Shown here: positions 1-64,000 of the stretch, piece by piece
Position numbering within the stretch: position 1 is the stretch's first letter
How the letters are laid out: every line of letters begins with the position of its first letter
Source: Phorcus lineatus
Taxonomy: Eukaryota > Mollusca > Gastropoda > Trochida > Trochidae
Length of the DNA stretch: 64,000 nt
NCBI GenBank assembly: GCA_921293015.1
Contig: OV121096.1
Location: forward strand, 13,209,000 to 13,272,999
Reading direction: 5' to 3'
The notes under the pieces: generated by a model
Told to the model about the DNA's origin: nothing
Seen by the model: only the letters and a program-made list of their open reading frames with translations
The model's database searches: none
Made by a program: the position numbers and the translations under genes

Positions 1-1310
1 TCATATGTTTTTTTTCAAAATATTATTATCCACATTGAGAAATCATTCTTGTCCAATATTTGATAATTTTACAATAGATATTTACTTTAAGAGAGTATCT
101 ACCAAGTTCAGCACGGGCAAATGTATTTGGAGTATTCCTTGGAAGTCTTAGAACAAGTTTACAAAATTTATTATGCATATTTATTAAACTGGGTGCTGCC
201 CCCATACTTCACTGCCATATAGCAAAATTGGTAAGATCTTTACATCAAATATTTTAAATAACACATCTATGGTTAGATTGGTGAAATTCGGAATCGAGGA
301 TCTTAGTGTGCAATACACTTTCCATGCCTGCTCAGCCAAAGTTTTTTGTGTGACATACCATGAACCTGTGCTTGACAGATGAACTCCAAGATATTTATAT
401 GATGGGACAATCTCTAAGAGTTGATTATTGAGAAAGAATTTTTCACTCCTTTTCAGTCTACCGCCTGATCTGAACACAATTACCTTACTTTTGGCTACAT
501 TGATTCTAAGCTTCCATTTATCACAATATTGCACTAATTTATCTATTTTCTTTTGTAACCCTGCAACTGAAAAATCAAAGAGCACAATGTCATCAGCAAA
601 AAGAAGCATAAAGAGTTCGATCACTTCTAAATTGATACCTCTCTGATTATCTGATGCTAAACTTTCGACAATGTCATTCATAAAAAAGGAAAACAAGATA
701 GGGGATAACTGGCATCCCTGGCGAACGCCGTGAGAACAATGGAAAAAGTCTGTGTATCCAGCTTTCATTGACACGCATGATTTTACAGACTCATACATGT
801 TTTTGATCTAAAGGTTTTTCCTTTAACATTTCCCAACCAGAGTTTGTAAAAAAGACTATTCCTATCAACTGAATCAAACGCAGCTTTCAGGTCAATAAAC
901 GCACAGTATAACCTCCCTTTATAGAGAGACAGATACCTTGTGATGATAGTGTTAAGGATAAATATATTATCATGAGTTTGGAATCCATGCCTAAAGCCTG
1001 CCTGTTCTGGGATAAGAAAGTCTTCCCGTTCAGCCCAAAGAGTTAATCTGTTGCTTATTATTTTAGAAAATATTTTACCCGATACTCTAAGTAACGTTAT
1101 AGGTCTATAATTTGCCGGATCATTAACATTACCCTTCTTGAAGATAGGGATAATAACTCCGAAGGACCATTCTGGGGGATAAATACTTGTAGAGAGGATT
1201 CTATTAAACAATGATTTTAACGTTTCAATGCATATTGTTGGTGCGTTCTTAAAAAATTCAATAGAGACACCACTGAGGTGTCGATTAGCCAATAATTTTG
1301 TACACAACAT
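1..1310 (-). mobile_element. Non-LTR retrotransposon (LINE) fragment, reverse transcriptase
   Basis: Two overlapping minus-strand reading frames (1310-783 and 798-184) encode successive parts of a LINE reverse transcriptase. The upstream part has the motifs YRPITLL and IDLKAAFDSV. The downstream part has QGCQLSPILF, the polymerase box LLFADDIVLF, KYLGVHLS and LLYGSEVWG. The frame changes at about 783-798, so this copy is broken. The start of the RT domain and the endonuclease are missing, so it is 5' truncated at about 1310. The 3' part runs off the window edge. The same end motifs (FADD, LLYGSEVWG) occur in the plus-strand LINE at 60.6-63 kb, so the two are probably related. Clade not resolved. 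Confidence 0.9.
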
Positions 1311-1319
1311 TTCAGCTCA

Positions 1320-1600
1320 CATTAGTCAAGGAGTCTTGAGCAAAAGTTCAGCTTTCTAGACCTTTGGTCCTGAGAAGTAGATGAAACAAGGATCATACAG
1401 GGATCTGTTAAAATCTATCTTTATATCCTTCACAAGTCTAGGGATCTTTACACCTTAGTTAAGACTTTTCGAGATAATGGTGAAGTCGGAGAAGTGAAAA
1501 GTATGGACTAATGGACAGACCGACTGACGAAAGCCGGACGCCAGATCATATCTAAAGCCCATCGGACATTTCAGGCCTGATGAGCTTAACATTACCATGT
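1320..1600 (-). repeat. Dispersed molluscan-type interspersed repeat, copy 1
   Basis: This is noncoding sequence with the landmarks GTCAAGGAGT, GTGAAAAGT, a GGACAGACCGACTGACG-like block and a final block ending TGATGAGCTTA. The same ordered landmarks recur at 37060-37205 and, in the opposite orientation, at 52877-53090 within SPT2 intron 5. It is therefore a repeat family with at least three copies here. No coding capacity seen. Confidence 0.7.
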
Positions 1601-2146
1601 CCCGAGGAATGACAAACTGTCTAAATGGCAAAGGTAAAATAAAATACAAATACAGCAATACCTTGTTCTTGGCTGTAATGCATCACGATTTTACTCACTG
1701 GTCGTTTGAGTAATAAAGACTTACCCTTGAAATAATTAAAGATGTATCGTCGTATTCCTTTCAACATAGTTTTTAAATATTGTCAAGCCAATTTTATAAT
1801 TCGATAGGAAAATCATTCAACAATATCAAATTGTCAAAAGTCGAATTAAATAATCGACAAAGTACTTAATTTTATTTTAAAGTAAATGATTACGTCAGAT
1901 GTAATCGCTTTCGACGCTAGTGTCTATTATACTCAGACAAAAATCACGTCTAGACGTAATCGGAGCTGACATCTGATCTTGACTGCATTTCTACAAGGAG
2001 GATTTTGCAAATTTTCCGTATATTTATGGCTTTGATTGTCAATTTCACAATGGCTATGCCAACGCACATGCAAATGCAATTTAACCGTGTTTACAGTTGG
2101 GCGCGTCTCACGTCTCAATGGCTTTAAATGTGGTGTTAGTTCATCA

Positions 2147-2229
2147 TGTCCCTTGAGCGTGTTAGTTCAACATGTCCTTTGAGCGTGTTAGTTCAACATG
2201 TCCTTTGAGCGTGTTAGTTCAACATGTCC
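2147..2229. repeat. 26-bp tandem repeat, about three copies
   Basis: A 26-bp unit beginning CATGTCCTTTGAGCG repeats about three times head to tail with almost no variation. It lies in noncoding DNA downstream of the last exon I could place for the secreted Thr-Pro gene. No function can be read from it. Confidence 0.85.
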
Positions 2230-2543
2230 GATAAATTTTATGCCAATTTCTTTTTCGGGTATGCCATTTCGGTTTTGTCGATAATTCAATGAATTATGTT
2301 CATGTTATGAATTGAGTTTGTATAAATTGTTTGAAGAAATACTGAAAATACGTTAGAATTAAAAAAACAACTCTTTAAAAAATCAATCTCTGAATATGTA
2401 TCTTTAATTCTATATATACTTTGAAAATTTGATTTGATAGGTGGGTTTTTTTCGTATCGTTCAAATTTAGAAACTTAGAACACTCTACTTTGTTCAGTGA
2501 ATTCGGAAAACAAGACACTTATTCGAACGAAGTCAGTACTAAC

Positions 2544-5264
2544 CTTTGCCTTTTCTTTGTTTGGCCTTTGATGCCCTAGGTGCTGGAAAAGACATTTGAA
2601 ATAAGTCATTCAACCATGACGATGTTTCTATAAAGCAATACAATATACTGCTTAGTTGGTGAAAAAACATAATTAAGTTAAGAGTTTGGTAATACAAGAC
2701 AAGAGTAAAACAATGACACTTCCCCGGTTTAATCTATGAGTCTTCTGATTAAGTTCATGGCCCCCTTTCACAAAGCCCTAAGGTGATCGTAAGTCCTTAA
2801 GGTAACCTTAGTGCAATGTTAAATGATAGGAGTTAAGGTTAACCTTAGTTAAGGTTGCTTTGTGAAAGGATGCCCAGGTAACTTCTTTTATTTCATCCAG
2901 CAAAAGGAACCATGATTACATTTGATTGATAACAAAATGCATGCTTAGACAATCTACTTTGTTCATTAATTCGGAAACAAGACACTTATGTAAACAAAAC
3001 CAGTACTAATCATTGTCTGCTCCTTGTTTGGTCTTGGTTACTGGAGAGACACATTTAAAATAAGTTAAATAAAATCAACTATGAGTGAGTTGCTATAAAA
3101 CAATACAATATACTGCTTAGTTGGTGAACGTATAACGCTAAATAACTTAATACCTTATTGTATGTCCTCGTGTATACATTATTCTTTCTATTTCAGACTG
3201 TTTGTTTAACGCCCCAATTGTCACAAACGGAGGGTCCAATTATTTTGATTCTAGGCGACTATTTATCCATGCTTATGAGAGTCGATAATTTACTTACCTT
3301 TGGCTTGTCGTCCTTGTGCGCCTTATGTAAACATAAACATATCAAATTCGTTTCAAAATGTACTGTTTGAATACATTTTTAAATTCTTTGGTCTGGACTT
3401 TTAAATGTCAAAACAATATACCCATTTCAAGTCATGAGCAAAAGAAACGTCATCACATTTTCTTAAAGAGTAAAAAAAAAAAACTGTTGCCAGTTAAGAA
3501 GTCCTCACACTCTTATTTTTCTCTCTGTGCAATCACACTTGGGGTACTGAACTTGCATTGTTTTTAAAATGTTTAAGGCCAAGTGAATGGCATTTAAGTT
3601 ACGAATTATGAAATGTAGAAATTTGATTGCTGATAGATATTATCGACATATATAGCCATCGTATACATTAATTTATTAACACATTATTGTAGGAAAACAT
3701 AAAATCGGACCAAAAATAGTTTGTCAGTCTATTTCCCCTAGTTTAGGAAATTCAAACACGACAATTTCTTAAAAAGTGTGTTTTCAGAAACGTGAACAGA
3801 TATTGTTTTGATATTTTTTACTGAGTTAATTTGGCTTCTGAAGACATTGTGTTTCAGTCGTATGTGTAACTCGTTGATTGAAATATCTCGTATTTACTAT
3901 TGTGACGTAACGTTTGCTAGTGGGTTTATTTAGCTTCCGTAGGTGTCTGAAAATGTTTTTTCGTACTATTATACTTTTATACTTTCATACTTAAATACTT
4001 TTTTCTCTCCTATGATTTTAACTAGAATTCTGTTTACATTTGAAGAAAATAAACGCCAACGTCAACACGACGAAAAAAAATGAAATTTTAAAAGTCTAAA
4101 TATAGTTCAGGAAGTTGAAAGTTTGCACGTTAAGTTAAACTATTATATTTCATATGATATACCTTTACATCAAACATGGTTTAAATTTACTCTGTTGTTT
4201 AAATTTGAAATTTAATTATTTTTTTTGTAAAAAGCCAATTTAAAAAACCCACCCTAACATCCCTTATTGCTCCAATCAAAATGGAACAGAACCTACAACC
4301 CGCTAACCCGTAAGAAACTAAAGTGTCATAGAATACCCATAAAAAAAATAAAACAATGTTTTGTTGTAATTTTGGAACACCACTGAAGTTTAAAAGTTAC
4401 ATTATGCATTGGTAATCTTTTTTCGTATGTGTATAATGACAGGTTTTGTAACATGCTCTGATAAAGAGACGGTTACGGAAGAGTGTACAATTTATAACGT
4501 AAAATTTAACGTTCTCATAAAAGCTTTAGTATTTAAATGGGCTGTATATAGTAGTCTACCCAATTCCATAATATGGACATTATCAAAATAAATAAAATTG
4601 ACTATTTCGTTAATCGATGTTTTTATTTCTTTGAGCCTTCAAAGTGCATTCCTCATCGAACTTTCCTAAACTCCCACAACTTTATGGAAACACAATACCT
4701 GCAGATTCCGTGGGTGTTGGTGTCGGTGTTGGTGTCGGCCCAGCCTGTGCACGAGCTGTTGCTGGAGGTGATGATGTAGGAGTCGGTGTCAGAGTTGGTG
4801 TGGGTGTAGGTGTCGGAGTCGGTGTTGGGGTGGGTGTTGGTGTCGGTGTAGGTGTCGCCCCAGCCTGTGCACGAGCTATTGCTGGAGGTGATGATGTAGG
4901 AGTCGGTGTCGGCGTTGGTGTGGGTGTAGGTGTCGGAGTCGGTGTTGGGGTGGGTGTTGGTGTCGGTGTAGGTGTCGCCCCAGCCTGTGCACGAGCTATT
5001 GCTGGAGATGATGATGTAGGAGTCGGTGTCGGCGTTGGTGTTGGTGTTGGTGTCAGAGTCGGTGTTGGGGTTGGGGTAGGTGTCGATGTTGGTTTGGGGG
5101 TGGGTGATGGTGTTGATGTTGGCGTAGGTGTTGGCGTTGGTGTTGGTGTAGGTGTTGGTGTCGGGGTTGGCGTAGGTGTGGGCGTGGGTGTTGGTGTTGG
5201 TGTGGACGTTGGTGTAGACGTAGGTGTTGGTGTCGGTGTTGGCGTCGGTGTCGGCGTTGATGTT

Positions 5265-5299
<35 letters not shown>

Positions 5300-5306
5300 T
5301 GGTGTT

Positions 5307-5341
<35 letters not shown>

Positions 5342-5600
5342 GGGTGTAGGTTGAGGTGTAGGTGTAGGTGTAGGTGTTGGTGTAGGTGTAGGTGTAGGTG
5401 TAGGTGTTGGTGTAGGTGTAGGTGTAGGTGTCGGCGTCGGCGTGGGCGTGGGCGTGGGCGTGGGCGTGGGCGTGGGCGTTGGCGTTGGCGTTGGCGTTGG
5501 CGTAGGTGTAGGTGTAGGTGTCGGTGTCGGTGTCGGTGTAGGTGTTGGTGTTGGTGTCGGTGTAGGTGTTGGTGTTGGTGTAGGTGTTGGTGTTGGTGTT

Positions 5601-5635
<35 letters not shown>

Positions 5636-8600
5636 AGGTGTTGGTGTTGGTGTTGGTGTCGGTGTCGGTGTCGGTGTCGGTGTAGGTGTAGGTGTTGGTG
5701 TTGGTGTCGGTGTCGATGTAGGTGTAGGTGTAGGTGTAGGTGTAGGTGTTGGTGTTGATGTAGGTGTAGGTGTAGGTGTAGGTGTAGGTGTAGGGGTAGG
5801 GGTAGGGGTAGGTGTTGGCGTCGGCGTCGGCGTAGGCGTTGGTGTTGGTGTAGGTGTTGGTGTTGGTGTTGGTGTTGGTGTCATTGTCGGTGTCGGTGTC
5901 GGTGTAGGTGTAGGTGTAGGTGTTGGTGTTGGTGTTGGTGTTGGTGTTGGTGTAGGTGTAGGTGTAGGTGTAGGTGTAGGTGTTGGTGTAGGTGTTGGTG
6001 TTGGTGTTGGTGTCGGTGTCGGTGTCGGTGTCGGTGTAGGTGTAGGTGTAGGTGTAGGTGTTGGCGTCGGCGTCGGCGTAGGCGTTGGTGTTGGTGTAGG
6101 TGTTGGCGTCGGCGTCGGCGTAGGCGTTGGTGTTGGTGTAGGTGTTGGTGTTGGTGTTGGTGTTGGTGTCATTGTCGGTGTCGGTGTCGGTGTAGGTGTA
6201 GGTGTAGGTGTTGGTGTTGGTGTTGGTGTTGGTGTAGGTGTAGGTGTAGGTGTTGGTGTAGGTGTTGGTGTTGGTGTCGGTATCGGTGTCGGTGTAGGTG
6301 TAGGTGTAGGTGTAGGTGTTGGCGTCGGCGTCGGCGTAGGCGTTGGGGTTGGTGTAGGTGTTGGTGTTGGTGTTGGTGTTGGTGTCATTGTCGGTGTCGG
6401 TGTCGGTGTAGGTGTAGGTGTTGGTGTTGGTGTTGGTGTTGGTGTTGGTGTAGGTGTAGGTGTAGGTGTAGGTGTTGGTGTTGGTGTTGGTGTTGGTGTC
6501 GGTGTCGGTGTCGGTGTCGGTGTAGGTGTAGGTGTAGGGGTAGGTGTAGGGGTAGGTGTCGGTGTAGGTGTCGGCGTAGGCGTAGGCGTACGCGTACGCG
6601 TACGCGTTGGCGTTGGCGTTGGCGTTGGCGTGGGTGTTGGTGTCGGGGTAGGTGTAGGTGTAGGTGTAGACGTTGGTGTTAGTGTAGGTGTCGGTGTTGG
6701 TGTAGGTGTAAGTGTGGGTGTAGGTGTAGGTGTAGGTGTAAGTGTGGGTGTAGGTGTAGGTGTGGGTGTAGGTGTTGGTGTGGGCGTTGGTGTAGACGTT
6801 GGTGTTGGTGTCGGTGTAGGCGTAGGCGTAGGTGTAAATGTGGGTGTTGGTGTCGGGGTAGGTGTAGGTGTAGGTGTAGACGTTGGTGTCGGTGTCGGTG
6901 TCGGTGTGGGCGTTGGTGTGGGCGTTGGTGTGGGCGTTGGTGTCGGTGTTTGCGTAGGTGTCGGTGTCGGTGTAGGCGAAGGTGTTGGCGTAGGAGTTGA
7001 CGTTGGTGTAGCATCACCAAGGGAACGTACTGCCGGATTTGTTGTTGGTGTTGGTGTTGGTGTTGGTGTTGCTGTTGGTGTAGGTGTTGGTGTAGGTGTT
7101 GGTGTTGATGTAGGTGTTGGGTTAACATTTCCACGAGCTGCTATGAATGAAGATGTTGGAAAAGAAGGGAAATTATATCTATCTTAATGTTTTCCTTTGC
7201 TGATCAAATGACATAAATCACAAAATGGGATATAATTCATTCACTAAGACCTTAGCTTGAGAGATGTAATTTAATGTTTCTCATGTAAATGTTTTCGACA
7301 TTGGTAACAATGAGATTATCATTATCATGCCTATATCACTAATGTCCTCTCACTAGCGAATTGCACAAGTTAAGCCATTAGTTATCAACCGTTGTCTTAA
7401 CTATAAAGAGGATATTGAGTTTCAAACAAAAATAAGAAACGAAAAACGGTTTTGGAGAATCGTTTAAACGCAGCAAAAACAATGTAACTATATATTCATT
7501 TCCATAACAATGTTGTTGTGTAATTCTTTTCACCTATAGCTTTTTAAACATTTTAAGAAGAAGGTTTAAGAAGAATTATATGATGGAGAAAATATGTTCA
7601 GAACCTTTAAAAAATGAATAGGCTCAAAAGTATACGGCACTTTTGGGTATGAAGGTCTTATGTTATTTCACATTTTGTTATTCGTTTGTGTATCGAAAAA
7701 AGGCTATCATTATGTCGCAACAGAGGGGCGAAATGAAAACGTCACCGTGAGTAAAATTTAAACCGTTAAGTCGCAATCTGCAATTGCCTGACATATGACA
7801 TTTTCCTCAGAGCACCTTATGTTGCCCTTTTTGATCAGTTCCTTCAAAGATATTCCGCCAAAAGAGCCCGCGATTCGTGTATCTCAGACCTACGAGTCGC
7901 AACATCTGGGACAACCATTTGCGTCATCGTCTTGTCATAACCATCTAGACTTCATAACACATCAACGTTCTGACAAAATATTCAAACCAACTTGTAGGAT
8001 TCGTTTGCGAAAAGTAGGTTTTCCACTAAGGAGAGTTAGCACCCCTGTTTTGAGAAACGGCAAATTACGCAATTGCTTTCTGTGGTGTTAGAAGTCAAGA
8101 ACCTGAACCTAAGAAACTTTGGAAAAGTCTAGTTCGGTGATGAATCATAATTTCTTCTCCAATGGCGAGATTGAAAATAATGTGTCATACCGTTTATCGT
8201 TGGAAAAATGAACATTTAGCTCAAATTTCATTTACTTATTCAATAGATTTGGTTAAGACAGTGTCGTTTAACAATAATTCAGGTGACTTTGACTAAAAAT
8301 AGGCACATCAACAACCTCATCATCTGTTGCCTCTGATTATTGACCGGCAGAGGGCGTTGTGCCGGCATCATACACATAGAGCATGCGTCATAATGAACTT
8401 CTCTGAGATCTTAACGTTAAAATCTTGCAATGGACTTTATAAACATCAGAATATGGACTTTTTAAACATCAGAATGAACCTCTTTAGAACACGTATGGAA
8501 ATATATCGTTTGACATTCACGTTAACGTCACATCACGTCATAGGCACATTACAATTAATTGGCCATTACATTAGATGAAGAGTAGGCAAGAAATTCCAAA

Positions 8601-11600
8601 GGAGATTTCATCGAATTATCAAACCCTCGCTAAATGGATGCTAAGAAAGGAAAGTATAGGTGGAGATGGTAGCCAGAGATAATACTGACTTCGACACGAG
8701 AATTTTTCTCCTTCTTACCCTTTAAACTATATATTGTTCTCAAGGTTAAGCAATACATTCTTTGAAAAGTGACTTTTGCGTTTCTGTAGTGAAGAGTGTG
8801 GTTTACCTTCGCCACCGGTCCTCGCAGCACCTCTCCCATCCGCTCTTGGACCACCACGTCTACCCAAGCCACGGCTTCCTACTCGTATCAAAGAGCTGAG
8901 TCCTGAAGATCCCGACTCGGATGAGCCATATGAAGATGAGCCATCTGAAGATGAGCCATCTGAAGAGGAGCTACTTTCCGACGATGAGGCTGAAACTGAA
9001 GCAATCGCACGAGGTGTAGCTGAAACAAGGCCAGGAGGTTCAATTCGAAAATTGCCAGGAACTTTAACTAAAACACATCAAGAGGCTTAACTAAAACGGT
9101 ATTTAATCAATATTTACTAACTGTAACTAGAACTGTATCAAGAGGTTCAACTAAAACTTTATAAAGGGGTTTAACTTAATACATCAGGAGATTCAATTGA
9201 AGAAATAGCAAGAAGTTCTACTGGATCAATACCAAGGGGCTTCATAGTTACAGTTCTAAAGAGAACAATACCAGGAGGTTTGTCCGAAACAATATTAAGA
9301 TACTCAACAGAAATAATACCAAACGTTTATCTGAAACAATATCTAATGGTTTATGGAGTTTAACTACATCAATATAACGAGATTTAACTGAATCAGTTTC
9401 AGGAAGTTACATTGAAGCAGTAACAGGGGCTTAAGCTGAAGCAATATGAGGAGGTTACATTGAAGCCAAATCAGGAGGTTACATTGAAGCAGATCAGGAG
9501 GTTGAACTGAAGCCAAATCAGGTGGTTGAACTGAAGCCAAATCAGGAGGTTACATTGAAGCAGATCAGGAAGTTGAACTGAAGCCAAATCAGGAGGTTGA
9601 ACTGAAGCATATCAGGAGGTTGAACTGAAGCCAAATCAGGGGGTTAAACTGAAGCCAAATCAGGAGGTGACATTGAAGCAGATCAGGAGGTTGAACTGAA
9701 GCCAAATCAGGAGGTTACATTGAAGCAGATCAGGAGGTTGAACTGAAGCCAAATCAGGAGGTTGAAATGAAGCATATCAGGAGGTTGAACTGAAGCATAT
9801 CAGGAGGTTGAAATGAAGCATATCAGGAGGTTGAACTGAAGCCAAATCAGGAGGTTACATTGAAGCCAAATGTGGAGGTTGAACTTAAGCCAAATCAGGA
9901 GGTTACATTGAAGCCAAATCAGGAGGTTGAACTGAAGCCAAATCAGGAGGTTACATTGAAGCAGATCAGGAGGTTGAACTGAAGCCAAATCAGGAGGTTA
10001 CATTGAAGCAGATCAGGAGGTTGAAATGAAGCCAAATCAGGAGGTTGAAATGAAGCATATCAGGAGGTTGAAATGAAGCAGATCAGGAGGTTGAAATGAA
10101 GCCAAATCAGGAGGCTGAACTGAAGCCAAATCAGGAGGTTACATTGAAGCCAAATCAGGAGGTTGAACTGAAGCCAAATCAGGAGGTTACATTGAAGCAG
10201 ATCAGGAGGTTGAACTGAAGCCAAATCAGGAGGTTACATTGAAGCAGATCAGGAGGTTGAACTGAAGCCAAATCAGGAGGTTGAAATGAAGCATATCAGG
10301 AGGTTGAACTGAAGCATATCAGGAGGTTGAAATGAAGCATATCAGGAGGTTGAACTGAAGCCAAATCAGGAGGTTACATTGAAGCCAAATGTGGAGGTTG
10401 AACTTAAGCCAAATCAGGAGGTTACATTGAAGCCAAATCAGGAGGTTGAACTGAAGCCAAATCAGGAGGTTACATTGAAGCAGATCAGGAGGTTGAACTG
10501 AAGCCAAATCAGGAGGTTACATTGAAGCAGATCAGGAGGTTGAAATGAAGCCAAATCAGGAGGTTGAAATGAAGCATATCAGGAGGTTGAAATGAAGCAG
10601 ATCAGGAGGTTGAAATGAAGCCAAATCAGGAGGCTGAACTGAAGCCAAATCAGGAGGTTACATTGAAGCCAAATCAGGAGGTTGAACTGAAGCCAAATCA
10701 GGAGGTTACATTGAAGCAGATCAGGAGGTTGAACTGAAGCCAAATCAGGAGGTTACATCGAAGCAGATCAGGAGGTTGAACTGAAGCATATCAGGAGGTT
10801 GAACTGAAGCGATATCGGGAGGTTTGATTGATTCAATATTTGAAAGTTAAATTTAAACAAATATCAGGAGGTTAACTTTTGCAAAATCATCAACTGAAGC
10901 AGTTGTAATATGAAATTAATTGATACGAAACTGAAGTTTGACTTGCTACGAGCTTGAAGCGGTGGTAGAAAGTTGCGATAGTTTACTGAACTAAATAACG
11001 GTAAAATAGGGAACATGAAATACTGCAAGATACTGAAAGAACTCAAGAACGATAGAATAGGGAAAGTGAAATACTGCAAGAACGATAGAACGTTAGAGTA
11101 GTGTAACTGAAACTGCGGTAACTAAAGAATAAGTTGATAACCTGAAACAGAAGTATACGTTTTAAGTTTACATTGAAGCATTAATAGCAAGGAGGAATAT
11201 AAGATATTAAAAGATCGGTCAACAAAAGTTTTATAATGAAGTTTGATTTAAATTCGATTAAACATTTATCCATAGAAGTTTTAAAATCACTCTTCAAGTG
11301 ATGTACATCTTTTGTTTAAATCAAGATGATCTTACATATATAACCGTCCGCCATTAACAATATCTACGGTAATATACCTAAAATCTGTTTCATATTAAAA
11401 TGTACAATCTCAAAACGTGATAAACAAAGACCAAATCTTATATAATTTTCATGCCATGTGAAACAAAAAAACATGAGAACTATACTTACCATTTGGGACT
11501 TCAAGAAGTACAAGCGTACCTTCATTAAAAATAAAGTCACTTTTAAAAGCATATTCATTAGTGAATCAGCTTTATAAACAAAGTCGCTTTGAAACATATA

Positions 11601-11807
11601 CGATGCTTGGATATACAACACGAGAACCGTACACGGGGTTTTAACGTGAATAGTTTGCAATGTTTTCAATTTTTGAAACTGTGTAACCAAATAATCGAAA
11701 CCGATGAAAATATCACTTGGTAAAATAACTATAGATTTGGTGTATTACTGATGTATGTATCTGATGAAGGTAAACTTACAGAGTACTTGCAATATAACCG
11801 TCTTCAT
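2544..11807 (-). CDS. Secreted Thr-Pro-repeat protein gene, minus strand (six exons placed, 3' end open)
   Basis: Exons: 11780-11807, 11490-11519, 8807-9019, 4699-7140, 3298-3321, 2544-2582. The start is the ATG at 11805-11807. The protein opens [20 protein letters not shown], a hydrophobic signal peptide with likely cleavage near VPNA, and then [14 protein letters not shown]. Next come a Ser/Gly/Arg region, about 800 residues of mostly Thr-Pro, and a basic tail with [15 protein letters not shown]. Every internal exon starts and ends in phase 1, as in many modular extracellular proteins. Donors are good (GTAAGT, GTAAGT, GTAAAC, GTATTG, GTAAGT, GTTAGT); the acceptors at 11519 and 3321 are weak. 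I do not recognise a family. A mucin-like, glue or matrix protein is an inference from composition. No stop exon was found, so more exons probably lie at lower coordinates or outside the window. Confidence 0.55.
2762..2875. mobile_element. Short inverted-repeat element (MITE-like)
   Basis: The left end CCCTTTCACAAAGCCCTAAGG and the right end CCTTAGTTAAGGTTGCTTTGTGAAAGG form imperfect inverted repeats around a roughly 110-bp AT-rich core. The element separates the two copies of the duplicated exon region. It has no coding capacity. Confidence 0.6.
3011..3040 (-). pseudogene. Duplicated, inactivated copy of the basic exon
   Basis: About 185 bp around exon 2544-2582 (2480-2665) is repeated in diverged form at 2949-3130, including flanking intron and an identical downstream ATACTGCTTAGTTGG-like block. 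The copied exon keeps an acceptor (TCTCTCCAG) and phase 1-1 length (30 bases), and would encode TKTKQGADN. The donor has changed from GTTAGT to ATTAGT, so normal splicing should skip it. Confidence 0.6.
4699..7140 (-). CDS. Giant Thr-Pro repeat exon of the secreted gene
   Basis: The minus strand is open from 7183 to 4682 without a stop. The proposed exon uses acceptor TTCATTCATAG before CAGCTCG (7140) and donor GCAG/GTATTG (4699). It is 2442 bases long and phase 1-1. It opens [19 protein letters not shown], then is almost uninterrupted Thr-Pro. One interruption lies near 7010-7050 ([14 protein letters not shown]), and three [16 protein letters not shown]-like modules lie near the C-terminal end of the exon. 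It closes TPTESAG. Thr-Pro tracts of this kind are usually heavily O-glycosylated and extended. The plus strand of the same DNA also reads open as Gly-Val repeats, but that strand offers no matching splice sites or start. Confidence 0.55.
4710..7120. repeat. Hexanucleotide array (GGNGTN)n, about 2.4 kb
   Basis: The plus strand is a nearly perfect six-base periodic array, GGTGTN, with blocks of GGCGTN and GGGGTA. Nearly all variation sits at the third and sixth bases. Longer-period blocks are also visible: for example, the segment holding GTCATTGTCGGTGTCGG recurs near 5880, 6168 and 6384. It coincides with the Thr-Pro exon on the minus strand. Length is likely polymorphic, and assembly length may be unreliable. 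Confidence 0.95.
4737..5096. repeat. Three 120-bp higher-order repeat units
   Basis: The block CCCAGCCTGTGCACGAGCT recurs at about 4739, 4859 and 4979, each time followed by GGAGGTGATGATGTAGGAGT or a near copy and then GGTGTN repeats. On the minus strand each copy encodes a [14 protein letters not shown]-like module between Thr-Pro tracts, so whole protein modules have been amplified in frame (120 bases is 40 codons). Confidence 0.85.
7141..8806 (-). other. Intron of the secreted gene
   Basis: This is AT-rich sequence between the Ser/Gly exon and the Thr-Pro exon. The minus-strand stretch just before the Thr-Pro exon is pyrimidine-rich (TTTCCCTTCTTTTCC). I see no convincing further exon, RNA gene or mobile element here. 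Confidence 0.45.
8807..9019 (-). CDS. Ser/Gly/Arg-rich exon of the secreted gene
   Basis: The acceptor is strong (GGCCTTGTTTCAG before CTACACC) and the donor is GAAG/GTAAAC. The exon is 213 bases long and phase 1-1. It encodes [15 protein letters not shown], then Ser-rich acidic repeats ([17 protein letters not shown]), then a basic Gly/Arg stretch ([17 protein letters not shown]). The DGSS repeats could be phosphorylated and bind cations, as seen in some biomineral proteins, but that is inference. The complementary plus strand also reads open (about 104 codons, Glu/Asp-rich), and that reading is taken as a shadow. Confidence 0.6.
9060..10880. repeat. 24/23-bp minisatellite made of splice-acceptor-like units
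   Basis: About 75 head-to-tail units are present. The sense (minus) unit reads AACCTCCTGATTTGGCTTCA plus GTTC; one-base-shorter forms carry CTGATCTGCTTCAG or CTGATATGCTTCA. Units near 9060-9400 and above 10850 are more diverged. The unit matches the real acceptor of exon 8807-9019 (AACCTCCTGGCCTTGTTTCAG), so the array seems to have grown from that 3' splice site. Mixed 23- and 24-base units break any long reading frame. A diverged continuation with TTCTTGCAG units runs to about 11130. Confidence 0.9.
9633..10672. repeat. 519-bp higher-order tandem duplication inside the minisatellite
   Basis: The order of unit variants in the left half repeats in the right half at an offset of 519 bases. For example, the rare variant AAATGTGGAGGTTGAACTTAAG occurs near 9867 and again near 10386, and the 62-codon minus-strand translations of 9800-9988 and 10319-10507 are identical. 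This is a recent block duplication, or possibly an assembly duplication. The boundaries are approximate. Confidence 0.8.
11490..11807 (-). CDS. Signal-peptide exons 1 and 2 of the secreted gene
   Basis: Exon 1 (11780-11807) is ATG plus eight codons and one base, ending CTCT/GTAAGT. Exon 2 (11490-11519) is 30 bases, ending AAATG/GTAAGTAT. Joined in phase 1, they give [19 protein letters not shown], with a classic short charged start and a hydrophobic core. Two consensus GTAAGT donors, a TATA box at the expected place and a signal peptide that appears only after splicing support each other. The exon 2 acceptor (TTTATTTTTAATGAAG) is the weak point. Confidence 0.55.
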
Positions 11808-11860
11808 ATTTCCGGCTCTGTAAAGCTGTAACTATGATTTTTTGACGTAGACTATCCTGC

Positions 11861-11872
11861 CTTTTATATAAT
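11861..11872 (-). promoter_or_regulatory. TATA box of the secreted gene
   Basis: On the minus strand, TATATAAAAGGCAGG lies about 55 bases upstream of the proposed ATG at 11807. The expected transcription start is therefore near 11835, leaving a 5' UTR of about 30 bases. A strong TATA box fits an abundantly expressed secreted product. Confidence 0.5.
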
Positions 11873-11879
11873 GAACACG

Positions 11880-12483
11880 AACATAAAGTCTCTGTATATA
11901 ACATGAATGTATACCAATTACATGCTAATCAAAATCTCATAAACTGGCATGATAATCACAGATTTATTGATATTATTTCTATAACATTTATTTGAATCCA
12001 TTGTCTATATTTGTTTCGACATACAAGTACATTTTATGAGACAACATTCATTACTCATTGACATTTTAATGACTTTATAAATCAATTACAAAGCAACTGT
12101 AACATCTCCATGTTGCATCTGGTCATTGACCTGTTAAGGAGACGGTGTGTGTGTGTGTTTGTTTTGTTTATTTGTTCTAGTTCTAGTTCTTTATTCACTA
12201 AAACCACTCATAGTGGTACATAGTACATTTTTACACAATCATTAATACATTTTTCTCAACGAGGCAACATCATATTTTGAAAGTTGTTCAGAGATACATC
12301 TAATGAATTTACTTAGTTTGTCAACAATTGTATAACAATTTTCTGAGAAGAGACTATGAAGTTTAAAATAATTAGGTTATACCAAATATATGACAATCCA
12401 CAATCATCTAAAAATCGTTTTTACAAAGTGTAGCCAAGGAGGCTGATATTCAGTACTATTTTCAACTTCTAATAATTTGGAAT

Positions 12484-12485
<2 letters not shown>
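11880..12485. other. Intergenic AT-rich DNA
   Basis: No gene seen. A short GTGTGTGTGT run lies near 12146. A block near 12175-12210 (TTCTAGTTCTAGTTCTTTATTCAC) looks like the reverse of a LINE 3' tail (AATAAAGAACTAGAACTAG), so part of this stretch may be old LINE 3' sequence on the minus strand. Confidence 0.4.

Positions 12486-12520
<35 letters not shown>
12486..12520. repeat. Poly-G tract of 35 bases
   Basis: This is an uninterrupted run of 35 G. Similar but shorter homopolymers occur at about 22059-22075 (G) and, as a C/G pair, at 44975-45032. Such tracts are quadruplex-prone and error-prone, so exact length should not be trusted. Confidence 0.95.
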
Positions 12521-12525
<5 letters not shown>

Positions 12526-13085
12526 ACTTTTTCCCGTGCTGATGGTTACGTGCGCGTGCACAGAATAGCCACGTCGGCGAAATCACCAAAAGGTGGAAGG
12601 TATAATATATTAAAAACAGGTTTTAAAACTAGAATAACGATTGTGCTAACAAAATGGTGTTCCTTGTATGCATAGGTGGAACATTCCACTTTGCTAATAG
12701 GGTGAAAGTTGTTTCACGTAAAGCCACTTGTGCATGAAGATGTTTTGATAAGACTGTAGGCATTAGTGAACGCTACCCGTGCATTCCATAGCACATGAAC
12801 CTGGCCAGACATTCCTAATGCCGCATGCAGCGGGAACGTGTCATTAACGTGCTGCATGAAGGAACAAAGTTCATTGTAACTCGCATTGTAACTTTTACAT
12901 GTCAAGTCAATTTTGTTTCTGATTTGAACACATAGACAATGTGTCTTTGGCATAACTATGTTGTCTTTCATGTAACAGAACCAAACGTAATTGTTTAATA
13001 AAGTATTAAGTAAAACCATTTGTCAGAAATCACTTAAAAGTAATTAAACATCTTAAAATAATCTTCATTAGAATTTTTAGCTTGA
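12521..13085. other. Intergenic, no supported gene
   Basis: A 101-codon minus-strand frame (13019-12714) is open, but it has no recognisable domain, promoter or splice context. I do not treat it as a gene. Nothing else seen. Confidence 0.4.
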
Positions 13086-13089
13086 AGTC

Positions 13090-13390
13090 GATTGAGGTGA
13101 GGTGAGGTGATATGGGGTTTAACGCCGCTTTCAAGAGTATTTTACTTATAGCGCGGCTGCTGGTATAATTGCAGGGAGAAAGCCCGCAACACCATTGTGG
13201 CTATGCATTGCGATGAAACCTGCTAGCATCGGCTGGAACTAGCGAACCATTGGTGGTACTGCACTAAAATTCAGAGTAGCATTGCACCCAAACCTTGCTG
13301 CGTGTAGAACAGTTTTCTACTGCAGACAAATGTGCCGAGCCCCCGGCGGATTAGGCCGACTGACACCAGTATAATCATTTCCGGTCCCCT
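13090..13390. repeat. Dispersed repeat with TTTAACGCCGCTTTCAAGAG core
   Basis: A GAGGTGAGGTGAGGTG start is followed by the block GGGGTTTAACGCCGCTTTCA and then GC-richer sequence unlike its AT-rich surroundings, ending CCGACTGACACCAG. Elements that open with GAGGTGA or GAGTGA repeats and a TTTAACGCC box are common in molluscan genomes (recalled, not searched). A relative is at 25741-25810. Confidence 0.55.
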
Positions 13391-13399
13391 TTCAGACAT

Positions 13400-15700
13400 G
13401 ACTGTGTCATACCTTGTTTTTGTTATATAGCTACAAGAATATATACTTACATGCTATTGTACATTCAGAGTCGGGCGCCTATGCCATTACCTTCCGTCCT
13501 CTACCATGTCTCGGGGTACCAAGTAAGACGATTGGCAGCAACAATGACAGCCATAATATTCCAATAATTGGATCACGCTTCGATAGGATCATTATTTTCT
13601 CTTTATTAATGTAGTCCCCCTCTTGCATAATGACAATTAAATCCTCCAGTGTCATTGTCACTCTAATGTGTTTCGTGGACACTATCTTTCGTTAATATCT
13701 TCTACCTTAACTTTCTATTATGGTAAGTAATATCCCTTCGATGTGGGTTATTATCAACTTGTGGCATGTTTCTCTTCAAATATCTTTACATCAACGTTAG
13801 GTTTGGTTTGATTCAAACTTTATTTTGAATCGTATAAATGAGATAAATGAAATTGCATCAATAACAAGCTAAATAGAGTACATATGTTCTCATATGTCCT
13901 AGAATAGTCATTATTGGTATATTGTGCTCGACATATTAATTTCATATACATGTATCCGCTTTGTATTTGACTTTAACACAGATATCTGTTATGCTATATT
14001 ACGCACGAATATAGAAATAAAATGATGTTTGCCGTTATTTTTCACTACTCCACTACCGTATGAATTATTTCATTAGATATAAATTTTTCACTAGATCGTG
14101 AAATAGTATCATTTAAACATATATTTAACATTGCCTTTTCTCAGATAAAATACCAAATATTTGCTTATTTGCTTCACATTTACAAACACATTATAGCGAA
14201 GGTTCCTGCCAGCGGGAAAATAGATCTGCAAGTCGGGATATATCATTACCGGTCATTTTCATGATTTCCAATTTATGTTAAGGTGTAAAATGAATTTCTC
14301 TTCTGTAAACCCAAATTTTTCAAAAGATGCAAAACTGCAACAAACAAAAGTTGGGGAGTAAAGATTGTGTTTTCAAGTAGCTTTCAAGAACACTTAGAAA
14401 ACATAGAGGCCATTAGTATTGCTGACAAGACACCAACTGCATTCCCATGTTGGCTGAACACATACACTGTTGTGAGAGAGTCAAGCTTGAGGTGGAATTA
14501 AATCGAACTAGGGTGGTGCAGCACTTAAAGTATAATATTTACGCCAGAACACTCCATGTAGAACATTTCTCGTTAGTTCTCCTTAGACAAAGTCCTCAAC
14601 CCTTCTGTGAAATGTAAACCCCCAATCTCCTGATGGAAGCCAAAAGTGCTGACAACTTGCTGTTCCGCCTCAACAATGCAACAAAGAAGTAAATTTATAA
14701 TGATATATAGAGGACACTAAACAACAGTCCACTTCAAACTATTTTCTTTATTTTTTAAAGTGTTCATGATTAAGTATGATACGAATGAAAGCGGGTTTGA
14801 TACAAAAAATCATTAACGAGTTTCATTGAAAATAGTATTAAATGGTTACAAGTATAGTATTCGGTTTATTACTTTACCAGATAAATAAAGTACTACTGCC
14901 TGAATTATAAGCGACAAGGAGGCCTTCATTGTTACCTGACAACCACGCACTATTTTGACGTCATACGTCCAGGTTTATTACATATAGTTTAACTTTGCCA
15001 TACAAACATTACAATGAAGTATCTTACATTGACAGGTAATAACTCTTCTTATTACCTCCTCTGTAAGGTCGCCATAGTGCAAGGTTAAGATATGACATTT
15101 TTACATTAAGTTTGATTTTGCCATATAAACAACACAATGCAGTAGCAACTCTTCTTATTACATCCCAGGAAATATGTACGACAATACCCGTACTAACACA
15201 AGTTGTACATCTGGCTTTAAGTATTGATACAAGACTCTAATAAAGTAAAGAATCAATATGTTTTAATTCATCCATTAATTTTACTCTAATTACTTTTTTT
15301 ACTGCACGTTCATGCGTCATACCGCTCTTGTATAATGAACAAAGACAATTACTTCAATATATTGTTGACTTACCAATTAATCTACATCTAATGATGTTAA
15401 GTTTTTTTACCTGAACTAATGGTACATCAGAAATATTGATAAGTGCAATATTGTAAGGTGAAGCCTTTCTTGTACACAACATAAATATTCTAGTCTCTGT
15501 AAACTGTGTTTACAGATATTGTTTTGAATCACATCTTTATGAGTTAACATCACAATCCTGGAGAATTTTAATTATACATAAGATATTTGCCTTTTGGGAC
15601 AATAAAGATCATTTTAGACTAGACAAAATTAATTAGTTGATTTACGAATATTTTTTGTCAAGGCAAAAATGATGATTAGCTGCTTAATAGTCAATGCTGG
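13400..15700. other. Intergenic AT-rich DNA, nothing recognised
   Basis: Only short chance frames are present. I see no domain, RNA gene or clear transposon end. Two stretches near 14960-15060 and 15090-15160 share wording (ATTAAGTTTGATTTTGCCATA-like and ACTCTTCTTATTAC), suggesting a small diverged duplication. Confidence 0.4.
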
Positions 15701-15717
15701 CGGTGTTGCCCGACTCG

Positions 15718-15794
15718 GAGGGTCTTGGTTTGGATTCTAACCCAGGCCTTTGACGCCAGAGGTCAGAATGCTACCCACTACACCACTGTGATCC
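15718..15794 (-). repeat. tRNA-like segment (SINE head or tRNA pseudogene)
   Basis: The minus strand reads GGATCACAGTGGTGTAGTGG with GTAGCAT following (A-box-like), then CTGACCTCTGGCG, and later GGGTTAGAATCC (B-box-like, close to GGTTCGAATCC). The A-to-B spacing fits a tRNA-derived RNA polymerase III promoter. The acceptor-stem halves do not pair convincingly, so a functional tRNA is unlikely. A SINE head is the best reading. Confidence 0.45.
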
Positions 15795-15799
15795 TGTGC

Positions 15800-17305
15800 A
15801 GCTTCCAGATACTGTGCTGTCATGTAAAAAGTTTTGACATTGTTTACAAACCTCCTTTTTTTGTTGCTTTCTTATTGCTGTCCAAGAAGTTTAGCTAAAT
15901 TTTAAAGTGAATCAAATATTTATTGTTGGTTTGCAAAATGATCTGATAAAATAATAATAAATAATCTTTCAGCCGTAGAGACACCATTAGTAAATAATCT
16001 TAACACAGTAAACAGTGAATGAGTTGGGATATTACATGCCAACAGAGTTAACAAACTCATTAGTCTATCCTTTCACACTTGAGTTTTGGACTATTGAAAA
16101 AGTTGGTAAAGATTACCTTGGTTGTCTTCACTAATCATGTTAACAGTTCCTTTATGTGTCCAAAAACATTTTTGACTACAATTTTAAGGTTAGTTTTGAC
16201 AGGATAAAAACAACTGATGTTTCTTACAAATTCAGTACCATCACAATTTTTATTCATGATAGATAAAATCATTGAAATTTAATACAATCATTACAATCCA
16301 ATAGTCAATGAATAAACAATTTATTGTGTAATTCAGTAATTTGTTCAGTGAATTGATACTGACCTCACAAAATCAGTTTTCTTTCAAGAATTGATAGTTG
16401 CTTATCACCTACAAAAATATTAGTTCTATGGATAAATAGTGTCACAATGTTATTACTGTACAACTTATCTAGATGTTAACATGGACAAAGGATATGGATG
16501 AGCATCTTTTAGAGACTTAATTCATTCCTCAACCTTTGCATTATTTTGCAAATGTAATAAACAGAAGATTTTCCATTGCTTGTTGAAAACAATGTATATA
16601 ATAAAGGATCACACAAACTTAGACAAATATCAATGGAATTCAATTTTCTCTTTCATAACTACATGTATCAAAACCTGGTCCAAATTAGCTAATTTGCAAA
16701 TAAATCATTATGCAAACATACAATACAAAATTATTTGATATGAACATGATCATAACTATTGTGAACAGAACCAGTTCTTAAGTCAACAATCATAAACCTA
16801 AATCATGTGTAACTGTAAATATTGTTTAAGGATTACTTCATTACAAATAAGAATGGAGAAAAGAAATGATATAATTACAAATTCTGAATATGTACATGTA
16901 TTAATAAATAATACATAATATATATTATATTAATATTAATATTATTATAGTATATTACACTACATTAATTAAAGGCAAATTTCACATGTTGTTCATATTT
17001 CAACCAAGATTTGCATGTATTTGAGGTATAATGAATCACAGATTCACATATTCAGAATCTTTTATGTATATATCTGATACATATTCTGTTAAACACATCT
17101 TGTTTACTTTACCATAAAAGGTGACGATATTTGTTCATTTCTGCATATGATGTTTATGATTGGTCTAGAATAATGGCCAGCATGAAGTAAAATCACTGCC
17201 TGACACATTGAGATCATCTGAACAATATATACTTTTAAGAAAGAAGTCAAAGTAATCACTAAGACTCCTATTTGTGGACACACTTATCTTGCATTTGAAG
17301 TAACA
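15800..17305. other. Downstream flank / likely 3' UTR of the RING1-IBR-PARP gene
   Basis: This is very AT-rich sequence on the 3' side of the minus-strand gene ending at 17306. Minus-strand AATAAA signals occur, for example near 16322 and 16249, which would give a 3' UTR of about 1 kb. A short TATATTAATATTA-type low-complexity patch lies at about 16905-16960. No gene seen. Confidence 0.4.
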
Positions 17306-19183
17306 TTATCCAGTAAAGACTTTATGTGAATATTCAACCACATACTCAGGATAAGTCTGTGAAATGTCAAAAGTTACAAAGATGTTTGGGTTGACTGGGT
17401 TGTTGACAACAGAGTTGAACGGTCGCTGTTTAGGGTCATCAGGGTCAACAGGAGGTCGTCGCATCCCATGGTTCCCTCGCGTGTACCGTCCACACACCAC
17501 TCGGGCCACCAACAGTAGGTTGCTTTGCTGGGACACATTCTGTGTCACGTGAGGATGGCCAGGGAACTTCTGGCTGTACCAGATGGGCACACCTTGATGG
17601 TTGAATCCAAAGGGATGGTGATGTGGTCGCTTTGGGTTGAACTGGAATCCAGAGTGGACACTGCTGTACTTGTGAGAGTATATGGCGTCAGTTGCAAAGT
17701 ACGAACCTAAAGGAAGAGAAACATACTGTTCTTTAAATATTTCATGACTAAATTGTAGAAAACATAAACAAATATTATATCAGTGTTTCCTAAATACATC
17801 AAGAACAAGTAAATGCTGTACAATAGATTTTGGTATCAAATAAGGAGACAAAAACAAACAGATAAAATTAAAACATTATAAAAGCTGGTCAAGTCCAATT
17901 AAGGATATCCAAATGAACTGGTGTCTGGGTACCCCTCCATTGAAGTCTGATACCAAACTTGAAGACTCTGGATGCAACGGCTCACAAGATGTCATGCTAA
18001 CAACATTTTTTTTCAAAGTAAAAATCTCACAGTGACCTTGGAAATAAGATCAAGGTCACCAAAATCAACTGATGTCTGCGTATTCCCATTATGAAGACTG
18101 GTACAAAATTTGAAGACTCTAGGTGCAGCAGTTCAAGGAAAAAGATAATAAGTCAAATTAGATAATAAGAAAAATTTAACCATATGCCTTTTGCATCTTA
18201 AAACAAGACAAAAACTTTCATAAGGGTGTGGTCCATGTGGACCTTTTTAGGGGTAATAGGGTCACAAGAGCTTTGCATTATAATCCCAAAGGGGTCTATA
18301 CATCAGATTTCAACTTTCTAGGCCTTTTAGTTCTAAAGAAGAAAATGAGACTTTTTTTGGCTTTGGTCATGAGGCCCATTAGAGGCAACAGGGTCATCAA
18401 ATCTAAAAATTTTGATTGCATTTCATTTTTTATTAAGAAATCCAATGAATTCTACTGACCTTGTCCATAGGCAGTTCCATGCTGACCACAGAGTCTCCAG
18501 TCAAACCCCTCGCGACAGATGCTCTCCACCACATCTGGCTTTGTGCCATGAAACAGGTGCTTCTCATTGAGCTTTGCAGCTCCTGTCTCTTCCAGAATGT
18601 GGGAGCGTGTCCTGAAAGAATGTTGTCAGTAAGGATGTGGTAAGCTTTAGCTTTGCTTGTTAGGAATTGTTATTATCTGTGATCTTAAACAGGAAGCTAA
18701 AGAAAACAAAACGATCATGTATGATTAATAGGTGTTGAGTTCCACGATATACATAAACCGAGATCTCTAAAACTGAAAGCTATCAAGTTTAAGGCTGATT
18801 GATTGACCAAACTGTTAAAATGCAAAGAGAATTATTTTAGTGGTTGTATTTTGCTTTCTAAATGTGCTATAGACATGATATTGGGCTGAGAACAGTTTAA
18901 GACCAATATTGGTGTAACCTAGTAGTGCCTTTAACCAACTACATCTCTTACATGACCATGCCATGAGGCTTTTGTACCTTAAAACTCATTGTCATACATT
19001 TTGTAGATTCAAACAAAGAAATGAAGACAGGCTGAGTACATACAGGGCATATTTCTGCCAGAGTTTGGGGTTCTGTATGCGAGTGAGGGTTGTGATGCTG
19101 TACTCTCGCATGGACCTCCTGAACAGGTCCTGGATAACTTCAAACTCCATTGATTCAGGCGCAACCACAACTTTCATAAAGTC
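17306..19183 (-). CDS. PARP catalytic domain exons 12-14
   Basis: Exons 19044-19183, 18460-18611 and 17306-17706 encode residues 986-1215. The start reads VAPESMEFEVIQDLF, and TRIQNPKLWQKYAL is the usual PARP lead-in. The NAD-binding signature follows: KHLFHGTK (His1053), then CGQHGTAYGQGSYFATDA (Tyr1085), and near the C-terminus PNIFVTFDISQTYPEYVVEY. The position equal to PARP1 Glu988 is Ile1191, so the triad is H-Y-I, which in this family means mono- rather than poly-ADP-ribosylation. It is closest by eye to PARP12/PARP11. A His/Pro-rich insert (about 1100-1145, with RPHHHPFGF) lies between core strands. The stop is TAA at 17308-17306. Donors are GTATGT and GTCAGT. Confidence 0.9.
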
Positions 19184-22100
19184 CTGTGTTCATGAAAAGA
19201 GAAACATAGTTTATCACCATTTGTAAAATAAACAATGTGTTTTGAATCGATTTGGAATGTCAAAATGAATTTGAACAAACCTGCAGAGGTTTCACATATT
19301 TTTTTAAGAGCATCCTCCTTGGGATAATATTGCATAAAACAGGTTGTGACAAATTTTGAATAAAAAACATAAAAAAGCACATAAAATGTTTTTCTCATAA
19401 CACCCTAACAGAGCCCCAAACCCAAGCGGTTGCCATGGCACTATGGGAAGGAAACTCAATTCTCACAACTTATCGATCTAGTATTAGCAGATGGAAGAGA
19501 ACTGGAGAGAAGAGAAGTTCTGGAGAGAACTGACTTGCCAAACCTTGCACGCTCACTTGAGCAATTGTCGAGTAAGTAGTGCCTAATGAACGTGCTAGGA
19601 CCCAGCCTCAGCCTTAGAGGTCGCTACCGCCCTAACCGAATGAGCTTTCAACCCTTATGGGGGCTGTATGGACATAGCCCAGACATATCGCCAAAACAAT
19701 CCATATGGAGATTGTTTGCTTTGATGCTGGTAGGCCGGACTTGGTCGTGCCATAACAACAGAACAGTTGCTTATCCTTTCAAATTTCTTTTGTTCTTTTG
19801 ATTTAACATTTGAGGGTGCGACTCACATCAAGGATGTGGGACTGCATCGACCTCGCTCCCTGAGCTGCCGGTTTTGACATTGCCGGTAATTCAAGCGGAG
19901 CTGATACATGGAAAGAATGGTCCACCTTCGGGCAGTATGAGTCAGGCAGTCTAATGCTGACTCTCTAGTGAAAGACAGTCAGCTCGGGATCGGAAGACAT
20001 CGCATGGATATCTTGTACCAGCCTACCTGATATAACCGCCACCAAGAAGGTAGTCTTCCACATGAATAACTGCAGTGAGATTGTGAGAGCGATGTCATGA
20101 GGACCACAGCTGTGGAGGCTGACTTCGTATCTGCGACAGAACCCTGGAAATCAGGGGCATGGGCCGAAATGCCCACAGCACCCTGCCAATCCAGTCTATC
20201 GCGAGAGTTTGGGTCTGGTTTTCTGGATCAGGACACCGGTGTCTGATTCGTCACTCCGGACGCAAACAGATCCACCTAAACTGACCCGTACAACTGGGAG
20301 ATAAGCCCAAATAGTTGAAGGAAGCGGTCGAAGACATTCCTCACTGCCCACAGATCCAGCACATTGATGTGCTTCCTGGATTCGTCCAGGGACCACAGGC
20401 TCGAAGCTGAGTGGGCCCCTAGGACTCCCCCTCAACCTTAAAGGGAAGTGTCCGTCTGAACTGTGACCGTCGGCAGCGGAGTCACCAGAGGCAGACCGCT
20501 TGACAGGTTGCTTTCCACCAGCCACCATTCCAGAAGAGTGTTAAGCCACTCAGGAATGGCCAAGAATTTCTCCAGACTCTCGGATTGAGACCATAGCTCT
20601 GCCAAAGCCTGTTGGACTGGTCTCATTCTCAAACAAGCCCTCCAAACCACATCCACTGTCGCCACCATATTCCCAAGTCCACACCTTCTCCGGGGAGGAT
20701 GGCACCGGAGTTTGCCTCACTCCGGTAAAAGAAGGTGGCCGAAGCTTCCAGAGAGGCAAATGCCTGTCCCTGAGCATGGACAGGACCAAGGGGTTCGACT
20801 TGACTCTCTCCCATTCCGGCAAGAACTGGGTAAGTCTTCCTCTCATTGGAAGCTCTGGCAAGAGGCAACGGATTCCTGTAACAGGCGGCACTCCGGCCCC
20901 CTGGCAGTACTCCAGCTTGGGTAGATGCGATTAGGAGCCCTCCCCTGAAAAGGCTGTTGCCGGCCCCTGGCCTGCTTGCCCTTTCACCTTTCTTCCCTGC
21001 ATACCTCCCCTGCCTCCCCCACATTGGAGCTGAGTGTTCCACCAAGAGAAGGCTTTGGATGGCGGCTCCGATGGGAGGCTTTTTCAGGGGTGACTTGCGC
21101 TTCCAAGCAGAACCAGGGCCGCCTTGGCCCTATCAAGCCGTTCGGGAAAGTCCTTGATGACTGTTGAGATCCCAAGAACATGGTTTGACCCAGTTCATAC
21201 GGGCAGTGCATTCTGGGTCGGCTGTGGGAGTGATGACCAACTCAACCACAGCCTCTGAAGCCCCATCATTGTGGTCATCACCTGGCTCGACGCACTCCGG
21301 ATGGAGTCGCGAGCCAGGTAACTCGTAACCTTGGACAATTGCCCTTGGAGCAGAACCTGATCGGTCTGCTCCTTCTCTTCAGACATGCCTTGAGCATGCA
21401 AAGAGGCCAGGAATGCCGAATGTACCACGACCCCCAAATGTTGGAACGTATTCGGGTACGTGGCCGGAGCAGAACGGGACCAAGGTCAACACATCGTCGT
21501 CAATCACCAGTACCTCAAACAATCCCACCTCCCCTCTAAGGTACCCAACAGGAGAGGCGAGATCACATCAGGACGGAGACTGTCAATGATGCAGAGCCGC
21601 GTCTTTAAGACCTTGCACTTAGCAGAGGCTCCACCAGGAAGACAGCTCCTTCTTGGGAACAACGACTGGCAGGAAGGCAGCCGTGAACTTGTCACAGACC
21701 CCCCCCAAGGCCTCAGAAATCGGGAGGTCGGTAGGATCCAGCTACGAATCCCCGCCGACCTCCATCTCCTCTTCCTAGCAATGCCCCGTCATCTCCGAGT
21801 CCAGAACGGACAAAATTTCTGACAAATTACCCGGAAGAACAGACAGAGGAAGTAAGGGGCTCGTTGATCTCCTGTCGTTCCCTAGAAGGAGCTGGGAGCT
21901 ATGGTCCAGACGGGGACCCCGACGCAGGAGCGCCATGAGGCCCTTCATTTGCTCCTTAATCAGAGAATTAATGGTGTCAATAGAGGGGGTGATGGGGTGG
22001 GCCCTAAAAGAAGACAGCTGGTCCCCCCACCTCCGAATCCAAGCTCTCCTCAGATTGGGGGGGGGGGGGGGGGGACGACTGCCTTCTTCTTACCAATACT

Positions 22101-25100
22101 TTTCTTGGAAGGGGGGTCACACCCTTCAAATCCTCACCCGCCTCGTGCATTCCCCTGTAGAATAAGGTATCTGTCTGCCTCCTCTTTTTTGTCTTCTGGC
22201 AGAAAGCCGCGCAGATGGAGCAGTCTGAGTCTGGGTGACACTGTATCACTAAACAGGGCAAGCAGCTTGGGTGTATCAGTATGTGGGATGGAAGCACCAG
22301 TCAGCACACTTCTTGAAAGGCTGTAAGCCAAACATAAAAGAATAGTTGAGCTGCTAACCTTAAGGGGCCATGTTTGTCTTTTTTCCCCGCGGAAGGCAGA
22401 GAATGTGGTTCCAACAGCTTGGAAAAAACCTAAGTCACAACGCGATGGAATGCAAGAAATGCAAGAAAACCTATTCTAAACTAAGTTTAGTAATCAAAGT
22501 TACCATACATTTGACTCTTTCTCCATTTTCCTGTTTTTCTTATAACAGTCAGAGACTTAGCAAACTTTACAAAGTCTAAATCACGTCATTCTTCTTCAAT
22601 GACAGATTGATAAACGTTGAGAATAGAATTACCTGCCCTTGGTGCCATGGCAACCACTAGGAAATGGGTCCCTGTTAGGTTGGTGATATATGAAAAACAT
22701 GTTTTATGTGTCTTTTTACATATTTTCTTTTGTGCAACAACAAAAGACAGTAGGCATGAATAGATATATAATATGGATTTAAAACATGTTTGGGAATATA
22801 CATATGAAAATAAATATTTGGGGGCTGGTTCGGATTAAAATGTTGATGAAGCAGGGCATAGTGAAGTTACTGGGTTGTAAAAAACCTGATGGAGGTGTGA
22901 TATTGGCATGTGCCTTGGGGGACAAAAGATATTTGTACAGAATAGCTGAGGTTCGGATTTAAATGTTGATGAAGCAGGGCATAGTGGAGTTTATACTGGG
23001 TTGTAAAAAACCTGATGGAGGTGTGATATTGGCATGTGCCTTGGGGGACAAAAGATATTTGTACAGAAAAGCTGAATGCCCAAAACGAGGTGTAAAATAC
23101 CGAGAGCCCCCAAGGTACTGAAAGAAAACCTGTATGGTGGTGTTGATTGATTTATTACAGTATTTAGTTTTTACAGGAAGAAGAGGAACAGGTTGGAGTG
23201 GAATCTGTTTAGAGGATATACGGGAAGAGAAGCAAAATGATAATCAAAATAAAGGGGTTTATATAGCTGACAACATGAGATTAACATGTAAAGCAATTGC
23301 AGTTAACAACATCAAATGTACTCAAATACAAAAATGCAAAAGTAATTAAATGGCTAAACGCACATGGAGATTTGAGCTTGTCTCAAGACAACTTCTGGAG
23401 TACGAATGTATCTGTTAAAACAGTCTGACTGCCATCTGCCAAGAGTTTTGATCAAGTGATCTTCGAGACGAGCTTTTGCTGCAGAGGTTGCCGCCCCAAT
23501 CCTGAAAGAGTGGCCTGAGTAGAGAGCTGAGTTCAAACCGATTTGTTTCAAAACTACACTTAGATCCCTTAGGAACATTGCCATGCTGTAGGCCGTGTTG
23601 CCTGCTTTCACGAACAAGGGATCCGACAGGGTCGCTCCACACATGAATCGAGCACGTAGAAGGTTATGCATGCACTTCACAGGACACAGTTCTTTGTTGG
23701 TGCAAAACAAGGATACATCCACTCCATGACGAAAGGGATCTGCTTTAGATGCTTTTAGGGTTAATGTGCATCTACCCCTCGGTATGTCCACAGACACATC
23801 ACTCAAACATAGGTTTACTGCAGGATTAAACACAGGACCACAGGTGATTTCTCCGCACCTTAAGAAACCAAAGAAGGCCACCACACACATACACTCTAAA
23901 ACAAGATATTCAAAATATAGTCACAACCTGTCATATAGCAAAAATAAACAGATTTTATGCAATAGTACCCCAAGGAAGATTCCTTCTGAATAAAGAATGT
24001 CACAAGGTTCATAATTATGACCTTATCTGACAGGTCTTCTCAAGACGACTGCACGTTTCACATATCCTCCACAATCAAAAGTCTCTGTCAAAATTTCGGG
24101 AAGCTGTTCCAGTGATAAAATTAAGGTTATGAGGTAAAACCTCATGACTTTATCTGAAACATCTAAATAAAAGGAATTCCACAAGCAAGTATCAAAGGCT
24201 TATCACTCATAGATAAAATAGAGCTCATCGTTATTTCACCATTTATGTTTTTAGGTTGTAGATTTGCAAACAAAAATATCATGTACATAATGTGCATGGT
24301 GTTTGTACAAAACATACAAACACATAGATGCTTTCAAATCATTCAGTTCATTAAAGAATAAACGAAAACATTTGAAATCATTTCAAACCTACATACTTCT
24401 TCCACTCCCCTACTGACCCAACCTCTCCGTACGAGGCTAATTCAACTCACCATCCTTCAATAGACATAATTATACGACGAGAGAATACATGCATACTGGT
24501 AGGGGTCAGCTGGGACAAAGTTCACCTGCACAGGATGTAGTTCTAACAAAGTGAACAGATCAGTCCCATAGTTACAAATTAGGATCTGCTAGGTCCCCAC
24601 AACCATGCCAAACAGAAGTTGAACAGGGGGTCCTTTCAGATCTGATGAATTAAAAATGGCCTAGGTTAAAGTTTGGCTAGTTGTCACTTGTCTAACAAGA
24701 AAAGCCTTTAAAAAGGCAAACTTGGCGGGCACAAGAGCAGAAATATTGGATTGGAGAGGAGGAGTATATTAGCAACGGTATATTGAAACATAGCTATATG
24801 AAGCTATGCTTTCAGTTTTATAATTCGACATTAAAGTGATAAATAATTCAGAAATTGTATTATTTATGTATCGATTATGCCTACGACATTGTGTGTATTA
24901 TCGAGTTTCTAAGATGAAGCCAGATGCTACTCTGTTTAAACTGCAACCGCAGTTATGGCAATTGTAATCATGGTTGTCATGTTCAATGCTGAAAACTGCG
25001 AAACTGCAAGGTTTCTAGGAGTAAATTGTGTAATGAATAGATAAGTTTTAAACTGTGTGTTTATATTAGCTTGTGGAATTTCGAATCACAATCGGCTCAC

Positions 25101-28100
25101 TAGAAGAAAAAAATGCATCCTTTCAATAATTTCTTGTTGGCAAGTGAATATTTTCAAATAAAACAATTTATGAATTTAAATAATTCTTTCTATATAATTT
25201 GAATAAATTTTTTGCAAGTATTTTCAATTATGTTTGTATATAAATCCCTTAGAAAATTAAAAGCTGTAGTTTGAAAAGTTGATTTTCTTATAGATTTTAA
25301 CATATGTAGTTGAAACGTCAAACCTTTTAGCAAAGAAAATCATATGGCTTTAAATATAAAAAATATTTTCTAAATTTTATCATGATACTGTTTTAAATTC
25401 ATATTTGTTATGAATGATAATTTTAATTGCAACCGACAAGTTTAAAACCAAATATTGGGAAAAAAACAATTGCAAATGATCTTTAAGCAAAAGTAGAATT
25501 ATTTCGTGAATTTCAAAGTTATTCAAGAAAAAATATATAGGACAAGTGAGATACAAATGCAATGGCCGTCTTTCATCTTTGAAGAATGCGTGGTCTCCCA
25601 TTCGATATCTAGGCACAAAGTTGCTTTGATGAATCGTGGCTGATAGTGATACTAAGGATACAACATTTTGACGAGATGTTAAAGTGATTTCAACCAAAAC
25701 TAGTAAACCAAAATCAATTTCACATCTTTTGCGTTTGATATCGAGTGAGTGAGTTAATGTTTACCGCCACTTGGGCAATATTTTAGCCATTAGCGGCGAC
25801 GTTTGATACCGAAGAGAGAGAGAGACGGGAGGCGAGGAGAGACGGGAGGCGAGGAGAGGTGGAGGCATGTTCAGTAGCGTCAATTACGGGCCTCCATTAT
25901 GAGCCCAGGATAGCACGCACAGTGATAGAAGAGAGAGTGTAACTCGTGCGCTAAGAGCTCACATTACTGAACATGTCTATTTGACGATTGTTGGAAAACT
26001 GTCAGCTGTTTGTTGAAAAAGCGTGGGTTGTTACAAAAAAAGAATGATGACTCCAATTCTTGAATGCCAAAAATTGGACCAAACTTGAAAAAATGTAGCC
26101 TCTTATTTGTGTGACATTATTTACAAACGAGTATTTACACTTTAATTGACATATATGAAAGAAAATATTATTCTTTTCCTCAATCTGACATTTGTAGGGA
26201 AATCAAATTCCACATTAAAGCATGCCAAATATTTTATGGTACCCACAAGGTCACATGGTTAATTCTTTGCTACATCTCTTTTCATTGGTCATTGGATACG
26301 CTGTGATACAAATAAAACACCTAGCATTGGCTAAAACTTCTCTTTGAAATTTCCAACTGTATTATAGAGCGAAATATCTGCAATAAGTGACATTTATCAA
26401 ATGTATAATTACTTGTCGGCTATGGCCGCCAAGCAATAAGGAAGGCTCATCAATGATAAATCAAAACTTATGGCCAAGGTTTAAGTTAATGGACAAACAG
26501 TCAGAGAGAAAAATAGATTATGTACCCTTGGAATCTTTGATTTTGGGCCATAAAAAACATATCACTATGTGAAACATGACATGCTAGGTATATTCCTTCT
26601 TGATATAACAAAAGAAGAGAGTCTGACCTCTGTGGACACCGAGGGTGAGGGGTCCCAGTGGGAAGGGGCTATAGTGGCATTCTCCAGGGTCGGCACGCTC
26701 AGCAAGGGGGAGCAGTAACTGTGTGACCCCTCATTCCATGGTCGCTTGCAGTATCGACAACATGCCTGCCAAACAGTTTTCAAATTACAGTCTCATATAA
26801 GTATCTTTCTTCACAATTTGCTCATAAGTATTAGTTCAATTACTGTTAAGGTATTCATTAAACAATTTAACTTATAGCAAAGTTTCACCTTGAATATATG
26901 ATGATTGTAACAGTAAAATAAATCTTGAGTAGAGCAAATTAAACATTTTATGATATTGCATGATTCTGTTTTCAAGGCACGTACCAGCATGCAGTCAGTG
27001 TTTGGACAGTGGAACTGTTTGTCAAAGATACCCATCATCACGCTCATTCCACAGTCTGGACAGCTGAAACATATAGGTACATGGTCAGGGTGCAAGGTAT
27101 TATCAATATATAAATCCGTATACTGCAATGTTGAAGAACATGATATGTACTGGTACAAACTGAAAATATCATATATAAGGGACATCTCAAAATTACCTAT
27201 TTCCATTCAATATTGCAGTAAAACAACCAAATAAAACGTGAAGTTGTGAAGTAAAATTAGTTCAAATGTGTTCAAACTCATAGCCAGTCATTGAAAATTC
27301 TCACTTTCCAAAAAGATGGACAGCTGAGAATTGATTGCTCTTCTGCTATCTATTCAAGAGAACACCCTAAATTTAAATTTGAAAACTACCAATATATCGC
27401 AAGAATACCCATCCTTATTACATGGACATAAGCACACAGGTTGATAAAAAAGCATAATAGAGCATTGGGACATTGACATCATCAACAATAAGTTTGTCCA
27501 TGACAAATAATGATGCAACCACTTACTTTACATAACATTGACAAACATTTCATTAAAAACACCATTTGATGGGATATCACAGTCTTTATCTTGTATTGCG
27601 TGCAATCAATAGCTCCTGAATAGTTTTCCTCCAGATGGCAAGGAAACATTACCTCAAGACAAAACAATTTCAAAGCCCTTGATTTGAGGGCAGTGACAAA
27701 TTAATCAAATGAAGTTGAAAGATTGCAATATTTGTACGGCTACATTTCTAATGCTTCAGTAATGAAGGTGTGAGCCAACCTGACGATGCCCGACATCTTG
27801 CTGATGGAAGACCTCTCCTGCTTGTCTATTCGCTCCTGGAGAAGGTCCACAACAAACTGGGGCAGAACCTTCTTGGCATCCACTGAAACAAATCATACAC
27901 AGGATTCAGTATCTTAGGGTCACTACAAAATGGGACAGAACCTTCTTAGCATTCACTGCCAAAGACCGTCATCACCAGCATTAGATATATATGAGGTACA
28001 CAACAAACTGGGGTAGAACTTTTTTTGTACCCGCTATAACACATCATAGACAAGATCAGGATTCAATCTCTGAGGTACTCCCAAAAGCTAATTTATTTGA

Positions 28101-31100
28101 GTAGAGACAACAACTTTGGTTAAAAGATAGCTTTTTATGATGACTTTGTAAAGTGACCTATTTTCAGTGTTTCTGAACAGTTGAATTTAACTCTACTCAA
28201 TGATTTATGTTAAACCTGACATAATGATTTAACACACTCACCTAATCGGATCTCATTCTTGCACTCTCCAACTAAACATATAATGGTGATCTGAAGTCAG
28301 AAGGTCAATATAGTTTAGGATCCACTGATCTACACACAAAGTTGTCATCAGAGATTAAGACAAACGAATAAATAAAGTTGCCAAAGGCTCAAGATATCAG
28401 AGTTTCAGAATATTACATCATGGCAAAACAATGCTTTTCAAATGACAATGAACTGAGTAAATGTCATCAAAATGAGCATGAGACTCGTTAATAAAAGCTT
28501 TTATTTAAAAAAGACAGCAATATCACAATAAAATAAAACTTGCACAATAATAAGCTAAGTCAGTTATGGCTTATAAATCAGTTCTCATAGACTGATTTTT
28601 GTTTAAAAGTTTTTGACATCGTTGATGCCCATAAGACAAAAACAAATCTTCTTATGATGTTGAAGTGTTCAACCTACCTTTGAGTCTTGGGCAAGGACCT
28701 GCTTAACACACTTCTCTATACAGGAGCGGCAAAGCACATGCCCCTCAGAGCACTGAGACAGACTTCCTGTGTCTGCCAGCATACTGCACCCCTCACACTG
28801 CATCTGCAACATGAAGTCTGCAACACAAACAGGTCAAAGATAAGACAAGGTACATTAGTCAACCTTCAATACCTTGAGCATCAATGTTTCCACAGCACTG
28901 CAAGATTAAACAAGTGGAGAAGGGAAGTTCAAAATAGGAAAAAGACACACTGATGTGAATTAATTAACAGCAAAATCTAGTATACACTGTTTAAGGGGCA
29001 TCTTGTACTTTTGTCAACTTTACAAATTATTGTACCTTAAGTTTGAGAGATATAGTCCAGACAAAATGTTTTTTGTCTTATAGTCACTGTATTAGACATG
29101 TTTCAATGGACCTAAAAAAATCTAACTTCTCTTAAAATCTTACTTTTCAAAAACACATCCAGAGATTATAGTTGACATATTTATCAAGCTGCTCTAGTCA
29201 TGTATCCATGGGAACCCCTAAAGAGAAAATTTATTTGTAGGTCTTACCCTCAAAATGCATACCTAGAGATCATGGTTGACCTATCTATGAAGTTTGGTGA
29301 AGCTAGCATGTTTAGTTTAGGAGAAATGCTCGAGACAAATTATTTCATCAGAGACGCTGTATCAAACATGTTTCTAAAGAAACCGCAAAACTAACATTAA
29401 TTTGTAGTTCTAACCCTCAAAGGGCACATCTAGGGATCATGACTCATATGTGTATGAAGTTTGGTGAACCTAGCCTGTATAGTTTAGGAGAAATGCTAAG
29501 GACAAAGTTCTGGGACTGAGGGACAGACGAATGGACAGGCGTACAGACAGATGAGGAGAATGAACACTATACCTCCACCTTACACTGACTTCTATCACAA
29601 AGCACTGATTTAAATAAAAGTGAGGAAAATGTTAAATTTTATCTGATAATGCTAACCCTGAGTACCTAAAGATGTAGTGTCATGACTTCTAATTCTGTAC
29701 TGTACAAGGCCTTGGCAAAAAAAACTTATTCCTTATTATTTAATAATTATGGTGAAAAGCAGAGTAGGTTTGTATTGCAGTATTTTTGTATTGCAATTTA
29801 TTGTGTTACACTTATTTCCATTGCAAAACCAAATGCCCATATATTATTGCCCCTACATAAAAGAATACATCATAAGTTAATTTTCTATCTTGGAGTACCT
29901 GTATGTGAACACAGGATAATAGTTCACAAAGTGTAGAAGAGAAAAAACTAGTTTGTCTGAAAGTGTATCTATGTAACAGTTGATAAACTCTAAATGGTTA
30001 CATGCCCTAAACTCTTAAGGAGGCTTTACTCAAGACACTGCTTCACAACTTACCTTGAGGTTCAGGGACCAGGGGTTGAATCTCTTTCTTTGACTCATGC
30101 TTCTGATTTAGGTCTGGGATGTCCGGCAGATAGTCAACTTCATCCTCCATTACCTACACCGACACATGCTACATACAATCACACTCCAACAGTTCCAAAC
30201 TATAACTCATCACTCTAAATACAAAGACAATGATGAATTGTTTGACAGAATTACAGAAAGTCTGATGGTTATGCTGTTTTGTGTTAATGGGAATATAAAT
30301 GAATATACAGTCAGACCTCTATAATCCGAACACTTCCGTTTTTCATCAAAAACGTTCGGATAGTGAAACGTTCGGACTACTGAAACGAACCATATCTACA
30401 GACAGACGACAACGTAGCACGAATATCTAATGAGTTTTATTTCATATACACATAACAACTGGGATACATATATTAATAAACAATCATTGCACAAAAGCAT
30501 TTCTGGACACTCACTCAGGTTTGAAGAATTTACCGATTACAGATTGTGTACTCAATCTTTAGAAATATTTAACCATTTATCTTTACTACGCCAAATGTCC
30601 GAAATTGTGCTCTTGCCGATAGAATGTCCAAATTCCTGTCCAAAATGTTTGCTTATGAAATCAAAACTGGCTTTTACATTTTCCTGCTTAAATCTACAAA
30701 TTTCTCTTTTTTGTGCGGCAGTAATTTCGAATTGTTTACGCTTAGGGGCGGGACTTGCCATCGTGACAAGTGTTAACTGCAACTGACCTCATTCTGACAC
30801 GATATTTATAACTATCACACAAATCACAAACTCCAGATACACAAAGTGAGACATCTCAATTTATTACAATCACAAACTGCTGAATGAACTCCCGTGTCAA
30901 TCCACTGTCATTGATGTTTACCGATTCAATCAGTGTGGTGCTCGCTTGACTAGTGGATTACCGAACGCTTTGATGAACAGTCAGATTAATGAAGCAGAAA
31001 TAGCTGTAATTAACTAATTCGTTACAGCTAATTAGCGTTTGGATACGGAGACTGAATCAACGGATTAATGAATCAACATTTAATGAGTTTATATAAAGAT

Positions 31101-34100
31101 TAGTTTGGTTACAGTTTGCTACCGTTCGGATACTGCAAGATTCGGTTTATCGGTGGTCGGATTATCGGGGTCTGACTGTAGATGGTTCTTGGTGACAGGA
31201 GTTCACCACTTCTTATTCATGGGTACAAAGACAACAGTCACAGTTGAGTCATTAGCATTGGATAATCAACTGGAAATCATTGACGTTACAGGCAACTGGG
31301 GTAAAATCTTTAATGAGAATATAAATGGTGTTCCCCATCAATCACTTGTCTACGTAGTCAATGTAGCCAGTAATGCATCTTCCAGTCTGATTAAAATCAA
31401 CCATGTTCCGAAGAATAAAAGCTTCAAAATATTGACTCTACCGAGATTCGAACTCTATACGGCTATCTTCTCCACTAGGTCTGACCGCAGCCTACTGTAG
31501 CGCACGTGCTGACACCAGTTTAGCGCATACAAAACCTAGTCATTAGCGAACCAATCGCATCATCGCGTTTAAAATAAGGATAGCAGCAGTCAATGTTAAC
31601 GAATGGTGAATGAGAGTTACTTGCCCCTAGCTACTGATACCGAATGCTTTTGCCGCACGCATTGTGATTGGTTAGTTGTGTTTACGTAAGAACGTGCGCT
31701 ACAGTAGGCTGCGGTCAGACCTAGTGGAGAAGAAAGCCTACACATATAGAGTTCGAATCTCGGTAGAGTCAATATTTTGAAACTTTTATTCTTCGGAACA
31801 TGGTCGATTTTAATCAGACTGTGCATCTTCCAGTTCGCATTTCACTAGCTCTCAATCTCAAAGTATTTCCACTATCAAAGAGGTTTGTTCCCCGCAGGAG
31901 TTATCAGGAGTACTCTAGACTAACTACAGTCCAAGTTCCTTCTGTTCTATATTTCAATGTCAGTCACAGATAATGACAATTCATCAATAATATTAGCGAT
32001 CCTCACCATTGTTTCAACACTTTAAGAACTTACTGGCACTTTGTTTGGCACATCAGAGACATCCATAGAATCCTCACTAGGGCGTTTCCGCCCCTGATGT
32101 CGGATCTCGTAAGCCTCTTCCCCAATTGCAGACAACACATCAACAAAGCGCTGGGAAGTCTTTATCTTGTCAATACTTCCCTTCACGTTGACAGACTTGT
32201 GTTTCCCCTTCCCTCTTCCTAGACTGCTCAGTTCTTCAGTACTCTGCTTCTCATACCCAGTTTCAGCCATCAGTAAGCACATCTGATTGAGGAAGTCCAG
32301 CGGACGCTCAGTCTTCAGCTTCTGCAGTCGGGTCCTTGCCCAGCTCCTTTCCACATCGGGGAAAATGGTAACCTGAGAATTCCAACAGTTAAATAACAAC
32401 AAATTAATCATATCTGAATATTGTGTTGAACCTATTGTTATTTGCATTTCAAAATGTTGTTGCAATATTGCTTCAATCATTCAAAGAAGATTATTCATTC
32501 ATTATTTTCACAAGATGATAATTTATATTGCTATTCCTGTTGAAATCTCACACTACTTAATTCACTAGGACAACAACAAGTAAAAAGTGAGCACAGCTCA
32601 CATACCCCTGCTTCATACTATAGTCTGGCTTTTTTTGTTGGTCTAACCTTCAAAAGGCTCATCTAGGGATCATGGTTGATAAATGTATTAAGTTGGGTGA
32701 AGATAGCATGTATAGTTTAGAAGATATACTCCAGACAAAGGACTTTGTCACTGTTTTAATCATGTTTCAATAGAAACCATAAAAAATAAAAATCATTTGT
32801 TGATCTAACCCTCAAAAGGCACATCTAGAGATCATGGATGATAAGTGTATGTAGTTTGGTGAAGATAGTATGTATAGTTTAGGAGAAATGCTCCAGACAA
32901 AGGACTTGGTCATAGAGTCACTGTTTTAGTTATGTTTCCATGGAAACCGCAAAATGATTGGCTAGTTGAGATTGCATCTGAACGTGCGAGCAAGGAGGGT
33001 GCTTTCAGACTGTTGTGGAGAGGACAGTCCCTGATATAGTACGTTTGAATCCCGATAGAGTTAACATTAGAAAAGTTTTATTCCTCGTAACATGGTCGAT
33101 TCTAATCAGACTGTAAATATTAATAACCACAAATAAGTTACGGATTGTTTTAAATGAATGAAATGAAAAATGTACAAAGAAGAGTTATCACTGACAGTTA
33201 AAAAGGTTATTTATATTGGATTATACATATGTAAACATTCATTCCTGTAAATGTTACATTAAAGGGACGTAACTTTGTCTTTAAATCTAATCAGATAATT
33301 GGTATTTTTCAACATCATATATTTTTTTAGTTATCTTCACAACTGACAAAACACATGTTTTGAAGTAAGTCAATGTTCTTAGAAAACTGTAATGGTGCAT
33401 TTGTAACAAAATTTCTTGAAGTGTTATATAAACATAATACCCTGACGGGTCAAGTTATTTCCATGTTACGGATAACATGTTGCAAGCAGCCAATTATATC
33501 TTATCATAAGATTAGTGTAAGAGATGATCCTTACAGTAAAATATTTTTTATAGAAGATGTTTGCATAGAACACATTCCAAAACAAATGGCAACACAACCA
33601 AAACAACCTTTCAATGTTGATACAACATCTTGGTTTCAAGAATGAACTGATGTCTAAATGACATCAGATTACAAAGTTGCCGTAAATTTCAAATCCAATC
33701 ATTATTCAACGTTATTACAACGTCGATAAATGACATTGTTTCAACGTTGATACATGAAATTGCCTGCTGGGATTTGGCTAGTGAAAATTAAGCAAAATGT
33801 TATGACACTGATACCAATATACCACTGACCAATACTTACAATTTGCTGCAGGTCTGACTCAACATGAGGAAGCGGTGTACTCGACACAGGCAGAGCAGGT
33901 CTGGGGCCCTGTCTTGAGTTCCCTTGTGTATCAACTGCAGCTTTCAGTGATGTTTTCCCAAGTCCATCAGCAGACCTTGGGGTCAATCCTACCTGACCAG
34001 ATGTCAAGGAAATGTCTCTGTCGTGAAGAGCTGGTGGAGGAACATCACTTAAACTTTGTATCCATTTTCTAGTTGCATCTAATTGTGATGACTTGCTGAG

Positions 34101-37100
34101 GTTGTCCAGTTTAGCTGTGTCTGTGACACAAAGACTTCTTCCTGAATCTGTTACATGTAACTTTTTCTTCTTGGTTATATCCTTCACGTCATCATTGTAG
34201 GCAAATAAATGTTGAAATGAATTACTTGATTTTTCTCTCAATCTTCTAAGCTGCTCGTTGAGTTGGTTATTATCTATTCTTGTATGTTTCCGTTTTTTCA
34301 AAATGCCTTTACTCAAAGGTTTTACACTGTTTACTTCATCAATGACAGATGTACTTGTAGAAACATCCAAACTCTGCACAGGTCTTGCATCATAAGAGAC
34401 GCAGCAAGGAGTAGTGTCTGACGCTGCAGCAGAGCCCTCGCTATCACTGGAAGTTCCTTCCTTCAACAACACTGATTTATGTGACATTAAAGATACACTT
34501 TTACTTTTATTCCTAGACTGCTTTTTAACTGATTGTAAATAAGGTACCTCATGAGGTAATAATAAATCTTTTTTTGGCACATTGGGAAAAACTTTTTGCT
34601 TGCTGACATGAATAGTCACCTTATTCTTCAGATTACCTGGAGAATCAATGAAAGACACAGTCTTGTTGGATTGTAAGGAGGAGTCACTTTTTTTCTCTGA
34701 AACTGAACAAGACACATCACCAGAATGGTTCAGATCAAGATGGTCATGTGATTGGCTTACAGTTGCTCCCGGGGACAAAATTATGTGTAAGGAAGGGACT
34801 CTACGTGTGGGCGACTCTAGCTTGACAATGTCTGACACGTCTATCAAACTCTTACCCTTAACACAAGAGACCATGGTTCCCTGAATATCATTAACATCTT
34901 CAGGAGAAGCAGAATCAGTGAAGTCAGAGTCCCTTCCAGTGTCCTTCAGTGAAGTGTCTGTGATGTTGATAACATCTCCATCATCATAGTCTCCTTTAAG
35001 GGGTGTATCAGATATATGGATGATATCGTCAGACGTATCTGCCCCCTCCGAGCTAGATCCCTGTGTGTTCATTCCATGATCTGAACCAGTCTCCTCCTTA
35101 TCCTTAGAGGAATCTGACAAACAGTCATTGGTGTCGAGAGAAGCCCTCAAAGTGGCAGTGTCAGAGTCGCAAACTTCTATAACGCTCCCAGAACAAGGCA
35201 CAATGGTTTCCCTATGAGGTAGCTCTTTGGACAAACTCTTGTCTTTTGACTGTAGATCAGAAGGTTCTTGTTTACTGTCTGAAAGAGATACCTCTGAATT
35301 GGGTGACATGTCCGCTGTTGATTCAAGGGATATAACTTCAAAGTCAGAGTCAGAACAGTCTTCAGGGTCAAAGTAATATTGCTTCTCTGTGGATGTGTCC
35401 GACTTGCCTTCACAGTCCTCCTCTCCTCCTTCACAATAGACATTCAATATCATCATGTGATTCAACGTTACGCATGCATAAAATAGGATCATTATTACTA
35501 ATCTAATTACATTCTTTGTTGCAACTAGTCACCAAAATTAACATTAACTACAAAATCTGTAGTGCCAAAAAAAAGGTCACATTTGGCCGGTTCATGAATC
35601 CCAATATAAATGCTAAAAATGAGAAACTGCTCTGTAGTTCATCAGCCTTTGTATTGTTGATGTTAAGACTGAAATACAAACCTGTTTGTTCTACAGATGA
35701 AATACAACACTAAAATTGTCAAGTGTCTGTTCATTAAAAAAGAAGTCTCAACAGCAAATTGGATGAAAATTAATAAATGCATATCATATTCTTTAAAATG
35801 AAGTCCATAATGTACAAATTCAGATAACCTAGGTGCAAGGTATATCAATTTCAGCTTAGGTGGTGTTGGAGGAGAAGTAAAAAATATGAAAAGTTTACAG
35901 ATACCTTTAAGATCTGATTAGATAAAAACGAGAGCATGGGGGCTGACATATATCTGACTGTACAAAAACATTCTCCAGTTTTAACAGGGAAAAGGAGTAG
36001 AATTAAATTTCAGTATCCATGCAAAAAAACCAAGATTTTTCTTGCCAAATAACTTCACTAAAAATACCTACGACTTTCACCTTTTTGCTCCTTCTTCTCA
36101 CAAGTGTTGAGCCACTCATTCATTCGTTCTCGCTTCCCTCCATCCTCCAGTTTGTGTCTCTCCTCATCCCAGTTGTCAATGGAAAGTTTTGATAATCCGA
36201 AGGAGCTAGAACTCTTGGGAGACTGAGAGACATCCACAAGACTTTCTGTGTTTGAGGCGTCACTAAGACAGACTTCTGGCGGCCCTGCAACACATGCATA
36301 CACCTCTTTATCAACACATGGATAGGTTTGCTTATTATATCTATTAAAAGATATCCACTATTCAAAACTAAAGGGGTAACAAATTTGAAATTTTGAGGTT
36401 TAAATTACCAAATTTTACTTTTGACTTGCCAAAAATATCACAATAACATTATTTTCTTGCCACCTTTATAGTCCAGTCCTTCAGCCAGGTCCAGAAAATT
36501 AGGGTTTGACTAAAAATTCGGTACAAAATACCACAATGATTTTTAGATGGTCTAGTCACCCTTGTATATGAACTCATGTGATGGACATCTGACAAGTCCA
36601 GCTAAGTGCCTTTTTAGCGGCCATTTACGATTACAGATTATCAAGATGTGAAGTAAATTACTGTTTTCTTTCAAACCAGTGTTAGTGTTCACTATCAAAT
36701 TTCCCTTATTTTGACACATCATTTGTTTGGTTTTATCATATTTCAACTAATAATTTAAAAATTGTGGAACATCAAAAAATTTGTATTTTTTACGAAAATG
36801 GCAATTTCTTCCCGTTGACATTAATGTACAGACACTAAAGAAAGGTAACACATTTTTTGGAAAGTTTTACAAGCATGAAACATAGACATGATTATCAAAT
36901 ATCAAGAAAAGAGTTTATTTGATTTTATAATTCAATTTAAAGGCATGTCTGTCGGATTCTGGAGAAGACGAAAATATGTTTTTAGATAGGCACCAAACCT
37001 ATAAATTAGAATCACCACAGGGTTACCAAATCTATAAATCAAAAACCTGATTAGTCAAGGAGTCCGTACACAAGATTTCAGGTTACCTGAGTCAATGGTT

Positions 37101-40100
37101 CTACAGAAGAAGATGAAAAAGTGAAAAGCTTACAGACAGATGGACACCAGACAACATGCCATGCTATAAGCCCATCGGGCCTTTAAGGCAAGATGAGCTA
37201 AAAGCATTAGCTTACAAATCACTGAAACTAACACAAATAACCTTAGACCTTTTACGTACAGACTGACTTTTATGTCCTATAGTTACATGTCATCAAGTGC
37301 TCTCTCTGTAAAGTACTGTCAGAAATGCTAGAAAATGCGTTTTAGGTTTAATTTTATCAAACTGCAAAGTAGATACGCTAAGTTTAAACATGTACTCAAA
37401 AAATGACTATCTATATAATTGCTAAGTATGATTTTACAATTTTTGTAGCATTTCTAATACGTATTTCTAAGTATATACATTGATCATGCACTTTTAGAGC
37501 TTCTGTCCTCAAGCTAGTCTGTAATATATTTCATTTACTTTAACATAACACTTGGTTGAAAATCTTGTTGCATGCACAGGTTACTACTGAAGAGAGAAGA
37601 GACTTCAATATACTACAAACCATTTCGATTCACCGGTTCCACATCTCTGTCAGTCTGTATCAATTGGGACCCTGTACTACTGGAACCAGCACTCTTTGAC
37701 ATACCTAGATACATACAGAAGGATTGTGAGCAGACGAAAACTGAACATCTCAATCTCAATGTCAAAGTTCATAAACTTAAATAATCAGAGTAAATATTTG
37801 ATAAGAGCCATGGCTATCATGGCTGTAGAACTATTGAAGATGGGGGAGGATCAGCAATGCTTGTTTGTACTTTATTTGTATATTCATGGCCTTATTGTTT
37901 TAAGTTTCTAAACCTGTCAAAGTTACCGTAATCTGTTTACTCTTGAGTGGTTTCATGGTCATCAGGGGTTATGCTGGGGGATACTAGGTTCATGTGTTTG
38001 GGATGTTACCGCTAAATACTTGCAAGTGCTTGTTTTGTGATAGTATTTATGAAAATTGCATTAACGTTTCATATCCTTAAAAAGATCTCCAGACAGAGTA
38101 CAAAATATATAGAACCAAAACCATTAGTAAAGAAGATAATTGATTCATTGTTAACCATAGGTTTATGTCCAACTTGATGAAAATCAAACATCATTCATTA
38201 TTTCTAAAAGAAACACATATGTGTATACTTGACTGAACCTGAGAAAATTAACCTTAAACCGATCACATGAAGTGCCCTTCTGCCTTTCCTTTATCTTTAT
38301 AAATGTCCTTTTATCTTCTAATCCTACACACTTATGAGTGTATCAGGAGGCGTGTCACACACCTTGTCTATTGTCAGCAGCATTCTTCAGTCGTCTCTCT
38401 GCTGCTTCTTCTTCAAAACAAAATATCAACATTATTAATTATCAGGCCCCCCTGAGTAATTGAAGGAAATGCATCAAATTTGAAGGAAAACAGTGCATAA
38501 TAGAAGGGAAAGCTTCCCAAATGGTAGGGAACGCAGCTTAATCGCGAAACAAACACGTCATTATCGGTGAAACGCGGTAATATCAGAGATTTTCCGTCCA
38601 TATCGGAAGCAACCCGATCCCACTTTCGAAGGAACATCGGTAGACTAGGAACACGGTAAGTTCGGTGAATTCTCGGTCGACAGCGGAAGCAAACGCATCT
38701 CAAAATGGCTACGAATCTGCAGCCTCCAGTTTCGGTGAGTGTTGTTTATATGTTTTACTGTGTGATTTTTAGATGTAATTTGTTCTACATGCTTGCATTG
38801 AAAGCGCAATTGAACAAAGAAACGATGGAGTTGTAGAGTTTTGTAATGAAATTGAGTAGTTACGGCGTTACTCGCATAGAGTCCGGGTTTGTTTACATCA
38901 GTCAGATGAAGCCGTATCGCTAACGCTATCATCGATCCGCGTCTGTGATTGCGTTTACCTGCATAAGACTTTCCGGGTTATATTTTTAATAAGTTTTGGA
39001 ATTATGTATGTGAATTTTGTGAGTATGTTATGTATCACGTGAAATCTAACTTTCGTTTTTGTACAATTAAGCTATATCGAAAAGTAACAATTCATGTATG
39101 CCGCACTTCTTTGACCTTGTTTCGTTTGACCATTTAAATATCCCATTTATTAGGGACCGTGTTTAGAATTATCTCGAAATTGCTTTGCAACCACTTGTTG
39201 ATTATTTCACGAGTTAGCGGCAGTTCGCCTAATTCAACTAAAACAGGTTTACTTCCCTTTGTCGTATTGATCGATTTCGGGAATTCAGATTCTTTAGACC
39301 TGCGTTTCATAAATACTTTACTACAAAATAGAAAATTATTGGCAAGTATCTTGTATATTTACATTTCAAAATATATATAACCTCAGGTAAACGCAATCAC
39401 AGACGCAGATCGATGATAGCGTTAACGATCTCACTGATGTAAACAAACCCGGACTCTATGCGAGTAACGCCGTAACTACTCAATTTCATTACAAAACTCT
39501 ACAACTCCATCGTTTCCTTGTTCAATTGCGCTTTCAATGCAAGCATGTAGAACAAATTACATCTAAAAATCACAAAGTAAAACATATAAACAACACTCAC
39601 CGAAACTGGAGGCTGCAGATTCGTAGCCATTTTGAGATGCGTTTGCTTCCGCTGTCGACCGAGAATTCACCGAACTTACTGTGTTCCTTCCGAAGTCTAC
39701 CGATGTTCCTTCGAAAGTGGGATCGGGTTCCTTCGAAAGTGGGATCGGGTTGCTTCCGAAATGGACGGAAAATCTCTGATATTACCGCGTTTCACCGATA
39801 ATGACGTGTTTGTTTCGCGATTAAGCTGCGTTTCCTACCATTTGGGAAGCTTTCCCTTCTATTAAGCACGGTTTTCCTTCAAATTTGATGCATTTCCTTC
39901 AATTACTCAGGGGGGCCTGAATTATGTTCCTTTATGAAAATGTTACAATAACAAAAGATATTATCCAATTCTGTATTTCATACAGATAAACCATCCTGGC
40001 TCAGGGGTATGGGTTCTAAGGGTTTGAACCAATCCCTCTTTTAAATAATTTATTGGTAACTTTTAAAATATCAGTTAAGACTCACCTTTTCTATAATTGA

Positions 40101-40381
40101 TCAATCATCAAAACTTACATGAACTCATAATTAATCACTACAAAGTAACTGACAGGTTCTTATGATGCTATATTATAAAAAGTGTGTAAGAACAACAGTA
40201 TTTCACAAGCAATGTTAAACAGACCTCCTTCTAGAACTTGCTCCACACACTTTGAGACCAGCTCCTCGATTTTGGTGTAGTAAACAAAGTTGGCATTCAG
40301 GATGCTCTGCAACAGACCTTCTTCTTTCTTCGGGAAAATATTCTTCAGAATTTTTACCACCTTGACCGTCTGCTCAGCCAT
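17306..40381 (-). CDS. RING1-IBR (TRIAD3/RNF216-type) fused to PARP ADP-ribosyltransferase, 14 exons
   Basis: Exons on the minus strand: 40225-40381, 38363-38410, 36072-36284, 33840-35428, 32034-32372, 30054-30153, 28678-28817, 28242-28290, 27780-27882, 26985-27063, 26628-26765, 19044-19183, 18460-18611, 17306-17706. They total 3648 bases, and the phase matches at all 13 junctions (1215 residues plus stop). In order: an N-terminal helical FP-containing segment (1-52); an acidic disordered region with SUMO-interaction-like motifs (140-343) and a basic patch KKRKHTR; an IFPDVE-containing helical segment (670-782); RING1 (823-872); IBR (914-957); and a PARP catalytic domain (986-1215). The RING1 and IBR spacings match RNF216 as I recall it. 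RING2, the catalytic domain of RBR ligases, is not found. Predicted role: ubiquitin/ADP-ribose crosstalk, probably nuclear or stress-related. The joining of the two halves across a 7.4-kb intron is the least certain step. Confidence 0.75.
17880..18460. repeat. Dispersed repeats in a PARP intron
   Basis: Two related blocks, about 17915-17995 and 18060-18140, share AACTGGTGTCTG/AACTGATGTCTG, AAACTTGAAGACTCT/AAATTTGAAGACTCT and a GCAACGG/GCAGCAG end. A third block (18225-18450), with GGGGTAATAGGGTCACAAGAG and CATCAGATTTCAACTTTCTAGG, recalls the 145-bp family in SPT2 intron 5. All are noncoding. Confidence 0.55.
19340..22745 (-). mobile_element. Deleted DIRS-like retrotransposon with inverted terminal repeats
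   Basis: The ends are imperfect inverted repeats of roughly 110 bases. The left end has CACATAAAATGTTTTTCTC, CCTAACAGAGCCCC and GGTTGCCATGGCAC; the right end read backwards has the same landmarks (CACATAAAACATGTTTTTC, CCTAACAGGGACCC, GGTTGCCATGGCAC). The GC-rich interior reads on the minus strand as a decayed DIRS-type order. A gag-like Cys motif (PCLVIQCHPDSDCSICAAFC) lies near 22.26 kb. The start of an RT region (WERVKSNPLVLSMLRDRHLP) lies near 20.8 kb. RNase H pieces (EWWLVESNLSSGLPL; then VLDLWAVRNVFDRFLQLFG in another frame) lie at 20.55-20.30 kb. The RT core is missing and frames are broken, so it is inactive. It sits in the 7.4-kb intron between the IBR and PARP exons. Confidence 0.7.
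22828..23072. repeat. Tandem duplication, two ~122-bp units
   Basis: Two adjacent copies share GTTGATGAAGCAGGGCATAG, CTGGGTTGTAAAAAACCTGA, GGAGGTGTGATATTGGCATG and GGGGGACAAAAGATATTTG with few differences. It lies just beyond the DIRS-like element and before the tyrosine-recombinase fragment, and may be terminal sequence of the latter element. Confidence 0.85.
23354..23890 (-). mobile_element. Tyrosine recombinase fragment (DIRS/Crypton-type)
   Basis: A 178-codon minus-strand frame encodes the C-terminal catalytic part of a tyrosine recombinase. The first Arg is in FFGFLRCGEIT, HxxR is in GHSFRIGAATS, and the final Tyr is in FNRYIRTPE. All key residues are present, but the N-terminal domain is absent, so it is a fragment. 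It lies on the wrong side of the DIRS-like element (a DIRS recombinase should follow RNase H), so it is probably a separate insertion in the same intron. Confidence 0.85.
23900..26627 (-). other. Rest of the intron between IBR and PARP exons
   Basis: I looked here for a RING2-like exon (a Cys-rich segment following the IBR) and saw none. A minus-strand stretch near 24500 reads VNFVPADPYQYACILSS before a stop; it lacks a useful splice phase and looks like repeat-derived sequence. The part from 24800 to 25740 is very AT-rich. Confidence 0.5.
25741..25870. repeat. Dispersed repeat head plus GA-rich microsatellite
   Basis: GAGTGAGTGAGTTAATGTTTACCGCCACTTGGGCAATATT is followed closely by GAGAGAGAGACGGGAGGCGAGGAGA repeats. 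The head resembles the TTTAACGCCGC repeat at 13090. Confidence 0.6.
26628..27882 (-). CDS. RING1-IBR linker and IBR exons 9-11
   Basis: Exons 27780-27882, 26985-27063 and 26628-26765. Exon 9 encodes the linker helix VDAKKVLPQFVVDLLQERID. Exons 10 and 11 encode the IBR: CPDC (914-917), 14 residues, HCPNTDC (931-937), CCRYC (941-945), then KRPWNEGSHSYC (His954, Cys957). The spacing C-x2-C-x14-C-x4-C-x4-C-x2-C and the W-x-E before the last His/Cys are those of the RNF216 IBR. The tail after Cys957 is Ser/Pro-rich, ends STE and joins in phase 0 to the PARP exon. Donors are GTTGGC (poor), GTACGT and GTCAGA (modest). The poor donors are the weak points. Confidence 0.8.
28242..28817 (-). CDS. RING1 exons 7-8
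   Basis: Exon 7 (28678-28817, acceptor TGTGTTGCAG, donor GTAGGT) encodes MQCEGCSMLADTGSLSQCSE followed by GHVLCRSCIEKC. Exon 8 (28242-28290, acceptor CTGACTTCAG, donor GTGAGT) encodes ITIICLVGECKNEIRL. Together they give zinc ligands C823, C826, C838, H842, C845, C848, C867 and C872, with the C-x3-H-x2-C-x2-C and C-x4-C spacings of RNF216 RING1. Exon 8 is only 49 bases, but it supplies both the last Cys pair and the phase shift (0 to 1) that exon 9 requires. RING1 normally recruits the E2-ubiquitin conjugate. Confidence 0.85.
29190..29560. repeat. Dispersed repeat, tandem partial copies
   Basis: The landmarks TAGAGATCATGGTTGACC, ATGAAGTTTGGTGAA, TAGTTTAGGAGAAATGCT and GAAACCGCAAAA occur twice here and twice more at 32640-32960. 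This is a noncoding interspersed family in introns of the PARP-fusion gene. Confidence 0.7.
30308..31178 (-). mobile_element. Pogo/Tigger-like DNA transposon, deleted, TA target duplication
   Basis: The left end CAGTCAGACCTCTATAATCC and the right end GGATTATCGGGGTCTGACTG are inverted repeats flanked by TA on both sides, the pogo/Tc1 hallmark. At 871 bases it is too short for a full transposase. The interior carries TTCGGATA-type copies of the ends. It sits in an intron of the PARP-fusion gene. Confidence 0.85.
30552..30761 (-). pseudogene. Pogo transposase N-terminal fragment (CENP-B/psq-type HTH)
   Basis: The minus-strand frame from the ATG at 30761 encodes MASPAPKRKQFEITAAQKRE, then ICRFKQENVKASFDFISKHF and GKSTISDIWRSKDKWLNI. 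This is the helix-turn-helix DNA-binding start of CENP-B/jerky/pogo transposases. It stops after about 69 residues. The second HTH and the DDE catalytic domain are absent. Confidence 0.75.
31384..31826. repeat. Large inverted repeat with B-box-like motif in each arm
   Basis: The arm at about 31384-31510 and the arm at about 31698-31826 are near-perfect reverse complements. Shared landmarks are GATTAAAATCAACCATGTTC, AGATTCGAACTC and CTAGGTCTGACCGCAGCCTA. The spacer is about 190 bases. AGTTCGAATCTCGG resembles a tRNA B box, so each arm may be a SINE. A diverged single copy lies at about 32990-33120. A transcript could fold into a long hairpin. Confidence 0.75.
32034..32372 (-). CDS. PARP-fusion gene exon 5, CUE-like helical segment
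   Basis: 339 bases, phase 0-0, acceptor GGAATTCTCAG, donor GTAAGT. It encodes VTIFPDVERSWARTRLQKLK followed by ERPLDFLNQMCLLMAETGYE, resembling the FP-motif helical repeats (CUE/UBA-like) that precede the RBR in RNF216. The following part is Lys/Arg-rich (GRGKGKHKS, RHQGRKRPSE), possibly a nuclear localisation signal. A similar IFPKKEEGLLQSILNANF segment opens the protein in exon 1. Ubiquitin binding is inference. Confidence 0.75.
33840..35428 (-). CDS. PARP-fusion gene exon 4, acidic region with SUMO-interaction-like motifs
   Basis: 1589 bases encode residues 140-669, with no predicted fold. Hydrophobic tetrads beside acidic residues, the SIM pattern, are SDSDFEVISLES (171-174), GSVIEVCDSD (222-225), SDDIIHISD (275-278), DGDVINITD (292-295), and KSLIDVSDIVKLES (334-337, 340-343). 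Further on is a basic cluster, GILKKRKHTR. The donor is GTAAGT; the acceptor is purine-rich (TCTATTGTGAAG). An alternative upstream ATG exists in the same frame, but the upstream exons join cleanly. Confidence 0.8.
36072..36284 (-). CDS. PARP-fusion gene exon 3
   Basis: 213 bases, phase 1-1, acceptor GTGTTGCAG, donor GTAGGT. It encodes GPPEVCLSDASNTESLVDVS, then a Ser-rich run and a charged helix (DNWDEERHKLEDGGKRERMN). No recognised domain. Acceptable as an exon because the phases agree with exons 2 and 4. Confidence 0.7.
37060..37205 (-). repeat. Dispersed repeat, copy 2
   Basis: Same landmark order as 1320-1600: GTCAAGGAGTCC, GAAAAAGTGAAAAGCTTACA, GACAGATGGACACCAGACA, TATAAGCCCATCGGGCCTTT, GATGAGCTA. 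It lies in intron 2 of the PARP-fusion gene. Confidence 0.75.
38443..39919. mobile_element. Foldback-type DNA element, ~1.48 kb, long inverted arms, 6-bp target duplication
   Basis: The ends are CAGGCCCCCCTGAGTAATTG and its reverse complement. Arms of about 515 bases (38443-38960 and 39385-39919) pair almost throughout and flank a roughly 425-base single-copy core. AATTAT directly flanks both ends (38437-38442, 39920-39925), a clean 6-bp target-site duplication. Each arm contains a small exon-like unit: an ATG reading MATNLQPPVS followed by GTGAGTG, a consensus donor. The element sits in intron 1 of the PARP-fusion gene, only 32 bases from the exon 2 acceptor. Confidence 0.85.
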
Positions 40382-40407
40382 TATATTCTCCACTATTTGT
40401 TAGCCGT
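40225..40407 (-). CDS. PARP-fusion gene exon 1 (first coding exon)
   Basis: The ATG is at 40381. It encodes MAEQTVKVVKILKNIFPKKE, then EGLLQSILNANFVYYTKIEE and LVSKCVEQVLEG, a helical segment with an IFP motif recalling the CUE-like FP repeats of RNF216. The donor GGAG/GTCTGT is weak, but the phase (1) fits exon 2. Just upstream, TATTTATATATTTCATAG at 40408 looks like an acceptor, so an untranslated 5' exon probably lies at higher coordinates. The promoter may therefore be nearer SPT2 than the coding start suggests. Confidence 0.7.
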
Positions 40408-41639
40408 CTATGAAATATATAAATAGAAAGGTCACTACACATAAACTAAGCACCATTTTGTTTTTATCAATTCAATTGTGTATATTGAACAACAAAATCA
40501 TTTTTTTGGTATGATTTGTATACCAACCCTACAAAATGTGCCTTAAACAGAGGGTTCTATATTGGTATTTTTGTTGAAACAAAACTCTTGTTTATGATTG
40601 TACACCATTAATACATGATTATTCAACAATCCACTTGAACAATGTTACCTTTACAAAATGTTATGTTTTTTCAGGTATTGCCAGGAAAGTACTTTTGGTA
40701 TTGAGATCAGACATTAGAAGACAGCTTATGCTAAATAAAGCACCCCTGTATTCAAAACGTAAGTGTGATGCTCTGGAAATGTTATGATAATTTGACTGAT
40801 TTTATCACACTTGACTACTAAATATAGATTTTGTGAATAATTTCTTTAAAGAATGGTTATTCATGTTGATATTTCAAAGATTACTCTTCAAGTTGTAATG
40901 GTGCTTAACTTTTTCAAAAAAATAACTATTGTCCTTGTAAGGAAAGTGATATTGAAAACAACATTTGTGTTACCCAGTTGACTCTTGTACATCAAGACAC
41001 CTTTACCTTCCAAAATAGGGGAGTAACTGCTTTATTTAACATCATTCTCATACAAATTTGGAAATTTTGGATCCATTAATCAAATGCTTACACTTTTTTA
41101 AAGTTAACAATGACCAAATTTTATCATTAGGTTTCTTTTATTGAATATGTGTTTTTCTGGAACTTGCAAATATGACGCTTCATACTACTGTAACTGTTGA
41201 CTTTGACTAAAAGGTAGACAGTTGAGTTTCACCAGTTGGCTTGAAAGAATGGTAGGAATCACAACAAAACTACCAATATCCAAAGGTTTGCATAATACAA
41301 ACTTTTTTGTATATGACTGTATTAAAATCAATGATTCCTTAATATTAATTTTGCTGAAGTATATGTCATATGTGATGTTGTATAGAATAAAACGAGGAAA
41401 ACTGTTCAAAATTAAAATAACATTTTGACAAACTCAAATTTAAACATAATTCAGATGAAATATTTTCATTTATGTTTGTGATCATAAAAAAACCCATTCA
41501 AATGCTAATAGACAAAATAGCATAGGCAAAGAAGACTGGATCATTTAAGTCTTATTATGATTTTATTATTTTTGGACCCAATAATTAATGTCTTGATTTT
41601 TTTTTTCAAATCAACCCTTAAATATTTCTGGATCAGTGT

Positions 41640-42590
41640 GATGGATTAGACCTTTCACCAGCCAAATAGAGAGTCATTTATGATCCTTATACATCATCTT
41701 GTAACAACTTTGATCAAAATCAGATGATTAGTTGAGAACTAATGAGAATTTAAAACAAACTTTATAAAAGAGACACCATATTTTAACAAATATTGCAAAA
41801 AAATTTAAAAAATATCTTAAAATTTGTTAATCATGACTTACCTTCATGTAATTATGAATCTTTACACCAGATTTTATTAAAATCAGTTAATTACTTTAGA
41901 AGTTATGAGCTAGGTATGAATCAAAACTATTTTCTAACAATCACTGCTCTACCTACCAAAAATCAAGAAATTAACGAAACAAATTCAAAAGTTGTTATTC
42001 ATGACACATATCCATGTATGTATATCACTACCAAAAGTGATCAAAATTAGATCCTTAGTTTAGAAGCTGTTCGCCAGATAGTATATGAAACAGTTTTCTA
42101 ACAAAGTCCCCATTTCTGATCAAAATTTTCAAAATTGTTAATCATGACACTCAATCATGTCATTAAGTATCTTGCTACCAAATTTGATCAAAATTAAAAG
42201 AATATCTTAGAAGTAAGCAGCCAGACAGGACTTGAAATAGTTTTCTGAGTCCCAATTTTTTCTCATAAAATATTTTCAAATTGTTAATCATGATACACCT
42301 TCATGTATTTATGCATTTTAAAAACAAATTGGATCAAAAGTAAACAATTAGTCATAAGCCGGTTAAAAACAGTTTTCTTACAAATTCATCACTCTTCCCC
42401 TTAAATCCCATCATTTTTGTAGAATATTTTTTAATAGTTAATAATGACACATCATAACATATATGAATTTCCATGACAAGTTTGAACTGAAATGGTTGAT
42501 AAGTTACAAAGTTATGAGTTGAATACTATGGGTAACGGACGGACAGAGCCCATCATAATACCCCCTGCAACTTACTTGTTGCGCTGGATG
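41640..42590. repeat. Degenerate tandem repeat, ~130-150 bp period
   Basis: The phrases TTGTTAATCATGACAC, TTCATGTAT, GATCAAAATTAGA/GATCAAAATTAAA, TTAGAAG and AACAGTTTTCTAAC recur at about 41820, 41990, 42130 and 42280 with decay. The end (GGACGGACAGAGCCCATCAT, then ACTTACTTGTTGCGCTGG) resembles ends of other dispersed molluscan repeats. Noncoding. Confidence 0.55.
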
Positions 42591-44864
42591 AAAATACTTT
42601 TTAAAAACCTGTCTTGCTGACACTGCCAACTTCTTGGATGCTACTCAAACAATTCTGCTTGAAAACTGTTTTTAATTAAAAAAAGGGAGATAAATCTTTA
42701 GTATGGCATAATAAATAATAAACCATTTGTCTTGAATGTGATGCAATCCAATTTAACAAATTAGCATAAAAAAGACATTCCACATTTGAAAGAACTTTGG
42801 CCATGCCAATATTATTGTCATTTACCTTTTTTTATTAGTAAATGCTTCAATATAAATTTATAGGTATCAATCTTTGAGTTTAAGAATAATAAAAACCAAA
42901 TATGATATTTAATTTCTAAATCAGTAATTATATCTTTATTAAGTTGATTTTGACAACATATATAACTCATCTTAATTTAATATCATCATCCTTTTTCAAG
43001 GTAATAACTATTGTAAGCACACCCATTAAATAATTAATTGTGTCTTACAACTCTATCACTAAACATTTGAGATATTTGACACAAACAACCTACTCTGTCA
43101 GGTGGAAAGTATTCATTCTTTTGCGCTTAAATTTTGTTATTAAAAAAAGGATTACATTATCCAAATGCTAACATTTGAATCAATATTATACAAGTAAATA
43201 TAATATGTTGGCCTTAGTAAAATAGACATTTCCTTGTAAAAATAAGTTCAGATAGATAATTAAAAAGTGTATTCATTGGTTTGCAAGATCTTTGGCTTCA
43301 GTTGGTTTTGGTAAAGACATGTTTATCTGACATTCACAAAGACAGATAAAGGAACTTCTTATCACATTAACAATGAAAATGTGAACAACCTGTCTGTTTA
43401 TATATAAGAGGAATAACTCTATCAAATCGAGTATTGTATGAAATTTATGTATAAATACTTTTGACATTAATACTGAATGTTTCTAACTGATCATCACAAG
43501 AAATTGCCAGCAAGTGCAGGCCAAACATAGGAACATACTTAATCCACCTATGCGACAAAACAGTCTGAAATGTAAATATAAATTTTATATACTTATAACT
43601 ATTTTCAGAAGGTGAAGGAAGTGAACAAAAATGGTAGAAACAATATTTTGGTTCCCCTTTGCACCTGGTATGTTAGAGGGCAAACTTTCAGTGTTGAATT
43701 GTTTGTTATCAGTCTTGATCATTTTCAGCAATGTGTATTTTTAAGTATCTGTAATGATGATCCGGGTAAGTTTTACATTCTATAACTTAGTAGCCTAGTA
43801 TCTTCAACAATTTACAAAACCTTGAAGGAAACGATCATAATTAATTTTGAAGTTGACAAAAACCCAAATTTACAATTCAGTAAATCAATATATGTAAGGA
43901 TACATATGGGTAATATTCTGGAACTATCAAACTTTTTCCTATTTTGGTGAACTAGTGAATAGGACAACTTCCCGATTCGTCAAGTTCCGAGAACTGTTTA
44001 TCTGACGTTCACAGATGGAAAGTAAGTTTTAATTCATGTATCTATCATGTTATTTCGATCAGAAATATAGATGTAATAAAATGTCACAAAAGTTTACCTC
44101 CTTGAAAATAAAATTTATGTCAGACAATGTATTGTTGTGTTTAGCTTGTAAGGCCATATTCACTCTAGACGTATTTTGCAACTCAGCGAAGTTCATAACC
44201 CGGAAGCTGTCAAGATGCCATTAAAAAGTTGGACTAACCAACGAAATTGTGGAAACGATTTAACAATGTGTGAACATTTTTAGTCTCAGTCTTCACATAG
44301 CATCAAATCCTTACCTGAACTACGTCAAACTATTGTGAAATTTGTAGAAATCTAATAGGGAGAAACATTTTTGTTTATATTTAAAAGAAGCCTAGCGAGA
44401 GCGTACACGTTTTATGGAGGCAGAATGAACGGTATATATAATTCCTTGTAGGTTCATGTTCATATGTCCAAAAACAGCTGAACATTTTCCTTTCCATAAG
44501 ATTTTGAATCCTGTGTTCATATTTAAGACATGGTATTCTATATATCTAGCCTGAAAATGAAACTCCCTGAGTGAACATACCGACATAATACATGTAGGAT
44601 ATGCAAAATATACTTGAATATAGGATAATATAAGGTTCAATAATTCATTAAATGTCTCATAATCTACAATTATTTTTGTATTGTCCAACCAAACATGGTC
44701 TAAAATAAACCCCACCTACAGGCTACAACACACAGCACCCCTGACAGATAAGGTTACCTAAGTTGGTTTTTAAAAAAACACAAAAAAACCCACGTTATTT
44801 TCTATAATCAAGTGCCCATATATAATAGGTCACACTCGTGTTCTTTTTATGGAGCTTCAATGGT

Positions 44865-45065
44865 TCTGCAGTGGCGGATTCAGGTATTTCGAAAGGCGGG
44901 TGGGTTTCGCTTTATTTGATAGATGTATACGCAGAGACAATCTCATTCGATAGACTATGTTGCCTTACATATGCCCCCCCCCCCCCCTTCCAGAGGTTAC
45001 CTAGCTATAAAGGGGGGGGGGGGGGGGGGTGTTTTTCAATGTTACCATGCGACATCGATATCGTC
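44865..45065. repeat. Small dispersed element with C/G homopolymer pair
   Basis: It starts near GTGGCGGATTCAGG, a common opening for short dispersed elements, and contains a C run (about 44973-44987) and a G run (about 45013-45031) around TTACCTAGCTATAAA. The two runs could pair in a hairpin. Noncoding; boundaries uncertain. Confidence 0.45.
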
Positions 45066-45864
45066 CGGTAGGGTGTAACTATAGCATTACGGAAGACATA
45101 TCAAATTAGTGATGTAGATGAATTGCATCTTGAGTGCGCAGCGGGCGGAGATCCCGGCACATATTAAAGAGAATGTGAATGATTAACTTGACAGAAAATT
45201 AGGATGATGAATTAAGTACGCCCAATTAACAGAAAAAGAATTCCCGTTAGATAAAACAAAGTATGTCAAAACTTTAAGAGATTCAATATTTATGTTGAGA
45301 AGTGAAACACTTGAAATACTAATAATGAAAGAAACAAATAATTGACATCGATTGAATATACGCTTAGATTGTAATAAAACGGTTTTTAATTTTTGTAAAA
45401 ACTTTCAGCGTGTATGATCTTTTTTCTGATCAAATTATGTCAGATTAGTTAAATTAGATTTATATCTCTTGTTATCAATTGATGACCTCAATGAAGAACT
45501 AACTGGGTCTTTTCACATTAGTTTCGTCAATAATTTATTGCTGGCAGATTTTGTTTTTTCGAAAATCGGAAACGAGTATGTAAACTGTACACTTTATTCA
45601 TTTCTGAAAAACTAATTTATAGCCGGTCATAAAGTTATCAATCTATTCATGTTTTTACCATCAAAATAATCTGTATTCCGGTTTAAATTCTTTTTCGTCT
45701 TTTTGTATTTTCCGAAAAACCGGAAGTAAGAATCTCGCGTGCTATCGTGTTAAAACGTCAACAACGAGCACTTGCTCCATATCAAGTTGTAGCGATACGG
45801 TAACATTTTAGGAAATAACAGATTTAAAACTGTCTTCTTATGTCAAGTCTACGAAGAAACTACA

Positions 45865-48800
45865 ATGGACTTCAAAGATTTGATGTCTGTGGCGGCATAT
45901 AATGAAAAATCGGCCAAGAAACAGGTATTTGACAAAAATATTGAGGGGGAGGTGAAATTCGTGGGTTGGTTTCAACTGTTGAGATTCAGCGCAGGCTGCC
46001 TCTTGCTTTGACCAGCTGTGACCTTTTCACCAAGTCAGCAAATTATTACAGTTTATGTCTCAAACACTATCTCATTTATCTTCATATCTTGTCATGATGT
46101 GAATACTGAAATGAAGGCAGAATGTGAAAAAAAGGAAAAGAACATATTTCCTAGCCATATTCATAAATTTAACCTCAAAGCTACTCTTTACCGATAATTG
46201 AGTAATTATTTTGTTAATCAAATAAATCAACAAAGCAAAGTAAATGTCCAATGTATCAAATAATTATGAAGCAATTGCTCTTCCATACATTATTCTGAAA
46301 TTTAATCCAGCATGTGCAGTCATTGCGTTTAGAAGTTAAATCTGAACTGTTAGCCATTTTATATGAACACTAACTAACCTATCATACAGTTTGAACTCTA
46401 ATTTGCATTTGCTTTTCAAGACACAGACTAATTGAAATGCTATGTTGTAGGTTTTTTATCACTATGCCTCGTACGCGTTGTTAATCTTAGATACTGAAAC
46501 GATTAGGAGCAAGATGATACTTTTTAATTATTTTTGATGCAACAACAAAAGGCATCTGTGATACTGAAAACACATGGGGTATCAATTAAGTAAATTCTAG
46601 TCTTATTTCTTAAAATTTGAGTCATTGGTTTGATTAAATACAGTTTTTCGAGATTATATCTTCAAAACTAACGGACATCGATCCATCAACTTTTACTTTA
46701 GGTGTTTAGAGGATATTGAGGTTTTCTTTTGTCAATTTCGACTATTTTATTGGTAAAATTGTTTATTTTATCAAGTGAAGTAGGAGGTGTCACATTGTAT
46801 AACAGTACACGTGGTGCAGCTATGAACGAAAATATATAACTTTTCTCCATCATAAATAGAGATAAACATAGTAGCAGTCATGGGTTACATAAATTCCTAA
46901 TTAAATGTTGTAAATAATATATTTTCTTCAAAACAGAATTATTAGAAAAAGAAAGGGAGTGTCCATCACCACAGTTACGTGAAGACATTTGAGAAATAAT
47001 TGCAGCAGTCTATTGTTTTATGACCTCCACATCTTTAACTGTAACTTTTAATTATATATCGGTAACATGTTATTTTAACTCGACTAAGTGTCAGTTTCAA
47101 TGTAGCCATAATTTAGATATGATTGGACAAAGTTAACACTTGCCGTGGTGTTGAGACAAAGTTATATGAAAGATTCTCTAAACAATAAGAAATATTTTCT
47201 TGGTCGCAGTTAACTAAATAACGTTTCCCTTTTGTATAGTACTTAAACCTATTAAAGAACATTAGAGAATTAAATCAAGATTTATTGTGATATGAACTCT
47301 TTTTTTTTGTTTCATTTGAATAAATTCTGAAAGAACATATGCTTTTACATAATTTGTTACAGTATAGCCATAGTGCTCAGATCTCAACAGATCTTCCCAC
47401 ACCAAAAAGAGAGAGAAAATCTGGTGAAGTTCAATCTGAAGTATTGAAAAAACTCCGAGATGAGAAGGTCAGAGAGAGAGAAGAAAGGGGTAGGTGAAAC
47501 ACAGATCAATATTAGTTATCGCAATAACATTGTTTAAATCATTTTTAATTGTTTATGATTAAACTGAGCCAGGAAGTCAGTCAAGATACACTAATGGAAG
47601 TGAACCCCAAACAAACGAGAAGTCTTGAATCAAAGTAGAAAAATAGTTCCTATTTAAGCTGTCAGTCAGATCCAAATATCTTTTTTGTATGGTTATAGCA
47701 TGTTCTGTTAGGTTTCAAATACCTTATTGTTTCTTTAATGGCATTGTTTGTCTGAATATGAAATTTGCTCAGTATTCAGATCCTAATAATTTTGAAAGAA
47801 AATATCTATGCAACTGTTAAAGAGAAGTAAAATCATTAAAAGCTTAGTCCAAAAAGCAATTGAAGTATTTCACTGTTTAACTCTTTTTAACTTAAGCACC
47901 TGAAATGATTGGATCCAGTACAATGGGTGCATTTGTAAACTATTTTCAAGGGAATGCTAATTTGGATAGTCCTTGAAAGGGCATTAATTAAGAACAATGT
48001 AATTTGCCTTTTCATTTGTGTAAATAGATTATAGAGAGCCCATGGAGAACATTTGTTTTCCCCCTTTTTAAGACTTGCTTTTGTTAGAGGAACATGCATC
48101 ACATATATGAATGTGATAATCATAACGATAATCATTGTTTACATAGTTGTTATTATCATGGTTTACTGTCACTGTTCTCAAAAAAGTTTGAGAGGACAAA
48201 TCAGATTCTTAATTTGGAACTTCTAAAATGCCTCTGAAATAAACCCTTTTTGAATAGTTTTTGTGTGTGTTAAATATGGGGATTTAAATAAGATTCATTA
48301 GATAGTTTTGTAAGCTTTGTTAAAAGCAAAATTGTTAAAAAGCTTTTTGCTTTGAATCAAACTGATTTTTATCATGCAACAATCATCTCATGAGTCTGGA
48401 GAAGCTTGCAGTTTCGAATGGTGTTCTGAAGCTAGCCATATATATTTAGCTTATGCATTAAGTTAAGAACAAGCAATTATCACAAAAGTAGAAAATATAA
48501 CTGCTTGAAAAAGGCATACTGCAGATTGAGAGGAATAGTTTTAAAATGAAAATGTCTGATTGTAGAACGAGAAAGGAGAAGGAGAGAGAAAGAAGAAGAA
48601 AAGAAAAAGATATTTAGAATCCCAAAAAGTGGAACATCATCAAAAGAGAGGAGGTCAGAAAATGGGGAAAAGCAAAGATCTGATAGAGTAGATGCAAGGA
48701 AGGAAAAGAGAGAGAAGAAACAGACTTCATCTGCTGGTAGTAAAGAGAAGCAGGAGAAGACCAGGAAGGAAGACTCGGGGAGCAGTGCTAAAGTCAGAAA

Positions 48801-51800
48801 AGCAACATCTAGTGCCGGTAAGCCCAAAACTTCTGCATCAAGCGCCAGTGTGAATACAGCTGCCAGTGTTAATATTGAAACTGTTAACAATTCAACAGCA
48901 GATGTGGAACAGATGCAATACACATTCAAAGGGCCTCGCACAGCACAGCCTGCTATGAACTCAGCTTGGGCTAGGATGGAAGCCCAAATTCAGAAAGAAA
49001 GAAAAGAAGCAATGAAGAAAAAAGCAGCTGAGATAAATAGAAAGATTCAAGAAGATATTGAAAGGGAGAATCTTTCTAAGGCAAAGAAGGAACGCGAACT
49101 GGCTGATATTGAAAGAAGGAAGAAGGAAAAAGAAGAAAGAAAATTATCCAAGGAATTTACTTCTAAAGAGTTTAAGTCCTCAAAGGAGAAAGAGAAAGAG
49201 AGACGGAAACATGAGAGAAGCTTCTCTGCCAGACCACCTTCCCCCCCTCCACAGAAAGTGGAAGTGTCCAAACCTAAACCTAAAACAATTATTAAGAAAA
49301 AACCAAGACCAATGGGAGCACCGCTGGATTTTACATCAATTCTGCAAATGGCTCAACAGAAGCAGGTTGGGACCAGTGATAAACCTACAGCTATGCCTGT
49401 TATTAAAAAGAAGAAAGAGGTACGGCCCATGACCCAGGAAGAGAAAGACCGAGCTGCAAGGAAGAAGACCAAGGAGTATCAAGATTGGATCAAGTATGGA
49501 AAAGAAAGACCAAGACAGCCTTCAGTTTCTTCAGAGTCAGATTCTTTTTCAGACATTTCTGATGAGGAAACACCAGTGAAGCCTCCAGCTCATTCCAAGA
49601 GTTTCAGTTCGTTCAGTTCCAGCAAATCCAGTGCATCATCAAGTGCAAAACTTTCAAATTCCTTTTCAGGATCTAAATCAAACTCATTGCCCAGTGATCA
49701 TAGAACTCATTCTCATAAATCTCAACATATTAATGAACGTGATTCAGAGAAACACAAGTTTAACTCCAGAGGTGCTCAATACCCTTCTACAAAATTTCAT
49801 CCAGACAAACATAAAACAAACTCTCCAAAGCCTGATCCGAAGGCTCATTCTAAACATCATCAGATTCCACAGAGAAGTGATAAACATTCTGTTCACAGTG
49901 ACCAACACAGACGTTCAGATAAGTATGTGGCTTCCTCTAAGCATAAAGAACAGCATAGGGATAGTCCTAAACACAGTAATTCCAGAGACGTTCCTCAACA
50001 AAGCAAATCCAGAGACTATCCCCCACAGAAGTCAAGGGATCATTCTCAACAAGGTCGGTCACATGAGGTAAATCAGTCCATTGATAAGCATAAACATTCA
50101 GTTACCCAAGGTAAGTTGAAGAACAATTCAAACAATGATCGTGATAGATCAAGAGAAATGTCTCAAAACGGTTCAAGGGAAAAGCACAAAAGTATGCAGA
50201 TGTCTCAAGAAAAACATAGACACTCTCAATCACAGCAGAGACACTCTCAGTCACAGCAGGAGAAGCATAGACCTAGTTCTAATCAAGAAAAGGCCGATAG
50301 ATATAGGGAGCCGGTTTCACGGGATAAGCATAGAGACCATTTTAAATCCTTCTCCAAGGAAAGAAGTCGAGAGCCGCAGAAAGCAGTCTCGAAGGACAGA
50401 CGCGAGAGAGTGGATGAGCGCGGAGGAAAGAAGTCTAGGCGTGACTATGTGGATGAACACGAGAATGTGCTGGTGTGTGGTCCGGCCTCACCATCTCCCC
50501 CCTCCTCACCTATTGCCTCCAACCCCTTCGATAGGATGATCGGCCAGATCAGGAAGAACAACCCCAAGATGCAGTCAGGTGAGTGTTTTGCTTGTTTGAC
50601 AATAAAATGTTGAATCACTATTTTTCGCACAATTGAACTACAATCATCACGAAGAGAAAGTCTTTTGTAAATGAAAATAAATAGATGGGAGCCAGGCCTG
50701 TAAGAATTACCATAATGTCTTAATGTCTAAGCTCTCTATTCTTCAGCACATTTATGCATTTCAATTCAAAAGCCACTTTCTGCCACGACAGCCAAAAGGA
50801 AACGCCAGATAATAGACAGCGAGAGTGAGGAGGACGAGGACATGGCCGACTTCATAGATGATGATGACGATGAGGAACTGGATGACCCCTCCAGTCTCGA
50901 CTATTCCAAGTACATCCGCCAGATCTTTGGATATGATAAGCGCAAGTAAGTACTAAACCCAGTTCATCCGCCAGATCTTTGAATATGATAAGCGCAAGTA
51001 AGTACTAAACCCAGTTCATCCGCCAGATCTTTGGATATGATAAGCGCAAGTAAGTACTAAACCCAGTTCATCCGCCAGATCTTTGGATATGATAAGCGCA
51101 AGTAAGTACTAAACCCAGTTCATCCGCCAGATCTTTGGATATGATAAGCACAAGTAAGTACTTAACCCAGTTCATCCGCCAGATCTTTGGATATGATAAG
51201 CACAAGTAAGTACTGAACCCAGTTCATCCGCCAGATCTTTGGATATGATAAGCACAAGTAAGTACTTAACCCAGTTCATCCGTCAGATCTTTGGATATGA
51301 TAAGTGCAAGTAAGTACTAAACCCAGTTCATCCGTCAGATCTTTGGATATGATAAGTGCAAGTAAGTACTAAACCCAGTTCATCCGCCAGATCTTTGGAT
51401 ATGATAAGCACAAGTAAGTACTACTCCCAGTACATCTGCCATATCTTTGGGTTTGAGAAGCGCAAGTAAGTACTACTCCAAGTAGATCTGCTATATCTTT
51501 GGGTTTGAGAAGCGCAAGTAAGTACTACTCCAAGTAGATCTACTATATCTTTGGGTTTGATAAGTGCAAGTAAGTACTACTCCAAGTAAATCTGCTATAT
51601 CTTTGGATAGTGTAAGCACAAGTTTCTTCTACTCCCAATATCTGGTGAAGGGGATTTTGTTTACTTTGACACAAAGGCTGCTAGTGTTTCCACTAGTCAT
51701 TATTAGCAGGGCGCAACGCCCTGCCCTTTTGAACATGCGCCCTGCCCTTTTTCTGTCCCGCCCTGCCCTTTTGAACATGCGCCCTGCCCTTTTTCTGTAG

Positions 51801-54800
51801 ATAGGGAGATTACTGGCCAACACAGCCGAATGATCTCATCTGATGTAATGAGTGAAATGTATGCGCACATGTTCTGTAGCTCATTAAAAATTGGTTAAGA
51901 TAAATGTGATGTTTGTCTTAATTAATTCATAAGATTCAGAAATCATTAAAATATAATTTACACTGCAAGAATTGACACAAGTGTAAAGAAAACTGTTTCA
52001 TTTACAGAAAGTAGCTAACTTTTCGTTTGAAACATACTTTCAAATGAATTTGTATGCAAGTGCCCTTTTGAAAGGAGTTGTGCCCTTTTTAAAATCAATT
52101 TGCCCTGCCCTTTTTCTAACCCAGGGGAAACACTAACTGCAATGAGAGACAACCAGTTCCATGGAATGTCAACATTTGGATGAAGTGAAATTCATCAAAC
52201 GAGCTCTGGGCGTTTGGACAGTGTTACACTTGCTAAAAGCGATCAGAAATAATCACTTGAATTATGCTTATGCATTACTAGCAACATCCAGTAGGTAGAA
52301 CATATTCAATGAAAAAGGCTTGATACAGAATAACAGAGGATAGAAATAGCTTTGAAATTGATAATTCTGTTTGTATAAAATGAAGAGAAAATATCAGAAA
52401 AAGACATTCTGAATTCCACTGATATTCTGACAAGAATAATAGTAAGAGGATGATGCAATCTTGATGCAGACATGCTTTTAATTTTGATTGCACTAGTAAA
52501 TGTGTTGATGACTTTGAGTTCCTTTGCGGTTTACATGCCTCAGCACTGTGTTCCATCTGTGGTGTTGCCAGGTTTGCCCACGTGCGGGAGGACGACATTG
52601 ACTGTATGGAGAGCAACTACTCCACTGTGATGAAGGAGGAAGCCCGCAGGTACGCAGCGATGCACTTTATCTTCCTTTCTTGTGTAGAAGAAGACTGTTT
52701 CATTTCTATTCTATAAGTCCTTTTCTGTTTACCTTGCTTGTGTAATAATAATTGCCCATGTTAACTGGATATATCTCACTTAACAGTATGCAGACTTGAC
52801 TATCATGTTTTTACAATTAAAAACTATTTTAGTTAAATAATGAGGCAGAATCGAATTTCAGGGGGACATTACTTTTAAGCTCATCAGGTCTGAAAGACCC
52901 GATGGGCTTATGGCATGGCATGGCGTCCGGCGTCCGTCCGTCCGTCCATCCATCCGTCCATCCGTCCGTCCATCTGTAAACTTTTCACTTTTTCGACTTC
53001 TTCTCCAGAACCAATGACTCTAGAGAGCTGAAATTTTATGTGCATACTCCTTGGCAAATGGGGATTCTAAATTGTAGATTTCGTGACCCCATGACCCCAA
53101 ATGGGGTCACAAGGGTCAAAACCTTAAAAATCTATTTTGATCTTCTTCTCCAGTTCCAAAAGGTCCAGAGAGCTGAAAAGTTGTGTGTAGACTTCTTGGC
53201 CAATGGGGATTCTAAATTGTAGATTTCGTGACCCCATGACCCCAAATGAGGTCAGAGGGGTCAAAACATGAAAAACCTATTTTCATCTTCTTCTCCAGTT
53301 CCAAAAGGTCCAGAGAGCTGAATAGTTGTGTGTAGACTCCTTGGGCACTGGAGATTCTAAATTGTAGGTTTGGTGACCCCATGACCCCAAATGGGTTCAC
53401 AGGGGTCAAAACCTGAAAAACCTATTTTCATCTTCTTCTCCAGTTCCAAAAGGTCTAGAGAGCTGAAAAGTTGTGTGTAGACTTCTTGGCCAATGGGGAT
53501 TCTAAATTGTAGATTTTGTGACCCCATGACCCCAAATGAGGTCAGAGGGGTCAAAACCTGAAAAACCTATTTTCATCTTCTTCTCCAGTTCCAAAAGGTC
53601 TAGAGAGCTGAAAAGGTGTGTGTAGACTCCTTGGCCAACGGGGATTCTAAATTGTAGGTTGGGTGACCCCGTGACCCCAAATGGCGTCACAGGGGTCAAA
53701 ACCTTAAAAATATATTTTAATCTTCTTCTCCAGTTCCAAAAGGTCCAGAGAGCTGAAAAGTTGTGTGTAGACTTCTTGGCCAATGGGGATTCTAAATTGT
53801 AGATTTTGTGACCCCATGACCCCAAATGAGGTCAGAGGGGTCAAAACCTAAAAAACCTAATTTCATCTTTTTCCCTAGTTCCAAAAGGTCTAGAGAGCTG
53901 AAAAGGTGTGTGTAGACTCCTTGGCCAACGGGGATTCTAAATTGTAGGTTTGGTGACCCCATGACCCAAAATGGGGTCACGGGGGTCAAAACCTTAAAAA
54001 TCTATTTTAATCTTCTTCTCCAGTTCCAAAAGGTCCAGAGAGCTGAAAAGTTGTGTGTAGACTTCTTGGCCAATGGGGATTCTAAATTGTAGATTTTGTG
54101 ACCCCATGATCCCAAATGAGGTCAGAGGGGTCAAAACCTAAAAAACCTAATTTCATCTTTTTCCCTGGTTCCAAAAGGTCTAGAGAGCTGAAAAGGTGTG
54201 TGTAGACACCTTGGCCAACGGGGATTCTAAATTGTAGGTTTGGTGACCCCATGACCCCAAATGGGGTCACAGGGGTCAAAACCTAAAAAACCTAATTTCA
54301 TCTTTTTCCCTAGTTCCAAAAGGTCTAGAGAGCTGAAAAGGTGTGTGTAGACTCCTTGGCCAACGGGGATTCTAAATTGTAGGTTTGGTGACCCTATGAC
54401 CCCAAATGGGTTCACAGGGGTCAAAACCTAAAAAAACCTAATTTCATCTTTTTCCCTAGTTCCAAAAGGTCTAGAGAGCTGAAAAGGTGTGTGTAGACTC
54501 CTTGGCCAACGGGGATTCTAAATTGAAGCTTTGGTGACCCCATAACCCCAAATGGGGTCACAGGGGTCAAAACCTAAAAAACCTAATTTCATCTTCTTCT
54601 CCAGTTCCAAAAGATCTTGATAGCTGAATAGTTGTGTGTAGACTCCTTGGACAATGGGGATTCTGAATTGTAGGTTCGGTGACCCCTTGACCCCAAATGG
54701 GCAATGGGCCTTTTTTATTTGATAGTGAATAACTCGGACGTTGGGACAGGCTATCTTTCCTACACTGCCCATGACCCCATGGTCTAAACCCAAACACCTA

Positions 54801-55212
54801 TTTCTATCAAAAGTCTGATGAGCTACAGAGCCCATGGCTCTATTTTTACTTTTTATTGTAATGTGATTATGACTAAATCCATCCAAACATTCTCTTGAGG
54901 GTTAGATATAAGTTGCTTTAGTCAATAAGCCACAATCCTTTTAAAAGCCAAATATTCAGGTCAGTACATAATATCGTTTCGCCTCAAAAAGAGTCAACAA
55001 GGGATGCAGGCACTCTGCCTGTAAGATAGCAAGTGTGTGAGATAACTGCTAAACGTACATGAAGCTGCACTATGCCACAAGTGACACTCTGTGTGTGTGT
55101 ATGTTGCAGTGCTAGACTCGGACTCATAGAGGATCTCGAGGACATCAAGATGGAGCAGGAGGAACTGCAGCGCAAGAAGATGAAGATGAAGACGAAGGGT
55201 GGCCGCAAATAG
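45865..55212 (+). CDS. SPTY2D1: SPT2 histone chaperone (SPTY2D1 homologue), six exons
   Basis: Exons: 45865-45924, 47363-47489, 48566-50578, 50747-50945, 52572-52649, 55110-55212. They total 2580 bases and 859 residues, with all phases consistent. The N-terminus MDFKDLMSVAAYNEKSAKKQ matches the conserved SPT2 start. A long Lys/Arg/Glu coiled coil follows (to about residue 275), then the conserved element RPMGAPLDFTSILQMAQQKQ near 310, a Ser/His/Lys-rich disordered region, and the acidic C-terminal SPT2 domain (about 734-859). SPT2 binds H3-H4 and DNA and acts in transcription-coupled nucleosome handling and rRNA transcription (known for the family). The protein is longer than human SPT2 (685 residues), mainly in the disordered region. 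Introns 4 and 5 carry unusual tandem arrays. Confidence 0.95.
48566..50578 (+). CDS. SPTY2D1: SPT2 exon 3, large disordered and coiled-coil exon
   Basis: The acceptor is TCTGATTGTAG and the donor TCAG/GTGAGT; 2013 bases. It encodes the charged coiled coil (for example QKERKEAMKKKAAEINRKIQ), the LDFTSILQMAQQKQ element, KKEVRPMTQEEKDRAARKKT, and then about 300 residues of Ser, His, Lys and Gln with repeats such as EKHRHSQSQQRHSQSQQEKH. It ends SPPSSPIASNPFDRMIGQIR. The frame is open throughout. Reading past the donor gives a stop within 15 codons. Confidence 0.9.
50747..55212 (+). CDS. SPTY2D1: SPT2 exons 4-6, H3-H4-binding C-terminal domain
   Basis: Exon 4 (acceptor TATTCTTCAG, donor CGCAA/GTAAGT) encodes the basic stretch KRKRQIIDSESEEDEDMADF, a poly-acidic run and DYSKYIRQIFGYDKRK. 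Exon 5 (52572-52649, donor GTACGC) gives FAHVREDDIDCMESNYSTVM. Exon 6 (55110-55212) gives RLGLIEDLEDIKMEQEELQR and a Lys-rich tail, with stop TAG at 55210. The pattern of an IR-x-F-x-YD motif, CMES and an IEDLED helix is the SPT2 signature that wraps H3-H4. Confidence 0.93.
50920..51640 (+). repeat. 52-bp array duplicating the SPT2 exon 4 end and its 5' splice site
   Basis: The last 31 bases or so of exon 4, its donor and the first intron bases (GATAAGCGCAAGTAAGTACT) are repeated head to tail. Donor GTs fall at 50946, 50998, 51050, 51102, 51154, 51206, 51258, 51310, 51362, 51414, 51466, 51518 and 51570, exactly 52 apart. A fourteenth copy near 51622 has lost the GTAAGT. Early copies are nearly identical to the exon; later ones diverge (TACATCTGCCATATC, TTTGGGTTTGAGAAG). 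Confidence 0.95.
51683..52134. mobile_element. hAT-like MITE
   Basis: The terminal sequences AGTGTTTCC and GGAAACACT are inverted, and both ends continue into CAGGGCG/GCCCTGCCC-rich sequence. Inner GCCCTTTT blocks repeat at both ends, and the left end is internally duplicated. An 8-bp target duplication expected for hAT is not evident, so the superfamily is tentative. It lies in SPT2 intron 4, just after the 52-bp array. No coding capacity. Confidence 0.6.
52877..54835 (+). repeat. Dispersed repeat with an internal ~145-bp tandem array
   Basis: It begins with AAGCTCATCAGGTCTGAAAG, a GTCC-rich run and GTAAACTTTTCACTTTTTCG, i.e. the repeat family of 1320-1600 in opposite orientation. About eleven 145-base units then follow, each with GACCCCATGACCCCAAATG, TTCATCTTCTTCTCCAGTTC and AGAGAGCTGAAAAG landmarks. 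It fills most of SPT2 intron 5. The periodic minus-strand frames of about 65 codons within it are by-products of the repeat. Confidence 0.9.
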
Positions 55213-58200
55213 GACTGTGTGAGACTGAACAGAAAATAGGAGTTTGTGAGACTGGACAAAAAATAGGACCTTTTAGACTGGACACAAAAAGGACCTTGTG
55301 AGACTTGATGCAAAGTGAACAGCGTGAGACAGAGAGTACATAGGAGCAAGTATGACTGTATGGTAATAGGTTTATGAAAGACAGGATGCAAATAGTCCTA
55401 AGTGATATTGGGTGCAAATGGGACAGTGTGAGATAGGAACCAAAAAGGATCATTTGAGATTGGAAGTAGAAAAAATGTAAACATAGGGGATAACTGAACC
55501 AAATTCTGAGTAAAACGTTGTGTATCTTTATAGATGATAGTTAAAATTGAAATGTTCAATGCATTAATGATTGTAAAGTCATTGTGAAGATTAAGCCAAA
55601 ATAAGATTAATCTCTCTTTTTAGTAAATGGACCTTTTTAGAGGTTTTTCTAGAGTTCAGACTAAAAGTGTTGAAAGTACTATGTAAACTATCTCTGTTAG
55701 CTCTGGTTTGAGGGTAACACCTTGTGAAGTATTTATTGTCTTTATTTAGTTTATTTATTTAGTAGATGCAGTGATTTCTTGAGCTGTGGTTCAAGTAATT
55801 AAGAATGATAAGGGGCTTTGCAATATGAACATGCTTAAATACATGAATGATAACAGTTGCTTTTATGATGACATATTGTTGCAACTGACCAGTCGCAACT
55901 GTTGTATTGCAGAACAGTTTCATTTTGTGTAATATTATGCTTGTAGCTCTAGTAGATAATGCATGTTTTTGGACAATAACATTTTCATTAAAGGGCACTT
56001 ATCTATTTAAACTGTTTGGGGCCCTACTGTCATCACTTTTGTAAATACAGAGCCACTATTGTAATACTTATTTGTATCATTGAATACCCAGGTTATGGTT
56101 CAGGGTTCTGAATTGACATGGCATTCAGCAAAGTGTCGGAGTTTAACCAATATGAAAAGATAAATTACAGAAAAATCAGACTACTACAAGCAATAGTAAC
56201 CAGTTTATATAAAAAGGGAAAGATGGTCATGCTACTCTGGCTGCTTTTAGAGTATGCACCCTGATCTAATATTCAAAATTTCCTTTGAGTGCTTACATGT
56301 TATTTATTCCTAGTTATAAATGTCTACTTGAAGGACTTGATTCTTTCCACAGAATCTCTGTTACAATTGGCTCATGATTTTGGGTTTTGTAAACTTCTTG
56401 ATATGCAACATTGATACCTTTCTTGATTCTGTTCAATGTACAATTTCCAACTTCCTAGTGAATATGAGAACTCTATCAGGGGAAGCAACTCCAATGTTCC
56501 CAACATTTTCAGATTTGTGTTGCTCTTTCTGAAACTATGTATCTGAACATCTATCTTTGATTACAACTTATCAGGATTCTCTATCGCTTTCTCAAATGAA
56601 TTGTATTGCAAGAACAGATAATGTGAGAAAATAAGAATTTAGTTACCTGTGGGTAGATAGCGAGGTTTATGTGAGGTAATGGAAAATATTTTGTCTCCAC
56701 GATTTGATAACAGTAAATTTGATTAACCACTGTCCTATATTCAGTTCATTCCAAGGTATGAATAAAGTTTTGATGATGAGTTTTACAGGTATCATGATAA
56801 AAGTTTATTTTATGTGCTCAATGAGAGTAAGGTACTTGCTTGTGCTACAGATATTTTGATTGCGTATTTTGAAGATTTGAATGGATTATATGAATGAAAG
56901 AAAAAATGGAATGATTTACTGCCTTTATGATACATTTGGTTAAGATTAGATAACCCCAGTTTTTTTCCAATACTATGAAAGTAGCTCATAACTTATTTAT
57001 CTATTTATTTCACCAACCTTGTAGCAATCCATGAAGTCTGTGATGACCCTCATATTTGTTTGTTTATTTTCAAGTAATATGAGCTTTTCTTTATAGTAAA
57101 ACACAACTGAACGGAATGTTAAGATTTCTCAAATAGATTGAACAAATATTTCTTCAGTATGATGATAAAAAATGAGTAAATAATTAGGAATGATGTCTGG
57201 GAAAAGATTTCTCATGTTTCGTGTGTTCATTACTCATGTTTTAGCCTGGTCTGAGGAAATAAAGCAAAGCTGTTCTTGATCCAGTATTGTAAATACGTGT
57301 TTGTTTGCAATGGAAATGGAGCTTTAAGTTATATGGAATATGCCTGAACATAATAATATATCTATTCTTTGTCCCATTTTATAAAAAAGATTGCTGTATT
57401 CATTTATCAAATTATCATATGCAAATTGTTTACTTGATTAATCATTAGATTTAATATATGGTCATATACTGTTGGAGATTGATTGTTGCATCTTTATTCA
57501 GAAACCAAAAATCTTTTTATGGTAATGAACATATTATGGAATTATTATATATAAACATATATGTAAGAGAACATTACATCCCACATAATCAACAGTCAAA
57601 GCCAATTTCTCTGATGAAATATTTACAGATTAACTGAAATGAAAACAACTAGATATTGTATGTTTCCATCACTTCAGACTACAGTTATCTTGTAAAAGTT
57701 TGTTGATGTTTGATAGCCAAATTATATATGTACGTTTCTGCTTGGAAATATGATTTGTATCAAACACTCAAAATATTTCCATGTGAGGATGCCTGAACTC
57801 CATATGAGTTTGTAATAGTGGTCAATGAGAGAGGTTCATAAGACTTACATGTTATATTTTCTGAATGTATGACATTATTTTATCGATCTGTTACTTTCAT
57901 TTTGTCCAAATGATCACTTAAAAATGTATCAAATTCATTATATCATAGTGTTTTTCTCATTTGTCCAAACAATATGTATATTCAAAATGATTATATTTCA
58001 TTTATCAAAGTGTTGCTTTAATTGTTGCCAAATTATAAGTCTTCATGATGTATCAATATAATGGTATCACAGTGTTGCTTTTGATGAGATGAAATGATCA
58101 TGATGTCTTGTTTTTTGTCAAAATACTTTGTTTTTTAATGATATGATTTTATGAAAAATGGACATCTTCCAGTGATGCAGGAATACGCTTTCTAAGTAAG

Positions 58201-59045
58201 AATCATGTTTGTGTTATAGTGCTTTTGGATGAGGTATTCAATGTATGTGCATTTTATACATATTCATTATTTACTTATACCACCATCTACAAAAATGTTG
58301 GGGTATATAGAGCTCAGCGTGACTGTCCATTTCCGTCAACATATTCTGTACATATTTTTCCAAATATTTCTCCCAGAAACTTTTCATATTCTAAATATAC
58401 ATTCAATGGACTGTTTTAACTTTCGAGGAAATTTCTCACCTTAGATTTAGTTGGCATTTTTAAAAGAAAAAATACAAATTTATATCTAAAATTTTTTTTT
58501 TCAATTTTTTCTTCAGATTTCTTATGCAAAGAATGTATTCAGCTGTTGATATACTTATTCCTTGTGAAGTATAACTTAAAAATATTTTCCCCTTTTGTTT
58601 TCAATATGTAAAATAATGTATATCACAAAAATTGTGTGAGGGCCCCAAGTATTCAAAGAAGTGTTCACTAAAATTTTTAGTTATGTTCTCAGAAAATATC
58701 ATTGACTTAATGAGGATGGTTTTTTTGCAATTATTTTTAAATATGCTGTCGGCAGGAAAATTTCATTTTTGTCAAGGATTTTCGTTTTCATAAAATTAAT
58801 CAACTTAACGGTCAAGCCATGCCTTTTGAATGCATTTGGTTCTCATTTGGTTTCAGTAAATTGTTTCCATGCATTGCAGATCTCCAACATTTCTTGAACT
58901 AAATCTTCATAATCAATCCTTACATTGAAGTCAACAACTGATCCAGTATTGTAATATTAATGTTTACATTGCTCAAAAACTTAAAGCCTACAGTGGGGGT
59001 ATGGGAGCTCTGTTCACTTTTGTCTTTGTTATCGCAAATAAAATA
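55213..59045 (+). other. SPT2 3' UTR and downstream flank
   Basis: No coding exon seen after the SPT2 stop. AATAAA signals on the plus strand occur at 56761, about 57259 and about 59036, so a 3' UTR of 1.5 to 3.8 kb is possible. The first 250 bases after the stop contain loose repeats of GACTGGACACAAAAAGGACC-type wording (55200-55470), perhaps a degenerate short tandem repeat. Confidence 0.5.
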
Positions 59046-59049
59046 CCTT

Positions 59050-60515
59050 TGTTTAATCTAAGTGGATATCATTGTCTTTGTAGAAAGTGTTTATTCAGTT
59101 TAATATTAAGTGTTTTTCATCTGCATCTTTAATGTCTGCCAAACAATTCTTAACTTTATTTTCACAATGCCGCTTCGATTCAAGGTTTCAATTCATTTAT
59201 GTTCAGGATTGCTTTTTCATTTGCTGTATTATGGTCGTTTTAAACATTTTCCAAAGAAGGAACTTTCATGTTTATATGCTATATCCTGGAAATGTACCGA
59301 CTTATACTGATTATTAAATATGTCATTTTGATTGTGAAGTGTTGTTTTTTAGTGTATAAGTTTCCCCACGCTTCTGAATCATAATGACTGATTCTCTCAC
59401 CAATACACAAAGTAACCTGTAGCTAGGCAATATCTGTATTTGAGATGATTCAGTTAGATATCATTTTGTTAGGTCACAATGCATCTTTAATCTTTAAGCT
59501 GAAATCTTGTGCACATACACTTTGGCTGATTCAGATGATAACTGTAAATATGAAAACACTTTCCTACAATATGGTAAGGAAAATGAAAGGTAGATAAGGC
59601 GACTATGTAGAACTTGCCAGGGACAGCACAAGGCCACTCTCTAAAACAATTTGTCTTTTGTTTTGAAAGAAATGCAATGGAAACTATTTTTGAGGTTTAA
59701 AAGTTGTTGAGAAAAGGTAAGTTTGAGATGAAGTTTTTGTAAAATATTTTCAGATGGAGTTTTTTCTTGACTATGATATTTTTGTATTCAACAATTTCAC
59801 TGCTAAAGTGCCTTTTCTAATTTACATTCTGTTTGAACTTTGGTGCCATCTGAATAACAGATGTCAACTTGTCTGCTCTTTGGCTATGAACGAAGCCCTT
59901 TATTGAATTTGACAAGGTAATGTTATTTCAATGCTGGAATTTTGGCTTGTTTGGATGGCATTTAAGAAGTTGCTGTAATAAGGAAGACAAGAATATTTTA
60001 TGGATGTACAACTGCCCCATTAAGAACCTCTGCTATGACCCTGACCTTGTTTAAATTGAATAATGACAAACTCTTATTCCTGTGGAATCGTATGAAGGTT
60101 TTCCCAAGTCTCCTGGCTGAGTAGCTGATTGGAGGGGCACATGATATACAAGTAAAAGTTACCAACTGACACTGAGGTCAAAAACGTGGTGGGTGGGCGC
60201 TTATAGGAGAGTGGGCGGTTATTAAGTCGAATACGGTAATACACAAACTTATGTTCCACTGCAGGCAATAAATGAAACTTGATGAATTCGTCATGTAAAT
60301 TATCTTGTAATTTCAACTATTTCGATGGCCTAATGGTTTGTTAACTTTGCATGTAACCAACAGTTTATACACTAGTTTGAACCCATCTTTCGATTGACTC
60401 ATTTGTAATTGTTTTGTGTTGTACTTTGCAATTTTAAAGAATGTCTAAGCTTTTATTTGAAAAAACCCATTTCAACTTGCATTAATGTTCACAAATCAAA
60501 ATATTAAGGTATCAG
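59050..60515. other. Intergenic, nothing recognised
   Basis: AT-rich sequence with short chance frames. A short segment near 60180-60240 (GGGTGGGCGCTTATAGGAGA) is GC-richer and may be a fragment of a dispersed repeat. Confidence 0.4.
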
Positions 60516-60598
60516 GTTGTCATGATGAACATCTGGTATGCATGATGAACACCCGGTATGCATGATGGACATCCGGTATGCATGATGAACACCTAGGC
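60516..60598. repeat. 20-bp tandem repeat, four copies
   Basis: The unit GGTATGCATGATGAACACCC repeats about four times with small changes (GAACATCT, GGACATCC). It lies immediately upstream of the LINE remnant. Confidence 0.8.
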
Positions 60599-60599
60599 A

Positions 60600-62985
60600 C
60601 TATAGACAATATTTATATAAATTATAAATCTTGTTGCAGGAAGTTCAAACATAACTTATGTAGAAAAACAGTAGAAAAACTTCAAAGAAGCATTACTAGT
60701 CCATCTAGTTTATGGAAACAGATAAGATCATTACACAATAGACCAAAACAGAAGAATTTCACATCTAAAAAAGAATGGTTAAATCACTTTAAAGATTATT
60801 TTCCAATGACAATGTATTTAGACAGCAACTTGACAATGATAACGATACAACTTATTCCGAGGTATATAACGATATTGATGCATTCATACTTGACTCACAA
60901 ATAACTGAACAGGAAATTACGTCATCTATGAATAAGCAAAAAAATGGAAAATCTGCTGGTCTTGATCAAGTGGTAATAGAAATGATTAAGTGCTCTCAAT
61001 TTGAAATTATGCCATTCCTTCTCAAATGTTTCAACACATTTTTTGACAATAAAACATATCCTAGTAGCTGGTCTCGATCTGAAATAATCCCTTTACATAA
61101 GAAAGGCGATCCAAGAAACTCTTATAACTAAAGGGGAATATCATTAATGAGTGTTATAGGGAAGGTCTTTACTTCCATTTAAATAATAGACTCACTAATT
61201 GGGCAAATATGAGAGACAAGATTTCCGAGGTACAAGCTGGATTTAGAAAGAATTATTCTACTACAGATCATATTTTTATTTTATATGCTGTTATTCAAAA
61301 ATGTCTATCACGTCGAAAACACAGTTTATGTAGCCTTTATCGATTTCAAAAATTAGTCGATACTGTTGATCGTTGTAAACTATGGTACTGCCTCAAAAAA
61401 GCTGGACTACGAGGGAAGATGTTTAACATATTAAAATCAATATATTCAAATGTGAAGTTATGTGTACGTAGTGATTACGATGTTACTGACTTTTTCGATT
61501 GTCCATCTGGGTTGCCCCAGGGTTGCATATTGAGTCCTTTATTCTCTTTTTTCATTAGTGAACTATACTATGATATTGCATGTAACGGTAAACATGGCAT
61601 ACAGATGTTCCTGATATCATGGAAATCCTTATGCTTCTTTTTGCGGATGATGTTATTTTAATGTCTGATACTGTGATTGGTTTACAAAACCAGCTAAATG
61701 TATTACATTAATACTCTAAGGAATGGAAACTGTCAGTAAATTTAGCTAGAACAGAAATCATAGTATTGAGAAAGGGCGGTCCTTTAAGCTGTAAGGAAAA
61801 GTCATAAATGTCTTGGTATAATGTTTAACTCAACTTTGAACATGGAAAAATGTGTATTAGATTTATCATTGCGTGGCAAACTAGCATTATTGCATATCAT
61901 GTCTGTTTCCCACAAACTTGAAGTTTTGACACCAAATGTACTTTTTAAGTTATTTGATACTCAGATACAACCAATCCTGTTGTATGGATCTGAAGTGTGG
62001 GGTTAGCAAAGATATGAATGTTTAGAAAGGATTCACTTACTAGCCTGTAAAAAGTTTTTATGTGTGGAAATGTCTACTCCAAATTGTATGGTTTATGGTA
62101 AATGCGGAAGGTACCCACTATATATTAATTCACAAATAAGATGTTTGAAATACTGGTTTAAGATTTTACGTATGCCAGAACACCGCCTTCCAAAGATAGC
62201 TTATAACATGATCTTTCACCTTGACAGCATCGGCAAAATTACATAGGCATCATACATTAGACAATTATTATTTTCTCATGGATATGGTTTTATTTGGCTC
62301 AACAAAAATGTTTGTCAGCAAAAGATGTTTTTAAAAGGTTTTCGTAACGTTGCAATCAATATGTTCTATCAAGGATGGCGATATAGTATAGAAAGCAGTT
62401 CACGGTATGATTTGTATAGAAAGTTTAAGAGTTTTTTACAACATGAAAAATATCTATCAGTCTTGACGAAAAATCTTTTGAGAAAGTTATATATCAAATA
62501 CAGACTTGGTTTGTTAAAACTTATGATTAACTATGGAAGGTATATCTCGCTTGAGAGAACACTAAGACTTTGTCCATTATGTAATGCTGATATAGAAGAC
62601 GAAATTCATTTTACTTTTGATTGTCCGTATTATACTGAACTGAGAATGAAATAATTACCGAAACGTTTCTTCTCAATGAGGAGTGTAACAGGATACACAT
62701 CAATTTTGTCATCAAATGATGAAGATGTTATATTGAAATTATCTCTGTTCATAAAACATGGAATGGATCTTAGACAAAACATGTTCAATGGAAATTCGTG
62801 ATCTATGCTTTGTCTGCAAAAACTTATACTATTCTTTGTTTAATCCTACATATCTGTAAATCCTAATTCCATTGTTATATCCACACGCGTCTCTGTAAAG
62901 ATGTATATTGTGTGTGTGTGTGTATATCATTGTATATGGGCCAGAGGCCTCAAGTACAATAAACTTCTTTTGACTTTGACTTGAC
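60600..62985 (+). mobile_element. Decayed LINE with RT and zinc-knuckle end, intact 3' tail
   Basis: Successive broken plus-strand frames encode a linker (60.58-60.9 kb), RT motifs KNGKSAGLDQVVIEMIK and SEIIPLHKKGDPRNSYN (60.93-61.13 kb), VQAGFRKNYSTTDHIFILYA and GLPQGCILSPLF (61.2-61.6 kb), LLFADDVILM (about 61.63 kb), PILLYGSEVWG (about 61.99 kb), and a C-terminal zinc-binding segment, LCPLCNADIEDEIHFTFDC (about 62.57 kb). Several frameshifts and stops make it inactive. The 3' end reads AATAAACTTCTTTTGACTTTG followed by TTGAC repeats, a LINE-style simple tail. It is related to the minus-strand fragment at 1-1310. Confidence 0.9.
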
Positions 62986-62989
62986 AATA

Positions 62990-64000
62990 TTAGTTAGTAT
63001 GAAAATACAATACAACTACAAAATACAACAAGGGAGCTAGTGTGTAAGGCTCGTTACAGGCAGTGATGAGATCTTATAGATGGACCTCAAAATTATTATT
63101 TTTCAGTCAGATTTGATAAACATAAGTAAGTAATCTATGTATGAAAACGAACGTATTCCTGTAATTCCTTTCCACCTTCCCACGCGTGGTCTATACTTGC
63201 ACCAGTCCACTTGCCTTACCGCATTTCCCGTACTTTTCTGTGCTTGTCACCTAGGCTGCTGTGACGTATCGCGATAGCTCAATGAGAATTCACATTAGAC
63301 TTGCAACTTTTCGCCAAGGGCACTGCACTCAAAACACATTATTTTTTTTTTCAGGCAGATGAGTCATTTGTGAAGCCCAAATAGGACGCTAATTAACAAC
63401 TTAAAATATAATCTTAAACACGTATGCAGCGATAACCTTTTTTTTTAAAAAAAAAGTAATAGGCTGTTGAATGTTGACTCCAGTTGTCTTCTGGAATGTT
63501 GATTGCGACAATACCATACACGCCCGTGCTTGGAGCATTTCTCTTTGAAACGGCAAGACTAACGCTTTCTGTATCCTGAGACGGAGGCTTGTGTGCAGCC
63601 TGTAAGAATTAACAAGCTTAACAAGCTCCACCTTCATATCGTATTCGCCGCCCCAGCTATTTCTTGAAGAGAAGAAATAAAACTTTTATTTATTTATTAC
63701 TATTAACATGTACCCATTAGCCATGTCCTACAGTCCTTCATGATACAGCATACGCCCGTGTCAGTGTCCTCTACTAAAATGATCTGACAATCACAATTGT
63801 GCTATTAGATAGGCATGTTGTATGGCTGGATTAAACCTGTCCTCTCCAATTCAACTTCATTGTAAAACAAACAAAGAGGGAGATGACTATAATTACATTT
63901 TACTTAATATGTATTCAAATTTTGTTAAAAGAAAATTAGTCATTGTGATTATCTTCAAGAAAACACGATTTATCGAGAAATCTTGATATTCGACAATTCA
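62990..64000. other. Window end, nothing recognised
   Basis: Only short chance frames are present, including a 78-codon minus-strand frame at 63637-63401 with no known motif. I cannot support a gene here. Confidence 0.4.

Follow-up and report, generated by a model that had tools for sequence, protein, structure and literature searches.

What defines an RBR ligase is its RING2 domain, onto which ubiquitin is transferred. The stretch of Phorcus lineatus DNA analyzed here (the window, 64,000 nt) carries on its minus strand sequence resembling the RING1-IBR part of such a ligase and, further along the same strand, sequence resembling a PARP catalytic domain. The question raised by this locus is whether the two belong to one gene, in which a PARP domain stands in the place of RING2, and what the product of such a gene might do.

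Exons 5-12 (28817-17306) were located first, by means of RING/IBR and PARP motifs in the translated frames, and they join without a stop. Exons 1-4 were placed by phase, open frame and composition, with no support from homology, and their borders may be off. The resulting model is one open minus-strand frame from 40381 to 17306, which consists of 12 GT-AG exons encoding 1083 residues (Table 1), and all 11 exon junctions are phase-matched. The original prediction was of 14 exons and 1215 residues; its continuous, phase-matched minus-strand frame was recovered but its counts were not, and its outer coordinates (17306-40381) and the junction of the two parts (26628/19183) proved to be exact. In all 11 exon-intron pairs the exon has a higher GC content than the intron after it. 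Splice sites were scored with a small leave-one-out matrix built from the gene's own sites, and by this score exon 4 has a strong donor (0.1% of GTs score equally well) and a weak acceptor (40.1% of AGs). At the 3' side, neither AATAAA nor ATTAAA was found on the minus strand from the stop codon to 16500, and the 3' end of the gene is therefore unsupported, which counts against the one-gene explanation. Within 16500-40400, minus-strand poly(A) signals are spread throughout the introns; past exon 9 the first is at 26146, and another (18434) closely follows exon 11.

Table 1. Exons of the gene model and the intron between its IBR and PARP parts (positions in the window)
Feature	Position	Strand	Content
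Exon 1	40225..40381	-	Start codon; phase 0 to 1; MAEQTVKVVKILKNIFPKKEEGLL..., helical
Exon 2	36081..36284	-	Acidic/Ser-rich; phases 1 to 1
Exon 3	33840..35428	-	Long, acidic/Ser-rich, probably disordered; SIM-like stretches
Exon 4	30054..30153	-	Short linker
Exon 5	28678..28817	-	RING1 ligands 1-6; aligned to RNF216 RING1
Exon 6	28242..28290	-	RING1 ligands 7-8 (CLVGEC; RNF216 CMEGSC)
Exon 7	27780..27882	-	RING1-IBR helix; KVLPQ identical to RNF216
Exon 8	26985..27063	-	IBR first half (CPDC...CPNTDC)
Exon 9	26628..26765	-	IBR second half (CCRYC...HSYC), then 18-residue linker to Trp of PARP-start-like stretch APSHWDPSPSVSTE
Intron 9	19184..26627	-	7444 bases, GC 0.429
Exon 10	19044..19183	-	PARP catalytic domain start (DFMKVVVAPES...NPKLWQKY)
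Exon 11	18460..18611	-	PARP His (LFHGT) and GQHGTAYGQG
Exon 12	17306..17706	-	PARP Tyr (GSYFA), 45-residue insertion, IFVTF (presumably Ile of H-Y-I), stop codon

The 169 residues encoded by exons 5-9 were compared with PDB chains. Two RNF216 sequences were the best matches (E 1.1e-15, over query residues 6-145 of 169, and 1.2e-15), and up to E 1 the list contained nothing further except parkin (E 0.44). In this comparison RNF216 is the closest among the RBR proteins of known structure, the match being to human RNF216, and the IBR half plus tail alone still matched it (E 1.7e-4). The alignment bears out the predicted eight RING1 zinc ligands, all eight positions being present (QCEGC, SQC, GH, LC, SC, IC, EC). 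Zinc loop II retains its C-x4-C, and the RING1-IBR helix begins with KVLPQ, as in RNF216. A full IBR with RNF216 spacing had been claimed as well; its seven Cys are in place, but the His ligand is shifted two residues further on in the ungapped alignment (KEHNGLTC in RNF216, NEGSHSYC here). At positions at or beside the E2 contact, C517 of RNF216 corresponds to Gly and Y519 to Ser; this placement is our own mapping, made from the descriptions "equivalent of HOIL-1 V284" and "adjacent Y519".

As for the region ahead of RING1, exon 1 gave by eye the impression of a CUE domain, which was supported neither by Pfam nor by the PDB comparison. SIM-like stretches in exon 3 are EVISLE, VIEVCDSD, IIHISD, VINITD and LIDVSD, and model residues 53-682 contain seven such stretches. 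Since 310 of 2000 shuffles reached this count, it is not above chance, and SUMO-interacting motifs are not claimed. A long region ahead of the RBR part is common to this model and RNF216; the human protein is drawn with SIM, TIM and CUE elements before the RBR in one paper (PMC13153464).

The 399-residue RING1-IBR-PARP product was likewise compared with PDB chains, and 48 distinct sequences matched up to E 0.01. PARP12 was the best (E 5.3e-42, in two stretches), followed by the weaker PARP15 (1.1e-29), PARP14 (8.4e-27), ZC3HAV1 (1.4e-20) and PARP10 (about 1e-18), with tankyrases weaker still. Pfam PF00644 was also matched on this part (E 9.5e-22), and the PARP domain predicted at 19183-17306 is confirmed by these values. 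On the same spliced product the outcome for the RBR part was different: Pfam gave only RING-type matches below its cut-offs, so that it cannot settle RING1, IBR or RING2 here, and NCBIfam gave no match to that part. LFHGT, GSYFA and IFVTF align to PARP12 as the H-Y-I triad, as in mono-ADP-ribosyltransferases, and we take the Ile of IFVTF to be the third triad position. The domain also contains a 45-residue insertion (SVHSGF...NVSQ, GC 0.526), absent from the original prediction, which separates SYFATDAIYSHKYS from QSNLLLVARVV. No WWE or macrodomain was found in the model by Pfam, nor in the interval 19184-26627 by Pfam, whose sensitivity at the exon level is low, and an ad hoc pattern; no CCCH zinc finger was found alongside the PARP domain.

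These features bear on the idea that the locus yields no working protein, being either a decaying gene with a fusion transcript or an assembly join. Such an origin would suit the large repeats that surround the gene and the diverged copies of the exon 7 start just upstream of exon 7. We nevertheless judge it very unlikely, because the 1083 codons contain no stop or frameshift (although openness was a condition in building the model), all 11 exon-intron pairs have the higher GC in the exon, and the PARP motifs are kept.

The link between the two parts was examined at the junction of exons 9 and 10. Intron 9 has a fair donor behind VSTE, with 3.5% of GTs scoring equally well, and a poor acceptor before DFMK (56.5% of AGs). 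Upstream of DFMK the exon 10 frame reads Q, T and then a stop, three codons before GAC, and the sole AG between this stop and the aligned Phe is the acceptor used for exon 10. Unless exon 10 is translated from the ATG that it contains, it must therefore be joined in phase 0 to another exon, and exon 9 fits this requirement. The PARP15 alignment extends across the junction to exon 9, where LPEHWTDMN is paired with APSHWDPSPSVST; for the PARP12 and PARP14 chains the alignment begins only at about exon 10. Many clade 3 PARPs have Trp at the PARP-start position. When the exon 9 tail was used with the 26628 donor, the alignment gain was 10 against a shuffle mean of 1.2, and this gain was reached in 135 of 5000 shuffles. 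The minus strand between 19184 and 40400 has 683 open tails that end at a GT; four of them scored above 10 (15, 15, 14 and 13), and one unrelated tail tied at 10; the tail scoring 14 is exon 9 itself cut 12 bases earlier, and the other three higher scorers are unrelated. Because these scores are only modestly above chance, the PARP-like stretch of exon 9 is a supporting clue and not proof. If exon 9 is read on unspliced, a stop is met after 20 residues and no RING2 is encoded. The matching phase, the constrained acceptor and the sharing of exon 9 by both parts lead us to infer a single gene with a single mRNA.

The same junction can also be explained by two neighbors on the same strand: an RNF216-like gene that ends after exon 9 or has unseen RING2 exons, and a PARP gene that has its first exons in the 7.4-kb interval or starts at the exon 10 ATG. 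We consider this arrangement unlikely. It is in keeping with the weak acceptor of exon 10 and with an interval that is long and rich in mobile-element-like sequence; against it stand the phase match, the constraint on the acceptor and the resemblance of part of exon 9 to the start of the PARP15 domain, and both genes would need to be incomplete at complementary points.

The screens for a RING2 or a WWE also bear on this arrangement, each within the limits of its sensitivity. No RING2 with a catalytic cysteine follows the IBR in the 1083-residue model. A tblastn search of the 64,000-nt window with the RNF216 helix-RING2 gave no match better than E 1.5, and that one lies outside the gene. With RNF216 the first IBR exon was recovered only at E 0.15 and neither RING1 exon was listed up to E 20; tblastn is therefore a weak screen for RING2 here. 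Three RING2 patterns had no minus-strand match in the window, the relaxed pattern occurring once on the plus strand at 24933, and none of the 13 C-x2-C contexts that intron 9 contains on the minus strand (three frames) looked like RING2 when read by eye. Pfam on these three frames, with X at stops, gave no RING2 or WWE exon above the cut-off; by the same treatment one of the three PARP exons and none of the RBR exons came above it. An ad hoc pattern found no WWE-like stretch in the minus frames of intron 9. That WWE-like and RING2-like stretches were unseen by our self-made patterns argues against two genes, and that small single exons are hard to detect by Pfam and tblastn argues for them, since a RING2 split over small diverged exons could escape. 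One Cys-rich minus frame inside the interval, 22264-22199, also speaks for two genes; as a RING2 it was rejected, being without the GC-x2-M core and sitting in a GC-rich, element-like stretch. A loose IBR pattern also matched this frame. A DNA ligase zinc-finger match in intron 9 (Pfam, E 0.033) was below the cut-off and was taken as chance. What the sequence itself establishes is that both homologies are present, in this order, on one strand and in one frame, with the catalytic motifs aligned, and the predicted succession of an RNF216-type RING1-IBR and a PARP domain, with no RING2 detected, is upheld at this level by the RNF216 and PARP12 matches and the RING2 screens.

Intron 9 has further contents of its own. 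It contains mobile-element-like sequence and a GC-rich stretch at 20-22 kb, and inverted arms of 79 bases (19401-19479 and 22604-22682, 76% complementary) enclose 3.1 kb that is largely GC-rich, in the manner of mobile-element ends. A 188-codon open frame on the minus strand at 23354-23920 looks by eye like a tyrosine recombinase of the DIRS/Crypton type; Pfam on 23357-23920 gave nothing.

The possible action of the protein can be considered from known structures as follows. In RNF216 and HOIL-1, E2 is held by RING1, the donor ubiquitin is held by the IBR-RING2 helix and RING2, and the RING1-IBR helix and the IBR form an allosteric ubiquitin site, which mutation could not validate in RNF216 (PMC9834252). 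In the present model the segments of the allosteric site are kept, the RING1 fold is kept with changed E2 contacts, and the donor-ubiquitin site is absent, the IBR-RING2 helix (the donor-ubiquitin helix) being missing. This combination leads to the likeliest reading, that the product may be a mono-ADP-ribosyltransferase steered by a ubiquitin-reading RING1-IBR and not an RBR ligase. The retained RING1-IBR helix and IBR would act as a ubiquitin reader, the reader would bring the transferase to ubiquitin-marked proteins, and E2 docking would be weak or lost. The transferase would be a mono-ADP-ribosyltransferase, to judge from its catalytic motifs. Because no RING2 cysteine is present, RBR transthiolation would be impossible, and ligase action by the RBR route would be excluded if the gene model is right. 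To the whole explanation, in which one gene encodes an RNF216-derived protein that has lost all that follows the IBR, both the IBR-RING2 helix and the catalytic RING2, and has in their place a PARP12-like catalytic domain guided by the RING1-IBR, we give close to an even chance.

The changed E2 contacts deserve separate consideration. In RNF216, mutation of Y519 reduces E2-ubiquitin discharge, and C517A has no effect (PMC9834252). With Y519 replaced by Ser and the donor-ubiquitin helix missing, the handling of E2-ubiquitin may be weakened, and both points count against an E2-coupled transferase, in which RING1 would dock E2~ubiquitin, with the PARP domain in the place of RING2 ADP-ribosylating the ubiquitin C-terminus or E2, or priming ADP-ribose for ubiquitination like the Deltex partners. 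The case against E2 docking is made weaker by the harmlessness of C517A, the change nearest to the Gly found here. In addition, RING1 keeps its eight ligand positions and zinc loop II its C-x4-C, RING2 of RNF216 is where the E2-ubiquitin bond is presented (PMC9834252), and ADP-ribose on the ubiquitin C-terminus was reported for PARP9/DTX3L, although it was later reassigned away from PARP9 (PMC12687431). On balance we regard this transferase as unlikely. We regard as quite unlikely its fuller form, in which the RBR frame would still dock E2~ubiquitin, together with an allosteric ubiquitin, while ubiquitin or E2 would be ADP-ribosylated by the PARP domain sitting where RING2 was, so that one chain would write a hybrid ubiquitin/ADP-ribose mark.

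Comparing the ubiquitin-guided transferase, our preferred reading, with known systems, its likeness to RNF216/TRIAD3 lies in RING1, the RING1-IBR helix and the IBR (E 1.1e-15); the differences are that no IBR-RING2 helix, RING2 or catalytic cysteine was found, that C517/Y519 are G/S, that the IBR His is shifted by two and that a PARP domain is added. With PARP12-like clade 3 mono-ADP-ribosyltransferases it shares the catalytic domain and the H-Y-I motifs (PARP12 5.3e-42, PARP15 1.1e-29), but here RING1-IBR stands in front, no WWE, CCCH zinc finger or macrodomain was found, and the 45-residue insertion is present. Dictyostelium DDB0232928, discussed with clade 3 in one survey (PMC2964712), also combines a PARP domain with a RING-like domain that binds E2, but the latter is an N-terminal U-box accompanied by a macrodomain, and the passages on this protein do not mention an RBR part. 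Ubiquitin machinery is also joined to PARP in the UBCc-PARP fusions of fungi, moss and a green alga, which are PARP6/8 homologues, but these, as described in PMC4245714, have an E2 fold, belong to another PARP clade and carry no ligase module. In DTX3L/PARP9 a ubiquitin ligase and a PARP cooperate as well, but as two proteins with a Deltex ligase, and PARP9 itself is reported not to ADP-ribosylate ubiquitin (PMC12687431).

Fusions of a ubiquitin-related domain with PARP are thus already known from two surveys of PARPs, and the general idea is not new (PMC2964712, PMC4245714). IBR does not occur in the main texts of the two surveys, and PARP does not occur in a 2012 RBR review. A literature search for a RING1-IBR-PARP architecture or for IBR-PARP naming found none, its scope lying outside most subscription journals and bioRxiv preprints, and within the literature searched the RING1-IBR-PARP module is new as far as the searches go. 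Pattern searches for RING1-IBR-PARP loci gave nine matches in viral contigs and 38 in prokaryote genomes, none of them confirmed, and no match in phages; these collections are uninformative for an animal gene. Unannotated relatives may well exist in sequence databases. If transcripts confirm one molecule, two protein-tagging systems would be linked in it. If our reading is true, the RING1-IBR unit would be reusable as a targeting module whose catalytic end has been swapped for an ADP-ribosyltransferase, and the protein would offer a one-chain system in which to test ubiquitin/ADP-ribose cross-talk.

Several observations were made on the sequence in and around the gene. Three copies of the exon 7 start, acceptor included, lie at 27843-27905, 27916-27978 and 27994-28056, spaced by 73 and 78 bases; the upstream two show 70 and 79% identity and seem decayed. 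Intron 1 contains, at 38442-39920, nested inverted repeats of 261, 194, 46 and 41 bases that are 96-98% complementary. A 78-codon helix-turn-helix frame lies at 30555-30788 on the minus strand; it matched HTH_ABP1_N just above the cut-off (E 7.2e-5) and CENP-B_N below it (E 0.055), and is like the N-terminus of a CENP-B/Tigger-type transposase. Reverse-transcriptase fragments (PF00078), of the non-LTR type by impression only, were found at 187-1316 on the minus strand and at 61128-61658 on the plus strand. On the plus strand, 48550-50610 is a charged frame of 687 codons to which Pfam assigned no family and which, we presume, resembles SPT2/SPTY2D1. It is followed at 50909-51623 by an array of a 52-base repeat, the unit of which translates as FIRQIFGYDKRK. 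Finally, 4635-7184 is a long GGTGTN-type tandem array, both strands of which are open for hundreds of codons.
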